DNA of 64,000 bases from Branchiostoma floridae (taxonomy: Eukaryota > Chordata > Leptocardii > Amphioxiformes > Branchiostomatidae): assembly GCF_000003815.2 (NCBI RefSeq), contig NC_049982.1, positions 4,361,259 to 4,425,258 on the forward strand, written 5' to 3'. Every line of letters begins with the position of its first letter. Positions within the stretch are counted from its first letter, which is position 1. Positions 1 to 64,000 of this stretch are shown one piece after another. Under the pieces are notes generated by a model. The model made no database searches. It worked only from the letters and a program-made list of their open reading frames with translations, and was not told the origin of the DNA. The position numbers and the translations under genes are program-made.

Positions 1-945
1 CTGCCAATAAAAATTTCCCAAATGCCTAACTTTTGAAGACATCATACACTGATTGAATTGGACTAAACTGACAGCTTTCAACTAATACTTGTCTTATAGT
101 AATAGTTCCGTACCTTTGAATTTACAGCAATCGGGCGATCCGACCCGTGGTTGGGCTGACACCTTGGGCGATACGGAATACACCGTGTTGTATTCTATAT
201 GTATATATATTTTACTAAGTATGAATTTTAAGTTGAATGCATCCAAAAACATTAATGCACAGCAGAAAACATCGCTTTTTACAAAAGTCCACTTCAAAGT
301 TTATTTTTACCAAATTATTTATATTGTGGACCTATTAGATGAGACGATAGCTAACAAAAATTCCAAGGTAGTAAAATCGGGGAGGATGTGTGTAGCCATT
401 GGCTGATGGCGTTTGTCATGCCTTTTATTTAGCAACTTTCGATAGTCCAGTACCCCACAGCTTCACTAAATCACAAGCCTTTTGTTAGCGGAAATTAGGT
501 GACTAATGTGGTAAGGGGCTTTTTGAATACAGGTAGTGCGGAGGAGAAATGTCTGAGGGAGACAGAAATGAGATTCTTTGCAATATTTATGTATGAAAGG
601 GTTATTAATCTTTCTTCCTCAACCAGACTCGTGCCTTGTCGAATAGTCATAGGGGAATTTAACCAAGTTAGGAATAAAAGTACTGGTACATGTAGGAGGC
701 CATTGGCCTGGGAGTCAACTGACTGGCTGGCGGAGTCTGTTCGTTGTTTCGGTCTTCAAAGATCATAAAACTAATCTTCTCGTAGTTCTGGAGTTGATAT
801 ATTAAGCCATAAATGGATAAAAGTGTGGTTGGATGTCAACAGGCTGCTGGCTTTATTTTCAATGCAACGAGCATTTTGCTAACCTATCTATTACCATTCT
901 CTGTAGTTATTTTTGCTAACTTCTTCTATAAACTTCCTCTAAAAG
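1..945. other. Non-coding flank resembling the DNA upstream of GPCR gene B
   Basis: No convincing gene. The first ~280 bases resemble 9830-10070, the region upstream of the second GPCR gene: both share phrases such as 'cagcagaaaacatc'/'caacagaaaacatc' and a similar order of short blocks. This suggests that another copy of the receptor unit lies left of the window. A phrase near 515 (gggctttttgaatacagg) recurs near 5315 and 6030, so the spacers between receptor units share older repeats. Confidence 0.4.
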
Positions 946-1414
946 TTGGGACCGCGTAGCTGTATTCGGCCCGTGACCGAGAGGTCGCCTGTTCGAATCC
1001 GCCTGCCGTGTTGCCGGTCTTGTGCCCTTGGGAAAGGCACTTTACACGACTTTCCTCACTTTACTCAAGTGAAAAATGAGTCGTCCCTCGGATAGGACGT
1101 TAAATAGAGGTCCCGTGTGTGGGAGAGCCATACCCTATGCACGTTAAAGAACCCGCCACATGTGCGAACATCCACCCTAGCGGATCAAACCATTCCGGCC
1201 AAAATAGGGGTAGGGAATCTCCCGAGCAGCCCTCGTAACCCCTGCTTCGCCTATTGGGTCAGTTAGTCCTCACTCATAGTGAGCAATTGGGCTGGTCTCA
1301 ATCATGATGTTTCTGACCTAGGGCGAAGAGTTGCTGTTACAGTTTCAATCATGTAACCCGTAACCTTGAGTGGCCTTTAGGCCTTGTTACGTGATTGAGT
1401 AAAAAAAAAAAAAA
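946..1414 (+). mobile_element. tRNA-derived SINE-like element
   Basis: The head contains a good RNA polymerase III box B (GTTCGAATCC near 992). A body with 'cccttgggaaaggcacttta' follows, and the element ends in 14 A at 1401-1414. The same body recurs at 17272-17535 (also with a box B-like GGGTTCAAATCC) and, without the head, at 54215-54400. Box B, shared body and A-tail together support a SINE. Family name not assigned. Confidence 0.65.
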
Positions 1415-1866
1415 TTGAAACTTGAAGCATCGTCCACCGCTTCCACAGTTTGGCAGATCGGTTGGCCGCAAAATGACAGCGCTATTAGATTTTGCCTCGT
1501 CAATCAGTGAAGGAATTATAAGAAGGACCTCATTATGTTACGACTATACTTAACCATATTTAACAAACTTTGAAGTTTTCAAATGCTGATTGTCAAGTTG
1601 GACAAAACAAATTCTCATGATGGACCAGGCACTTCCTGTTACAATTCCTGCATGGGTTTGTCTGTTCTGTCACAGTCCACTCGCAAAGAAATAGATTCTG
1701 AAGTACTTGGCACCTATTAGAAACTCATCAGCAGACCTCAAAGATGGCACTGGGATATGGCAGACGTGCTAGCTGGATAGACTGAAAAAAGCTGACTGTA
1801 AACCCATGGTAAGCTATTTGTCCCTATTTGGCCAAATTCTTCTCTTTAAAATCTTATCCAGCTGAC

Positions 1867-2206
1867 CAGGGGTCTAGCCAGCGTCCGTTTTTCCGTCAAT
1901 TGACGGAAATTTGCTGCGTCTGACGGAAAAATTTTAAAACCAATCCGTCAACTTTGACGGACAAAAATCCTTGGTGGAAGCTACAGGCGGCTTGGGGACG
2001 CCGTCCACGGCTGTAAAAGCCACACACTGTTTGTTTTGCTATTGTTATGATTGTTGACAATGTGTGTCGGCGCCCTTTCGCATACGATAATCTCATTAAA
2101 ACCGGTTTTTCAAGGTCTTGGTTCAGTCCTTCTAATTAATTTTCGCGGTTTTCGCGACGATTGTAATTGGCTGACGGAAAAAAATTTCGAGCTGGCTAAA
2201 GCCCTG
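1867..2206. mobile_element. Short hAT-like inverted-repeat element (MITE), GACGG family
   Basis: 340-bp element starting CAGGGGTCTAGCCAGC and ending in the approximate inverse (GCTGGCTAAAGCCCTG). It is flanked by an exact 8-bp target duplication CAGCTGAC at 1859-1866 and 2207-2214. The inside has many GACGGA/TCCGTC motifs near both ends. A sister copy with its own 8-bp duplication lies at 59800-60161. The 8-bp duplication suits hAT elements. It has no transposase. Confidence 0.8.
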
Positions 2207-2875
2207 CAGCTGACACATCTGCCTGCAGGCTAAGAATTTAGACATTAAAAACAAGCCAGAACCTATAACGGTACCTCTGTTTGGAAAGTATTAAATTCCA
2301 ACAATAATTATTTTAAAAGCACTATCATCTGCAATACTTCATCGTCTTTTGAAAGGAAAGAGTAGCCTCATAAAATGGTTGCAGAAGATTAATATTGCAC
2401 CTTGTACACTAAGTCTTGTGCTGTAAAGTCTATGTGTAACAGAGATTATCATAAATGATACAGTTTAACTCACCAAATGAAGCCATTGTCCAGCTCTGTT
2501 TTAGCTTGTATCCAGTTCAGTTTTAATGTTGTCCTTCTGCACAGTTATTCTGTGTCCACCACAGTTCCTCTGTCAAACACTAAATGTTGTGGTTCAGCTG
2601 TCTCCGTTTGAAAGTCAAGTTTGTCTTTTGGATGAAAGTCCTGCAAGTCTGATGCACATAAATTATACATTCATTGACAAGCAGTATGAGAACAGTGTTG
2701 TCAACTCTTGTTGCCCCTTTATGCTGCATTTGTCTGTGTACACCACTGTTGTAAAAGTCCAATGTTTCAAAAAGTCACAGTGTATTTTTTGGTCATTTTT
2801 TGCCTCTGGTATTGTCGTCCGTGGCAGTTCAATTGGAAGTCTCATGCCATCGTCATCCCCACAAATGATGATGTC
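2207..2875. other. 3' flank of GPCR gene A, no separate gene
   Basis: No conserved coding segment. It contains the 'ctgtgtccaccac' to 'gatgaaagtcctgcaag' block (about 2550-2660), which also occurs three times downstream of the second receptor gene (7418-7990), so it belongs to the duplicated receptor unit. Confidence 0.4.
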
Positions 2876-4237
2876 CTAATCTATGTGGATTTCGGGTAGA
2901 GATGAGGAAGTTGCCACCACCCCTGGATCCTGTTTGTTTGGTTCAGGAGACACCGTTTTCTGTCCGTGGTGTTGGCGACGTGGTGGTGGGCTGGGGTGTA
3001 TCTCTGCCTGTACGGTCAGTACCATGGGTCGGCTGGGTTGGGTCTTCTTCTCTTTGCAGCGTCCCTGAAGGGGTGCTTGCTCTGGATGTTCTTCTCCTTG
3101 TGTTTTGGGTGGACTCGAACTAGTAGGAGGTGGTATCTGCTCTTCAAGCTGACCCTCTTCTTGCGAAGAGGATGGTGTTGGCCTGAATCTCTGGCGCGAA
3201 GCCCATCGCCCACGATCAGGAACGCTGAAGACAGCCATCTCCATGTCCTGGCCTCGCTGTATGGGAGGTGGTGCCATTGCTGCATGCAAGTTTTGTGTCG
3301 TGCCACACAGCTCCCTCAGAGCTCGTCGGACCTCTGGGTGCCTGAAGCCATAGATGATGGGGTTGACCACAGACGAAAGCGTCAGGTAGATCAGCTTGGC
3401 TACTTGGGAGGTAATGAGGAGTGAGACACCTTTTTCTTCTTCGTGGAACGAAACCCGAGCCAAGGCAATCATGTCTATGTAGGATGCCAACTGCACAGCC
3501 AGAACTATGATATGCGGCGCCAATGTCTTGAAGGCCTTGGTCTGGCAGAGCCACAGGTTACGGTTCTCGTCCCTCTCCTGCTGTTTCCTGGCCTCCTTGA
3601 AGACAAGGCAGTAGATTGTGATGATCACAAGGAGAGACAGTGCTGCCCCAAGATAGCAAATGCTTGCAAAGATGGCAGCAGTGCTGGTGCTGGTGATGGG
3701 GTCTACGTGACACAGATGTAGGCCACCACTGGAGTTCTGCAGCCGTTGGATGATTGCCGATCCAGCCCCGAACAGCAGGGCAAAGGCCCTCACTGCAAGT
3801 ATGCCAAACACGACGCGCTTTGTGGTGAGTTTGCTGTTGTAATGCAGCGGTTGGCAGATGAAGTAGTACAGTTCTACTGCCATCAGAAAGTATGTGCCAA
3901 ACATTGATGATGATGACAATTGCCCCACCAGGATTTGGACCCAGCATGCCTCTTGACCAACTCTTGCATCTTGACTGAAGAGAAGGCAGAGTTCTGTGGG
4001 AATCAAGAAGACAGTGAAGATGATGTCATCTATTGACAAGTTGCACCGGAGATAGTGGCGAGGCCTTTGGAGAAAGTCCTTCTTGTAGACCAGGTAGATG
4101 AGCAGCAGGCTGCACCCCACAGCCAACACCAGGCTGATGATGAGATATGCTGTCTGAAGACCAAGAGACAGGGTACTCTCAGATAGAACACGATACTTGT
4201 GCTCTAGAATGATGGCTCTATTTCCTTCTCCAGCCAT
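2876..4237 (-). CDS. Odorant-receptor-like class A GPCR, copy A (intronless)
   Basis: A 453-residue seven-helix receptor in one exon, predicted at the plasma membrane and probably chemosensory. Helices lie near residues 28-51, 65-86, 104-128, 143-163, 186-212, 238-260 and 273-296. Family marks: LSIDD in helix 2; Cys98 and Cys176 for the outer disulphide; MAVELYYFICQPLHY after helix 3; KAFKTLAPH at helix 6, as in odorant receptors; NPIIY (292-296) in helix 7. The DRY arginine is replaced: the motif is Glu-Leu-Tyr (122-124). The sequon NSS (168-170) is in loop 2. The tail of ~140 residues is rich in Pro, Ser, Gln and charge, whereas odorant receptors usually end soon after helix 7. An ATG 15 bases upstream exists, but I start at the internal Met because this gives the same length and alignment as copy B. 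Ligand unknown. Confidence 0.8.
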   Translation of the reverse strand: MAGEGNRAIILEHKYRVLSESTLSLGLQTAYLIISLVLAVGCSLLLIYLVYKKDFLQRPRHYLRCNLSIDDIIFTVFLIPTELCLLFSQDARVGQEACWVQILVGQLSSSSMFGTYFLMAVELYYFICQPLHYNSKLTTKRVVFGILAVRAFALLFGAGSAIIQRLQNSSGGLHLCHVDPITSTSTAAIFASICYLGAALSLLVIITIYCLVFKEARKQQERDENRNLWLCQTKAFKTLAPHIIVLAVQLASYIDMIALARVSFHEEEKGVSLLITSQVAKLIYLTLSSVVNPIIYGFRHPEVRRALRELCGTTQNLHAAMAPPPIQRGQDMEMAVFSVPDRGRWASRQRFRPTPSSSQEEGQLEEQIPPPTSSSPPKTQGEEHPEQAPLQGRCKEKKTQPSRPMVLTVQAEIHPSPPPRRQHHGQKTVSPEPNKQDPGVVATSSSLPEIHID

Positions 4238-4336
4238 GTTTTCTGAAGTCAAAATCTAGAAGAATTCTGTTTGCAACCGAAACGTCAATCCTGTGGTGCA
4301 AAACCAACCTCGGAGTCTGGGAGAAATTCCTGCCCT

Positions 4337-4410
4337 GCGCTAGCCAGCGCAGAGTGGAAATGTGTTCTGTGAGTAGGCTTTGTGACTTCAGGAGGCGTTG
4401 ACGTAAATGC
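4337..4410 (-). promoter_or_regulatory. Conserved upstream block of GPCR gene A with CRE-like site
   Basis: About 100-170 bases upstream of the start codon. It contains the near-palindrome GCGCTAGCCAGCGC (4337-4350) and a CRE-like TGACGTAA (4399-4406). Both recur in the same order upstream of gene B (9639-9653; TGACGTCG at 9699-9706), at similar distances from the ATG. This suggests a shared promoter element; function is inferred. Confidence 0.4.
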
Positions 4411-6194
4411 AAATTAATCATCTAGGTCTCAGAGAATCTTGTACTTGAGAGGGTGTCTTTCACTGTCAAATCAAGATGTTGCTCACATCTCCCAGTCAGG
4501 ATGCTTGTTTCTGAGTAGCCCACAGTATTTTTCTACCTGATTATATACTCATGTAATTATCCTGAACTATAAATTGGATCTAGTGAAAATTTTCCAAAAA
4601 GGCCCTTCTTTTGAGGATAATACACTGTGCAGAGCAGAATAGTGTGTTCTTGGCGAAGCTTTCGTGATTGGAGAAACGGTGGACGTATAATGCAAAACAC
4701 TTTAATTTGATAAGGTTAAGTATAGTCAGATTTAAAATGTCACTGAATGTGAACAGCCCCCGGACCTTAAGGATTTCCTAATGTTAACAGTTGAGGAGAT
4801 TTGGATGGAGGGTTAGCAGGAGTGCCCACACTTCAGTTTCTACTTAGTCTATTTCTTCCTGTCGAGTTGAAAAGGTTGAAGAGAATCACCTGTCGTTCAA
4901 AGTAGGGATAAATTGGTAGAGGGCTGGAGCTTGTCTTGGAGTCAGCAATTCTTGACACCAGTCTACAAGGCAAGCTCAGACCCTCTACCAATTATCCAAC
5001 TATGGGACACCTTCTTCAACCTCGATCTTCAACTCGATAGAAATTCTAGACCTATCTTGACGACCTGAAAGGTTGAAGGGGCATTCCACCCCTGAAGGGA
5101 GCATTATTTTCTGATATATAATATTTTTCGACGTACAAATCACCCGACTTTTGGCTTACCATTAACTACCTCATCTGACTGTCTTTTCGACAATACTCCT
5201 TTCCTAGATCCAAGTCCCCCATACAAACCCACTTCTAATGTACTGTCCTATATATGATTTTGCTTGCATAGCTGAATTCCATAACAGTTTTTCACTAACG
5301 GTCAAAGTAGAATGGTGGCTTTTTCAGTACAGGAGTGTAGAAAAAAATGTCAGACAACCCATGCAGAGAAAAAGAAATGACGTTATAGTTATACTGACTA
5401 AATAGACTTCTTTTACACAACAGTAACCATTACTTTATGTCCAATGACAGGAAGTTAAGGTAGGATTGCAGGGTGGCTGAGGAGTTTTGGGGGGTGTTTT
5501 TGGTCTTCTAAAATTACCATCTTAGATAAGGTATGGACCTTGATTTTTTTTAAGGTAGTACCTTAAGGTGATGAGTTTGAAATTTTTGCATTATTTGAGA
5601 CAGCTACTTTGACCTTGAATTTTGACAGACAAAAAGCGACATTTGATAGGAAAGTATGTTAGATTATGAAAATAGAACTACATAACAAATAACATTGATA
5701 GTTATTTTTTGGAAAATATCATTTTGAAATTTTGCTCAGCCACCCTGAAATCCTACCTTAATAACTTCACCACAGGAAGTTATCTTCACCACTCATCATC
5801 AAGCCCAGTATTGAAAATCCAAAACTTTGACTGGATTTCCTGTTATATTGAAGTTAGTGTAGAAATACACCCACAATCATGCTCTCTATGTAGTAACCAT
5901 TGCCTGTCAGAGTTTACTTATTGAAATGTCAACATCTGATCATCAAATAGAAGCTAATTGGTGTTCTCAGATAAGAACGGCTGTTATCATCCTTTTACAG
6001 TAATAGGGAATTCATTTTAGCTTCTGGTAAGAGGCTTTTTGAGTACAGGGAGCGTAAAGGAAAAATGTCAGATATCCCTGAGGGTTATTTGTAATTTTCA
6101 TGTAACTTAAGTGTTGTCTTTTGTCCTCGAATGCTTGCTGCCGACATCCCGCAGCAAGAATTTTCTAACAAATGGTTGTGATTGAATGGCTTAC

Positions 6195-6559
6195 CAGGGC
6201 TCGAAATACTGGGTGCATGTGCACCCAGGTGCACCCAAAATTGAAGCTGTGCACCCAATTATTTTCTGTGGGTGCACAGGGTGCACCCAATTATTCTCTG
6301 TGGGTTTATGTATGTGAAGATATCAAAGTGCACTAGTATACATCATATTCATCATCTAAGGGTTAGAAAGATAATAAAAATCTCTGTCATGGTACTTGTT
6401 TAAGAATTTGATAGCATGTAACTATGTTTTGTTATTAGGTTTTTCTGACATTCTACTTAAATTAAAGTGGTGCACCCAAAAAAAGTTTGGTGCACCCAAT
6501 GTTTTAAGCTGGGTGCACCAGTGCAGTGTCCTGATCCCCAAAATGAATTTCGAGCCCTG
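6195..6559. mobile_element. MITE of the CAGGGCTCGAAAT family, GTGCACC motif
   Basis: 365 bp with terminal inverted repeats CAGGGCTCGAAAT/ATTTCGAGCCCTG. It is flanked by the short direct repeat CTTAC (6190-6194, 6560-6564). Near both ends the motif GGGTGCACC or its complement is repeated many times. Relatives with the same termini lie at 12006-12346 (CTGCACC motif) and 29267-29639 (GTGCACC motif). Non-autonomous. Confidence 0.75.
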
Positions 6560-7417
6560 CTTACAATTAGGCCATGTTCATTTGTTTCATGTATAGTCTA
6601 TAGCTGACATCCTCAGGAGTCTCCAAAACTGATCATATGCATGCAAGCATGCAAATAAGAAAAAATATACTTGGCAAAATAAGGAAAAAAAGGAAGGTTG
6701 AACAAATGACCTAACACACAGTATGGACATACAGAACTGTTACAACTGTAGATTTTTCATTTTAATTTGTTCTTTCACATTATCTCCTTTGACTTTGCAA
6801 TGTATTTTGGCATTCTATGACAAAGTATCCGTCTTCTGATATTTCTTTCAATTTACTGCATATACAAGTGTCACTACACTGCACTGCTCTTTTTACAACA
6901 TTTACTGCTATGTGGGATTTGCAGCATGGTGAAAAACGTTTTTCTTTGTAAACGGGTGAAAATTGATGCGCGCGGATGTCATCCATAATCCAATAAACAT
7001 TATTGCAGAGAGTTGATTTTGTACTGTGCTATAAAGGATAACATGAAAATGTTTTAGTATTTGCAATTAACAAAAATACTTTACTAGAAAAGACATGACA
7101 TTAGCCCTGGTCTATTCTAGTTTCTGCTCTGAGAGTAAGAAATTCCAATGATAATTATAAAAGTTCACATTCTGCAATTATATTAGCTTCAAAGTCTTTT
7201 GTAAGGTAGATTAGCCTCTGAGTCATAAAATGGTTGTAGAATATGCCATATTTTGTATAATTATTATATTGTTGTGCAGTTAAGTCTATGAATAGCAGGT
7301 ACTCACCAAAGGAAGCTATTGTCCAACTTTGTTGTAGCACGTATCCAGGATGTCCATGAACAGGTCTGTAAACAGTTGTGCATGATTGTCATATTGTCCC
7401 ATTATGCCACAGTAATC

Positions 7418-7990
7418 TTCTGTGTCCACCACAGGTCCTCTGTCAAATGCTAAATCTGTGGTACACTACTGTTGTTCCCTATTTGCAGTCTTTGTCTTGT
7501 TGATGAGAGTTTTCATAGACTGTCTCTATGGGCAAAATGAGACATCATGGAATACCAGAGAAGGTCACAATGGTGCAATCATAAGGTGCAACATAGCTTG
7601 GGTACCATCTGAGTATTAGTTTGCTCCTATGTTCTCTTCTGCTAAAAAAACTAGGAGATTTTCAGAAAATACTTAATATTTACCAGAGGGTTTGTCCATC
7701 AGAACTTAAAGAGTTCTGTGGTACACTACTGTTGTTCCCTATTTGCAGTCCTTGTCTTCTGGATGAGAGTCCCGCAAGTTTTGTTTATCCAGGAGGTCCA
7801 TGAACAGGTCTGTAACTAAGTTGTGCATGTGATGTTGTTCGATTATAGGCCACCATAATCTTCTGTGTCCACCACATGCAGTTCCTCTCTCAAACATTGA
7901 ATCAGTGGTACACTACTGTTGTTCCCTTTTGCAGTCTTTGTCTTGTGGATGAAAGTCCCGCAAGTTTGGTACACATATACAAGCAGTATG
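7418..7990. repeat. Block repeated three times downstream of GPCR gene B
   Basis: The phrase 'gtggtacactactgttgttccc' (written here as parts gtggtacactac and tgttgttccc) with 'tttgcagtctttgtctt' and 'gatgagagt/gatgaaagt' occurs near 7460, 7720 and 7910, each partly with 'ctgtgtccaccac'. A related single copy lies near 2550-2660 downstream of gene A. It is probably a local duplication in the 3' flank of the receptor unit. Confidence 0.5.
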
Positions 7991-8162
7991 AAAACACTGC
8001 CCTTTTATACTGCATTTGTCTGTTTTCACCACTGTTCTAAAAGTCCAACATAAAAAAAAAGTAATAGTGGATTCTGTGGATCATTTTTGCCTCTTTTATT
8101 GTCAACTGTGGCAGTTCAATCAGAAGTCTCATGCCATCGTCATTCCCACAAATGATGATGTC

Positions 8163-9524
8163 CTAATCTATGTGGATTTCTGGTAGAGATGTGGAAGTTG
8201 CCACCATCCCTGGACCCTGTTTGTTTTGTTCAGGAGACACTGTTTTCTGTCCGTGGTGTTGGCGACGTGGTGGTGGGCTGGGGTGTATCTCTGCCTGTAC
8301 GGTCAGTACCGTGGGTCGGCTGGGTTGGGTCTTCTTCTCTTTGCAGCATCCTTGAAGGGGTGCTTGTCTGGGTCCTTCTTTTCCCTGTGTTTCGGGTGAA
8401 CCAGGAAGTGGTGTCTCCTCTTCAAGCTGCCCCTCTCCTTGTGAATGTGAAGAGGATGGTGTTGGCCTGAATTTCCGGCGCGAAGCCCATCGCCCACGAT
8501 CAGGAACGCTGAAGACAGCCATCTCCATGTCCTGGCCTCGCTGTACAGGAGGTGGTGCCATTGCTGCATGCACGTTTTGTGTCATGCCACACAGCTCCCT
8601 CAGAGCTCGTCGGACCTCTGGGTGCCTGAAGCCATAGATGATGGGGTTGACCACAGACGAAAGCGTCAGGTAGATCAGCTTGGCTACTTGGGAGGTAATG
8701 AGGAGTGAGACACCTTTTTCTTCTTCATGGTACAAAACTCGAGCCAAGGCAATCATGAATATGAAGGATGCCAACTGCACAGCCAGAACTATGATATGTG
8801 GTGCCAACGTCTTGAAGGCCTTGGTCTGGCAGAGCCACAGGTTTCGGTTCTCGTCCCTCTCCTGCTGTTTCCTGGCCTCCTTGAAGACAAGGCAGTAGAT
8901 TGTGATGATAGCAAGGACAGCCAGTGCTCCCCCAAGATAGAAAATGGTTGAGAATATGGCAGCAGTGCTGGTGCTGGTGATGGGGTCTGTGTGACACAGA
9001 TGTAGGCCACCACTGGAGTTCTGCAGCCGTTGGATGATTGCCGATCCAGCCCCGAACAGCAGGGCAAAGGCCCTCACTGCAAGTATGCCAAACACGACGC
9101 GTTTTGTGGTGACTTTGCCATGGTAATGCAGCGGTTGGCAGATGAAGTAGTACAGTTCTACTGCCATCAGAAAGTATGTGCCAAACATTGATGATGATGA
9201 CAATCGCCCTGCCAGCATTTGGACCCAGCAGGCCTCTTGAGCAACGCTTGCATCTTGACTGAAGAGAAGGCAGAGTTCTGTGGGAATCATGAAGACAGTG
9301 AAGATGATGTCATCTATTGACAAGTTGCACCGAAGATAGTGGCGAGGCCTTTGGAGAAAGTCCTTCTTGTAGACCAGGTAGATGAGGAGCAGGCTGCAGC
9401 CCACAGCCAACACCAGGCTGATGATGAGATATGCTGTCTGAAGACCAAGAGACAGTGTACTGTTGGATAGGACACGATACTTGTGCCCTGAATTGATGGC
9501 AAAGCTACTTTCATCTCGAGCCAT
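8163..9524 (-). CDS. Odorant-receptor-like class A GPCR, copy B (intronless)
   Basis: A 453-residue paralogue of copy A, nearly identical through most helices and the tail, so the duplication is recent. It has the same family marks: LSIDD, paired outer Cys, MAVELYYFICQPLHY with Glu-Leu-Tyr in place of DRY, KAFKTLAPH, NPIIYGFRHPEVRRAL. The N-terminus differs (MARDESSFAI) and carries the sequon NST at 21-23, which copy A has lost (EST). Helix 5 and helix 6 differ at several positions (for example SFIFMIALARVLYHEEE against SYIDMIALARVSFHEEE), so ligand choice may differ. The tail has a small insertion and deletion relative to A. It lies in the same orientation about 3.9 kb from copy A. Confidence 0.8.
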   Translation of the reverse strand: MARDESSFAINSGHKYRVLSNSTLSLGLQTAYLIISLVLAVGCSLLLIYLVYKKDFLQRPRHYLRCNLSIDDIIFTVFMIPTELCLLFSQDASVAQEACWVQMLAGRLSSSSMFGTYFLMAVELYYFICQPLHYHGKVTTKRVVFGILAVRAFALLFGAGSAIIQRLQNSSGGLHLCHTDPITSTSTAAIFSTIFYLGGALAVLAIITIYCLVFKEARKQQERDENRNLWLCQTKAFKTLAPHIIVLAVQLASFIFMIALARVLYHEEEKGVSLLITSQVAKLIYLTLSSVVNPIIYGFRHPEVRRALRELCGMTQNVHAAMAPPPVQRGQDMEMAVFSVPDRGRWASRRKFRPTPSSSHSQGEGQLEEETPLPGSPETQGKEGPRQAPLQGCCKEKKTQPSRPTVLTVQAEIHPSPPPRRQHHGQKTVSPEQNKQGPGMVATSTSLPEIHID

Positions 9525-9638
9525 ATTTTTGGTATTTTTGGTGACCTGAGCCTACAAATGAGAGGAAATCTGTTTGCAACAGAAATTTGTCAACCGTTTG
9601 ATGCCAAACCTCGGAATCAGGCAAGAAACCTCTGCCCC

Positions 9639-9710
9639 TCGCTAGCCAGCGCAGAGCAGAAATGTGTTCTGGGAGAAGGTTCGAGATTCAGTAAGCATTG
9701 ACGTCGACGC
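9639..9710 (-). promoter_or_regulatory. Conserved upstream block of GPCR gene B with CRE-like site
   Basis: Counterpart of 4337-4410: CGCTAGCCAGCGCAG followed by TGACGTCG (9699-9706), about 175 bases upstream of the ATG. Shared order and spacing support a conserved regulatory block. Confidence 0.4.
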
Positions 9711-10168
9711 AAATGAAAGTGAAGACTGGAATACTGGATGTCGGCGGTTGTCAAGCAACATCTCACACTCAGTTATTTTTATAAACCTTTTCATTTCCAT
9801 CTGGATTGCCTAATACATCCCCGCCAGTTTCTAATCAGGCCCATGCTTTCCTGCCTATTCATGAAGACATGCACAAAAATTTCTCAAATTCCTTACCTTT
9901 GAGATTAATGCACTGATCAAATTGGACGGAACGAACTGAGTTTTCAACCAATAGTTCCTTGACATGCAGCTAAACACTTAGTATTGATACATAGCAGTCT
10001 ATATAAACGATATTTCAATGATTTTGAACCAAAAATATTGAATGCACAACAGAAAACATCACTTGACAGCCTTGTCAAAAATGCAGGAGCACAGAACGGA
10101 AATTGTTGTATTCAAAAATCATTACAAACTTTTATACACATATTGAACAAGAGATATAGGAACCATAA

Positions 10169-10523
10169 GGCCACACCAATTTAATTTTTTGGTTCACAGA
10201 TTTTTTCATAAAAAATATGGAGCGAGAGGGCGAAAAAAAACAACAACTGTAAAATGGTTGGAGTTAAGGTAACGGCTAATCTAAAACATAAAGAAAAAAA
10301 GTTTTCAGCTTGAAAAAAGTACAAAAACACTATTATTGTACAGTAACAGCACCTGTACCCACACTTTAAGGAGCTTATAATATAAAGGCCACTTTGCTAC
10401 ACCAGAAAGTTGGTGAATAGTTTCATTAGTGGTGAAAATTTGCAGAGTGGTAATTTTTTTTTTTTTTTTCCAAAAAATAGGAGCGAGCGAATCCATGAAC
10501 CAAGAAATTAGATTGGTGTGGCC
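10169..10523. mobile_element. Harbinger-like MITE
   Basis: 355 bp with long imperfect terminal inverted repeats: left GGCCACACCAATTTAATTTT, right its approximate inverse ending ATTGGTGTGGCC. Both ends are flanked by TAA (10166-10168, 10524-10526). GG-ended termini with a 3-bp TWA duplication suit PIF/Harbinger. No transposase. Confidence 0.65.
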
Positions 10524-11519
10524 TAAGGTTACAAGAATGAAAAAGTCCTGCCTGGCATGTTTTCATGAAAGAAGTGTGTTGGCAGCATCAACCAAGGAAA
10601 CAGGAGCGCAAAATAAACTTGAAGGTTAACGCATTATAAATCTTTACAGGCCAGGTTGTCTTCGTGTTTTTAATGGGTCCATGGGAGCGGTACATGTGTA
10701 AGGTGTGTCTGACTCAGCAGTATTGACAAAGGAGAAACAAACAGGAGCACAAATAGAGCTTTAATGCATCCTAAGAGCTATCTACCACTCATGACCAAAA
10801 TCATGAACATAGCATGACCAGAACATGGATACCTTTTGATTAGCAAGCTGCTAGGGGATCTACTCATTTGAGGTCTCATCAATTCATACCCACAAATAGT
10901 CAAACCTGCATTAGTGGCCACCTTTGCATAACGACCACCTGGCCATTGTGATCACTTTTAGTCGGTCCCTACTTGTATTTTCCCATTGACCTAAGCATTA
11001 AGAAATAATGTACAGCAGCCACCTCCCCAATGCCGCCACGGCCACACAATTTACAGCCCCGTAGATACAGAAACACTGCCTATTGCGACCATACAGCAGC
11101 CGTATGTCACCCTGCGCGGAGTTTGAGATCGCAGTTTGTGAGTTTGAGATTGTAATTTGGAGTCCCCGATAGGGCCATTTTAGCAGTACCGGAAGGTACG
11201 CGTGCCTTGAACGTTAGAGCGCAAGTCTTTGTCGGTGAATTTACCAACATTGCGCTTGGCAATATCAATCATTTCTGTTTACCTTTGGCAGGGTCAGTTA
11301 AATTTTTAGATGATCGAGATCTTATTTGGTGAGAAAGATCAGTGGGTACTGGAATCACTTGTAACTTATCGCTCGTGGTCAATTGATCAGCATTTCTCTA
11401 TAGTGGCTACCTGTCTATAGTGGCCACATTTCTATAATCCCTTAAGTGGCCACTATAGACAGGTTTGACTGTATTCAAGACAATCCATACTTAGAGTTAT
11501 CATTTTCACACCGACAAAC

Positions 11520-11547
11520 AGAGGGACAGACAGACATACACACACAT

Positions 11548-11615
<68 letters not shown>

Positions 11616-11641
11616 ACACACACACACACACACACACACAA
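11520..11641. repeat. (CA)n microsatellite
   Basis: Long interrupted CA repeat. Open frames on both strands here are artefacts of low complexity. Confidence 0.95.
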
Positions 11642-11848
11642 GGGGCAAGGACATAGCCTTCCTGGCAAAGAAAACAAAGTAAAGACAGTAGACCACGAGC
11701 GATATGTGTACTGTCATGTGTGTACTTTTATGTCCAGGAAGACTCTAAGCATTGTACAATATTTTTTTGTATCACTGCTAATGGTCACAATAAAGACTCT
11801 CTGAAAGTAAAGGTAAGACTTACAGAGCCTTGCCTGGTGTGTTTTCAG

Positions 11849-14800
11849 TGGGAGCGGTACATGAAGTGTGATGGCAGTCCAGACCCGACCGTCACACAGG
11901 ACATCAACACCTACATGAGCCTGTGGAGAGAGGACAAGGAGAGCTCCGACATCAAGATGGTCCTGAACGATAGCAGGCAGCTACTCGCGGTAAGATATCT
12001 TTTATCAGGGCTCGAAATACTTTTTTCTGCATACCTGCACTGGTGCAGGTAACATTGAAAATTACCTGCACCAGACAAATATTACTTGCACCACTCTGAA
12101 ATTAGGAAGTATGGATCAGACTGAAATTGTTCAGGAACCATTGCTATTTTTTTTTAATACTTTATAGGTAGTATCAGTCAATGCAGCTATTAAGAATCTA
12201 TATACAGCTTATAAGACATTCATGTATAAAACCCAGTACAAGGACCAGTGCAGGGTAGGTGCAGGTAGACACCAGAAATACCTGCACAGCTCTAATTTTA
12301 CCTGCACTAACCTGCATATGACCTGCAGATGGTATTTCGAGCCCTGTTTTATGATATACAGATTCAGCGACATCAAACCTATCAGTCACATTGCATTTTA
12401 TTACCTTCCTCCAACCTCAAACACATGTACGGTCCATATTTTATTGATTGATTTTTTATTGATTGATTGATTGATCGTTTTTTACAGCTGATTGGTGAGC
12501 TGGAGTTCCTGATGTCCGACACACCCGAGGGTGAGCTGTCTGAGTCAGACATTGGTCGGTACAGGCAGACCATCAGGGACCTTCAGGAACTGCTGTCTTA
12601 CAAGCTGGATGAGGCCACTGTGGATATGCTAAAGGTGGGACACACTTGATGTATACTGTAATTCCTGTTATTTTCAATGTACTGTTATGTTCACGGTTTT
12701 CACGGTGACGATTGTAACGTGAACTTATTATTACTGATAACAAATAATTCAAAGACGTTTTTAAGGTGCACTTGCCACGATGTACAGTGAACATTTAGTT
12801 CTGGGAACAAGTTAAATTTTCTCAGACCGTGAAAGTTTGGTACCGAGAAGACAAAGTGAATTACAGTAACTGTCAAACTTGTACAGTATCATTGCTGTCC
12901 TACAAGCTGGATGAGGCCACTGTGGATATGCTTAAGGTGTGACACACTTGATGTATAACTGTCAAACTTGTACAGTATCAGTACTGCTGTCCTACAAGCT
13001 ATTATAACTGTCAAACTTGTACAGTATCAGTATTGCTGTCCTACAAGCTATTATAACTGTCAAACTTGTACAGTATCACTGCTGTCCTACAAGCTGGATG
13101 AGGCCACTGTGGGGCAGGTCCTTTCCTTGGTGCTGAAAGTGGTGTTCACCGCCTGTGACTAGATTTTACAGTTTATGTATTAATGTAAACCACCTACACA
13201 TACAGTAATGCAAACATAGTTACACATAATCATGCATACACATACACACCATTGGTGTGTCATGCTAAAAGGTGGTTATACTGGCTATATACTATTAGAT
13301 ACAGATACCACATGCATACGCACACACACGCAAACACACATACACACCTCAGGTTGCAAGGGTTGTTGAATTGTGGTTAGGGTCGTTACTTAACATCTAA
13401 AAGGTTATCAGTTCAAATCCTTAGCAGACCCCAATGTTGTACCTATGGGAATGGCACTGTACAGCTACAGTTCATTTGAATGCAACAAAAGTTTCACAGT
13501 CATGTGCTTTCATAACAGCCAGCAAATCAGCACTATGGACAGACAATGAGGGTACACATTGGGTCTTTATACATGTACTATATATTTATTCACTCTGTCA
13601 ACAGGTAAAAGGGACTGGCTAATTTTGGTTAGAAACGTCCTCTTGGTTGAGTCGTAAAGTTTCGTTTCGTTTATTCAGAAAAGAATCAGCATCGCAGTTT
13701 GTAAAAACAAACTGAATATCACTGATTATGTACAAATTTTCAACATGTCGACTACAAAATATACGTATATACATCTATTAAACAAATTACAGTACATGAT
13801 GTAGAAACGCCTATACAAAGTTGTACATTATACTTCACATAGAACACCGAAGTAAGGACAGGTTGGAGGTCCCATATGTTATTCCTGGGTCACATTTTCA
13901 AACTGGGGCCCGGCCAAAATTAAATTAAAGTGTATAGCAATTTTACACAGATTATGCTCATGACTGTGCTTTTTTTTTACATCTTGAGTGTACTGTAGTA
14001 TTTCATTGTATTATATATCATACATTTTCATTCCACAAGCTACCCAGCAGGGTGCCAGTATAGAAATGTGACCTTTGCAGAAGTACTGAGTTGACATGCT
14101 TCTGGATAGCCACACATGAACATGTTAGTTTAACATATTTTTTCTGTTTTTTGTACCCAGAAAGCCACAGCAGAAGCTGACATTGAGTCAGGGAACCTGC
14201 AGAAGGTGTCGAAGCTGGATGACATCACGCTCATGCTGTGGGCAAACTTGAACAAAAACCCTAGGTTAGCACGAAAGCTTATCTGTGTTGGTAAATTTCA
14301 TTCTGGAGAAACTAAATTTTTCCTAACCAATACTGGGAAAATAACTGGGACCCAAAACGGACCAGTCTACTATAGCTTCCATGATGTGATGTTGGAGACG
14401 TGACTGCAGCAATTAGTCGTAGGTGCCAGATAACCTATGTCGCCCCCTGGTCTCTTTTCAATGTCTCTGAGACAGGTGGTGGACATTTAAATTGGTTATC
14501 TGGCACCTACAGACTGCTGCAACAGTCACGAATCTCCAACACCACATCCTGGAATCTGCAATAGATGGGTCTATCCTGTGAACAGCACTGAAAATTTAGG
14601 TAAGTCTAACCATCTTACCAGTGTTGGTTAGGAAAAGTTTACTTTCTCCAGAAGAACCCAAGGTGGGTATGACCACAGCATGGAGGTCTATCTCCATATT
14701 GATCCCCTTGTTTCAAGACGGAAGTGTGATTCATGGGACGACAAAACTTTCACCACATCTGCCCAATGTTGTGTCCTTGGGAAAGGCACTGTTCACCTAC

Positions 14801-17800
14801 AGTTCATTTGAAAGCCAGGGAAAGTAGCATGGCTTTCATAATAGTCAGCAAATCAGCACCATGGACAGACAATGAGGGTTGTGACTTAGAATCAAAAGCT
14901 TCATATCAGGGACAAACAAAACTTTCACCACATTTGTCCAAGAAATCTTCATGACATAGAACTGTTGAAATAGTGAGTGGGATGGACAATGATAAAAAAT
15001 CTGGAGAAAGCCCCGGATCACATAAATAGAATCTGATGTTAATCCCCTTTTATGTTCTGGTGAAAAAGTTTCTTTTGACGTTTTGATTACTATAGCTACA
15101 TTTGTCCTTCCTCTAGAGGTATGATGCCCAATAAAGCTTGCTATACTTTAAACCAATGCTCAAAATACTTTTTCAACAAGGTTGGTCAGGTGGCAATCTT
15201 AGTCAAATGCCAGGTCGCGCCATCAACATTTCAGGTTGCTCCACTTCCAAGTGATTACTTTCTTCAAATCAACTAGTACTTAATATCCATTATCTTTTCT
15301 TCCAGTTACATGTATGTTTTGTCTTATCAAGAAACAAATAGAAAAGCGTGATATAATATGCACATATGTGGGGGAAAAGCAGTGTTCCAACAGCAAAATT
15401 TCAGGTTGCGCTTCATGTGGCTGCATTTGCAAGTGTGCAAGTGGGTATTTGGAGCACAACTTAAAACTATCATCATGGTTTCAGCAGTATGCTCTGTCTT
15501 CTGTCCTCTACAGGTTTAAGTCCTTTGAGTTCCAAGGAGAAGGTTTTACCTTCGAGCTTCCCAAACCGCTCGCCACGGCTGACGTCGCCATCCGTGTGAT
15601 AAAAACGGCATTCGACCACCTGTCCCCTCACTGTCGCACCTTCTACCCCCGCAAGAAGAAAGTGGACCAGTCCGCAGCCCCAGAAGAGGAAGAGAAGAAG
15701 GATGAGGAAGATACCAAAGATGGGGAGGAGGGGGAGAAGGAGGGAGAAGGTGATGATGAGAAACCACTAGATGCTGATGCAGATGATGCAAAGTCTGTTG
15801 CAAGTGGGAGAAAGGTAATGAAATGCAATAAGATACACCAAATAATAGTTACTAAAATAACTGGATATGACTTTGGAAACAGTCAGACATTTCAGGTTTC
15901 TGTTTATTAGTGACACTGAAAGGAAGTGGATGTGGTTGACCGTTTCCAAGATCAAACATGTACCTAGTTGCTAAGTTGAGTTATCTAGTGTATGNNNNNN
16001 NNNNNNNNNNNNNNNNNNNNNNNNNNNNNNNNNNNNNNNNNNNNNNNNNNNNNNNNNNNNNNNNNNNNNNNNNNNNNNNNNNNNNNNNNNNNNNTTGTCT
16101 GGTATATTTCATATGTTGTAATCTCTGTGCTTATACTGTATTTTTTATTCGTATGATAATGCTCCAGTTTAACCCTCCAGTTAATTATGGAGTTCCATCT
16201 ACTACCACTACAGGCAAAGATGCTACTGGAGGAACCACCCAAGGAAGGAGGGGAGGGAGAGGGGGAGGGGGACCAGGCGGCCCAACCTGAGGCAGAGGCG
16301 GCCCACCCGCCCCTGTACAGCCTACATACATCACTCCTCCTGTGGGGGTCACTATCAAGTAAGGCACAGTTTTATGTTTGTAGTTGTATCGAGTATTTAG
16401 AGGGGAAGGGAGGGGAAACAGGCAGCCCAACCTGAGGCAGAGGCGGCTCCACCCGCCCTTGTACAGCCTACATACATCACTCCTCCTGTGGGGGTTACTA
16501 TCAAGTAAGGCACAGTTTTATGTAACTTAGTAGATGTAATGAGTATTTGGAGGGTAGGGGAGGGGGAACAGGTAGCCCAACCTGAGACAGAGGTGACTCC
16601 ACCCGCCCCTGTACAACCTACGTACATCACTCCTCCTGTGGGGGTCACTATCAAGTAAGGCACAGTTTTATGTTTAGTAGTTGTACTTAGTATTTGGAGG
16701 GGAGGGGGAACAGGAGACCCAGTTTGAGACAGAGGTGACTCCACCCGCCCCTGTACAGCCTACATACATCACTCCTCCTGTGGGGGTCACTATCAAGTAA
16801 GGCACAGTTTTATGTTTAGTAGTTGTACTTAGTATTTGGAGGGGAGGGGGAACAGGAGGCTGAATCAGAGGCGGCTCTACTCGCCCTTGTACAGCCTACA
16901 TACATCACTCCTCCTGTGTGGGGGTCACCATCAAGCAAGGCACAGTTTTATGTTTAGTAGTTGTACTTAGTATTTGGAGGGGAGGGGGAACAGGAGGCTG
17001 AATCAGAGGCGGCTCTACTCGCCCTTGTACAGCCTACATACATCAATCCTCCTGTGGGGGTCACCATCAAGCAAGGCACAGCTTTATGTTAGTAGTTGTA
17101 TCAAGTATTTTGAGCCGAGGGGAGGGGTTGTATCGAGTATTTAGAGGGGAGGGGAGGGGGGAACAGGCAGCCCAACCTGAGACAGAGGCGACTCCACCCG
17201 CCCCTGTACAGCCTACATACATCACTCCTCCTGTGGGGGTTACTATCAAGTAAGGAACACACCCCAATGGCATGTTAGGTTTAGCTCCTGGGTGTTTGGC
17301 CCAGAAGCCAGAGGTCCTGGGTTCAAATCCTCTCATGCTACCAATCTTGTCCCCTTGAGAAAGGCACTTTTACATGACTTTCTTCACTCCACCCGAGTTT
17401 AAAATTGGTTGGGGAGATAAAAGACAGTTGGAAGAGAGGGTTGGGCTCCATCTCCCAATACTGTGCCCAAGGTCACAGTGGATAGCAACCTAATGACCTT
17501 ACACCGGCCTTAAAAAGGCTTTACCTTTTACCTAATAATCATGGTCAAATCTGCCCAAAAATACCACATAGTGGAAAATCTGGTATATATGGACTGGTGG
17601 TATCAATAGACTGGAGTCTTTATTGCTTATCAAATAAATTTCATAGACACCGCTACATCAGCACCAAGGACAGCAACAAGACAGGTCCAACATAAAACAT
17701 TCTCCTACGCAGAGGGACCACAGTCGTGTCGAAACTCCTTGTGGTCACCTCTGCTGTATGGTGCACTCAGATCAGTTACTGACCGCCCTTCATAAACAGA

Positions 17801-20800
17801 AAGCCAAAGAAGGGCCTATTCTCTGATTGGCTGACAGCTGGTTTGTGGCGACGCTCACAGTAACCGGGGGTGGCCCTTCAGATAGCAGGGTCCCCACATA
17901 GTCTATTAGCCGGTTGGGGACCGTGCGTAGGAGGATGACATAAAAAAACGGTGGTACTCACCTGTAATGTCTTTATTTTCCAGGCTGCCCAGCACAGTGG
18001 CATTTTACGAGGAACCCCAGCCTGCGAGGTGGAGCCGGGAGGGCAAACACTGGAGACTGGACGGCTTCACTGACATCAAGTTTGACGAAGGTACAGATGA
18101 AAAAGATACTGTATATCATTGTATATCAGATAGATGTATCATTTTGTAACTGTATATGCTTACAGAAATGGCCTGTGACCACATATATAGCTAGTGTGTG
18201 TGTGGTCCAGTAGTTACCAGCCCTGCCTCTAGAAGCTTTGAGTTCGATTCCAGGCTGTGTTTGATTCCTGGTTGTGTTTACCTCCCCACATGCATGCTAA
18301 ATGCAAGGGTTGCAGTTTGTAAAAATAAACTCAATGGTTTGTATAGGATATCATATTCAATGAATTTGGTAAATTGATGTGATTTCTCTGAGAAAAAAGG
18401 GCTGAAAAGAGGCCTTGGGTGGACTTAGCATGAAAGTAGGTCTGTGTCAACTTGGTAAAAGACATAAGGGATCAACTTAACTTTAGCTAACCAACACTTC
18501 AAATAAGTCGGGACTTGCCCCAAATCTTCAGCTTACTCTGTCAGCCTTGTTCACGAAATGGACCTGTCTACTGCAGGTAGTTTCCTGAACGTGACGTCGG
18601 AGACACGTGTCTGCGGCAGAGGGTCGTAAATGCCGTCATGAATTCTTGTTGTTTGATGTTTATTTCTTCTTGTTTTCTTAGAGAACAAAACGCTAAGTTT
18701 CAAGACAAACACGTTTGGGCTGCTGACGGTAATCCAGGACTCGCACCTGAACATGCCCTTCCAGTCCTGGGAGATCCGACCGCGCGGAAACAACGCCGCT
18801 CTCTTCACTATCATCGCCGCAATTGTGGAGCTGGAGATTGAGATTAAGGTGAAGGATGATTGATTGATTGGTTGATTGATTGCTTCATTTATTGATTGTC
18901 CATATTAAATTTCATGATTTTTATAGGTTGGTTAAGTGAATTAGTAGGATTGATCGATCAGTTGATTGATTGAGATAAAAGTCTGATTGATACACAGAAC
19001 ACATGGAAGATGTTGCGTTTTCAGACTTTGTATGCTATATGCAGTAAATACATTTTCTTACTTTCTGTTCTGTATCACAAAATCGCTAATTAAGAATCTT
19101 TGAAATCTTTATTAACATACCATGTTGCAGACATTTAGTTATGTCTGAATTACGTTGGTATTCACATGTGATCCTCCAGGGAGAAATAAACTATAAGTTA
19201 AGTACATCAATTTAAAAAGACAGCATAGTTCAAAATCTTAATTGCTAACAATACGATTTTTTATCACGAATAAGGGACCATTGGTCTTAGACTATATATC
19301 ACAAACAAGACAGGTGTTCGGTTCTTATGGACAGACATGCACAATATAATAGTCGATATAATTTGTTAAAAAAATTGTGTTCAAAAGTCACTCAAATCGT
19401 TCAAAAGTCACTCAGGGATCAGGCCATACTTGTTAATCAGTTGGCACATGTACGGTATTGGTGAGTTCCTATATCTGTTGGTTCGTGCTGCTGGGCAATC
19501 TACCTTCTCACTGTTTCTAGTAGTGCGGCCAGTTATCTGAAATCTTTGCGGAGGTAGCCAGTCTCTGTACTCAGATTTCAGGAGTGACTTAGCAAACTTA
19601 ACACATAACAGTTCCCTTCTCTCGGATAGCCATGACAGTCCTAGCCGTTGGAGTGCATGGTCGTATCCTACGTANNNNNNNNNNNNNNNNNNNNNNNNNN
19701 NNNNNNNNNNNNNNNNNNNNNNNNNNNNNNNNNNNNNNNNNNNNNNNNNNNNNNNNNNNNNNNNNNNNNNNNNNNNNNNNNNNNNNNNNNNNNNNNNNNN
19801 NNNNNNNNNNNNNNNNNNNNNNNNNNNNNNNNNNNNNNNNNNNNNNNNNNNNNNNNNNNNNNNNNNNNNNNNNNNNNNNNNNNNNNNNNNNNNNNNNNNN
19901 NNNNNNNNNNNNNNNNNNNNNNNNNNNNNNNNNNNNNNNNNNNNNNNNNNNNNNNNNNNNNNNNNNNNNNNNNNNNNNNNNNNNNNNNNNNNNNNNNNNN
20001 NNNNNNNNNNNNNNNNNNNNNNNNNNNNNNNNNNNNNNNNNNNNNNNNNNNNNNNNNNNNNNNNNNNNNNNNNNNNNNNNNNNNNNNNNNNNNNNNNNNN
20101 NNNNNNNNNNNNNNNNNNNNNNNNNNNNNNNNNNNNNNNNNNNNNNNNNNNNNNNNNNNNNNNNNNNNNNNNNNNNNNNNNNNNNNNNNNNNNNNNNNNN
20201 NNNNNNNNNNNNNNNNNNNNNNNNNNNNNNNNNNNNNNNNNNNNNNNNNNNNNNNNNNNNNNNNNNNNNNNNNNNNNNNNNNNNNNNNNNNNNNNNNNNN
20301 NNNNNNNNNNNNNNNNNNNNNNNNNNNNNNNNNNNNNNNNNNNNNNNNNNNNNNNNNNNNNNNNNNNNNNNNNNNNNNNNNNNNNNNNNNNNNNNNNNNN
20401 NNNNNNNNNNNNNNNNNNNNNNNNNNNNNNNNNNNNNNNNNNNNNNNNNNNNNNNNNNNNNNNNNNNNNNNNNNNNNNNNNNNNNNNNNNNNNNNNNNNN
20501 NNNNNNNNNNNNNNNNNNNNNNNCTGAAATCTTTGCGGAGGTAGCCAGTCTCTGTACTCAGATTTCAGGAGTGACTTAGCAAACTTAACACATAACAGTT
20601 CCCTTCTCTCGGATAGCCATGACAGTCCTAGCCGTTGGAGTGCAAGGTCGTATCCTACGTAGGAGTCTCCAAGAATAATGCGGCACGCCCGTCTTTGGAT
20701 CCGCTCAAGGCTTCGTTCTTGGGTTTTAGTGAGACCGGGAGACCAGGCAGGAGCTGCATACTCCAGGATAGGTCTAATGTATCCTGTGTAGATGGTGGTG

Positions 20801-23800
20801 AGGTCACTATGGGAAAAGTTAAACCTTTTGAGTCGTTTAAGGAAGTACAGCTTCTTAGCTGCTCTCCCCTCCATGTAGTTCACTTGTTTGTCCCAGCGTA
20901 GGTTGTTTTGGACAAACACACCAAGTAGTTTCAAGGTGGGGACTGCGGGCAGAGACACATCACCTATTTGTAGCGATGGCAGCAACGGGGGATTCCGGCT
21001 AAAGTAGACATGCATGACCATACACTTACCACTGTTCAAGAGCATATGGTTAGTTTCAGACCAGGAGTTTAACTCGTCTAGATCACTTTGTAGAGTAGAT
21101 ACCTGGTGGAGGGTTCTAGTTTCTAGCATGTTCATATCGTCAACATACTTCCACACAGAACTGTTGGCGTCATTGCAGGCATCATCAATTAAGACAAGGA
21201 AAAGTATGGGCCCTAGCAGAGTGCCTTGGGCAACTCCGCACGACAGATACTTCCATCCGGACAGGGGTCCTCGGTAGCGTACAACTTGCCGTCTGTTGGA
21301 GATAAAGTCACATATCCAGGGCACAAGTTCCGGTCTTAGTCCCTTATCTATCAGTTTTGTGATCACTGTGTTATGGTGCAGCCTATAGAAGGCCTTTGAG
21401 AAATCAGTGGCCAAGATTGAGCAAGTCGTAGATGGTTTGTCTGTAGCTTTGCATATACTGTCGACTAGGCTGACAATAGCGTGTACAGTCGAGCGCCCTT
21501 TCAAGCTTCCAAACTGACGCCTGTCAAAGTCAATGTCGTTCAAGATCCAGTTCAGAGCGAAGTATTCAGCAATCTTGGAAAACTGAGAATCATGTAAGGG
21601 AAATTGGTCTTAATTGGTCAAGTGTGGGTGGCTGAGATTTAGGAATGGGGACTACCACAGCTTCTTTCCACTGACTCGGCACAAGACCTTCCGCAAAGGA
21701 GGTGTTGAGGATATGGCAAAAGGGATCGGCAAATTCACAAGCGAACTCCTGTAGTAGTTTCAAAGGTATATTGTCAGGGCCGGGTGCCTTGCTTGACTTG
21801 GTTGCTAGGAGGCGCTTGTACACATCCCAAACCTGCCAAAGAATGCCATTGAAACTACTTTGTACATGCATTGTGAATGCAAGATGGAAGATTTAGTTTG
21901 ATTTTCCTCACATCTTCAATATCAATGAATACATATCTTGAACACCCTACAGTCAAACCGGACTGGATACTAATCCCCCAAAATGACAGTAAAGGCTTCA
22001 ATTTATACATGCTATCTCCTAATAGGCTGATTTCAAATTTGGTTAATTTGTATTTTGTTTGTGTTTCTGTTGCCAGGACGACAAGTGTTGTCTGAGCCAA
22101 CCAGAGGACACGCCAGAGCTGGACCACCTCAGGAAGAAGTGGTTGGCTCCAAAGGACCTGGTGAAGGTAGGCTGACAGAGAAGGGCTGTTCCATTGGACA
22201 CTCCATAGAGGGGACAGGAGTACTTTAGGGGCTAGATAATCTCCAGGCAGATTGACCAAAATGCAATGCCACAAAATAGTGCTAAAGCTAGCCAAGGACT
22301 CTAGCTGGCCAAAGTGCTCCTGGACCAATTTTTTTTTGTATCCAACAAGTTATGTTAACTCTATGCTGTTTCTAGGAATAGAGTTAAAAAGCAGAGTTCA
22401 TATTTATATTGTATGTCATTTGAAAAAAAACGCCCACCCCATTGTAGCATGTTGTAAGTGTTGACTATCAGAAACATTATTCCCTATTGCAAGAAGGTAT
22501 CACATAATATATATGATAGATTTGGTCCACTTTTGTCTCTCCAGGCCCTGAAAGCAGCTGGGGTGAACATCTTTCCAGAACCAGACTCCAGCAAGTTTGT
22601 CAGCATGACCAAAAAGGTGGGCAATTTTGGTTAAAATATACGCTATGCAACACAAGCTTCTCTACATACTCACCTGATACTTCACAGATTTAGCGCCTAG
22701 AAAAATTCTATTGCATTTTGGTTAAAATTGGAAGGTACTTTAAGAGATGGAAACATCAGTATAACACTGGGACTCTAACATTATTTCTCTTCAGGATAAG
22801 GAGGCAGAGATACTGATAAACCATTTCATGGCCACGACACCTGCCTTAAATTTCACTCAGAAGTCTAAGGAATCTGAGATGAAAACATCAGTATAAGACA
22901 GGACAAAAAAGCAGAAATGCTGACGATGGAAACATCTGCATAGCACTGGAGGGACTCTAACATTTCATTTGTTCTCTTCAGGATGAGAAAGCAAAGATGC
23001 TGACGTGTGTTTGATCTGGAAACATTGCTCTGATATTGTTACATCGGTTTTTGACTGTGCTTTTTTTATCTCTTCAGGACAAGGAGGTGATGTGAGGTGA
23101 AGTTTCATGCAGAAGGTTTAAGAGATGAAAACATGACTGTAACATAATTTTGTTCTCACCAGGATGAGGAGGCAGAGATGCTGACGTACCGCTGCATGGC
23201 CATGACCCTCCCCGCCTTAAGTTTCACCCAGAAGGCTTAAGAGATGAAAACATTCACATGATTGTGACTGTAACATAATTGTTTTCTTCAGGACGAGGAA
23301 GCAGAAATGCTGACATACCCCTCCCCATGTTAAGTTTCACCCAGAAGACTAAAGAGATGGAAACATCAGACTTTAACAAAAAGTGCAGGGACTGTAACAA
23401 TTTTGTTCTCCCCAGGACAACGAGGCAGAAATGCTGCTGTATGGTCATTATGCTCCTGCCTTAAGTTTCACTCGGAAGACTAGAGATAATCACTGTATAC
23501 TGTATAAGTTATATAACACATGTACAGTGACGTTACTGTTACATCAGTTTTAGACTGAGTGTGCGTTTTGTTCTCACCAGGACGAGGAAGCCGAAATGCT
23601 GACGTACCGCTGCATGGCCATGACCCTCCCGGCCTTTGCCTTCTCCTGGAGTAAGTGGAACGCGGAGGCGGGGGAGGACCGGATCGTCATGCAGGCCGCC
23701 GAACATCTGGAGGACGAACCTGTCAACGAGGTCAGTTGATGTAGCCTTTTGTCAAATCTTGTTTAAGCTCTGGATTGTTAATTTGTTTGTTTGTTTGTTC

Positions 23801-25136
23801 CACTTCTAGGGAGAATAGACTAGACTTTCTCGGTCCTCAAGTCCTGCCTTATTTCAAGAATTAATTTTTCATCAAAAGCAGTGTAATTAGGGATCAACCT
23901 TTGCTCAATGCCCAAGGGTAGCTCTGGTTTGTTTGTTTGTTTGTTGGTCCTCTGATCACCTCTACGGAGAATACTAGTAGTCTGGTCTTCCTCTGTCCTC
24001 AGGTCCTGCCTTATTTCAAGAAATCAATATTTTTCTAAAAAGCATTGTAAGATAAGAGATCAAACTTTTAGATGCTTGTTCAATGCCCACTACCAAGGAT
24101 AGTGTGGCTTACATGTAGCTTGGAGGCAATCACAACTTTTGGACACGAGATCGGTATATATATCTTTACAGGATTTGAACCAATACCAGGTTCTGGCTTC
24201 TTTGCCAAATACCACTATAGCTGTATATTAGGTATGGTGCACGGCTTCAAGTGCTTTGATATAAGATTTGTAACACAGTATAAATACTATGTTTCAGGAT
24301 GACTGGTGCTGCTATGTGCAGAGTGTGCGGAGGGCCAAGAAACTCAAAATCAACGAGTTCAGCGAGGAGTTCTCTGTGGACCATGCTGAAGGATCAGAGG
24401 TGAGTGTGGTATAAACTACAAAAATAACTGTTACTGTAACAGTAGTTAAATGCAGTATTAAGTTTTTCCTCCCTTTTTAGTAGCCTGGTTTCTTATTGTA
24501 TGCTCAGCTGTATTCTGCTTCTCAGCAGTTAGTTTCCTCTGTGGTAGACATTGTGCCGAAAGACCCTTTGCAATAGCCTTTGGTGCCTCATGACTAAATG
24601 CTTACTTTTACAAAATATTCGAACAACAAAGTTTTTAGTTTTATACTGTAGTAGTAATAGTAGTAGTATCTGGTTTGATAAAAATATGTATCAAATCGGC
24701 TTTGCAGTAAAAACTGAATTTCACAGAGATTTACAATCGACTTACACTGTAAAACTAGCGCAACGTTATCAATACGACATGAAACTGTGTATTACAATAT
24801 GTACAAATAACATCTGCTCATAAGTTTGTACTTTGCGAGTGCTTTAGAGCCATACAATGTAGCCGCAGGTTGTCTCTTTTCAACCCGGTAAACCTCATCT
24901 TGGAGTTCTCTAGTTTGTTATATTGGATGTTGATCAGGCTAAGATTGATTTTATAACATCTTTCTTCCCATCTAACATAATTGTTTTCATCTCCCCAGCT
25001 GAGGTCCAACATGTACCACATGCTGACGGACTCGGCGAGTGAGAAGGCCCGGGAGCGTATCCAGGCGGCGAGCTTCAGGTTCCTGCACTGTGCTGAGGAA
25101 CTCATCCGAGCCACACGGCTCTTCACTTACTCATAG
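11849..25136 (+). CDS. DNAI7: Dynein axonemal intermediate chain 7 (CASC1), 5' incomplete
   Basis: Cytoplasmic/ciliary protein needed for axonemal dynein complexes. Twelve exons fit with matching phases: 11849-11989, 12488-12634, 14161-14264, 15514-15814, 16214-16358, 17984-18090, 18682-18848, 22077-22166, 22545-22616, 23581-23730, 24298-24399, 24999-25136 (stop TAG). Family marks: WERYMKCDGSPDP and INTYMSLW at the start, LDDITLMLWANL, an acidic Glu/Asp/Lys linker in exon 4, VAFYEEPQPARW with GKHWRLDG, PFQSWEIRPRG, AGVNIFPEPDS, FAFSWSKWN, and RLFTYS at the C-terminus, as in the human protein. About 554 residues are visible. The N-terminal coiled coil (~90-100 residues) is not found. A conserved central block expected between exons 4 and 5 is also missing and may lie in the N gap. 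Exon 5 is one base short, which breaks the frame in this assembly. Four exon edges are copied in tandem nearby. Confidence 0.9.
12006..12346. mobile_element. MITE of the CAGGGCTCGAAAT family, CTGCACC motif
   Basis: 341 bp in DNAI7 intron 1, starting 16 bases after the splice donor. Termini CAGGGCTCGAAATAC and GTATTTCGAGCCCTG, with TTTTAT directly repeated at both sides (12000-12005, 12347-12352). Many CTGCACC/GGTGCAG motifs lie near the ends, replacing the GTGCACC of the relative at 6195. Confidence 0.75.
12866..13115 (+). repeat. Tandem copies of the 3' edge of DNAI7 exon 2
   Basis: The exon 2 tail and its donor (12591-12654) recur at 12893-12957, with CTGGATGAGGCCACTGTGGA and donor AAG|GTGTGA. 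Truncated copies follow near 12985, 13035 and 13079. Each begins with the spacer AACTGTCAAACTTGTACAGT (starts 12868, 12957, 13006, 13055). Exonic and intronic sequence were duplicated together. Confidence 0.85.
13116..14160. other. DNAI7 intron 2, remainder
   Basis: No exon seen. A stretch near 13395-13500 (gttcaaatcc, then ggcactgtacagctacagtt) resembles the SINE body, and related pieces occur at 14750-14820. Otherwise unremarkable. Confidence 0.35.
14301..14653. repeat. Foldback (inverted repeat) element in DNAI7 intron 3
   Basis: The left arm (about 14301-14440) and right arm (about 14490-14653) are inverse copies: ttctggagaaac...cctaacca on the left matches tggttagg...tttctccagaa on the right, and ggtgccagataacc matches ggttatctggcacc around the centre. 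No clear target duplication. It is probably a decayed MITE. Confidence 0.7.
15150..15465. mobile_element. MITE of the CAGTGCTTGAAATA family, TTGCAAC motif (decayed)
   Basis: Left 'atgctcaaaatactttt', right 'gcaagtgtgcaagtgggtat' and 'ttggagcac'. Internally it has repeated GGTTGC-type motifs. Relatives with the same layout lie at 31518-31876, 38597-38935 and 42485-42820. It ends just before DNAI7 exon 4. Confidence 0.55.
15995..16094. other. Assembly gap (100 N) in DNAI7 intron 4
   Basis: Exactly 100 N, the usual placeholder for a gap of unknown size. A fragment at 15838-15905 beside it belongs to the repeat family of 46432-47016. A DNAI7 exon may be hidden here. Confidence 0.9.
16289..17262 (+). 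repeat. Seven tandem copies of the 3' edge of DNAI7 exon 5
   Basis: Unit of about 136-179 bp holding the exon 5 tail (encoding PPAPVQPTYITPPVGVTIK), its splice donor and a G-rich intron piece (ggaggggagggggaacagg). Donors stand at 16359, 16505, 16655, 16797, 16935, 17071 and 17250; five are GTAAGG or GTAAGA and two are GCAAGG (GC donors). The first unit, which continues the real exon, reads GCGGCCCACCCG where later units have GCGGCTCCACCCG, so it is one base short. Confidence 0.85.
17272..17535 (+). mobile_element. SINE-like element, tRNA head
   Basis: Head with GGGTTCAAATCC (box B-like), then 'cttgagaaaggcactttta', matching the body of the element at 946-1414. It lies in DNAI7 intron 5. Confidence 0.55.
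17536..17983. other. DNAI7 intron 5, remainder
   Basis: No exon or named repeat recognised before exon 6 at 17984. Confidence 0.3.
18849..19380. other. DNAI7 intron 7, left part
   Basis: Contains a (TGAT)n-like simple repeat at 18860-18975; nothing else recognised before the LINE. Confidence 0.4.
19381..21871 (-). mobile_element. 5'-truncated non-LTR retrotransposon (CR1/L2-like) with a gap
   Basis: Minus-strand reverse transcriptase in DNAI7 intron 7. Visible motifs: KAPGPDNIPLKLL (near 21790), PISLT, DFSKAF, QGTLLGPILF, the catalytic YVDD (near 21140), and the C-terminal RPILEYAAPAWSPGL followed by RIQRRACRIILG, typical of CR1/L2-type elements. The endonuclease half is absent, so the copy is 5' truncated. 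A frame change between 21543 and 21590 splits the ORF. The 3' end has a short repeat (TTCAAAAGTCACTCA twice, 19381-19420) rather than poly(A). 849 N (19675-20523) interrupt the ORF, flanked on both sides by the same ~140 bp. Confidence 0.85.
19675..20523. other. Assembly gap (849 N) with duplicated flanks
   Basis: The bases just left (about 19538-19674) and just right (20524-20660) of the gap are the same sequence with one visible difference (gtgcatgg/gtgcaagg). The two contig ends probably overlap, so the gap may be false. Confidence 0.85.
22795..23580 (+). repeat. Array of six decayed copies of the 5' edge of DNAI7 exon 10
   Basis: Copies begin at 22795, 22982, 23078, 23163, 23292 and 23416, before the genuine exon at 23581. 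Each has a pyrimidine tract plus CAG acceptor followed by a variant of GATGAGGAGGCAGAGATGCT. The fourth keeps the first ~57 bases of the exon almost unchanged. They then run into a common spacer (agtttcacccagaaggctt, aagagatgaaaacat). The copies contain stops or lose frame, so they are unlikely to be used as full exons. Confidence 0.85.
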
Positions 25137-25237
25137 ACAACTATCTACCCCCTGAATTAATGGTTGGGTCTGTTTCTGACATTCTATCAGCTGTATGGTG
25201 GGCTATTCCATCAGAACAATAGGGAGGGTAATTTAAA

Positions 25238-25390
25238 ATTACAAACTTCATGTTCCTGCACTGTGCCAGGGAGCTCATCCGGGCCACAAGGTTCTACACT
25301 TACTCATAAACACCTATCCCCCTTGAATAAATGGTTGGGTCCATTTCTGACATTCCATCAGCTGTGTAGTGGGCTATTACATTAGGAGAA
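25238..25390 (+). repeat. Copy of the DNAI7 terminal exon end and 3' flank
   Basis: Repeats 25068-25215: the phrases TTCATGTTCCTGCACTGTGC, GAGCTCATCCGGGCCACA and ACTTACTCATAA match the last coding bases, stop and start of the 3' UTR. A tandem duplication across the gene end. Confidence 0.85.
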
Positions 25391-25961
25391 TGGGAAGGAT
25401 GATTTGATTGATGAATTATAGGATACTGGGGTGAAATGGAGTGTGTATACATTGCTGGAAATTAGATTTAGTGTACAGTTTAAGAGATATGTTTTCCCAG
25501 TTACAAACTCTTCTCACCATCAAGTTCTTGTGTTTGTTACTGTAACAGTAACAGTAACATGTACATACTAGTAAGCTTAACACCTGCAACAGCTTAATTT
25601 TGGGGTGTTGGAGAGGGGTTGTTATTTGAGAACTTCAAGTGAGTTTTTATTATAAGAAGTTTGCAGACGGACGTATTGTGATCGATCGTAACAAAGCACT
25701 GCTGTAAGAGAATTCAGTGTATATGCTATGTGGACATATAGATGTATGTCATTATTCTACTGAAGCTTAATGTTAATAGCACATTATTAACACATGTAAA
25801 TGTAGTTTCAGAAGTAGTAAGTTCAATTGTCAAGCTGTTAATTGACTTAATTGCTGTGGAGATGTTTATATTCAGAACATTGTGATATTGATATTCTATA
25901 ATATTTACTGAAAGTTGAATTCTTGAGTTGAAGTTTATACTGCTTGCCTGACTTGGATGTA

Positions 25962-25967
25962 AATAAA
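25962..25967 (+). terminator. Candidate poly(A) signal of DNAI7
   Basis: AATAAA about 830 bases after the stop codon, the clearest signal in the 3' flank. Confidence 0.5.
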
Positions 25968-28900
25968 TTATCGTTCAGTCACTGACTTGGTTAAAGTTGT
26001 CTGATGTTCTTTTTTTTTGTATAAATATATACTAGAGAGTAAATCATTTTGAGTCCTGTTGACCGTTTTCTAATATTCTTATCAAATGGTTGCTTTGAAA
26101 GAATGAGTTATGGTCTATAATCCACACTTATGGCTCTTAACTTGAAAGTTCATCTGAAGTCATTCAGAGTCGAAGTTGCATTGTGATTTGCAACACAAAA
26201 GTCTTTCATCCCTTTATGAGAATGGTTAAATGACTTGAACACATAAAACATCTTGACACTGAACTCCACACACTTTTTTTTATTACACTGGAAGTCTAAC
26301 ATCATTTGCATTGTTCAACACTTCATATCAAATACTGATAATTTTGTTACACCTTACACCAGTATCAATGTAACGTCAGTTCACCAGTCAGTTTGCGGGG
26401 TAACCTATATCCATTACCAGTCAGTTTGCGGGGTAACCTATATCCATTGTATTTAGAACATCATGTTTAGGATTACCAATTCAACGAAAGGTTTCAAACT
26501 GTAATATTTTCAAAAAAGTTTGAGACTACCATCTGTCCTCCTAACATTCCTAAATACCCTGCTTTTAAAAACAACTAGCGTTAATAATCATAAATACTAC
26601 ACTGGACTTAAGTGTTGTCACCTACATGTACATTATGAAATCTCCAAGCAGATGTTGTGCGCTAAATTGTAAGTTAACGTTTTCCAGGCAGTTTGATAAA
26701 GAAAAGTAGCCTCTACCAGGCTCCGTGGATCGTTGGTCTAAATGTAGAAATTGGACAATGTCAAGTAAAGTCACGTGGTGAAGACAATATTTTTGCTGGC
26801 CGGCCAACTCCCCTAGCGTACTATTGACTCTATTTGTTGTCCAATTTCTACAATTAGACCACCGATCCATGGAGCCTGGTAGAGGCTAAAAGAAAGGGGC
26901 AGCTCATAAAATGTAACAATCTAGCCCCCAACATTTCCTTGGAAATGACACATCACCCTTTTCGTACATATATTAACATCTTCCCACCTTTGATAAAACA
27001 TTTGCTTCATCAAAATTTGATCCAAGGCCTCCACACAAATAAACCACATTCCATTTGTCTCTAAAAACATTCACTGGCCAGGAATAGAACAAGTACATGT
27101 GTACCTAAAAATAACATATGATTCAAAATGTCAGCAACAAATTATTTGTCATATTGGTAAAATACAACCCTTATAATATACATGAGCACCTTAGTTGACA
27201 AATCTATAGCTAATAGTGTTGATCATATAAAACTGTTTCACAAGTCTGAGTGCAAAGCAGAAACAAACAAGGTAGAAAAAACTATTATAGCAAGGAAGAT
27301 ATGTTTGAAGGTACATGTATTAGCTTCAATTTCTTTCCACAACAATATTGGAGCAGTATCGAAAGAAATTTATGATGATAATCGAAAGACATTTACCTTC
27401 ATACGAAAATAAAAGCTGATGCTGACTGTATTCAATTCTATATATTATTATATATATCATCATATCAATTTATCATATTTGACAATGTTACACTTTGGCT
27501 ATGTACAATGTACAATACTTAGTTTGAACTTCATTCCAATCCTCGGTCTCCTAAGTGTAGGACTGTGCAAAGTTGTTAATAACACTGGTTTCCTAGCAAA
27601 TGTTGTTACACAAGCTGGAAAACGTTCAACATTAGTTAAGGCATCTTTCACAGACGTGGAATGCTTAATTTTACACAATGTACACTAAGTGTAGAGTACA
27701 TTTATAAGGCAAGTGCTGATTTAGGCATTTTTAAGTAGTACAAATTAAAAAGTCTGATAATTTTTCTAGTGTTACATGTACACACATGTAACAAGGCAAG
27801 CATAGTTATAGTCTTTTTGTTCAACAAGGCACTTACATACTGACTTACATACACTTTGGGCCTTCCATGAGTGCTGGCCCTCATTGTTGGGGGGAGTGCT
27901 GATTTGCCATTTTCAGCATACGGGCCAGGTTCTTTACATCTTACTGATGAGGGGCTTATAGTATCGAAAATCCTTTCAATGAAAAAGGTCATATGGCTAC
28001 ATGCATGATCTACAGTAGGTAAAAGTGAAGCACATGAAAGGAAAATTTTAAGGACTTAAAAATTCTAAGGACTTAAAAACCTCTTGTGCACAGAATGACA
28101 TGCACTGAGCTTTGAGATTTGTTCAGCAAGGCACAGAAGGTAACAATAAGCATTAAAGGCATAGCTTGTGTGTGTCGTATACTCATCATCTCACACATAC
28201 TCCTATTACTTGTCTACAAAATGTACTTTTTTCAATGCTCCCTGCAGTAAGTACATATCCCCCTAAATCTAGACAATGTCATATTTTTTTCCATCCCAGA
28301 TGTGACAATTCTGCATATACTTACTTTCCATCCGACCAGTAGCCAGAATTTCTGTCACCCCAATCAAACGTGAAAATAAATATTTGAGTTTGAGCTTCAA
28401 ACTAAAAGTACAATTCATAACATGAATAGCTTGGTGTCTAAAGAAGTAACGTGAAACGAAAACTTTGTAACTCAAATACTCTAAAATGCTGAAATGTTCG
28501 CGGTAGTTTTATGTTCGTGGTTTTCCCGGTGGCCACTTCACCACAAAAATTTTTCTATTAAGGTATGAGACTACAGTTTTTGGTGCTACTGCTAACTCAA
28601 AACCACCGTGGACGCTCCATTTTCCTGCTATTGTAAAAGTAAATTCCTACGAACTTTAATGAATTTACAGTAACTTACAGGTACTTGCAGCAGTTTCCTG
28701 AAAAATTAATACATGTACTGGCATATAATCAATCAAAAATTGATACTGGCAATGCCGCATATAGATTATAGTCCTAGACATTAGTCTTTCTTTGGTCTTT
28801 CAACTCACGTGCATGGTGTATATCCACACTTATGGCTCTTAACTTGAAAATTCATCTGTGATGGTCGAAGTCATTCTGAGTCAAAGTTGAATGGTAATTT

Positions 28901-29266
28901 GCAACATAAAAATTTGACTTACCAGTCCATCATCCCTTTAACAGATGTTTAACAGATGGGGGGGGGGGCACCACAGACATACTTTCTACTTAAGACATAC
29001 TTTCTACTTAAGACAATCCACTGCTCACTCTAGTCATGTGTAGAATAACCATAATGGTAAATCACAGAAAATGTGAATGGAAATGTTCATTCCTTGACAA
29101 AGACTGGAGTTTGAAAGAACGGAAAATGTGAGTAAGCCGAAATTTTGAATTGGAAATTACAGTTCCACTTTGACTCAGAATAAGGACTTCATAGTTTGAT
29201 TACCCTGCAACCTGAGGACAATACATTTTCTGTAACCTTAGATGCTAAAATAACACGTAACAAAAC
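25968..29266. other. Spacer between convergent DNAI7 and choline kinase
   Basis: No coding segment recognised. It includes a MITE at 26706-26887 and a duplicated phrase 'cagtcagtttgcggggtaac' at 26384 and 26419. TTTATT near 26279 (AATAAA on the minus strand) could be a distant poly(A) signal for choline kinase. Confidence 0.35.
26706..26887. mobile_element. Short MITE with ~52-bp inverted repeats, TAGCCT termini
   Basis: 182 bp. The left TAGCCTCTACCAGGCTCCGT and the inverse of the right end TAGCCTCTACCAGGCTCCAT agree, and similarity continues for about 50 bases. Flanks AAAGAAAAG and AAAGAAAGG look like a 9-bp target duplication with one change. Resembles the elements at 32997, 38070, 44960 and 63245. 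Confidence 0.75.
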
Positions 29267-29639
29267 CAGGGCTCGAAATTCATTTTGGGGAATAGGTGCA
29301 CTGGTGAACCCAACCTAGAAAGTTGGGTGCACCAAAATATTTTTGGGTGCACCACATAAAATAAAGTAGAATATCAGAATAACCTAATTGCAAACCTACT
29401 AAATTAGTAATTTAAACGGAGCTCTTCAGAAATCGGAAGTACTATGACAGTCATCTTATTATCTTTCTAACACATAGATGTCAAGAATATGGTGTTTACT
29501 TAGTATACTGACATCTTAACATACATAAGCCTATGGAAATATTTGGGTGTGCACCCTGTGCACCCACAGAAAATAATTGGGTGCACAGCTCCAATTTTGG
29601 TGCACCTGGGTGCACAAAACCCCAGTATTTCAAGCCCTG
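29267..29639. mobile_element. MITE of the CAGGGCTCGAAAT family, GTGCACC motif
   Basis: Starts CAGGGCTCGAAATTC and ends CAGTATTTCAAGCCCTG. Internal GGGTGCACC motifs as in 6195-6559, in inverse orientation. It ends 35 bases from the choline kinase stop codon. Target duplication not clear. Confidence 0.7.
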
Positions 29640-29673
29640 AAAGCCAATTGTCAACATTTGATACGAATCATCC

Positions 29674-32600
29674 TCATAACCCGGCATGTTTCCTGTTACA
29701 GGTAAGGTTCTTCTTCATCTCGAAGTACCAGTCGAAGCGAGCCAGCGCATACTCCAGGAACCCGAAGCTTATGTGGCTCATGTAGGCCTGTGCTATGGAC
29801 CACAGGCTCCACCAGTAGTGGGACACCAGCGCGAACCTCTCAACCTCCTGTAGTATCGCATCCCGGTCGGCGGAGACATCGCCGCTCTCCGAGAGGTAGG
29901 CCTCGATGAGATGGAGCTGCTGCTTCCGCGAGGGCCAGGCCAGGCGGTCGATGGTGAAGTGAGGCCACTTGGGGTGTGTGTAGTCCATGGCCCACTCGCA
30001 GAAGTGGTTAGCGAACTCGCAGCCGCGGTAGTTGTAGGCGCTGTACTCGTAGTCGATGACGGTGACCCTGTCGTCGGTGGGGGCCGCCCCGTCCTTGTCG
30101 TCCACTAGGATGTTCCCCTCTTGCAGGTCGTTGTGGCAGAAGACAACAGGGGAGTGGGTGTCTTCTATCAGCCTGGGAGGGTCAGAATAGGAGACATGAA
30201 GTATTAAGTCTATCAGACAATGCGAAAATGCTTAATTATACAGTCAGGCTTTTCATTTGACGTCATCTACGTAATGTTGGATTACAGTGCACATCTGTAA
30301 AATGCACCAGGATGTTCCTCTCCTGCAGGTCGTTGTGGCAGAAGACAACAGGAGAGTGGGTATCTTCTATCAGTCTGGGCGGGGAGTCAGAAATGGAGAC
30401 ATCAAGTTTTAAGTTTATCACACAATGTGAAAATGCTTAATATACGCCTGCTTTTCATTTGATGTCATCAGCGCCATGTCGGATTATAGTGCACATCTGC
30501 AAAATGCATGAAGATGCTACTGCTCAATCCAAGTACATGCCAACATGGTCGGTAAGGTATTCAAATTAATACAGGGTTTACAGGGTCTGGGAAACTGTTT
30601 GTGACTTTGTTTTTGTGAATATATTTTGTGACTATCCAAAGAAAGAAAATTTTTAGGAATCTGATTAAAAAGATAAGCTTTGGGCTGTCAAACTACATTT
30701 TTGAACCCCAATTATCATCCTTCGTAATTGTGACATTTCTGGAGGAAAAAGCTCCCTCTACCAACCTGAGAATGAACTGCAGCTCTGCTTCCAGGTTGTA
30801 AGACAGGAGCTGCTTCAGCTGCTGAGACTTGGTCTCGTCCTTGAAGGAGATGTTGTTCAGGATGTTGCTGAGGTAGCTGCAAACAAGAGAAGACAAAAAA
30901 TATTATTAAGAACGAATCAAAGCCAGAAATGATTTGTATGTGTCACTCACAGCTTTACTGAGAGCTATTGATCACAACTGAATGCGCAACAAAGCCAGAA
31001 ACCAATATACATTTTTGCAAAAACAGGACAAATTACACCATAAGCAGTTGCTTGAGTATGGCAATCTTATTACCTGAATGTCTAGCCTTCATCAACAAGA
31101 ATTGTTGAAATTGCAGACTGCATTGATTATAACTTTGTAGGAAAAAAATGTAGAAACAACTTGCTATTTACCAACTATACTGAAGCTAAACCAGCTTTCA
31201 TATTAGCAGAAATTCATATTGATAATAATCATCATGCCAGGCTTTATAGATACAAAGGAAAGTATTAATAAGGATTTTGCATTGGTACTAAAATCATTAC
31301 CTTCGCCTACAAACATGTCAACCAGCGAACGCACCTTTTTAAGTGCTCAGTGAGCCACTTGGGTTCCTTACACAGAGGCATCTCCAGTCTGTGGAGCCGA
31401 GCCATCTTCCGCCCGATGATCGCAGACAGGGTGGGGTTGGACAAGTCTGCTGTGGTCAGGGTTCGGGATTCCTGTGGTATGGAAGAATAACAAAGAGTCA
31501 TTCTTGTGTCATACATTAGTATTCCAAATACTGTTTTCAGCCAAGTTGCCCAGGTGGCAACCTTAGTTTAAAGCCAGGTTGCACCGTCAACAATTCAGGT
31601 TGCCCCACTTCCAAGTTATTACTTTCTTCACATCAGCTTAGTTTATCCATTATCGTTTCTTCTAGTTACATTATACAATGGAACTAGATTACATTATACA
31701 ATGTAACTACATTTTATCCCAAAAAAATAAATACACATAGGTAGGGGACAAGCAGTGTTCCCATTGCAAAATTTCAGGTTGCTCACTGCGCTACCTGGGT
31801 TCAAAATAAAGTTGCACCAATCAAAATGTGGTTGCACTTGCAAGTGTGCAAGTGCTTATTTTGAGCACTGTACTTAGCACATGTAGCTGTACATATTCTC
31901 ACTGTCTATATCACTCTGACTCATTCAGTGTCTCATTGACACTATCACTCACTCTCTCACTCCGAAGGAACATCCATTGGCATAATACCGGCAGTGATAC
32001 TTATACCGGCTAATAACGTAAACGATGAATTTTCGGTGATACCACTAACCTTTAAACGCGAATTTCCGAGGTATGCACACTTCAGACATCCACGTATTTC
32101 AAACATTTTCAAAAAGGCTTCGATAACAGTGCATTCGAAGACAACAAGGCCAAAAGTTTTCAGTTCATTTTCGGGGCAGCCGAGCTCGTCGTGGGATGAA
32201 CACACTGTCACGTTCATCGCAAGAACCGTTGCATTATCGCCCGGATCTACGGCTGAATGGGTCAAATTGAACGTATGCCTCCATTTTCCCGCCATTTTTA
32301 ATGCTACGCCAGCAGTAAAGTTTTACGTCATAGCGGTTGTGACGGACCAAAATTAAATGAAAATTCTTGATAGTATACGCCCATTTTCTCATGACTTTTT
32401 GTATGCTCACGCAGGTTTTTGTTTTGTGCAATTACTAACAGAAAAGGAAGGAACAACAGAGGATGTATAACTATAAAGGTACTAGTACATAGCGGCTGTT
32501 AATTGTGCCATGTTTCGTTCTGCCAGTATTATTGCACCCCCTTCCAACCACACGCCCGTTCTCCGTGCAATTCCGCAGTGTGTTCCAATTACGATATCAT

Positions 32601-34601
32601 ATTTTTAGCAGGACAAGAGAGACAAAAAAAGATACACAGAAGAAGTGGCAAAGGTAAGCTGTAACAGCAACATGTAACTGGAGAAAATGATGCGTTGATC
32701 ATTTGCCAAATTAGTATTGCTTGAGAAATTGCAGTAAACCTGCCGGTATTATGCCAATGGATGTTACCTGTTGTGATATTTTCAAGGTCATAACATTGTG
32801 GCATCAATTGGGACTCTAAATCAGCAAAAACTTGACTTTGCCACAAGTAAATAATGAATTGACTAAACCATATAGGGATGAAAGAACTCAATACAGGTCT
32901 GTGAAGCATTCTAGTCTGGCAAATCCTTTGCACTGTTTGATCAATTTCTACCATGATCAAGGATCAATACAACGCTGACAGAAGCCTGGAGAAGTCTACC
33001 CTGGAAAAAGCAAAAACCAAACCAAAGCCAACTCCTAAGACGCAGCCGGAAAGGGTTACCGATCCCTGCCTGCCACACGCACGTCTGCAACTATACACCC
33101 GCCCCACTACCACGGGTGGGTGTTGTGGGGGCACGTGTGGCGGGGATCAGTAACCCTTCCCTCGCCACCTCTTAGAAGTTTGGTTTTCCCAGGGTAGGAG
33201 AAGTCCTTACCTTGAACTCTTCCAGCCTGCCTCCATCGAAGATCCCCCTCAGCTGGGGAGCCATCTTCTTCTCGGACAGGATGCTGTAGATGACGGAATC
33301 TTGGATCACGGTCGGCACGTCGCTCAGAATCTCTCCGTAGATCCGCAGCAAAATCTTACGTGGAACACCTATAGAGAAGGAACAAGAACCTAATGAAACA
33401 TCTGCTATAATTGTGGTAACAGCAGGATTCATGCCATGTAAGCTAAAGAATGTTTGGATGAATTGGCAGTCATATTATGACAGTACTAGTAGTGTTCCAT
33501 TGACATGCTCAGGAAAGACACTGGCCTAGAAGTGGACAACTTACAGCGAGCAATGATCGACAGGGATGCATGGTCTGCCATCACAGCTCGAGACCGGATG
33601 GACTCGACTTAAGCAAGTAAGCAGTAAGCAAGCAGTGTTCCATGCAAATATTACAGTATTTCTAGACATATCTTTAATGAAAGATGAGGCTGCTCCCAGA
33701 ATTTAGCCATTGTTTGTTGAGAAAGGGAATGAACTGAGAGGCATCTACTACTACTACACTTTTCTTTTCCTACTTAATAGTGACAGAGCTAAATGATAAA
33801 TGACTTAAGAGTGACATAATTCATAAATACAGTTAGGGTTCTTGCCAGCACAGTTCATTTTGGACACTAAGTCTCTGTCCAAGAAACTGGATGGTAACTA
33901 CACCCGTCTGCTTCGTTATGCTCTGAATGTACCCTGGCAGAGTCGCATCGGAAACAAAAACTGTACAATGGACTTCCCCCGATCACTATAGAACTATTCA
34001 GAAAAGAAGACTGGCCATGACATGAGGAGATGGCTGCCAAAGTTCTCCTCTGGGAACCTGACGCAAAGAGAAAAAGGGGAACCGAACCTAACACACCTAA
34101 GAAAGTTTTGGAGGAGGAGGTTGGTTTAAAGGACAACACCTTGCTAGCCGCCATGCTAGATAGAAACGCCTGGTCAGACATTGTTAATGACACCTCATAT
34201 GAGGATGAACTGAACTGAACAGTTCATTTTATAAAATTTGGCCCTCAGCAGAGAGTGCAGGGATTAGTGTTTCTGAGGAATATAAAGGGGGAAGATACCC
34301 TAGATAGGCTTACTCATGCGCCACTTTCCACGTGGCCTCAACTCCCTAAAATTTCCCGTACGCTGTGAAAAAAATTCCTGGCGAAAACCTTGACAATGTC
34401 CATGTCCATGAACCCACCTTTGACTACATATTTGTCAGGAACAGTGCAGATATAGAGGTAGTTACTCAGTCCCCCGGGGAGCGTCTCAACGATGAACTCC
34501 TTCTCCGGAATTTCCTTCCAGGGCAGCCCGAGGTAGTCGTGGCAGATCGCCCATGCTTTGTGGTGAAACGCTGGGTCCAGACCGTTGTTGTTCTCTGCCA
34601 T
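29674..34601 (-). CDS. CHK: Choline kinase (choline/ethanolamine kinase family)
   Basis: Cytosolic enzyme that phosphorylates choline with ATP, the first step of the CDP-choline route to phosphatidylcholine. Five coding exons with consistent phases: 34418-34601, 33211-33368, 31335-31471, 30766-30876, 29674-30172; 362 residues. Visible marks: LPGGLSNYLYIC and RKILLRIYGEIL in the ATP-binding lobe; KMARLHRLEMPLCKEPKWL; the Brenner-type loop VVFCHNDLQEGNIL (catalytic Asp212, Asn217); VIDYEYSAYNYRG (metal-binding Asp237); FANHFCEW; FGFLEYALARFDWYF at the end. QEGN after HND fits choline rather than ethanolamine kinases; alpha or beta cannot be decided. ATG at 34601 is chosen because the family domain begins soon after; the frame is open further upstream through an acceptor at 34642. 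The start of exon 5 is duplicated in intron 4. Confidence 0.88.
30104..30508 (-). repeat. Tandem duplication of the 5' edge of choline kinase exon 5
   Basis: About 200 bp (30104-30303) is repeated at 30304-30508. The second copy keeps a CAG acceptor and encodes LIEDTHSPVVFCHNDLQERN, so the catalytic HND is present, but Gly of QEGN has become Arg. After NIL the copy runs into intron sequence. The intronic part (gcgaaaatgcttaat, cttttcatttga) is copied too. Confidence 0.9.
31518..31876. mobile_element. MITE of the CAGTGCTTGAAATA family, TTGCAAC motif
   Basis: Repeated GGTTGC/GCAACC motifs. The right end 'gcaagtgtgcaagtgctt' and 'attttgagcactg' matches the family termini. In choline kinase intron 2. 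Confidence 0.55.
31969..32765. mobile_element. 797-bp element with perfect 26-bp terminal inverted repeats
   Basis: 31969-31994 and 32740-32765 are exact inverse copies (AACATCCATTGGCATAATAC and six more bases). A second shorter pair (ATACCGGC) lies inside the left end. It contains open frames on both strands (minus 31957-32295, 112 residues; plus 31994-32356, 120 residues) that match no family I know. The minus frame starts at ATGGCGGGAAAATGG. No clear target duplication. It lies in choline kinase intron 2. Confidence 0.6.
32997..33196. mobile_element. 200-bp MITE beside a choline kinase splice donor, 9-bp target duplication
   Basis: Termini TACCCTGGAAAA and TTTTCCCAGGGTA; a second inverted pair inside (gggttaccgatccc, ggggatcagtaaccc). 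An exact 9-bp duplication GGAGAAGTC lies at 32988-32996 and 33197-33205. Insertion point is only a few bases inside the intron from the donor of exon 2 (33209-33210). Confidence 0.8.
33510..33602 (+). pseudogene. LINE ORF C-terminal remnant
   Basis: One frame reads DTGLEVDNLQRAMIDRDAW and stops at 33602, the ending seen in many LINE polyproteins (TGLxxxxLxxAMxDRxxW). Only the tail is present. Confidence 0.6.
33862..34218 (+). pseudogene. LINE ORF C-terminal remnant, frame-broken
   Basis: Reads KSLSKKLDGNYTRLLRYAL near 33870, then a stop and frame changes. AAKVLLWEPD follows and it ends with LAAMLDRNAWSDIV at 34218. The same family tail as 33510-33602. Lies in choline kinase intron 1. Confidence 0.65.
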
Positions 34602-35961
34602 CTTGTAACGAACCGTGGTTCTTACTTGTTGGTAACTCAGACCTGTGTAGAAAACAAGAGGAAATTTAAGGATAGATAAGTCTATCAAAAACTAAGGCAT
34701 TTCAAAATATGCTAGCAATGTATGGAAAAAGCTTTTTCTCCAAGTTCCTTTTAGAGATCCATGGAAATGTTTTGATAGTCCAACAACTACTGGAAAAAAA
34801 ACGACATTGCATTCATCTGAAAATATCAGATCTATCTGGTCGTGTTTGTCTCCATCCACGAATATTAAAAACACCAGCAAAATTGTCAAATAACATTTAA
34901 GCAACCATCTACAACAAGAGCACATTAAAGGAGCATCTCATGGTTGGATAAAGTTTCCCGGCATCTTCTTCTCAACCTTAAGATTTGGGGCTGTCTCCAG
35001 GACGCTCTGTCTCAGGACGGAAATTTGCTGGTTGGGACGGAAAAAAATATTACCTCAACCGTCTAAAAATCTGAACTTCGACATGAAATTGTTGAAAATC
35101 TATTTTCACAAGCTTAAAAAAATCACATGTTAACAAGAAATATCCACTCCCAAACAATGAGTGGCCATGGGACGGAAAAAAAAAAATGCTGGAGATGCTC
35201 TGCTTAGATGCTTACTGTGTGAAGACTCTACCTCAGAATGGGAAAAACCTGAACAGCCACTGGCACTGGTCTCAAACACGCAGCCGCTCAATAAACAAAA
35301 GTGCACCAAATGCAATAACACTGGCATCTGTTGATACAAAGCAGGGCCATCAAGTCGTTTGCTTTATAGCCAGCCAACAGGGCTTATTGAATTTCTTTAC
35401 AAAATTCTATAGAGCGACACGGGTGTACCGGAGACTAGTAAATCAATTCAGCACTGCCAGAGGACTTGCAGACAATGTCGCGCTGCAGAATGGACTGTAA
35501 TGAGGCTGTTATGTCTTTTTAGAGGCTCCTGCCGCGACTTGTAATGTAATAATTGAAGGTAAGTACATGTACTGAATTCGAACATCTGTTGGCACAAGTA
35601 CAATGTATGACATGCATGTGAATGCCATGGTTTTTATCATCCAATGTCGAGTATAGAGTGAAGACCGAGCAGGATAATATAAAAGGGTCAGTGAGGACTG
35701 AGGAATACGCAATGTCAATGTCAATGACATAAATATTTCTCATTCTTTGTTTCCTTTGCGTTTAAAGATCATGACCATTTCAAAAGAGTGATACATTTTG
35801 TGCATACACAGCCAGACATCAGATTTGGAAAGGACCTCTGCATCATACAGACTCAGATCTTTAGTTAGTAGTTAGACTTAGATGACAAGGCAGACACTCA
35901 TAATATAGTCATGTACAAGTGTTAGGATTAAACAATGCAGCTGTTATTCAGACTTACAATG

Positions 35962-36336
35962 TGTAGGGTTCTAGCTAGTGCATTTTAGTGCACAAAGGGC
36001 CACTACACTATAATTTGTGATCACCACTGTGACACTAAACTGAGGACCACCACGCTAATTTTTAACTGGCATATTAGTACTTAGCTATCGTTTACTTGTT
36101 AAACAATGTCTAATCAGTGTCTGAACAATGAAAAATGATGATATGCCACGAAAAACTGACCCAAAAATCCTTCAAATTACATGTGGTGTTAACAGAGTGC
36201 CAACTTTTTACTCTACATGTTCAAAATGTCACCGTGGAAGGGCCAAGACCCTCCATCAACACCACCCTCCTGATTGGTCGCTTTGCTACCATGACATTAG
36301 CAATATGCTAAAATGAAATCCTGGCTAGAACCCTTC
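35962..36336. mobile_element. MITE with GGGTTCTAGC termini and 8-bp target duplication
   Basis: The left 'tgtagggttctagctag' is inverse to the right 'ctggctagaaccctt'. Flanked by TTACAATG at 35954-35961 and 36337-36344. Inside are many 'agggccactac'/'gtgcac' pieces. No ORF. Confidence 0.65.
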
Positions 36337-38069
36337 TTACAATGCCGATGACTACACAACCATACATTGTAATCTGTACCATTTCAAAGTCAAAACTGTC
36401 CATCATTTGTATACCTCTCACTTTCTCTCTATCCTCCACACAGACCTGCTGTCCCCAGTGGTCTACAGTCCAGGAAAATCAATGGAAACCAAATAACCCA
36501 CAAGCTGTCACATGATAGAATGTTGAGAGGACATCATCACGATTTGATTACCATGGAGTATGCTGTCTACACATGGAATCACAGGACGGGTGTTGCCTAT
36601 AAACATCTCAATAATATGGTGATCTATTTAAAATGTGTGAACATATGGTCTTATGTTCTTATACGTGTAGGGTGATGATTTAAACGGAACACAGGATTTT
36701 TTTCACACTGTCTTAGTGCAGCAAAGCTATAAATTTCGCAAGTGGTGCAGGCAAGAGCATTGTATGGTGTCTGGGGGCATCTTCTGCTCCCCTGAAAATT
36801 CTGAAATTTACAACCCTCTGACAGGTCAAATCTAATGATTCTCAAAGCCTCTTTCAAGGCCTCTCTCTCTCAAAATCTTTTACCTTTGTCAACAACAGAA
36901 AAGCCTCCTTATCTATGCTGAAGCCACCATAGCACTGGCTCTCTGGGCACAAGTGACCCAGTAAAAGAAATGGCCAGAAAAGTGTATTATGAGCCAAAAA
37001 AAAAAGGCGCAAAGAGCCTGCTATGGAGGAGATGAAACTCAGCATAGGGGCCAAAATCACAGCAAAAGGGCCTCCTGCACTCAACTGCACTGCCACTGGC
37101 AAGAACCCTCAGGTTCATAAGGTGTCTATGATGAATTTGAAAAAACACGTTTCTGAAATGTATGTCTCTTGTCATCAGCTCATGTATGAAGGTTAGGACT
37201 TTGTATAGGCTAGATATATATTAGATGGAATGACAAGAAAATCCTACTGTATGCTCCTGCTATACGTTAACAAGAGACACGTTCAAAACATTTGTCTAAT
37301 CTCTTATCTGAATGGTACAAACTACAATACCAGGATGTTCATGTCACTTCTCATGGCACAAAATGCAATGAAACATGAATATTAAGCTTAGCCAAATGAT
37401 CTTCTACTGGTACACAATTACTATTATTAGTTTTTATTTATCTTATTAGTATATTACTAAGGTAACACAAATGCTGAGAGTTACAGGGCTATTGTACTGC
37501 TTACAAGGGATAAATGATTGAAAACTAAGCATTGATCAATCATAGCACTTTAGCAGCCAGGGTATGATAAGCTTAAGATAAGCCATTACAGATCTTACGA
37601 AAAAATATTGTTACCAGGTTACATCCTTGATACATTTTACCGCAGGGCTATCATACCAAGTGACTTACAAGAGAGCACTTTGAGACTAAGAATGACGGTC
37701 AACTTACTAAGATAAAATCAGATGACGCCTGGGCTATGAAACAAAATCTGAATCCTGAATTTGATAAATCACAAAGAACTATTCTTTGACTGACTGTATG
37801 AATGAGTTCAATTTACTATTTTGCTGGACCTCACATATGTATTATATGTGTAGGTCCTGTAACCCTTCTAGGTAGCCTGAGTACCATAGAGGTTAGCAAG
37901 CGAAAGTACTGAACCAGTGGTCACTACAGAGGATAGTTTTCAGGCTTCCAGGAGCATACCTTTCAGTTATCATATTGACACAGAACACTGGGAGGACCTT
38001 GCATATGACAGATCCAGCTGGAGATGCACACTGTCCAGGCAGCTAAAATCAGGCAAAACCAGACTGATG

Positions 38070-38503
38070 TAGCCTGGGTACCATCCGGATAGTAGTTCGC
38101 TTCTACGTTCGCTCCTGCTATCCGTCTGGAGACGTGCGCATTCAAACCGTTTGGTGGTGACGCCAGTTAATGAGCGAATCTAGGAATGCGTTCTAGAGCG
38201 CTCGTTCGAACGGGCCCGACCGTCCGCTTCTTCGTCGGCCATGTTGATGATTTTCCGGTGTTGGAATGCCGGTTCGAACGAGCGCTTGAGAACCCATTCC
38301 ATAATTCGCCCATATGTAAGGACCAATCAGCGCCTGCGTCCAAAATGTGGACGATTCCAGACGTTTAGATGGTCCGCGTTCCCAGACGGAAACACAGTGA
38401 AGCGACTGTATATAGTGTATAGTGAATGTCAGAGCTAGAAGCGACGGTATATAGTATATAATGAACGCCGGAGCGAACTACTTTCCGGATGGTACCCAGG
38501 CTA
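38070..38503. mobile_element. MITE with TAGCCTGGG termini and 9-bp target duplication
   Basis: 434 bp. The left TAGCCTGGGTACCATCCGGA equals the inverse of the right end (38484-38503), and similarity continues for about 45 bases. Exact duplication AGACTGATG at 38061-38069 and 38504-38512. A decayed fragment of its left end is near 7589. Confidence 0.85.
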
Positions 38504-38596
38504 AGACTGATGCGCATGGCAGAAGAAAAGCGGATCCTGCGAAAAGAACTCTGCAACAGACTTGAGTCAGCTTACAGATGTGACCTGTACGTGTGT

Positions 38597-38935
38597 AGCG
38601 TGCAAAATACCCACTTGCACACTTGCACATTGCAACCACTTTTTGCTTGGTGCAACTTACTTCTAAACTCAGGTTGCACAGGGTGCAACTTAGATTTTGA
38701 GCCTCAGAACTCGATTTCGTTGTCAATTTACTTGGAAGAAATAAATGGACCGAGGCAGCTCCATTTCATATCAGCCAAACATGCATGTATTGTATTTTTT
38801 TTTTTCCAGAAGTTAGTGAATTGTAGGTGGTGCAACTTGAAATTCAGTTGTGCAACCTAGTTTTTATCCCAGGTTGCACACTGTGCAACCTGGCTCACAA
38901 AAGTATTTTGTACACTGCGGCCCTCTGTGGCAGAG
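38597..38935. mobile_element. MITE of the CAGTGCTTGAAATA family, TTGCAAC motif
   Basis: Left 'gtgcaaaatacccacttgca', right 'agtattttgtacactg'. Inside are many GTTGCAC/GTGCAAC motifs, as in the relatives at 15150, 31518 and 42485. Confidence 0.6.
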
Positions 38936-39314
38936 ACTGTCATTCTCGTATACGACTGTTTAGCCATAGTCGACGCGGTAGGGCTGATATCAATTAGGAT
39001 TTTACCATGGTCAATATTGAAAGAAGGAGGCCACATACAGTTAACTAACCCCTAACACTTCTCACAACTACATCCACAAAAAACAGTCAAATGGAGCACT
39101 TTTCAAGGAACATACAAGCATAGCAAGTCAGGTAAACAACAACGAGCTGAGACTTGACCTCCTGACCTTTTGGTCCTAAAATAGGGTCAGTGACCACTGA
39201 ATCTAGTCTGCTACTGTTTGGCTACTGCAAGATCTTAAGTTATGTTATGCAATGAAAAAATACACTACATACCGCAAGCCCTGTAGCATATACATACAAA
39301 CAATGTATACTTTA

Positions 39315-39460
39315 CGTCGATGAAGGTTAGACATCCAGGTAATAAGATACGCCAAAAAGCAGTTACTAAAGCAACTGGATATGATTTTGCAAACAGTCAG
39401 ACATTTTAACTAGCATCCACTAGTTTTCGTCGATCAGTGACACTGAAGACAGTGAAGTAA
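39315..39460 (+). mobile_element. Fragment of the repeat family of 46432-47016
   Basis: Starts ACGTCGATGAAGGTTAGACA and reads through GCCAAAAAGCAGTTACTAAA, CAACTGGATATGATTTTG and a decayed hairpin (CTAGCATCCACTAG). Same order as the right arm of 46432-47016 in inverse. Its ribozyme-like core is disrupted. Confidence 0.65.
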
Positions 39461-40476
39461 TCTGGGAGAACTGGTCTTTAAATTAAAGTTTTACAAAAAA
39501 TGTATATCCTGACTATCCAATAGGAAAAAAGGTAAGACGAAGTCTATATACACATTAAATATACCTCAGAAGTGCTACATCTGGCCGTACCTGGCCACCT
39601 GTACCTGCTGTACACCTGTCTCTCTCCACACCCTTTCAACACAGAACCACAGAACAGGAGTTTTCCCACGTGCCTCATTAACGTGTAGGCGTTGTTAGGA
39701 CAACAATAGAACACTCCAAACAACAACAGGACAACACTGTTCAGTACTACAGCCTGGGTGTGTAGTATAGGAAACGGTTACAGAAGGCTGAATTAACTAG
39801 AATCAAATATGCAAAATAGTTCACATAGGTTCCCTGGGCTGGGCAAAGTACAGTAGCTGTGTAATAAATAACTAATGCAGTCTGAGTGCTGGACATATAA
39901 CTCTGTGCAGGTGTTGATAAACAAATGACTTGGCCTGCCATCTCCCATTATACTGGATCTAAAATACATTTATCAGTAATATTTTTCAAGTTCTAAGAAA
40001 CATTTTTTTTATTATACTGTAATTCTTTAAATGTAATAACTTTTCTTTTTAATTCTAGCTTAATAAAAATTGATAAAACATTTCCAGTCTTGTGATGTTC
40101 TAATGTTACAACTTACTCTGATCAATCATTACGGCATGATGCATTACACATATTATATCGGATAACCATAATATTAGCTGTAATCTGACAAATTTATGAA
40201 TATAATACTTAAATACTGGATTATTTAAAAAATAATCTTATCCTAAATATCTTCCAACTGCAATAGACACTAATTTTCCCATTCACCACAACCAATGATG
40301 ACCAAAACGCACTAGCTAAACAGGACATCCCTTGCCTAAGTTGTAATTTTATATCACAGGGATTCCGCCCAGATATACATAAATAATGAGTATGAAAATC
40401 TCCATATTTTTTTTTGTCAAGTAGTCTAACCATCTATAAACCGAGTGTTAACTAAAGAAAAAGAAAGTGTACTCAC

Positions 40477-40660
40477 CCAATAAACGATCATAAGGCACAG
40501 TGTGAAATAGCCGACTGTTTACGGCGGTTTCACATGGTTTATGTAGGAAGGAGGAGAAGAAAAAGGAAACTTTATCCAAAAGTTCTTGCCACGACCTTCC
40601 TCTTCCCGAGTTCGATCTTCGATCCGGCGCCAGCTGTTCTTGATAAAACAATCGCATCAA
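40477..40660 (-). other. Possible upstream (leader) exon of choline kinase
   Basis: The minus strand ends in TTATTGG|GTGAGT, a strong donor at 40476-40475. Joined to the acceptor at 34642 the phases agree (G|GT), and an open frame from an ATG at 40660 would run into the kinase. The added 75 residues match nothing I know, so this may be 5' UTR. Needs transcript support. Confidence 0.35.
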
Positions 40661-41070
40661 AACGCTTCCAACTATCTTTCCAGATATTGAAGGAAAAACT
40701 TCTTAATAAAGAGTTTTCTGTATTTTTGCAAGACAAACTCTATAACAATTAGTTTCGGAACATCAAACTTTAAAGTGACACCACAATTCTGTTGAAAAAG
40801 ATTAAATAAACAGTACATTTTCTTGCTGTCACACTATAAGTATGTCAAAGGTAAATAGACTACCACAAATGCAATTTATAGGGGTGTTATATTGTTTCAT
40901 TTGAAATTTCTCTTAAATATTATCTATCATCAAAATATGGTTTATTGCACGTAATATATCAATCAACCTATATTATGATAGCTTTTAAGTTATATACCGT
41001 CGTAAATAGAGCCACTCTGAGAAAATAAATTTGTGAACCAACCTCGAAGGTCAGAGTGGTACAGTCCAGC
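40661..41070. promoter_or_regulatory. Probable bidirectional promoter, choline kinase and PEX16
   Basis: About 410 bases between the proposed minus-strand leader exon and the PEX16 start codon, which point away from each other. No TATA box stands out. The inference depends on the leader exon being real. Confidence 0.35.
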
Positions 41071-44000
41071 ATGGCCGCCGAGCGGGAAGGGAATTTTTTG
41101 CTCGGCCTTCCGAGTAAACTTTCCCCGGACATGGCGCGGGAGAAGCTGTTGGAGCTGTTCGAACGGTACAGAAAGTTCGTCAGCAGCAACCCGGACATCA
41201 CCAGCCAGCTGGAGTCGTCTTTCCGAGTCGTCTCGTACTTTATAGCAGGTGGGGAAATGGTGTAGTATTTTCACGGTCCGCCTGCGTTTGCAGTTTCGAT
41301 TTTGTTTACCTTGACTAAACCGTTTGTTTTGCAAAAAAAATACGCGGAGGAGTTGTTAAGTCGTTGTCTATAGTTGTTTGGAATCATTGTTATACATCAA
41401 ACATGTTTGTTGCGCTGTTAATTCAGGTAACTGTGTTAATTCAGGTAACTGGAGAGGATACACGCCTACCGGGCTTAACAACTCTACTATACCCTACTCT
41501 ACTCTAGTCTAGATCTGTATCTAACGTACTTGTATGTGTGACGTTTCCTTGTACCTTTTTTTTCAGGACGGTTTCAAAACTCCTCGGAGTTAGCTGAACT
41601 GGGTGAGCGAAGCTGTAGATGTACTTAGTAATAGTATCTAGGAACAATGAAAAGTAGAAAAGCCTGCAACAAATAAAGTATTGAATTGAAATTCACTTTA
41701 CTGGACTTCAGCATAACAGTTGGTATCATTTAATCATCATTATCATATGAGACTATGAGTACTAGTACTAGTAGTAGTAGCATGTGATGATAGTGATCAG
41801 ATGCCAGATTACAGAATACAGAATCATTTGCTGAGCAATAAAACACGATGTAGTAGATACATGCATGTGTAAGATATGTTATACGTCTGTTGTGTCTTTG
41901 CAAGGTGGTTAAATAATGATCAGTTAACCTCCTTGATCATTTTTCCCCTTCCCAGTGTATTCAGCCTCGAACCTGATTGTGCTGTTGAATGATGGGATAC
42001 TGAGAAAGGCTGCCAAACTCAAGACTGCTGTGGTGAGTGACATCATGATAGTACTGTGATGATGATGATGATGATTATTGTGAACAAGGGTGAAATGTCT
42101 AGATGGCATCCAGGGAATGTGAGACAGTTCAGTAACTTCAGTCCTTGTACTAGAACTTTGTCAGTTTGTGCGACAAAGCTGATTTCTAAAATACAGTTAC
42201 CACACAGTACCTAAAGAAAAACCAAGTCTGCAGCTGATGGAATAAATTTATTTTCAAGATATGCCTCAGAGTCAGATATATGTATTAACCTGTTTTCTGC
42301 AGTCCCTGTCTCAGAGACGGATCATGACGTTACTGACAGTACTGGAGTATGTGGAAGTGTTTGCAGAGATCGGTGCGGCTCGGCTGTGGGGAGAGTTGGG
42401 CAGGTGGATCGTCATAGCAGCCATTCAGCTCGCCAAGTAAGTGTAACAGTTATCTCTTATGATACATTGTAGTTGTACATTCTAGTGCTTGACATACCCA
42501 CTTGCACACTTGCAAAGGCGACCACATTTTGCTTGGCACAGCATAAGTTAAAACCCAGGTAGCGCACTGCGCAACCTTAAATTTGGCACTTGGAATACTG
42601 CTTTTTCCCATGTATGCTTTTGCATTTATTTCTTGATTAGATAAAACACAAGTACATGCAGTTACATGTAACTGGAAGACAATGGATACCCGAGTAAGTA
42701 GCCGATTTGAAGAAAGTTATAACTTGGAAGTGGGGCAACCTGAAATGTTGATGGCGCAGCCTGGTCTTTGACTCAGGTTGCCGCCTTGGCAACATGGCTG
42801 AAAAAAGTATTTCAAGCACTGCATTCTATGATGGTGGTACATTTTGTTTTTAAAAACTTAAAGACAATCAATACTGAAACTCTAGTGAAAGGTGAATCTC
42901 TCTGAATAAGCTAGCATTTTTCCTGATTTTGTTTAAGTCTGACTTAGAGTACTCTATAGCATTTTTCCTGATTTTGTTTGTGCCTGACTTATAATTTGTG
43001 CTCTCTCCCCAGGGTAGCCTTGCGAGGGCTCCTCCTGTTTAAGTACCAGGCTGGGATCGTGCGCACCCCTCCCATCACCCCCCTGGACAGGGACGCTGAC
43101 CTGCCGGACGCCTTCCTCAAGAGCTGTAAGGACAAGGTGGGTGACTTTGATTTTTTTTCTTTTTTTTAGTTTTGACATTGACATCTTCATCCATAGAGTA
43201 CTGAGCAATGAGGGCATGATGCTTTGATGCAATGGCACTGAATGAATCTTACATCGTGTATGTAAAATGTCAGGAGATGTGAACTGTCTTGTTTGTATAT
43301 TTTTATGTTTCAGAGTAATTCACACATTCCAGTTATGCATTCTGACTACATTTTCATGGAATTTCTGATTCTTGGTAGTCCATATAAGTTCTTCACCTTC
43401 ACAAGTTTGCCAATTCTTCATGTTTCTTCAGAAGTCATCAGAAGCCCTGGAGATGGAGGATCTGGACCAGGTGTTTGTGAAGAAGGCTGAGGAGCAGGGG
43501 AGGTTACCTCAGGTCACATTCATGGGCACACGGTCGGGCAGGAAGGTCAGGAGTCTCACCGCAAGTAAGTCTACTGGAGGGGGGGAAGTAGGGATGGATG
43601 GAGGGAGGCAGGGAGGGAGGGAGGGATTGAGGAGTGGATGGGTGGGTTTTGGATAGATGGATGGATGGAAGGATGGATGGTTGGCTGGGTGGACAGATGG
43701 ATATTGAAGTAGGAATGAATGATTGAAGCATAGATAGATGAATGATTTAATAAATAGATATATCATAAATAAATGAATGGAAGATTTTTGTTTTGTATGA
43801 GCAATAAAAAAGCATAACACAACAGCACAACATCCAGCTTTGTACAGTAGGTACAAGCTGCTTAGGCCAGTTAGGACCCTTCCTCTTTTCAAAACGGGGC
43901 TTCTTCAACGTACTCGAGATTTTCTTTGACCAATCTGAGTATAGAAATCAACTTTCCTCCTGTTTCTACCAGGTCTCTTCAGTGTCTTTGACAAAAGACG

Positions 44001-45872
44001 GTGGATGCTCTCTCAAACGTCTGACCATTTCCAAAACCATATCCAGTTGCTTGAGTTACTCAGCATCTTGGTGTATCTAAATACACATTATGTACCTTCT
44101 AACCTTCATCAATGCAACATTCCTCCTCTGTTTCCCCCACAGCCCCTCCCCTCTCCATGAGGGACTGGAAGCTCCCAGGAATGAGGTCAGACTCACCCTC
44201 GGGGCGGACGAAGACCGTGTCCTCCCTGGAGCATCAGAACCTGCCCCCCACCCCCCTGGGGGGTCTCCGGCTGGCGGGGGAGGCGCTGCACGTGTTCCGC
44301 CCCCTGGTGTACCTGTCCTCGCTGGCTGTGTGCGGGCGGTCGTCATGGAAACCATGGCTGCTGTCCTTCCTGACGGATGTCTCCAGGTAAACTTCTTCTT
44401 CTATTACACATGCATGCAACCGTAACTTAGAACTTTTGCAAGGCGTTTTTAAGAAGCTTTTTTTTCATCTGTCCTGGCGCTGATGGGAGACATCTGACAT
44501 TCTAAACATACGTTTTTCTACGTCTTTAGGTAAACTGTAGAAAAAGAGCATGGTTAAACACAGAAATGTAGAACTTTTGGCAGATGTTTTTAAGAAGCTG
44601 AACTGAACTGAAAGAGTATGTTATTTTTTTCTGTCCCTCCAACCTAGCTCTGATGGGAGACATCTGACATTCTTTACATAAGTTGCTCAAGTTTCAAAGA
44701 TAAACTGTAGAAAAAGAGCATGGTCACACTCAAACTCAAAAATTTATAGTTTAGGAAGGCGTTTTTAAGAAGCTGAAAGCACTTTTTCCTTCTGTCCCCC
44801 CAGTCTGGCCCTGATGGGAGACACGAAGGACCTGAACCTGCTGGAGAAAGCTGAGCTGAAGAGACGCTCGCTCGTGCTGCTCTTCTACATCCTCAGGTCT
44901 CCCTTCTACGACAAATATGCACAGTAAGTCAAATATTATAAATTTTTTTTTTACTCTTGTAGCCTGGTATTCAGCCGTATTGTAGCTCCCGAGTCTCTTC
45001 TGTCCTCTCTGCAAATATCAAAGGATTTTTACAGACGACAGAGGAGACTTGGAAGATGATACAACTGGATGCCAGGCTACTACTCTAATTCTTTAAACAT
45101 AGTAAAATGCCTACCCACAATTTCAAGCTTTTGATTAGTCCTGTGTCCCTTCTCAAGTTGGAATGACCAGAAGGCTATGTCACATGACCTGAACATAAAA
45201 GTGCACGGCAGTAGGTGCCACTTGAGGGTGAAAGTATGGGAGTCCCAATAAGCTAACTCAGGCTATTCACACAGACCTTCCTGTAATCAGCTAAATTGAA
45301 TTAACCAGCTTAAGTACAAAGAAAACAGGATGTTAGGCTTCCATCTTGATCAAGTCATCCAGATGGTAAATGTTTGTCCTTTCCTCCTAGTTCATTTCCT
45401 CACTACATGTAACATAATTATTTCTGCAGGGCAAAGATCATCCTTTTCCTGAGGCTCCTGGCCAGCACAGTGCCTGGTGTGGGACTCATTATCGGTGAGT
45501 AACTCTCTGAAATATTAATTCCCAGTGATACCTTTTTGAATATTGAATCTGATCTGCTGTGTGCCACTTCAAAGAATGCACTTTGCATTTTTGAGGAACA
45601 CTTAACTTCAAGTGAGGTGCAGATAGACGTCAGACATACCAGCTCCAGGCATCACAATAGTTTGTATTTGTGTTTCAAAGAGAAAGTTTGCATCCTACTG
45701 GAACTTGGGGGAGAGTTTGATTTGGCTATTCCTTTTGAAATACGATGATTGTTCAATTGATTGACTGGTTGATTGATTGATTGATTTTTGTCCTATTTCT
45801 TCCTCTCCAGAGCCCCTGATTGGGTACCTTCCTAACTGGCAGAGGACATATTTCTACAACTGGGGAACGTAA
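41071..45872 (+). CDS. PEX16: Peroxisomal membrane biogenesis protein PEX16
   Basis: Peroxisome membrane protein that recruits PEX3 and membrane proteins during peroxisome formation. Ten exons with agreeing phases: 41071-41248, 41567-41602, 41956-42032, 42303-42436, 43013-43136, 43432-43564, 44143-44386, 44804-44923, 45430-45494, 45811-45872 (stop TAA); 390 residues against about 340 in human, the extra lying in the variable middle. Family marks: [118 protein letters not shown], and the C-terminal [18 protein letters not shown] at 41071 sits in a good context (CAGCATGG), and the next residues fit the family start. The 5' edge of exon 8 is copied twice in the preceding intron. Confidence 0.95.
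42485..42820. mobile_element. MITE of the CAGTGCTTGAAATA family in PEX16 intron 4
   Basis: Starts GTGCTTGACATACCCACTTG and ends AAGTATTTCAAGCACT. Flanks ACATTCTA (42477-42484) and GCATTCTA (42821-42828) form an 8-bp duplication with one change. Repeated GGTTGC/GCAACC-like motifs inside. This is the best-preserved ends of the family. Confidence 0.7.
43573..43700. repeat. GGA/GGAT-rich simple repeat
   Basis: Degenerate (GGAT)n and (GGGA)n just after the donor of PEX16 exon 6. Minus-strand frames here are artefacts. Confidence 0.8.
43973..44085 (+). mobile_element. Fragment of the repeat family of 46432-47016
   Basis: Reads cttcagtgtctttgac, then 'cgtctgaccatttccaaaac' and 'catatccagttgcttgag'. 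Same order as the right arm of 46432-47016, with a broken ribozyme-like core. Lies directly before PEX16 exon 7. Confidence 0.6.
44440..44803 (+). repeat. Tandem copies of the 5' edge of PEX16 exon 8
   Basis: Two decayed copies, near 44470-44500 and 44630-44665, of CTGATGGGAGACA with its upstream pyrimidine-rich intron precede the real exon at 44804. They share a spacer (aaactgtagaaaaagagcat; gtttttaagaagctg). The acceptor AG is lost or moved in the copies. Confidence 0.8.
44960..45079. mobile_element. Short MITE, TAGCCTGG termini
   Basis: 120 bp with left TAGCCTGGTATTCAGCCGTA and right end ...CTGGATGCCAGGCTA, approximately inverse. Flanks TTACTCTTG and CTACTCTAA share TACTCT, perhaps a decayed 9-bp duplication. 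In PEX16 intron 8. Confidence 0.55.
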
Positions 45873-46420
45873 AGGAGCTTGGTTCCATATTCAAATGGTG
45901 TATCGAAATACATGAAAAGTCTTCTTACCAGAATGATAAATAATCATTAATGTTAGTCACTGTGGTATCTCTGCCCTGCAGTTAAACTGTATCTATATAT
46001 AGTGACTAGTAGAAAGGCGGTCACTTTTGACAGTTTTTGTAAGTTGGAAATCAATCAAATTTATTGTGTCTCTAGCTATCCTTCCAAATCTATCCCAGAA
46101 ACCACACCATTTTTTTGCATTTTATTTAGCGCAAGTGACTTGCAAATGTCTTCTATAGAAAGATATTGACGTGAGAAAAAAAATTTTAATTAATCTATTT
46201 ACCAGCTTGTAAATTGTATGCCAGAAATTACATTTTGTACATAATTGTATGTACTGTTTGATAGTAGATGAAGTTAAGCTGAAGTTTCATAGCTACTGGA
46301 TTGATACTGAAAATGGTGATGATGATATTGCTTTACAAAATGTTTAGAGGAAGGTGTATAATAAGGTTGAAGTGAAAATGTTTAATTGGTCATCATATGT
46401 AGTGTTAGGCTTTAAATGTC
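45873..46420. other. 3' flank of PEX16
   Basis: AT-rich, probably 3' UTR. No clear AATAAA before the inverted element; one lies later (near 47443). Confidence 0.35.
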
Positions 46421-46431
46421 ATTATCCTGAC

Positions 46432-47016
46432 GCGCCAAAAATAGTTACTCAAGCAACTGGATATGGTTTTGAAACGGTCAGACGTTTTGGATAGAATCCA
46501 CTATCCTTCGTCAGTGACACTGAAGAGATCTGGAAGAAACAGTTCTTTTATACTCTAACTATGAATGAAGACAATTTCAGATGTCCAATAGGAAAGGTTG
46601 TAAGACAATTCAGACTGAACACAATTTGGATTCCAAAGAAAACCAAGCTAAGCCAAAGTCAACCTGACGACAATTCGGATTTCAAAGGATATCAAGGCTA
46701 ATACACCTCCCCTGCAAATGAGTCAATTAGCTCCGGTTGTTTTAGTTCCGGGAGCTAAAAGTTTTTTTGGGGGGGGGGGGGGGGTAGTTTTGTCTTACAA
46801 CCTTTTGTCTTACAACCTTTCCTATTGGACATCTGAAATTGTCTTCATTCATAGTTAGAGTATAAAAGAACTGTTTCTTCCAGATCACTTCAGTGTCACT
46901 GACGAAGGATAGTGGATTCTATCCGAAACGTCTGACCGTTTCAAAACCATATCCAGTTGCTTGAGTAACTATTTTTGGCGTGTCTTATTACCTCAATGTC
47001 TAACCTACATCGACGT
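46432..47016. mobile_element. Head-to-head inverted repeat element (Penelope-like?) with target duplication
   Basis: Left arm 46432-46605 and right arm about 46805-47016 are inverse copies (for example CTCAAGCAACTGGATATGGT against its inverse at 46951-46970). The whole is flanked by an exact 11-bp direct repeat ATTATCCTGAC (46421-46431, 47017-47027). The right arm carries a hammerhead-ribozyme-like core (46890-46940). Such ribozymes are known from the terminal repeats of Penelope-like elements, and the family assignment is inferred from that. Fragments occur at 15838, 39315, 43973, 50635 and 63497. Confidence 0.6.
46890..46945 (+). ncRNA. Hammerhead-ribozyme-like motif
   Basis: In order: stem I strand GTCA, core CTGACGA (46899-46905), stem GGATAG/CTATCC (46907-46912, 46919-46924) with loop TGGATT, GAAA (46925-46928), CGTC with the expected cleavage after C46932, and stem I strand TGAC. 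An extra A (46906) between CTGACGA and stem II departs from the usual core. Stem III would be minimal (AC/GT), as in forms that act as dimers. The inverse copy in the left arm has lost the G of GAAA. Confidence 0.5.
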
Positions 47017-47027
47017 ATTATCCTGAC

Positions 47028-47818
47028 GGTCTTTCTGTTGAAAGATCATGAATGAATTTATTCCTACTTTCTTGAATGTTATTCAAGACCATTTTTATAG
47101 GACTGGTGTAGACAATCCATGCTTTAAGCTAAGTTAGTTGAAGTCCTTCTCACACCAAATGGTGAATTGAACAGCCTCCATCTCCATTTCTGTAACATGG
47201 TCCACACAACTTTATGCAATCACAGTGTGTTTAAAAACCATACATACTCTTTCCCAACTAATGAGTGCTAAGCAGGGAAAGCAGCATGTGCTATTTTTTA
47301 AGTCTTTGGTAATTTTTTGATAGGAGCTCCAAGATGCACAGTGACTATCATATCAAAGTGTAGATGCATCATTTTTCAGTTCATATTGGGCACTCTTAAT
47401 GCTTTTCATTTTACATTACAGTACATGTACGTCATGTGTTTGAAATAAAAACTTAGTCATACATCCATATTTTTACCTGTTTTGTTGCTCCTTTAGCTAC
47501 CATTGTTTTTCTATAACTCGCATGCTCTCACTCACTCTCACTCACACACTCACTCACTCTGCTATCCTGACATACTTGCTGAACGAGTATGAAACCAAAA
47601 AATAACAAGGACAATGTTGTTTTTGGGAAGAGAGTTTTTTTTAATTGTTTTTTGTGCTTGTACGTATACTATTTTCAATTTATGAAATTTACAGGTACCG
47701 AGTGAGGTAAACAATATAGGAAACTAGTATCTGCCATATGGTCATGAGCTTTATGTCTGTAACGTCGGAATCACAGTTCTATGAAAGCCTGGCGGCTATA
47801 TAGGTATGGTTAATGTTC
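47028..47818. other. Intergenic, no gene seen
   Basis: AATAAA at about 47443 could be a late PEX16 poly(A) signal. Nothing else recognised. Confidence 0.3.
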
Positions 47819-48085
47819 ACTCACTCTCACACTAGTTCACTCACTCTCATACTAGTTCACTCACTCTCACGCACTAGTTCACTCACTTTCTCACACACTA
47901 GTTCACTCTCTCACACACTAGTTCACTCACACACTAGTTCACTCACTCTCACTAGTTCACTCACTCTCACACACTAGTTCACTCACTCTCACACACTAGT
48001 TCACTCTCTCACACACTAGTTCACTCACTCTCTCACACACTAGTTCACTCACTCATTTACTTACTCTGACTCACTCTCACTCAAT
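47819..48085. repeat. CACTAGTTCACTCACTCTCA satellite
   Basis: Short tandem repeat of CACTAGTTCACTCACTCTCA-like units, about fifteen copies with variations. Confidence 0.9.
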
Positions 48086-48595
48086 GTACTATCCTATAAT
48101 ACAGCTTGAGTTAAATGAGTATCAACCAAATATAACAAAGACAAGGTTGTTACTTGGGAAGAGAGATTTTATTTCGATAACATGATTGTCCTGTGGTACT
48201 TTTTTTTTTCTCTATACGATTTACCAGGTTATACACATTATATTCATACGGTTTACAGGTGAAGTAAATTTACAGGTACGGATTGAAGTAAATTCATAGG
48301 TACAGGTTGAAGTAAATTTACAAGTGCAGATTGAAGTAGACTACTGTAACAGTTAAAAACTAGTGACCGTTAAATGTAACATGGGTTTTATACATAAGCC
48401 TGTAGAATCTGATAGCTTGTACAGGTACAATCAACGTGCTGTGACCCTTTAGTTGTTTTATGTTTTTCCTCCAGTAAAGGGAATGGGGAGTGTGAGAAAA
48501 AAATCACACAATTTGAATATTTGATTTAAAAGAAAGAAAGAAACCAATAAACTCCAAAAATTGGAAATTTCAGGGAAAAAAACAACAAGTTGAGA
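48086..48595. other. Spacer before the hairpin array
   Basis: A small tandem repeat (tacaggtacgg/tgaagtaaatt) near 48255-48330. No gene seen. Confidence 0.35.
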
Positions 48596-49250
48596 GTCCA
48601 GGAATCCCATGCCACGGATGTTATGGTGGAGAGACCCCCGCCGGCCGGCAGTCTGCTTGGGGTCTCCCCTGGCATGGGTCCTGGACAGTGGGCAGGAGGT
48701 GGGACTGTATGTAATGAATAAATTTATGTTAAAAAACATGCCAAAAAAAATAGAAATTTAACGACAAGCTGAGAGTCCAGGAATCCCATGCCACAGATGT
48801 TATAGTGGGGAGACCCCGGCCCCTAAGCAGACCGTAGTCTGCTTGGGGCCTCCCCTGGCATGGGTCCTGGACAGTGAGGATTGGTGGAGGCTGTGAGAAT
48901 GTAATGAAAAAACATTTAGTTCAAAAACATGCCCAAAAAATAGAAATTCAGATGACATTAGCTGTCTCATAGTCCAGGACACCCATGCCACAGATGTTAT
49001 AGTGGGGAGACCCCTGCGCGCAAACAGACCGTAGTCTGCTTGGGGTCTCCCCTGGCATGGGCCCTGGACATTGGGTATGGGGTGGCGGCTGTGTGAGGAT
49101 GTTAAATGTATAAATTTAGTTTAAAAAACATGACAAAAAGCTAGAAAACTGACAAGCTGAGAGTCCAGGAATCCCATACCTGGTGGGGAGACCCCGGCCC
49201 GCAAACAGACCGAAGTCTGCTTGGGGTCTCCCCTAGCATGGGCCCTGGAC
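48596..49250 (+). repeat. Four tandem long hairpins (period about 180-197 bp)
   Basis: Hairpins at 48596-48686, 48775-48872, 48972-49069 and 49163-49250. In copies 1-3 the outer arms are GTCCAGGA..CCCATGCCA and TGGCATGGG.CCTGGAC; inside is a second stem GGGGAGACCCC/GGGGTCTCCCC, and in copies 2-4 a third, CAGACCG.AGTCTG. Copy 4 has a weaker outer stem. Spacers (aaaaacatgcc, tagaaa) are also repeated. Fold length near 90-100 nt would suit a microRNA-like or other structured RNA, but expression is unknown. The strand shown is arbitrary. Confidence 0.7.
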
Positions 49251-49997
49251 AAAGTCGAATGTAAAATTTTAGGGTTTTGCCATGATAAGAAAAGGGTTGA
49301 TAAATCTTTTGAAAACAAATGAAAATGCCAAATCAAAGACTGATGTTAAAAAAGCAAATTTTACACTCACCCATTCAAAAATGTAGGCAAAAGTGTTAAT
49401 GACATTATAACATTATAAATGACAAGGTGTGAAGTAGAAGGAAGGAATGTAAATTTAGAAACTTTAAAAAAAAAGCATTGATAAATCTTAAAAAGAATTG
49501 GAGATGCCAAAATGCAAAGAGAAAAAAACTTAAGTTAAATGCACACTCCCCATTCAAAAAAGGCAAATGTGGGAAATATCAATGACATGAAAAACAGTCT
49601 GAAATGTTAAATTTTAAAGCCATATAACACGCATAAATTTCTATCTCACAATGAGATTATCAGTTTTTTTGTTCAAAAGACTTAGTTTCGGATACTGGAT
49701 ATTTTCAGGCAACTGTAGGTATGCATAAGTTACCACAGTATGTAGAGAATAAACTATAGAAAAAGACGTACATGTACAAACTGTATATACCGGTACCTCC
49801 ACATTAGGACTTAAAACAACAGAAATACATACTAACACAGCTACAATTTTACCTGCGCTTACCTAACTACCTGTTGTATTGTTAAAATTTAAAAGCACTT
49901 AACAGACAAACATACATTGTAATAAGTACTACATTTTTTTTTTGCTTCCCAAGTTTTTTTTTCTTTTTTTAACCCAGATGTTCTGGAAGATGATCCA
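49251..49997. other. Intergenic, AT-rich
   Basis: A loose repeat of 'gataaatctt..gaaaa..gaaaatgcca' at 49285 and 49485. No gene recognised. It is probably the 3' flank of the minus-strand gene that ends at 49998. Confidence 0.3.
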
Positions 49998-52201
49998 TTA
50001 GAACCCTTGATGATAACCGGGCTGGATACCAATCCATGGGTAGCTCTCTACCCTTGTCCTTGTCTTTGCCTTAGGTTGTTCGTCTTCTGCAGTGTGCTTG
50101 GTGGCGGTGGTGGCTTTGCCAGTGTTCCTGTTAAGGAACTACAGGGGCAGAGAGCAGAACTGTGTCTCAGAACTGTGTATTGTAGATATTAGATGAAAAT
50201 GTATACTGTACGATGCCTAGCATGTCATGTCTAAGGTTTAAGTTTTAACTTAAGTCATGCAGATAAGGAACAAACGTGACTCACCATGTTAGCTTCTGCT
50301 GCGCAGATGGCGGCGCCTGTAGCTATCATCAGCACTTCCGCTATCTTATGCTTGTGCACTGGAGGAAAGCCCAAAATAATGACTGACATGTAATGACAGT
50401 AGATTCATGGAAAGTATAGCCTCCTTGGGGCCTCCCAGGTTTGGCGTTCAATGTTAAAATGTCATTCTTAGATAACCACGTAAAGGGTGTCAAAACAAAG
50501 GACTTACAACCTGATTCCAAACAAGATAGACTAGATAGATTTGCCTTGACATCATTAAAAGTTCTGAAATAAACTTTGACATTATGCTGCAGTATACTTC
50601 AAACTGAAACATATTCTCATGGTCAAAACAAGCTGGATTTGTTGACCATGTCCAAAATCATATCCAGTTGCTTGAGTAACTTTTTGGCCAAGGTAGATCT
50701 ATGTTGACATGGGGCAAAGATTTGTAATAAAGAGTCACAAATGCTGCAATGAACTTCTATATGCACACCTGCAGTATTCGAGTGCAATTCCTTATGAGCA
50801 ACAAACGCAATGAACAAAAGATCTACCATATTAGCACTGTAGAAATTGCGGAGAGTCTTACCTGCCAGACTGGTAAGGCTAGGCATGGGGATGGGGAAAA
50901 TCTTCGTGAACACCTGGGCAGGGGGGGCCTGGGGGGCTGAAGGAGAAACTCCATGTTCACTAGTTAACTACACAGTCATGTAGAATACAACTATTCAGGA
51001 CACAAACACCAACAAAAAGCCCTGTAGCTGTCATGAAAAGACATACAACTTGTTAGGTTAAGGCAGCTAACAGTTACACTTATCAACATACATACTAGTA
51101 CCTGACCAACGTTTGTACATGAGTAACTTTATACAATCAGTAACAGAGAAGTTAGTGATGAAACCTTACCTGCCAGCTAGTTAACTGGCCTTGTCCCCAA
51201 CATTACAGTTATCTACCTGCCTGACCAACATCTGTACATCAGTATTGTTAGAAGAGAAGTTAATGGTCAAACCTTACCTGCCAGCATGTTGACTGGCCGC
51301 ACCCCCGTCAGGCCCCGCATAGCGGCCCTGCCCAGGGTTCCAAACATATGGGTGATCCTGTTGAATAAAGAAACAATCACGTTACTCCTTGGTAAACACA
51401 TGACAAAACATGATGAATAAATACTCATACCTCCATCGGTCTGTGCCTAAATCAGCAAGATTGTTCTCTACTGTTGGCAACAACGATGCAGCACAGATAC
51501 TGTGGAGAGGTTTCAATGGAACAACCAGAATATTTTACTCATGAGAACGTTGAATGGTTCTAAGTTCACATAATTCAGACTCTCCGCTATGGAGGCGTCG
51601 CCAAAAACTGCGTAACATGTTTGCTTGTTCTTTAACCATGAGTCCACAAATAGTGTTAAGTACTATCATAAAATAACCTGTTGGCAGGGCTTAAAATACA
51701 ACTCTTTTGCATGGTCTAAATATTAGATAAAGTTAGCGCCCCCTCCCCAACACCGTACCAAATTATGCAGCGATTCAACCGGGTTGTCTATCCAGTTTTG
51801 TTGATGTGTTCACTGCAGTTAGTTACAAACTGGCTTCCCTGGTGTTTCTATATCCTTATGAACGTGTCAACAAGAAAAGACCTATTTTCTAGAATCATCA
51901 TAAATTTTTAAATGTGAAACTCTTCCTCCAAAAGCCCCGAGTGTTGAAAAGCGAAGTTCATGTGAGTTTTCGCGTAAACGTAAGGCATAACTCAGATAGT
52001 TAGTGATCAAATGCCTTTGAATGGTTAGAAAATATGGTTACATGACGTTTATAAAACTTACAGAAGGTGCTGTTGTTGTATACGCTTTGATACTGCAAAG
52101 GTAACGCTACGTCGACGTCCTCTCTCGGGGGCGTCCAAGTGCAGAATGATGAGGTAGTCGCCTGGATCGTTGCTAAGTGCCCCGCGGCGAATCCACTTCA
52201 T
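49998..52201 (-). CDS. Unrecognised six-exon gene, one hydrophobic segment (mitochondrial?)
   Basis: Six minus-strand exons join in one frame with good splice sites: 52062-52201, 51431-51499, 51278-51357, 50862-50936, 50285-50358, 49998-50138 (stop TAA); 192 residues from ATG at 52201. I do not recognise the family. Residues 127-146 (AEVLMIATGAAICAAEANM) could be a membrane helix, followed by a Lys/Arg/Thr-rich tail ending in YPWIGIQPGYHQGF. A second start, Met74, would begin MFGTLGRAAMRGLTGVRPVN, which has the Arg, Ser/Thr and hydrophobic make-up of a mitochondrial presequence and would give 119 residues. The mitochondrial site is an inference. The 3' edge of exon 3 is duplicated in intron 3. 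The gene is convergent with PEX16. Confidence 0.6.
50635..50692 (+). mobile_element. Fragment of the repeat family of 46432-47016
   Basis: Reads 'gttgaccatgtccaaaatca' and 'tatccagttgcttgagtaac', matching 46934-46972, in intron 4 of the unknown gene. Confidence 0.55.
51101..51300 (-). repeat. Duplicated 3' edge of exon 3 of the unknown gene
   Basis: The exon edge with donor (plus strand ACCTTACCTGCCAGC..GTT.ACTGGCC at 51271-51291) recurs at 51169-51190, with copied flanks (ctgaccaac.t.tgtacat; agaagtta.tg). The copy keeps the donor but not the exon body. Confidence 0.8.
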
Positions 52202-52856
52202 GTTTTGTGGGGATGACTATAAAAACTGGGACAAGATTTTACTACATTCCAATCATTTTGATGTTACAAGAAAGCATTTGATGTTGAATATCAATGAAAT
52301 AAAAATGAAAAATGACGTCCTAACTTTCCACAATAACATTTTTTGTCTAAATAATGTAGTGCTATAAACGTTAGAATAACCTCCTCGAACGAATGGCCCG
52401 TTCTAAAATTTGCATATCTGGGGATTCCTTAGCAACTGCGCGGCAACAAGTGCAAAGTGTAAACAAACGCCCAGGTGTGGGAGGGGGGCGAAATTTTATC
52501 ATGAATTTTATGTCATTTTACGACAAATAAAATTCAAGAAAACGGAATGAAGTAAAAAGAAGACTAACAAGATGGAAGCTCTGTGGTATGACACAAAGTA
52601 AAACAGCATCGATACTTGCGTCAAGCCGTGAAACACTTGATAAATCATTGTATTTCGTGTTTTTTTTCGAAAGGAGGTAAAAATGAAAAACCTTTATTAC
52701 ACGTTCATGAACCAACGAGCTTTGTAACGTTACAGGTCGTCTATCGTATGACTTGTGTATAGACAATAATATACAAGGCCTAGGGAAACATACAATCAAG
52801 GAGACTGATACAATGTACTGTGCTTCACCGGTGCATCGGCCGCGTGTACTCTAACA
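52202..52856. other. Upstream region of the unknown gene
   Basis: No coding region recognised; probably contains the promoter of the minus-strand gene starting at 52201. Confidence 0.3.
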
Positions 52857-53035
52857 TAGATGAGTAGGGGTGGGTACCGGTACAGAAAATTCAGGTCCGG
52901 TTCAGGTCCAGAGGATCAGGTCTAGGTCCGGACCGGAACCTGGACCTGATTCAGTATGACTCATACCAATGGTACATTTCACAACAAAGAAATCTGTTTG
53001 GTGGAGTATTGTGATGGACGGCCACTCTCACGAGT

Positions 53036-53535
53036 ATGGCAAGCAAAGTATCCACACTGACAATCATTGGATCATCCTCATTAGTGATGGGGGCAGTGCC
53101 GAAGTCGCGCGGTGGAAGCCGAGTCCCAGCAATGGCTATAAGGGCGGGTGGGTGGGGAAAGAAAAGCGCTTCCCCTCCTCACAACACTCTATCCACTTTT
53201 CCCACTCGCTACAGGTCGGCCCCACTTTGCTCTTCGGCACTAGTATTATGGATTTATCCAGATGAAAGCCAGTATGGATTATACACCCGTCTTACATAGT
53301 GTTATTCATCCGCTCTTTCTTTCATTGTCACCTGTTCATGTGCCAGGTCTGCCCCACCTTGCACTTCTGAGCTGCGGATGTCTCCGGGAGAATGGCAGAG
53401 GGGATTATGCACGCCACCTTATATGGTATTATTTGATCACATGATTTCGGCTGACCAATGATCGTGCAGTGTGAATAGCAAAGTATCCACACTGACAATC
53501 ATTGGATCATCCTCATTAGTGATGGGGGCAGTGCC
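53036..53535. repeat. Direct repeats inside the hAT-like element
   Basis: About 62 bases with GTATCCACACTGACAATCAT and TGATGGGGGCAGTGCC occur near 53047 and again near 53480. Separately 53371-53478 (GCTGCGGATGTCTCCGGGAG to GTGCAGTGTGAATAG) appears unchanged at 57688-57795. Confidence 0.9.
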
Positions 53536-54214
53536 TCCGTCGCGCTGGCTCCTCCCAATGTCCTGCAATAGGCATAATCACTGCTTTCCCATACTTTCAC
53601 ATGAAAGTATCTCTCCCCATCCTCATTATCCCCTTCCTTATTATCCCCATTCTTATCCCCTTACTCAATCGACCATCATGCACCGCCACCACCGCACCCG
53701 TGCTTTGCGAACCCATGTAGACAGGATTGGCTGCACTGTTCCTCGGCCAACTTCCTAGTTTGAGATGTATTGTTGCCATCTCAGTCTCAAAATGCTGTAT
53801 GGCAAATAACCCCTCTGGTCTGCAGTGTCAAAGTATTTCTCTTATCTTTCTGTAATTGTTTGCCAAGTTTCTGCACTATACAATACCGTAGAAAGCACAC
53901 ACGCATTGCACCTATGCATTCTACTTCCCAGCTTAGTGTGTCTGGCTTTCCATACCCTCTTACGTTTTATACAGGTAGCAGCTCCAAGCCTCATTCTGTT
54001 CCTAATTTAAATGCTTCTACCCTTTCTTTTGTTGGCTGTGATGCCTAGGAGAACCTCTTGCAGATTTCCCTACCTAATTTCAGTATCGCTGCTCCATCTT
54101 GGTCAATTCAAGTATCATTACTTCTATTTTCTTCTTACTTATACTTAGCCCAACTGAATTCCCATTTACTGAAAAGTCTTCACTGAGGAGAACCAGGTCA
54201 TCTGCCAAGTCTGC

Positions 54215-54400
54215 GTGTTACCATACTTGTGCCCTTGGGAAAGGCACTTTATACGGCTTTTCTCAGGTGAAAATGAGTACTTAGCTTTGGCTAGGGCCGT
54301 CACTCAGATAGGACGTTAATGGAGGTCCCCTGTCTGGGGACAGCCATATCCCGGGCACGTCAAAGAACCCACCACACGTGCGCTGTGAGTGGTTCAAAAC
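54215..54400 (+). mobile_element. SINE body fragment inside the hAT-like element
   Basis: Shares 'gcccttgggaaaggcacttt', 'aggacgttaa.*ggaggtccc' and 'aaagaaccc.ccaca.gtgcg' with 1020-1170. The tRNA-like head is absent. Confidence 0.65.
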
Positions 54401-55811
54401 CTACAGTTGCCACACCTGGGGCAATTACTGTCGTATTGAGGTCACTTGAGTGGCGCCAAATGGCAGCTCGCTCCAGACCCTTGCGATTGAGGCCGGCCTA
54501 TTGTAAGCTTCTCGCACATCAATCCCTGGCTGCCAAGAGAGAGTAGTCGGCCTACCCAATTAAATGACAAGATAACAGTAACCATAACAGGTCCAAATCC
54601 TCGAACTGCCCACGTCTGAACCATGGTATTCTCTAATCTCATAACCCCGTCTATTACATGTCCACCGAGGAGTAGTGACAAGATACGTTCTTACCTAATA
54701 CATGACACGTTAAGACACTAAACCATTCTGAGAGTTCTCCAATATGTAGTCTTACAGCACACTCCCTCCCATTGCGAATTCCTTTATCACACATGTTAGC
54801 TTCTCTGGAAAACCATAGTGTAAACTTGTACGGCGATCACAGTGTAGGCCTGTGGACTATCATTGGCCTTTCGAAGTCCCCTTATGCGGTGAATGGTGAG
54901 AGGTTTATTACGGGCAACCTAGTTTCCAACATTTGTCCCAAGACCATATCTAATATACCTTGCTCACCATGCAATTATACATAGGCACATTCAACAATCC
55001 CAGATCACTCTTCAATACGTGCACTCTGCAATGCAACCGATGAGGACTTTTTCCCTACGTTAAGTCCTCACAGAGCCGAGTGAACTTCTAGTCACGAGAC
55101 ACTGTGTCCCTTTACGTGATCGTGCTTCCCAAGTCACGTGCACCTTGAGTGCTTAGTCATCAAATTTGAAGTTTGGTGGAGAGGCCGTATTGATGCTCAT
55201 GATCTCAAATTCCCTTGCATTGATTTTCAATCCGACTCTCCATGACTGACGTCTATTGTCTCGTTACTTGTTGTAGCTCCTCTTCACTATTCTCTATAAA
55301 GGCGATGTCGTCAGCAAAGATTTAATGACCTCTGAACTCCTGAGGTTGTGACCTCCTACGTAACAATAAAATATGCATATATACAGACCTCACTCCCTCT
55401 GTGAAGTCATCGGCGCCATGTTGGATCACAACACATGCTCGTACAGCACACGACGATGTCATTGGTTAATTTAATTAACCTCCAATGTGGTCACCGGGGA
55501 ACTCATATCTTAATTACCATGACACACCTGCATCGTGGCGCCTGCCCAAGTCTATCAACTGATACCCCTGGGTAGACACCTCGATACCAATTGTATCAAT
55601 CCTGCCATTGCCAAATTGCTCACCTAACACACTAAATACGTCTATTTCATTCACGTAGCCCTTATATCCATCATATGAATGCCGGCACGGTCGCCGACAC
55701 TTTCATTCACGTAAGCCTATGGTGGATGACTTGCCTCCTGCACGTAACGCCTGTGAAACTCTTGTCTCCCGTTCATTACGTACCACATATCTTGTGTGAC
55801 GTGAGATTATC

Positions 55812-56895
55812 CAACCTCTGCACACCCGGTGTGATAAAACTGATATAGCGTCCCAGACGCAATATCTCCAATCTCAGCACACCCAGTGTGCTCGCTGCAA
55901 ACTGCCATAGTCAAAGCTAAGGCCTAAGCCGCAACATAACTTACGTCCCAGACGTAAGATATCCAGTCTCTGCACACCCAGTGTGCTCGCTGTAAACTGC
56001 CATAGTCAAAGCTAAGGCCTATTAAAGCAGCAACATAACTTACGTCCCAGACGCAAGATATCCAATCTCAGCACACCCAGTGTGCTCGCTGCAAACTGCC
56101 ATAGTCAAAGCTAAAGCCTATTAAAGCAGCAACATAACTTACGTCCCAGACGTAAGATATCCAATCTCAGCACACCCAGTGTGCTCGCTGCAAACTGCCA
56201 TAGTCAAAGCTAAGGCCTATTAAAGCAGCAACATAACTTACGTCCCAGACGTAAGATATCCAATCTCAGCACACCCAGTGTGCTCGCTGCAAACTGCCAT
56301 AGTTAGAGCTAAAGCCTATTAAAGCAGCAACATAACTTACGTCCCAGACGTAAGATATCCAATCTCAGCACACCCAGTGTGCTCGCTGCAAACTGCCATA
56401 GTCAAAGCTAAGGCCTAAGCCGCAACATAACTTACGTCCCAGACGTAAGATATCCAATCTCAGCACACCCAGTGTGCTCGCTGCAAACTGCCATAGTCAA
56501 AGCTAAAGCCTATTAAAGCAGCAACATAACTTACGTCCCAGACGTAAGATATCCAATCTCAGCACACCCAGTGTGCTCGCTGCAAACTGCCATAGTCAAA
56601 GCTAAGGCCTATTAAAGCAGCAACATAACTTACGTCCCAGACGTAAGATATCCAATCTCAGCACACCCAGTGTGCTCGCTGCAAACTGCCATAGTCAAAG
56701 CTAAGGCCTATTAAAGCAGCAACATAACTTACGTCCCAGACGTAAGATATCCAATCTCAGCACACCCAGTGTGCTCGCTGCAAACTGCCATAGTCAGAGC
56801 TAAGGCCTAAGCAGCAACATAACTTACGTCCCAGACGCAAGATATCCAATCTCAGCACACCCAATGTGCTCGCTGCAAACTGCTGTAGTCAGAGA
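55812..56895. repeat. Satellite of eleven ~99-bp units with two palindromes each
   Basis: GCACACCC marks units at 55877, 55972, 56071, 56170, 56269, 56369, 56463, 56562, 56661, 56760 and 56855, with spacing 94-100. Each holds TTACGTCCCAGACGTAA and AGCACACCCAGTGTGCT, both inverted repeats around a CCCAG or CCCA centre. Two length forms alternate irregularly: 'ggcctattaaagcagcaac' (about 99) and 'ggcctaagccgcaac' (94-95). The outermost units are the most diverged. Confidence 0.95.
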
Positions 56896-57688
56896 ACACC
56901 CGGCGTAAGGGGACCAACAGCAAATAAAAGCAGCCGACGTCACGAGCTGGTTTCTTCGAGCAGTATTAACTCAATCAACCAGGTGCATACGCGCGCCACG
57001 TGTGCACAATCTACCGACGTCCCATCCACATGCAAATTTCATGGCGCCGCTCTCAGCTCCTGTAGGATGGTAACTCTGGCGGCAAAATCGCTGACTCAGG
57101 CTGTGAGTTATTGTGGTAGCTGCCGTTGCCATGATTCCCATGTCCGTCTGCCTGCTTGGGTTGTCCTCGTTGTTCTCATGTTGTCGTCGTTGTCCTCTCC
57201 TCTGTCTATGAAATAATTGTCGACTTCTGTGAAGATCTACAGTTTGATAACGACATAAGAACACCACACGTTAGACTTTGCTGCATTCCGCTCAAATGCA
57301 GCGCTACCCCCAACCCAAGCAAGCTTCCGCCACGCGAAGCTAGATCGGGCAACGTCGTGGACGCACGGGAAGCTCGACTTGAATTGTCCACCCAGCTACC
57401 ATACTGAATACGTGATAAACCCACCCGGAGACCCAAATCTAGACAGCACACTACCTCAGAAATGCAAATCAGTCCCATGTGCGCCCATCATCCACATTCT
57501 CGCCGACAACTCAAACGTGGAACAAATTGACAGCAAAATGCGAAAAAGACAATTCCCTGCACAAAGTGTTACCACTGCGACACCCCAAACCTTTCAGGTG
57601 GAAACTGTGCTAAACTCTGCTTCATCAGTACACGTGGCGTAGGGTTTCTCTGCACTGCTGCCAACACGACCCTGCTTGTGTCTTCTTG

Positions 57689-57795
57689 CTGCGGATGTCT
57701 CCGGGAGAATGGCAGAGGGGATTATGCACGCCACCTTATATGGTATTATTTGATCACATGATTTCGGCTGACCAATGATCGTGCAGTGTGAATAG
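57689..57795. repeat. Right copy of the 108-bp direct repeat
   Basis: Matches 53371-53478 base for base as far as I can read, so the copy is recent or kept alike by conversion. Confidence 0.85.
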
Positions 57796-58157
57796 TCTAC
57801 ATGTTTACAGTTGCAGTTCTACTTTGACGGGCCTTCCTCGCCTTAGTATTAAACTTACACGGAGTATTAGACTTACACTGGCGTCTTAAAATCCTACAAC
57901 GCTAACTGCACCTGTACGATTGACTGTAAAACTTGGCAGAAATGACTATAAACTCTACTCTACTTCACTCTTGTTATTTTCTTCCACCTGCAAGCGCCAA
58001 AACGTGTGAATGCCTGATGAAATAATATGTTAATTTTCTAACCGGTCCAACATCCGGTCCACCTAATTTTTTCAGCTCCGGTTTTTCTGGACCGGTCCAA
58101 TAAGAAAAACCGGTTTTGTACCAGTACGCTGTACCGATACCCAGCCCTATAGATGAG

Positions 58158-59791
58158 CCGACGTCTCGCTTCTTTGTATCCGTGTAGACGTGAGAACATT
58201 AAATTAAGTAACGTCATATTCCTTTGACTATTCACATCAAAACTATACACGTATCCGTTACATTTAGATATTCACATATCAAAACGTTTCTTTGATCTAG
58301 CTAAAAGCAAGGAGGTTGAAAAGACCTCCACGTTGAAAGTAAATTATTTCCCACATACAGCCTGTTATATACAGACGGAGTGGGAAGAATAACAGCATAA
58401 ACTTGACAAATCCTTTAATATTTCATTAGCTCTAGATCTATTACAGACCCATACATTTGCGTTGCCTTCGGTAGTGTTGACGTTTTCTAACTTTTGCTCC
58501 GAGATCTCAACTAATCTCCAAACAAATATCCGTGGTAAGGCAATCCAAAGAGTTAACCAGTAGGCCCCAACTAGTCCACCGGATGATTGTTCGATACTGT
58601 TTAGCCCTTTAAATCTGGATACTGCTTTTCCACCGATAGATCTTCTTGGAGATAACCTTCACATATCTTGACGTCTGGTCTGTACCAAAATGTACCAAGC
58701 TAGTATACTTCATATACATGTACCTAGATGGCGTCATCCAAATCGAAGGAACAAATTATTCATTTTGTGTCAACGTTAGAGAACCAGTACAGCATTTGAT
58801 ACTACTAGGTTACTCTTTTATCACACTTGCTTTCCTGACTCCTATAACGCCAAGCACTAACCATAACGTCACAATCTAGCGTCCGTTCAATCTACGGCAT
58901 GTGTCTGGTTGAATCAATGGCCACTTTTAAAGTTTCGGGAAAGACGTGCCACATTGTATGTGATCCTTGCATTTCCATGGAGCAGACTTTGATCAAAATC
59001 CACTAGATTTTATGATACTACATCTCCATTAAGATCATTTACACTGATGTGGATTATCAAGTTACGCAATCAAACGTCGAATCATCTTTGTTGCCTCGTT
59101 AGAATGTTTTGAGCGAGGTAGAAAGGCTTTGACTAGACTAGCTTTGACTTGACTTCAATGATGTGAACTGTTGTGCACAACAGTTTTGTGGTCGGCTGAT
59201 CCCTAGCTAGTTTAAAGCTTCCCGTGTTGCTTCGAACTTTCCACGTTTTGGTAAAAACATGGACGTCATGTTACCCTTGCTTTTCATTCACAAATTCCCC
59301 TAGAGCTAACTTATCTAGTAAAAAAACAACTAGGGTGACGTCACGCTGTCATTCTATTATATTTTGATGACAGAGTTACACGTCTAGTAGTCCAAGTGCT
59401 ATCGACTGCGAGGCATTTTGCCGACAGAAAAAGTCAATGCGACGTCTTATTGGGTTTGCCGTAGTGAGAAAGGAACGACTACGGTGCAAAAAGGTGGATA
59501 ATGGTAGATTTTGGGGAACATATGACTTTATGATGACAAAATGTGGCGTCGCAAAGCGTAACGGTGGGAATTTGCTTAAAATACCAAGAGGTGTTCGGTT
59601 CTAGTCCCCCGATATGCTCCGAAGTTGTGTCCCTGGGAAAGACTTCCTAGTTTAGTTTAAGGGATGTCCTACACCGTCACTTTCCAGCAGACAAATTTGG
59701 ACGGATCTGATCGTTTTCTTTAGCCTGGCAAGCCTGGTGAGGCGGTTTCGGAGGCTTATTCTGTTTGAAAAAATATCGTCCCTGTTACAAA
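58158..59791. other. Intergenic, no gene seen
   Basis: No conserved frame. 'ggtgttcggttctagtcccc' and 'tgtgtccctgggaaagactt' near 59590-59645 look like a decayed SINE. Otherwise nothing recognised. Confidence 0.3.
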
Positions 59792-59799
59792 TGTTATAG

Positions 59800-60161
59800 C
59801 AGGGCTCAAGCCAGCGTCCGTTTTTCCGTCAATTGACGGAAATTTACTGCGTCTGACGGAAAAATTTTTAAAGCAATCCGTCAACCTTGACGGACAAAAA
59901 TCCTAGGTGGAAGCTACAGGCGGTTTGGGGACGCTGTCCACGGCTGTAAAAGCCACACACTGTTTGTTTTGCTATTGTTATGATTGTTGACAATGTGTGT
60001 CGGCGCTCTTTCGCATACGATAATCTCATTAAAACCGGTTTTTCAAGGTCTCAGTGGCAACATTTACTACTTTGTAGTGTCATAAGGAAAATTAATTTTC
60101 GCGATTTTCACGACGATTGGTATTGGCTGACGGAAAAAAAATCGAGCTGGCTAAAGCCCTG
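59800..60161. mobile_element. Short hAT-like MITE, GACGG family
   Basis: 362 bp; CAGGGCTCAAGCCAGCGTCC at the left and GAGCTGGCTAAAGCCCTG at the right. Exact 8-bp duplication TGTTATAG at 59792-59799 and 60162-60169. Close sister of 1867-2206 over most of its length. Confidence 0.85.
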
Positions 60162-60239
60162 TGTTATAGCTTATCATATCTTGTTTCAAGGCCCATTAAC
60201 TATCTCCGAGAGCATGACATGATCTCAAATGAACTAATT

Positions 60240-60316
60240 ATCTCCATGAAATGTCATGGAGGTTATATTTACCTCCATGAAATGTCAAGGAGGTTATATT
60301 TTACCCAGCGTTTGTG

Positions 60317-60352
<36 letters not shown>

Positions 60353-62386
60353 AACAAGATAACTCAAGAACGGCTGGATGGATTAGTTTCATACTTGGTG
60401 TGTTGGTGGGGTGCGATGAAAGCTGGAAGTGATTAGATTTTGGGCACCCTAGCGGCTTCCCTTGATACTGCAGCGCAACTTCTGGTTTTGCTATCTCGTG
60501 TTCTGAACACGCTATGGTCACGATTTTTGAGTGTTAGATAGCTCTTGTGCTCAGAAATAAGTGACATAAGTTTTGGCCCCCTACCGACTAGGTTTGGGAA
60601 AGCAGGTGCATTTTTGTCAAAAAATTCTGAAGAGGATAACTCAAGAAGGGAACAATGGATTTTCATGATTTTTGGTATGTAGGTACCTTAGACAATGTTG
60701 TACAAGATAAGATACTAATTATGCAAAATAGGAGTACATTTGCATAATTAATGAGAATATTCTATCATGGCAGTTTTTTCAATGTATCTCTTGTCCCGGA
60801 CATGATATAGTCTTGACATTTGGGTGGTAGATAGCTTGCAGTGTCATGACAAAGTGGGGCAGATTTCAGCCCCCTAACATGTAAATTCGGAACTGCAGGG
60901 GCGTTTTTGTCTAGACATTCCAAAGAAGATAACTGCAGAAAGGATTGACAGATTGGCATCATTTTAGGGGTGCAGGTAGCTTAGGCAAAGGTGTTCATAA
61001 TGATATACATGTTATGCAAATGAGGACCTTATGTGCATAATTAATGAGGAAATTGTATAATACCATTATTAGCAATAACTGGACTTCAATAAATGTAACA
61101 CTTATTAATTATGATAGATGGAATATAAGCAGATACCAAATATGGTAATGAGGAACTTATTTGCATAATTTATATAAAAATTGCAAAGCAGCTTTATGTC
61201 TAATGATTGGAATTTTATACTTGTGACATGTGTATGTTAGTCAATGATGAACAACACCACGCATAAATTATGTTAATGCATTAGTCAATTGTATGAAATT
61301 TACAAAAGCTCTAAATTTTCATGGAGGTATGAGGTCGCCGAACTCTAGTTTACCCTGCGTTTGTGTGTCTGTCTGTCTGTCTGTCTGTCAACAAGAAAAC
61401 CCAAGAACAGCTGGATGGATTGGTTTCATACTTGGTGTGTTGGTAGGGTGTGATGAAAGCTGGACGTGATTAGATTTTGGGCCCCCTAGCGGCTATCCTT
61501 AGTACTGCAGCGCAACTTCCGGTTTTGCTATCTCGTGTTCTGAACAAGCTATGGTCCCAATTTTTGAGTGTTAGATAGCTCTTGTGCTCAGAAATGAGTG
61601 ACATAAGTTTGGGCCCCCTAGCGTCTAGTTTGGGGATAGCAGGGGCATTTTTTGTCAAAAACTTCTGAAGCAGATAACTCAAGAAGGGAACAACAGATTT
61701 TCACGATTTTTGGTATGTAGGTACCTTAGACAATGTTGTACAAGATAAAATACTAATCATGCAAAATTAGAGTACATTTGCATAATTAATGAGAATATGC
61801 TATCATAGCAGTTTTTTCAATGTATCGCCTGTCCCGGAAATGATATGATCTTGACAATTAGGTGGTAGACAGCTTTCAGCGTCATGACATGGTGGGCCAA
61901 GTTTCAACCCCCTAACATCTAATTTTGGAACTGCAGGGGTATTTTTGTCAAGACATTGCAAAGAACATAACTGCAGAGAGGAATGATGGATTTCCATCAT
62001 TTTAGGCATGCAGGTAGCTTAGGCAAATATGTTCATAATGATATACATGTTATGCAAATGAGGACATTATTTGCATAATTAATGAGGAAATTTTATAATT
62101 CCATTATTTCAATAACTTGACTTCAATAAATGTAACAAATGTACATTATGACAGATGGAACATAAGCAGATGCCAAATATGCTAATTAGGAACTAATTTG
62201 CATAATATATGCGAAAATTGCAATGATATTTGCTCGATGATTATTGATAGGAATTTCATACTTGACGTGTATGTTTGTCAATGATGAACATCACCATGCA
62301 TGAATCATGAAAATGTGCAAGTCTGTTGCATGAAATTTACAAAAGCTTGAATATTTCATGGAGGTATGAGGTCGCCGAACTCTAGA
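60240..62386. repeat. Two tandem ~1.05-kb repeat units with TGTC microsatellite start
   Basis: Unit 1 (about 60240-61346) and unit 2 (about 61347-62386) run in the same order: 'accc.gcgtttgtgtgtctg', (TCTG)n, 'caagaacggctggatgga', 'tttttgagtgttagatagct', 'gcataattaatgaga', and the ending ATTTCATGGAGGTATGAGGT then CGCCGAACTCTAG. ACCTCCATGAAAT at the left and ATTTCATGGAGGT at the right are inverse. No sustained ORF. Type unknown. Confidence 0.8.
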
Positions 62387-62775
62387 GTGAGTGATTGAGT
62401 GAGTGAGTGAGAGATTGAGTGAGTGAGTGATTCAGTGAGTGAATGAGAGAGTGAGTGAGTGAGTGAGTGAGTGAGTGAGTGAGTGAGTGAGTGAGTGAGT
62501 GAGTGAGTGAATGAGTGAGTGAGTGAGTGCGTGAGAGTAAGTGACCAACTGAATAGTTGGATGAGAGCGAAAGAACGAATTAATGCATGGGTGGATCGAT
62601 GGATGGATGAAGTAATGAAGAAATGAACAGTTGGAGGAATGAACGAAGGGTTATTGCATGTTTTAGAAAATTATCGGACTTTCCTGCATGAATAGGTAAA
62701 TGAATGGATGAGTGAGTGAGTGAGTGAGTGAGTGAGTGAGTGAGTGAGTGAGTAAGTCAGTCAGTCAGTCGGTCA
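62387..62775. repeat. (GAGT)n microsatellites
   Basis: Long runs at 62389-62530 and 62707-62760 with (GATG) and (CAGT) variants between. Confidence 0.95.
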
Positions 62776-62840
62776 CTGAGTAAGTCAGTTAATGAGTCAG
62801 TGAGTGGAGTAAGTAACCAAGTGAATGAATGCAGTCTTAC

Positions 62841-63069
62841 CCCGCGGCATGTCGTCACAGTCGGCGTTCCTACAGAGGGCGCACAGCGGCCCGCAGAGCG
62901 CCTTACCGATGGCCCTCCTACACGCGGTGCGGCTGCTGCACAGGTCGCAGTGTGGGCACGCGGCCTGCAGTAACCCCGCCCGCACGGCCGCCTGGAGGCC
63001 CCGGTCAACGGCGGCGTCGCACGCGGACAACGCGCACAGCAGGACCGCTGCGAGCACAGCCAACCTCAT
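62841..63069 (-). CDS. First coding exon of a small secreted Cys-rich protein
   Basis: From ATG at 63069 to a donor at 62840 (GCGGG|GTAAGA): 76 residues plus one base, continuing in an exon I could not find. MRLAVLAAVLLCALSACDA is a clear signal peptide. The mature part has eight closely spaced Cys (38, 41, 44, 50, 59, 63, 66, 71), arranged as two similar modules, CPHCDLCSSRTAC and CGPLCALCRNADC. An acceptor upstream (TTTTCCAGCAG, just before AAAGTTCCC) suggests a separate 5' UTR exon. G+C here is far above the flanking repeats. Family not recognised; a defence or matrix peptide is possible, but nothing in the sequence decides it. Confidence 0.55.
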
Positions 63070-63244
63070 CTCGCTATGTGGGAACTTTCTGCTGGAAAAT
63101 AGAAGAGCAGTAATAAAAAGACAAGTGTCCAAAACGCATTTAAAATATATATAACGTTATAACCGGCCGAAGTATACACACATGTACTGGTATCGACCTC
63201 TCTTTTCAACAATCTCAGCGATAAGCTGTATAGTGATAAAAGCT

Positions 63245-63425
63245 TAGTCTCCAAGCGGACCCAACGGTGCCTTAGAAATAGTATCAAAGCTGGCCAGGGA
63301 CTTAGTATAGCGGCACCAGGTGCCCGTTTGACTCCCTTAGCCAGCTATCTCCCTTTGGCCGGCTATACTCTTTGCCAGCTTTGATATATTATCTCTAAGG
63401 CACCGATGGGTCTGCTTGGAGACTA
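63245..63425. mobile_element. 181-bp MITE with ~50-bp inverted repeats, TAGTCTCC termini
   Basis: Left TAGTCTCCAAGCGGACCCAA; inverse of the right end TAGTCTCCAAGCAGACCCAT; similarity runs to AAAGCTGGC. Exact direct repeat ATAAAAGCT (9 bp) at both sides (63236-63244, 63426-63434). Confidence 0.8.
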
Positions 63426-63496
63426 ATAAAAGCTGGCTTCGCTAATTTCTCTCAGTCGTCGCCTTCCGAAAAGGTCGTCACCTTTTTATACGCATA

Positions 63497-63580
63497 AAAA
63501 GCAGTTGCTCAAGCGACTAGATATGATTTTGGAAACGGTCAGAAGTTTCAGGTAGCGTCCACTACCTTTCGTTTGTTAAT
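63497..63580 (+). mobile_element. Fragment of the repeat family of 46432-47016
   Basis: Reads 'agcagttgctcaagcgacta', 'gatatgattttggaaacggt' and a decayed hairpin 'ggtagcgtccactacc'. The ribozyme-like core is broken. Confidence 0.6.
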
Positions 63581-63599
63581 GCCAACCGTTTTGGAAATA

Positions 63600-64000
63600 T
63601 ATTTAAGAACCGTCTGCAAGACACGTTTCTCTCTGGTTGGAGACAAGAATTAAGAAGTTTTAACAAACTCAGTACTTATTGTAAAATAAAAAAAAATTCT
63701 GTTTCGAAAAATATCTTTCATCCGTTCAAAACAAATTGTTTAGAAATGACCTAACGAGACTAAGGATTAGTGCACACACGTTACAAATTGAAAAGGGCCC
63801 ACACTACAACATACCAGCCAATGAGAGACTTTATCCCACATGCCATAATGACATAGAAAATGAATTTCATTTTGTAATGGATTGTCCGACTTATGAAGAA
63901 GACCGTCAAAAGTTATTTCAAAATATTGTATGTAAGTCCGAAATTGTACTACCACATGCTAGGTCAGAGGTATTCCATTTGATATTATCTTGTCCTGTTC
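63600..64000 (+). pseudogene. C-terminal part of a LINE polyprotein, frame-shifted, cut by the window edge
   Basis: First frame: LQDTFLSGWRQELRSF near 63610. A frame change in the A-run near 63690 follows. Then LTRLRISAHTLQIEKGPHYN, IPANERLYPTC and ENEFHFVMDCPTYEEDRQKL. This is the common zinc-knuckle-like ending of LINE ORF2 proteins (LTRxRxxxHxLxIExGR, then C...H...C). It runs off the right edge. Confidence 0.7.

What the first reader, a model, noticed from the sequence alone, without database searches (positions are those of the whole stretch)
12488..51300. Recurrent tandem duplication of exon edges in four neighbouring genes
Seven separate places show the same design: a block that spans an exon-intron (or exon-flank) boundary is copied in tandem nearby. 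They are DNAI7 exon 2 3' edge (12866-13115), exon 5 3' edge (seven copies, 16289-17262), exon 10 5' edge (six copies, 22795-23580) and exon 12 end (25238-25390); choline kinase exon 5 5' edge (30304-30508); PEX16 exon 8 5' edge (44440-44803); and unknown gene exon 3 3' edge (51101-51300). Each copy includes a splice site. Chance would scatter such copies over introns, so either duplications start at exon edges (GC steps, R-loops) or copies elsewhere are not kept or noticed.
Basis: partly seen in the sequence, partly recalled or inferred. Interest (0 to 1): 0.75.

Follow-up and report, generated by a model that had tools for sequence, protein, structure and literature searches.

The report
Lancelet "mirage" repeats at exon edges
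Short stretches that straddle the edge of an exon have been copied in tandem into the neighbouring intron; this looks like an already described oddity of lancelet genomes, and a first count in one stretch of chromosome suggests it happens at exon edges more often than chance alone would give.

Summary
All seven duplications are in the sequence at about the stated places. Six straddle a predicted splice junction; the seventh (end of DNAI7) straddles the stop codon, and not every copy keeps a splice site. DNAI7, choline kinase and PEX16 are confirmed by homology. The phenomenon is known: amphioxus "mirage" minisatellites. Placing finished arrays at random gives no excess: 20 of 70 loci on an edge, 16.4 +- 3.4 expected. 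But an array cannot lie over a working exon, so the fairer count is of founding units: 20 of 63 loci, 6.3-7.0 expected; within gene spans 19 events against 4.3, ratio 4.4, gene bootstrap 2.3-7.1. GC, copy decay and detection explain little. A small sample elsewhere gave 2 of 62 edges against about 1.3, too few to decide. Copied splice sites decay neutrally: 37 of 47 kept, 36.4 expected. Three paralogues of the unknown gene show the unduplicated state. Verdict: new members of a known kind, with provisional evidence of a bias to exon edges.

The parts
12488..12634 (+). DNAI7 exon whose 3' edge (donor after 12634) is duplicated
   Evidence: exon model; Casc1_N match; PDB DNAI7 match
12591..12962 (+). 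working donor block 12591-12659 and its 94% copy 12893-12962 (GT kept)
12867..13112 (+). further partial copies of the exon end, about 49 bp period, mostly without the donor
16214..16358 (+).
16253..17259 (+). seven copies of exon end plus donor, about 142 bp period; GT in 5 of 7, GC in 2 of 7; copies 5 and 6 nearly identical
22739..23636 (+). cluster of diverged copies of the acceptor and start of the exon at 23581-23730; 5 of 5 aligned copies keep AG
25073..25405 (+). tandem duplication spanning DNAI7 stop codon and 3' flank (no splice site)
29700..30172 (-). choline kinase exon whose 5' edge (acceptor, high-coordinate side) is duplicated
30103..30516 (-). two adjacent copies (30103-30314, 30305-30516), about 202 bp, 85%; the intronic copy keeps AG
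44434..44823 (+). three diverged copies of the acceptor region of the PEX16 exon at 44804-44923
   Evidence: Pex16 match
51101..51298 (-). tandem duplication of the donor edge of the unknown gene's exon 51278-51357; GT kept; three paralogues are unduplicated

Best explanation
These are 'mirage' minisatellites: direct tandem duplications of blocks of roughly 70-210 bp that contain a splice junction. One copy stays joined to the rest of the exon and keeps working; the other copies lie in the intron and drift neutrally. Shown here: presence, identity of three genes, the unduplicated state in three paralogues for one case, neutral decay of copied splice sites, and many duplications of the same kind in introns and between genes. 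Inferred: that founding duplications arise (or last) about 2-4 times more often per base at exon edges than in introns, and that arrays then grow by slippage or unequal exchange.
For: Units, copies and coordinates. Gene identity. Tandem duplication against three paralogues: the two window halves that meet at 51198/51199 overlap by 109, 109 and 116 bp on the paralogues. Unit-level excess: 20 of 63 loci, 6.3 (29) or 7.0 (45) expected; 19 against 4.3 in gene spans, bootstrap 2.3-7.1, at least 3.6 whichever gene is left out; TRF alone 6 of 33 loci, 2.06 expected, P 0.019. Coverage by founding units is 9-10% within 25 bp of an edge on either side, 4.7% at 25-50 bp into introns and 1.5-3.8% beyond 50 bp. 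Exonic and intronic halves equally alike, 0.897 and 0.881. Splice dinucleotides kept in 37 of 47 copies, 36.4 expected from neutral decay. Literature: passages of PMC3087553 and PMC3902484.
Against: Finished-array counts show no excess (27, 28, 38). The profile puts the retained unit on the edge whenever a copy touches an edge, so its peak partly restates the count. The sample from other places gave 2 of 62 edges against about 1.3 (34, 36, rate from 41), where a ratio of 4.4 would give about 5.8; one of the two was visible before I chose the sample. Most exons come from a home-made model, not RNA. Loss of a whole copy by deletion was not simulated; it could favour edges up to about twofold, because the working copy cannot be lost.
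Confidence: 0.8

Rival explanations
1. Exon edges are not special: tandem duplications fall everywhere in this genome, and the reader noticed those that carry recognisable coding sequence.
Against: Those array counts give a long intronic array the weight of all its copies, while an edge array counts once; with one count per founding unit the excess is about 3- to 4-fold.
Confidence: 0.3
2. Pinned-copy effect: duplications arise evenly, but at an edge one copy is held by selection, so the pair stays recognisable longer.
For: Expected on principle; simulation gives a 1.28-fold advantage from substitutions and small indels; loss of a whole copy could raise it to about 2 at most (reasoning).
Against: Exonic and intronic halves are equally alike. 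The bootstrap puts 1% of resamples at or below a ratio of 2. The ratio is 5.2 among pairs at least 85% identical (11 of 30 loci, 2.1 expected), though a pinned copy predicts a constant ratio, so this is weak.
Confidence: 0.35
3. The copies are functional: alternative exons, decoy splice sites, or introns in the making.
For: Many copies keep GT or AG and part of the reading frame; in DNAI7 exon 5 the copy joined to the exon is shifted by one base while copies 2-4 and 7 keep the frame.
Against: Splice dinucleotides are kept as often as neutral decay predicts (37 of 47, 36.4 expected); the copied choline kinase block soon meets a stop (translation); published mirages were reported not to disturb splicing.
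Confidence: 0.1
4. Assembly artefacts.
For: Runs of N lie at 15995-16094 and 19675-20523, and one near-identical pair flanks the second.
Against: Copies at the seven sites differ by about 6-29% and no run of N lies inside any of the seven; a published PGBD5 mirage was confirmed by re-sequencing, although two assemblies gave different copy numbers.
Confidence: 0.05

Closest known systems
Amphioxus 'mirage' minisatellites (Adh3; globins BflGb6 and BflGb9; troponin C; PGBD5)
   Same: Tandem repeats of a block spanning an exon-intron boundary, at either side of an exon, unit sizes of tens to about 160 bp, up to 6-7 copies (passages of PMC3087553 and PMC3902484).
   Different: Other genes (DNAI7, choline kinase, PEX16, an unknown gene, and predicted genes in the flank); one unit is longer (about 202 bp); one block spans a stop codon; no RNA or haplotype data here.
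Intron gain by tandem genomic duplication (Rogers 1989; Gao and Lynch 2009)
   Same: Tandem duplication that copies splice signals; PMC3087553 proposes it as a possible fate of mirages.
   Different: Here existing junctions are copied into introns; I identified no new intron. Rogers and Gao-Lynch were seen only as cited in PMC3087553.

Membership tests
Amphioxus mirage minisatellites | Repeat unit spans an exon-intron boundary | tested here: met
   6 of 7 reader sites; 20 of 63 loci in 264 kb; exons are predicted, three genes confirmed by homology
Amphioxus mirage minisatellites | Minisatellite-sized unit in direct tandem | tested here: met
   best-pair units 44-212 bp at 21 edges, direct copies at 21 of 204 edges, inverted at 0 of 204; several best pairs lie 77 bp or more apart, so not all are strictly head to tail
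Amphioxus mirage minisatellites | Neighbouring units homogenise | tested here: inconclusive
   DNAI7 exon 5 copies 5 and 6 share a deletion and a GC donor; not tested across sites
Amphioxus mirage minisatellites | Regular splicing is not disturbed | not testable with these tools
   no RNA data
Amphioxus mirage minisatellites | Copy number differs between haplotypes or somatic cells | not testable with these tools
   the exon 5 array was found at one place in the genome; no second haplotype
Amphioxus mirage minisatellites | Host is a cephalochordate | tested here: inconclusive
   513 Mb genome, fetched contigs 19-35 Mb long, fits Branchiostoma floridae as I recall it; no tool names the organism
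Intron gain by tandem duplication | A duplicated block now acts as a new intron | tested here: inconclusive
   none identified in the gene models; the models are predictions and were not searched for this in particular

The most novel reading that the evidence does not exclude
Exon edges are genuine starting points of tandem duplication in this genome: some feature of transcribed or spliced junctions makes founding duplications 2-4 times more likely per base there than in introns, giving a steady supply of spare splice sites from which new introns and exons could arise.
Probability: 0.35. Interest if true: 0.75.

Novelty: new member of a known kind. Interest (0 to 1): 0.45.

Why it matters
Mirages have been noted gene by gene for over twenty years (dates as cited in PMC3087553) and proposed there as raw material for new introns. 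About one splice edge in ten carrying a copy (20 of 204 in this stretch) would make lancelets a place to watch intron and exon birth, and the contrast between counting arrays and counting founding units shows which test is needed. I saw no genome-wide count among the papers listed; that library lacks most subscription journals.

Tried and rejected
The first self-trained gene model drifted to hundreds of tiny exons and was replaced by a stricter one. The footprint-level null is reported but judged the wrong test for origin. GC as the cause: non-edge unit coverage is flat to 55% GC and higher only at 55-65%; duplicated edges are slightly richer in GC (0.499) than edges in general (0.472). Slower decay of exons: tested and small. 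Selection on copied splice sites: none seen. Sampling exons genome-wide through the Pfam kinesin and myosin tables: DNA for those loci could not be cut out; the kinesin table itself shows one exon start in three copies about 151 bp apart, seen again in DNA.

Rows dropped before counting: 20 of 124 predicted exons with score above 7 (seven GPCR-like, three other large exons, three LINE-like, five repeat-coded, two doubtful) were left out by hand after their duplication status had been printed. Five of the 20 (49180, 145798, 150430, 151829, 221503) overlapped a duplication, four of them at an edge, so the omission lowers the count. The 20 kinesin exons were hand-picked from 134 matches, roughly by rank, skipping large open frames, many stops and close neighbours; the triplicate on C2 was already visible in the table, so its choice (L032) was not blind. 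Two of the 20 lie inside the C1 stretch and are counted once (62 edges). The C2 stretch was chosen because of the triplicate and is left out of that count. Near misses not counted: L029 has a duplication that begins 5 bp past the predicted exon end, and L040 a 43 bp piece of exon copied beyond it.

Labels such as GPCR-like, LINE-like, MSH4-like and C2-domain gene for predicted genes are my reading of the peptides; no search was run for them.

Full report
Where it is. The window is C4:4361259-4425258 of a 513 Mb genome in 431 contigs. Size and contig lengths fit Branchiostoma floridae as I recall it; no tool names the organism. DNAI7 (Casc1_N E 6.8e-47, Casc1_C E 3.9e-8; a solved DNAI7 chain, 8j07, E 5.2e-105), choline kinase (E 4.3e-84) and PEX16 (E 3.5e-94) are confirmed.

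Observation. Self-BLAST finds all seven duplications; TRF finds four of them clearly (exons 2, 5, 12 and choline kinase). Six contain a splice junction of a predicted exon. The block at the end of DNAI7 (25073-25234, copied at 25246-25405) contains the stop codon and 3' flank instead. Of 16 splice-edge copies at the window sites that could be aligned, 12 keep the working GT or AG; the exon 2 cluster also has partial copies without the donor. In DNAI7 exon 5 the array copy continuous with the exon lacks one base found in copies 2-4 and 7, which shifts the frame just before a stretch that aligns with solved DNAI7; this may be a real allele, an assembly error or a sign that another copy is used.

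What is known. [quoted passage not shown] PMC3087553 (passages read) describes them in globin genes, cites Adh3 (Canestro 2002) and other loci, reports haplotypes with 6 and 3 units, and says the data suggest that regular splicing is not disturbed. PMC3902484 (passages read) adds PGBD5 and cites troponin C. The present sites meet the sequence features. Papers were looked for (listings with the start of abstracts); I saw no genome-wide count there.

The test. I fetched 200 kb downstream, giving 264 kb, of which 26.7 kb read N. A strict exon model gave 124 exons with score above 7, of which 104 with 204 splice edges were kept. Local duplications (direct, start distance at most 1500, at least 35 bp, low-complexity filters) form 70 loci, 63 with period at most 500.

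Result against enrichment. Footprints of finished arrays cover 14.7% of bases; 20 of 204 edges lie in one, while shifted footprints give 28.5 on average. By locus, 20 of 70 touch an edge, expected 16.4 +- 3.4; 18 combinations of definition and region give ratios 0-2.75, the smallest P for an excess being 0.073. By direct search, 21 of 204 edges and 98 of 939 random intronic points have a local direct copy.

Result for enrichment. A 1 kb array of 142 bp units cannot lie over a working exon: each extra copy pushes the exon aside (reasoning). Random placement of finished arrays therefore overstates the expectation. Counting one founding unit per locus in collapsed sequence, 20 of 63 loci span an edge against 6.3 expected (7.0 by a simpler formula). 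Stricter exon sets give ratios 3.4-4.5; loci with copies at most 150 bp apart give 15 of 59, 6.1 expected. Within gene spans, 23 intronic loci in 119 kb of collapsed intron predict 4.3 edge events; 19 are seen (one edge locus has its midpoint outside the gene span), ratio 4.4, gene bootstrap 2.3-7.1, lowest 3.6 when the largest gene, which holds 8 of the 19, is left out. TRF alone: 6 of 33 loci, 2.06 expected, P 0.019. Intronic and intergenic event rates are alike, 0.19 and 0.22 per kb.

Biases examined. Local GC does not predict unit coverage up to 55%. Exonic and intronic halves of edge pairs (shortest pair per edge, 20 edges) are equally alike, 786 of 876 and 1215 of 1379 aligned bases. Simulated duplications of 110 bp with a constrained working copy are detected 1.28 times as often at edges as in introns (450 trials each), which would leave a ratio of about 3.5 from 4.4. 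Loss of whole copies was not simulated; it could at most double persistence at edges. Exons were dropped by hand after the duplication table was seen; the dropped rows would have raised the count. At least one counted intronic locus (78220-78759 of the joined stretch) flanks an assembly gap and may be an artefact, which would raise the ratio.

Replication. Eighteen kinesin exons from other places (36 edges) and 30 kb of C1 (13 exons, 26 edges) gave one duplicated edge each: 2 of 62, against about 1.3 at the intron rate and about 5.8 if the ratio of 4.4 held (arithmetic by hand). This leans against a ratio as high as 4.4 but cannot exclude one of 2-3, and one of the two hits was visible before the sample was chosen. 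That kinesin hit is a clear mirage, three copies at up to 93%.

Mechanism. In the unknown gene, three paralogues in the flank align to the two window halves with an overlap of 109, 109 and 116 bp, so the window gene has a tandem duplication relative to an unduplicated state. By eye, the two window copies share different small variants just after the donor with different paralogues, which would fit exchange between unlike copies, but the sites are few. No inverted copies occur at 204 edges, against 14 of 939 intronic points, so copying in random orientation is not indicated. Copied splice dinucleotides decay neutrally (37 of 47, 36.4 expected).

Verdict. The sites are new members of a known kind.

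Noticed in passing
window 16214-16358: DNAI7 exon 5: the array copy joined to the exon lacks one base that copies 2-4 and 7 have, shifting the reading frame.
   Followed up: partly
window 19537-20661: Two 138 bp stretches, 99.3% identical, flank a run of N (19675-20523); looks like a gap with the same end on both sides. A similar pair flanks a run of N at 78220-78759 of the joined stretch.
   Followed up: no
window 55849-56894: 99 bp unit repeated about 10.7 times, 95% alike, not at a kept exon edge.
   Followed up: no
window 60322-62385: A pair of about 1 kb blocks in tandem, 87% alike.
   Followed up: no
window 2876-9524: Two neighbouring reading frames on the minus strand that read like GPCRs (no search run), 87% alike at DNA level.
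   Followed up: no
L032 474-888: Kinesin exon with its start in three copies about 151 bp apart, 91-93% alike: a mirage on another chromosome.
   Followed up: partly
flank of the window, joined positions 72175-103377 (within L002-L021): Three paralogues of the unknown gene, without the exon-edge duplication.
   Followed up: yes
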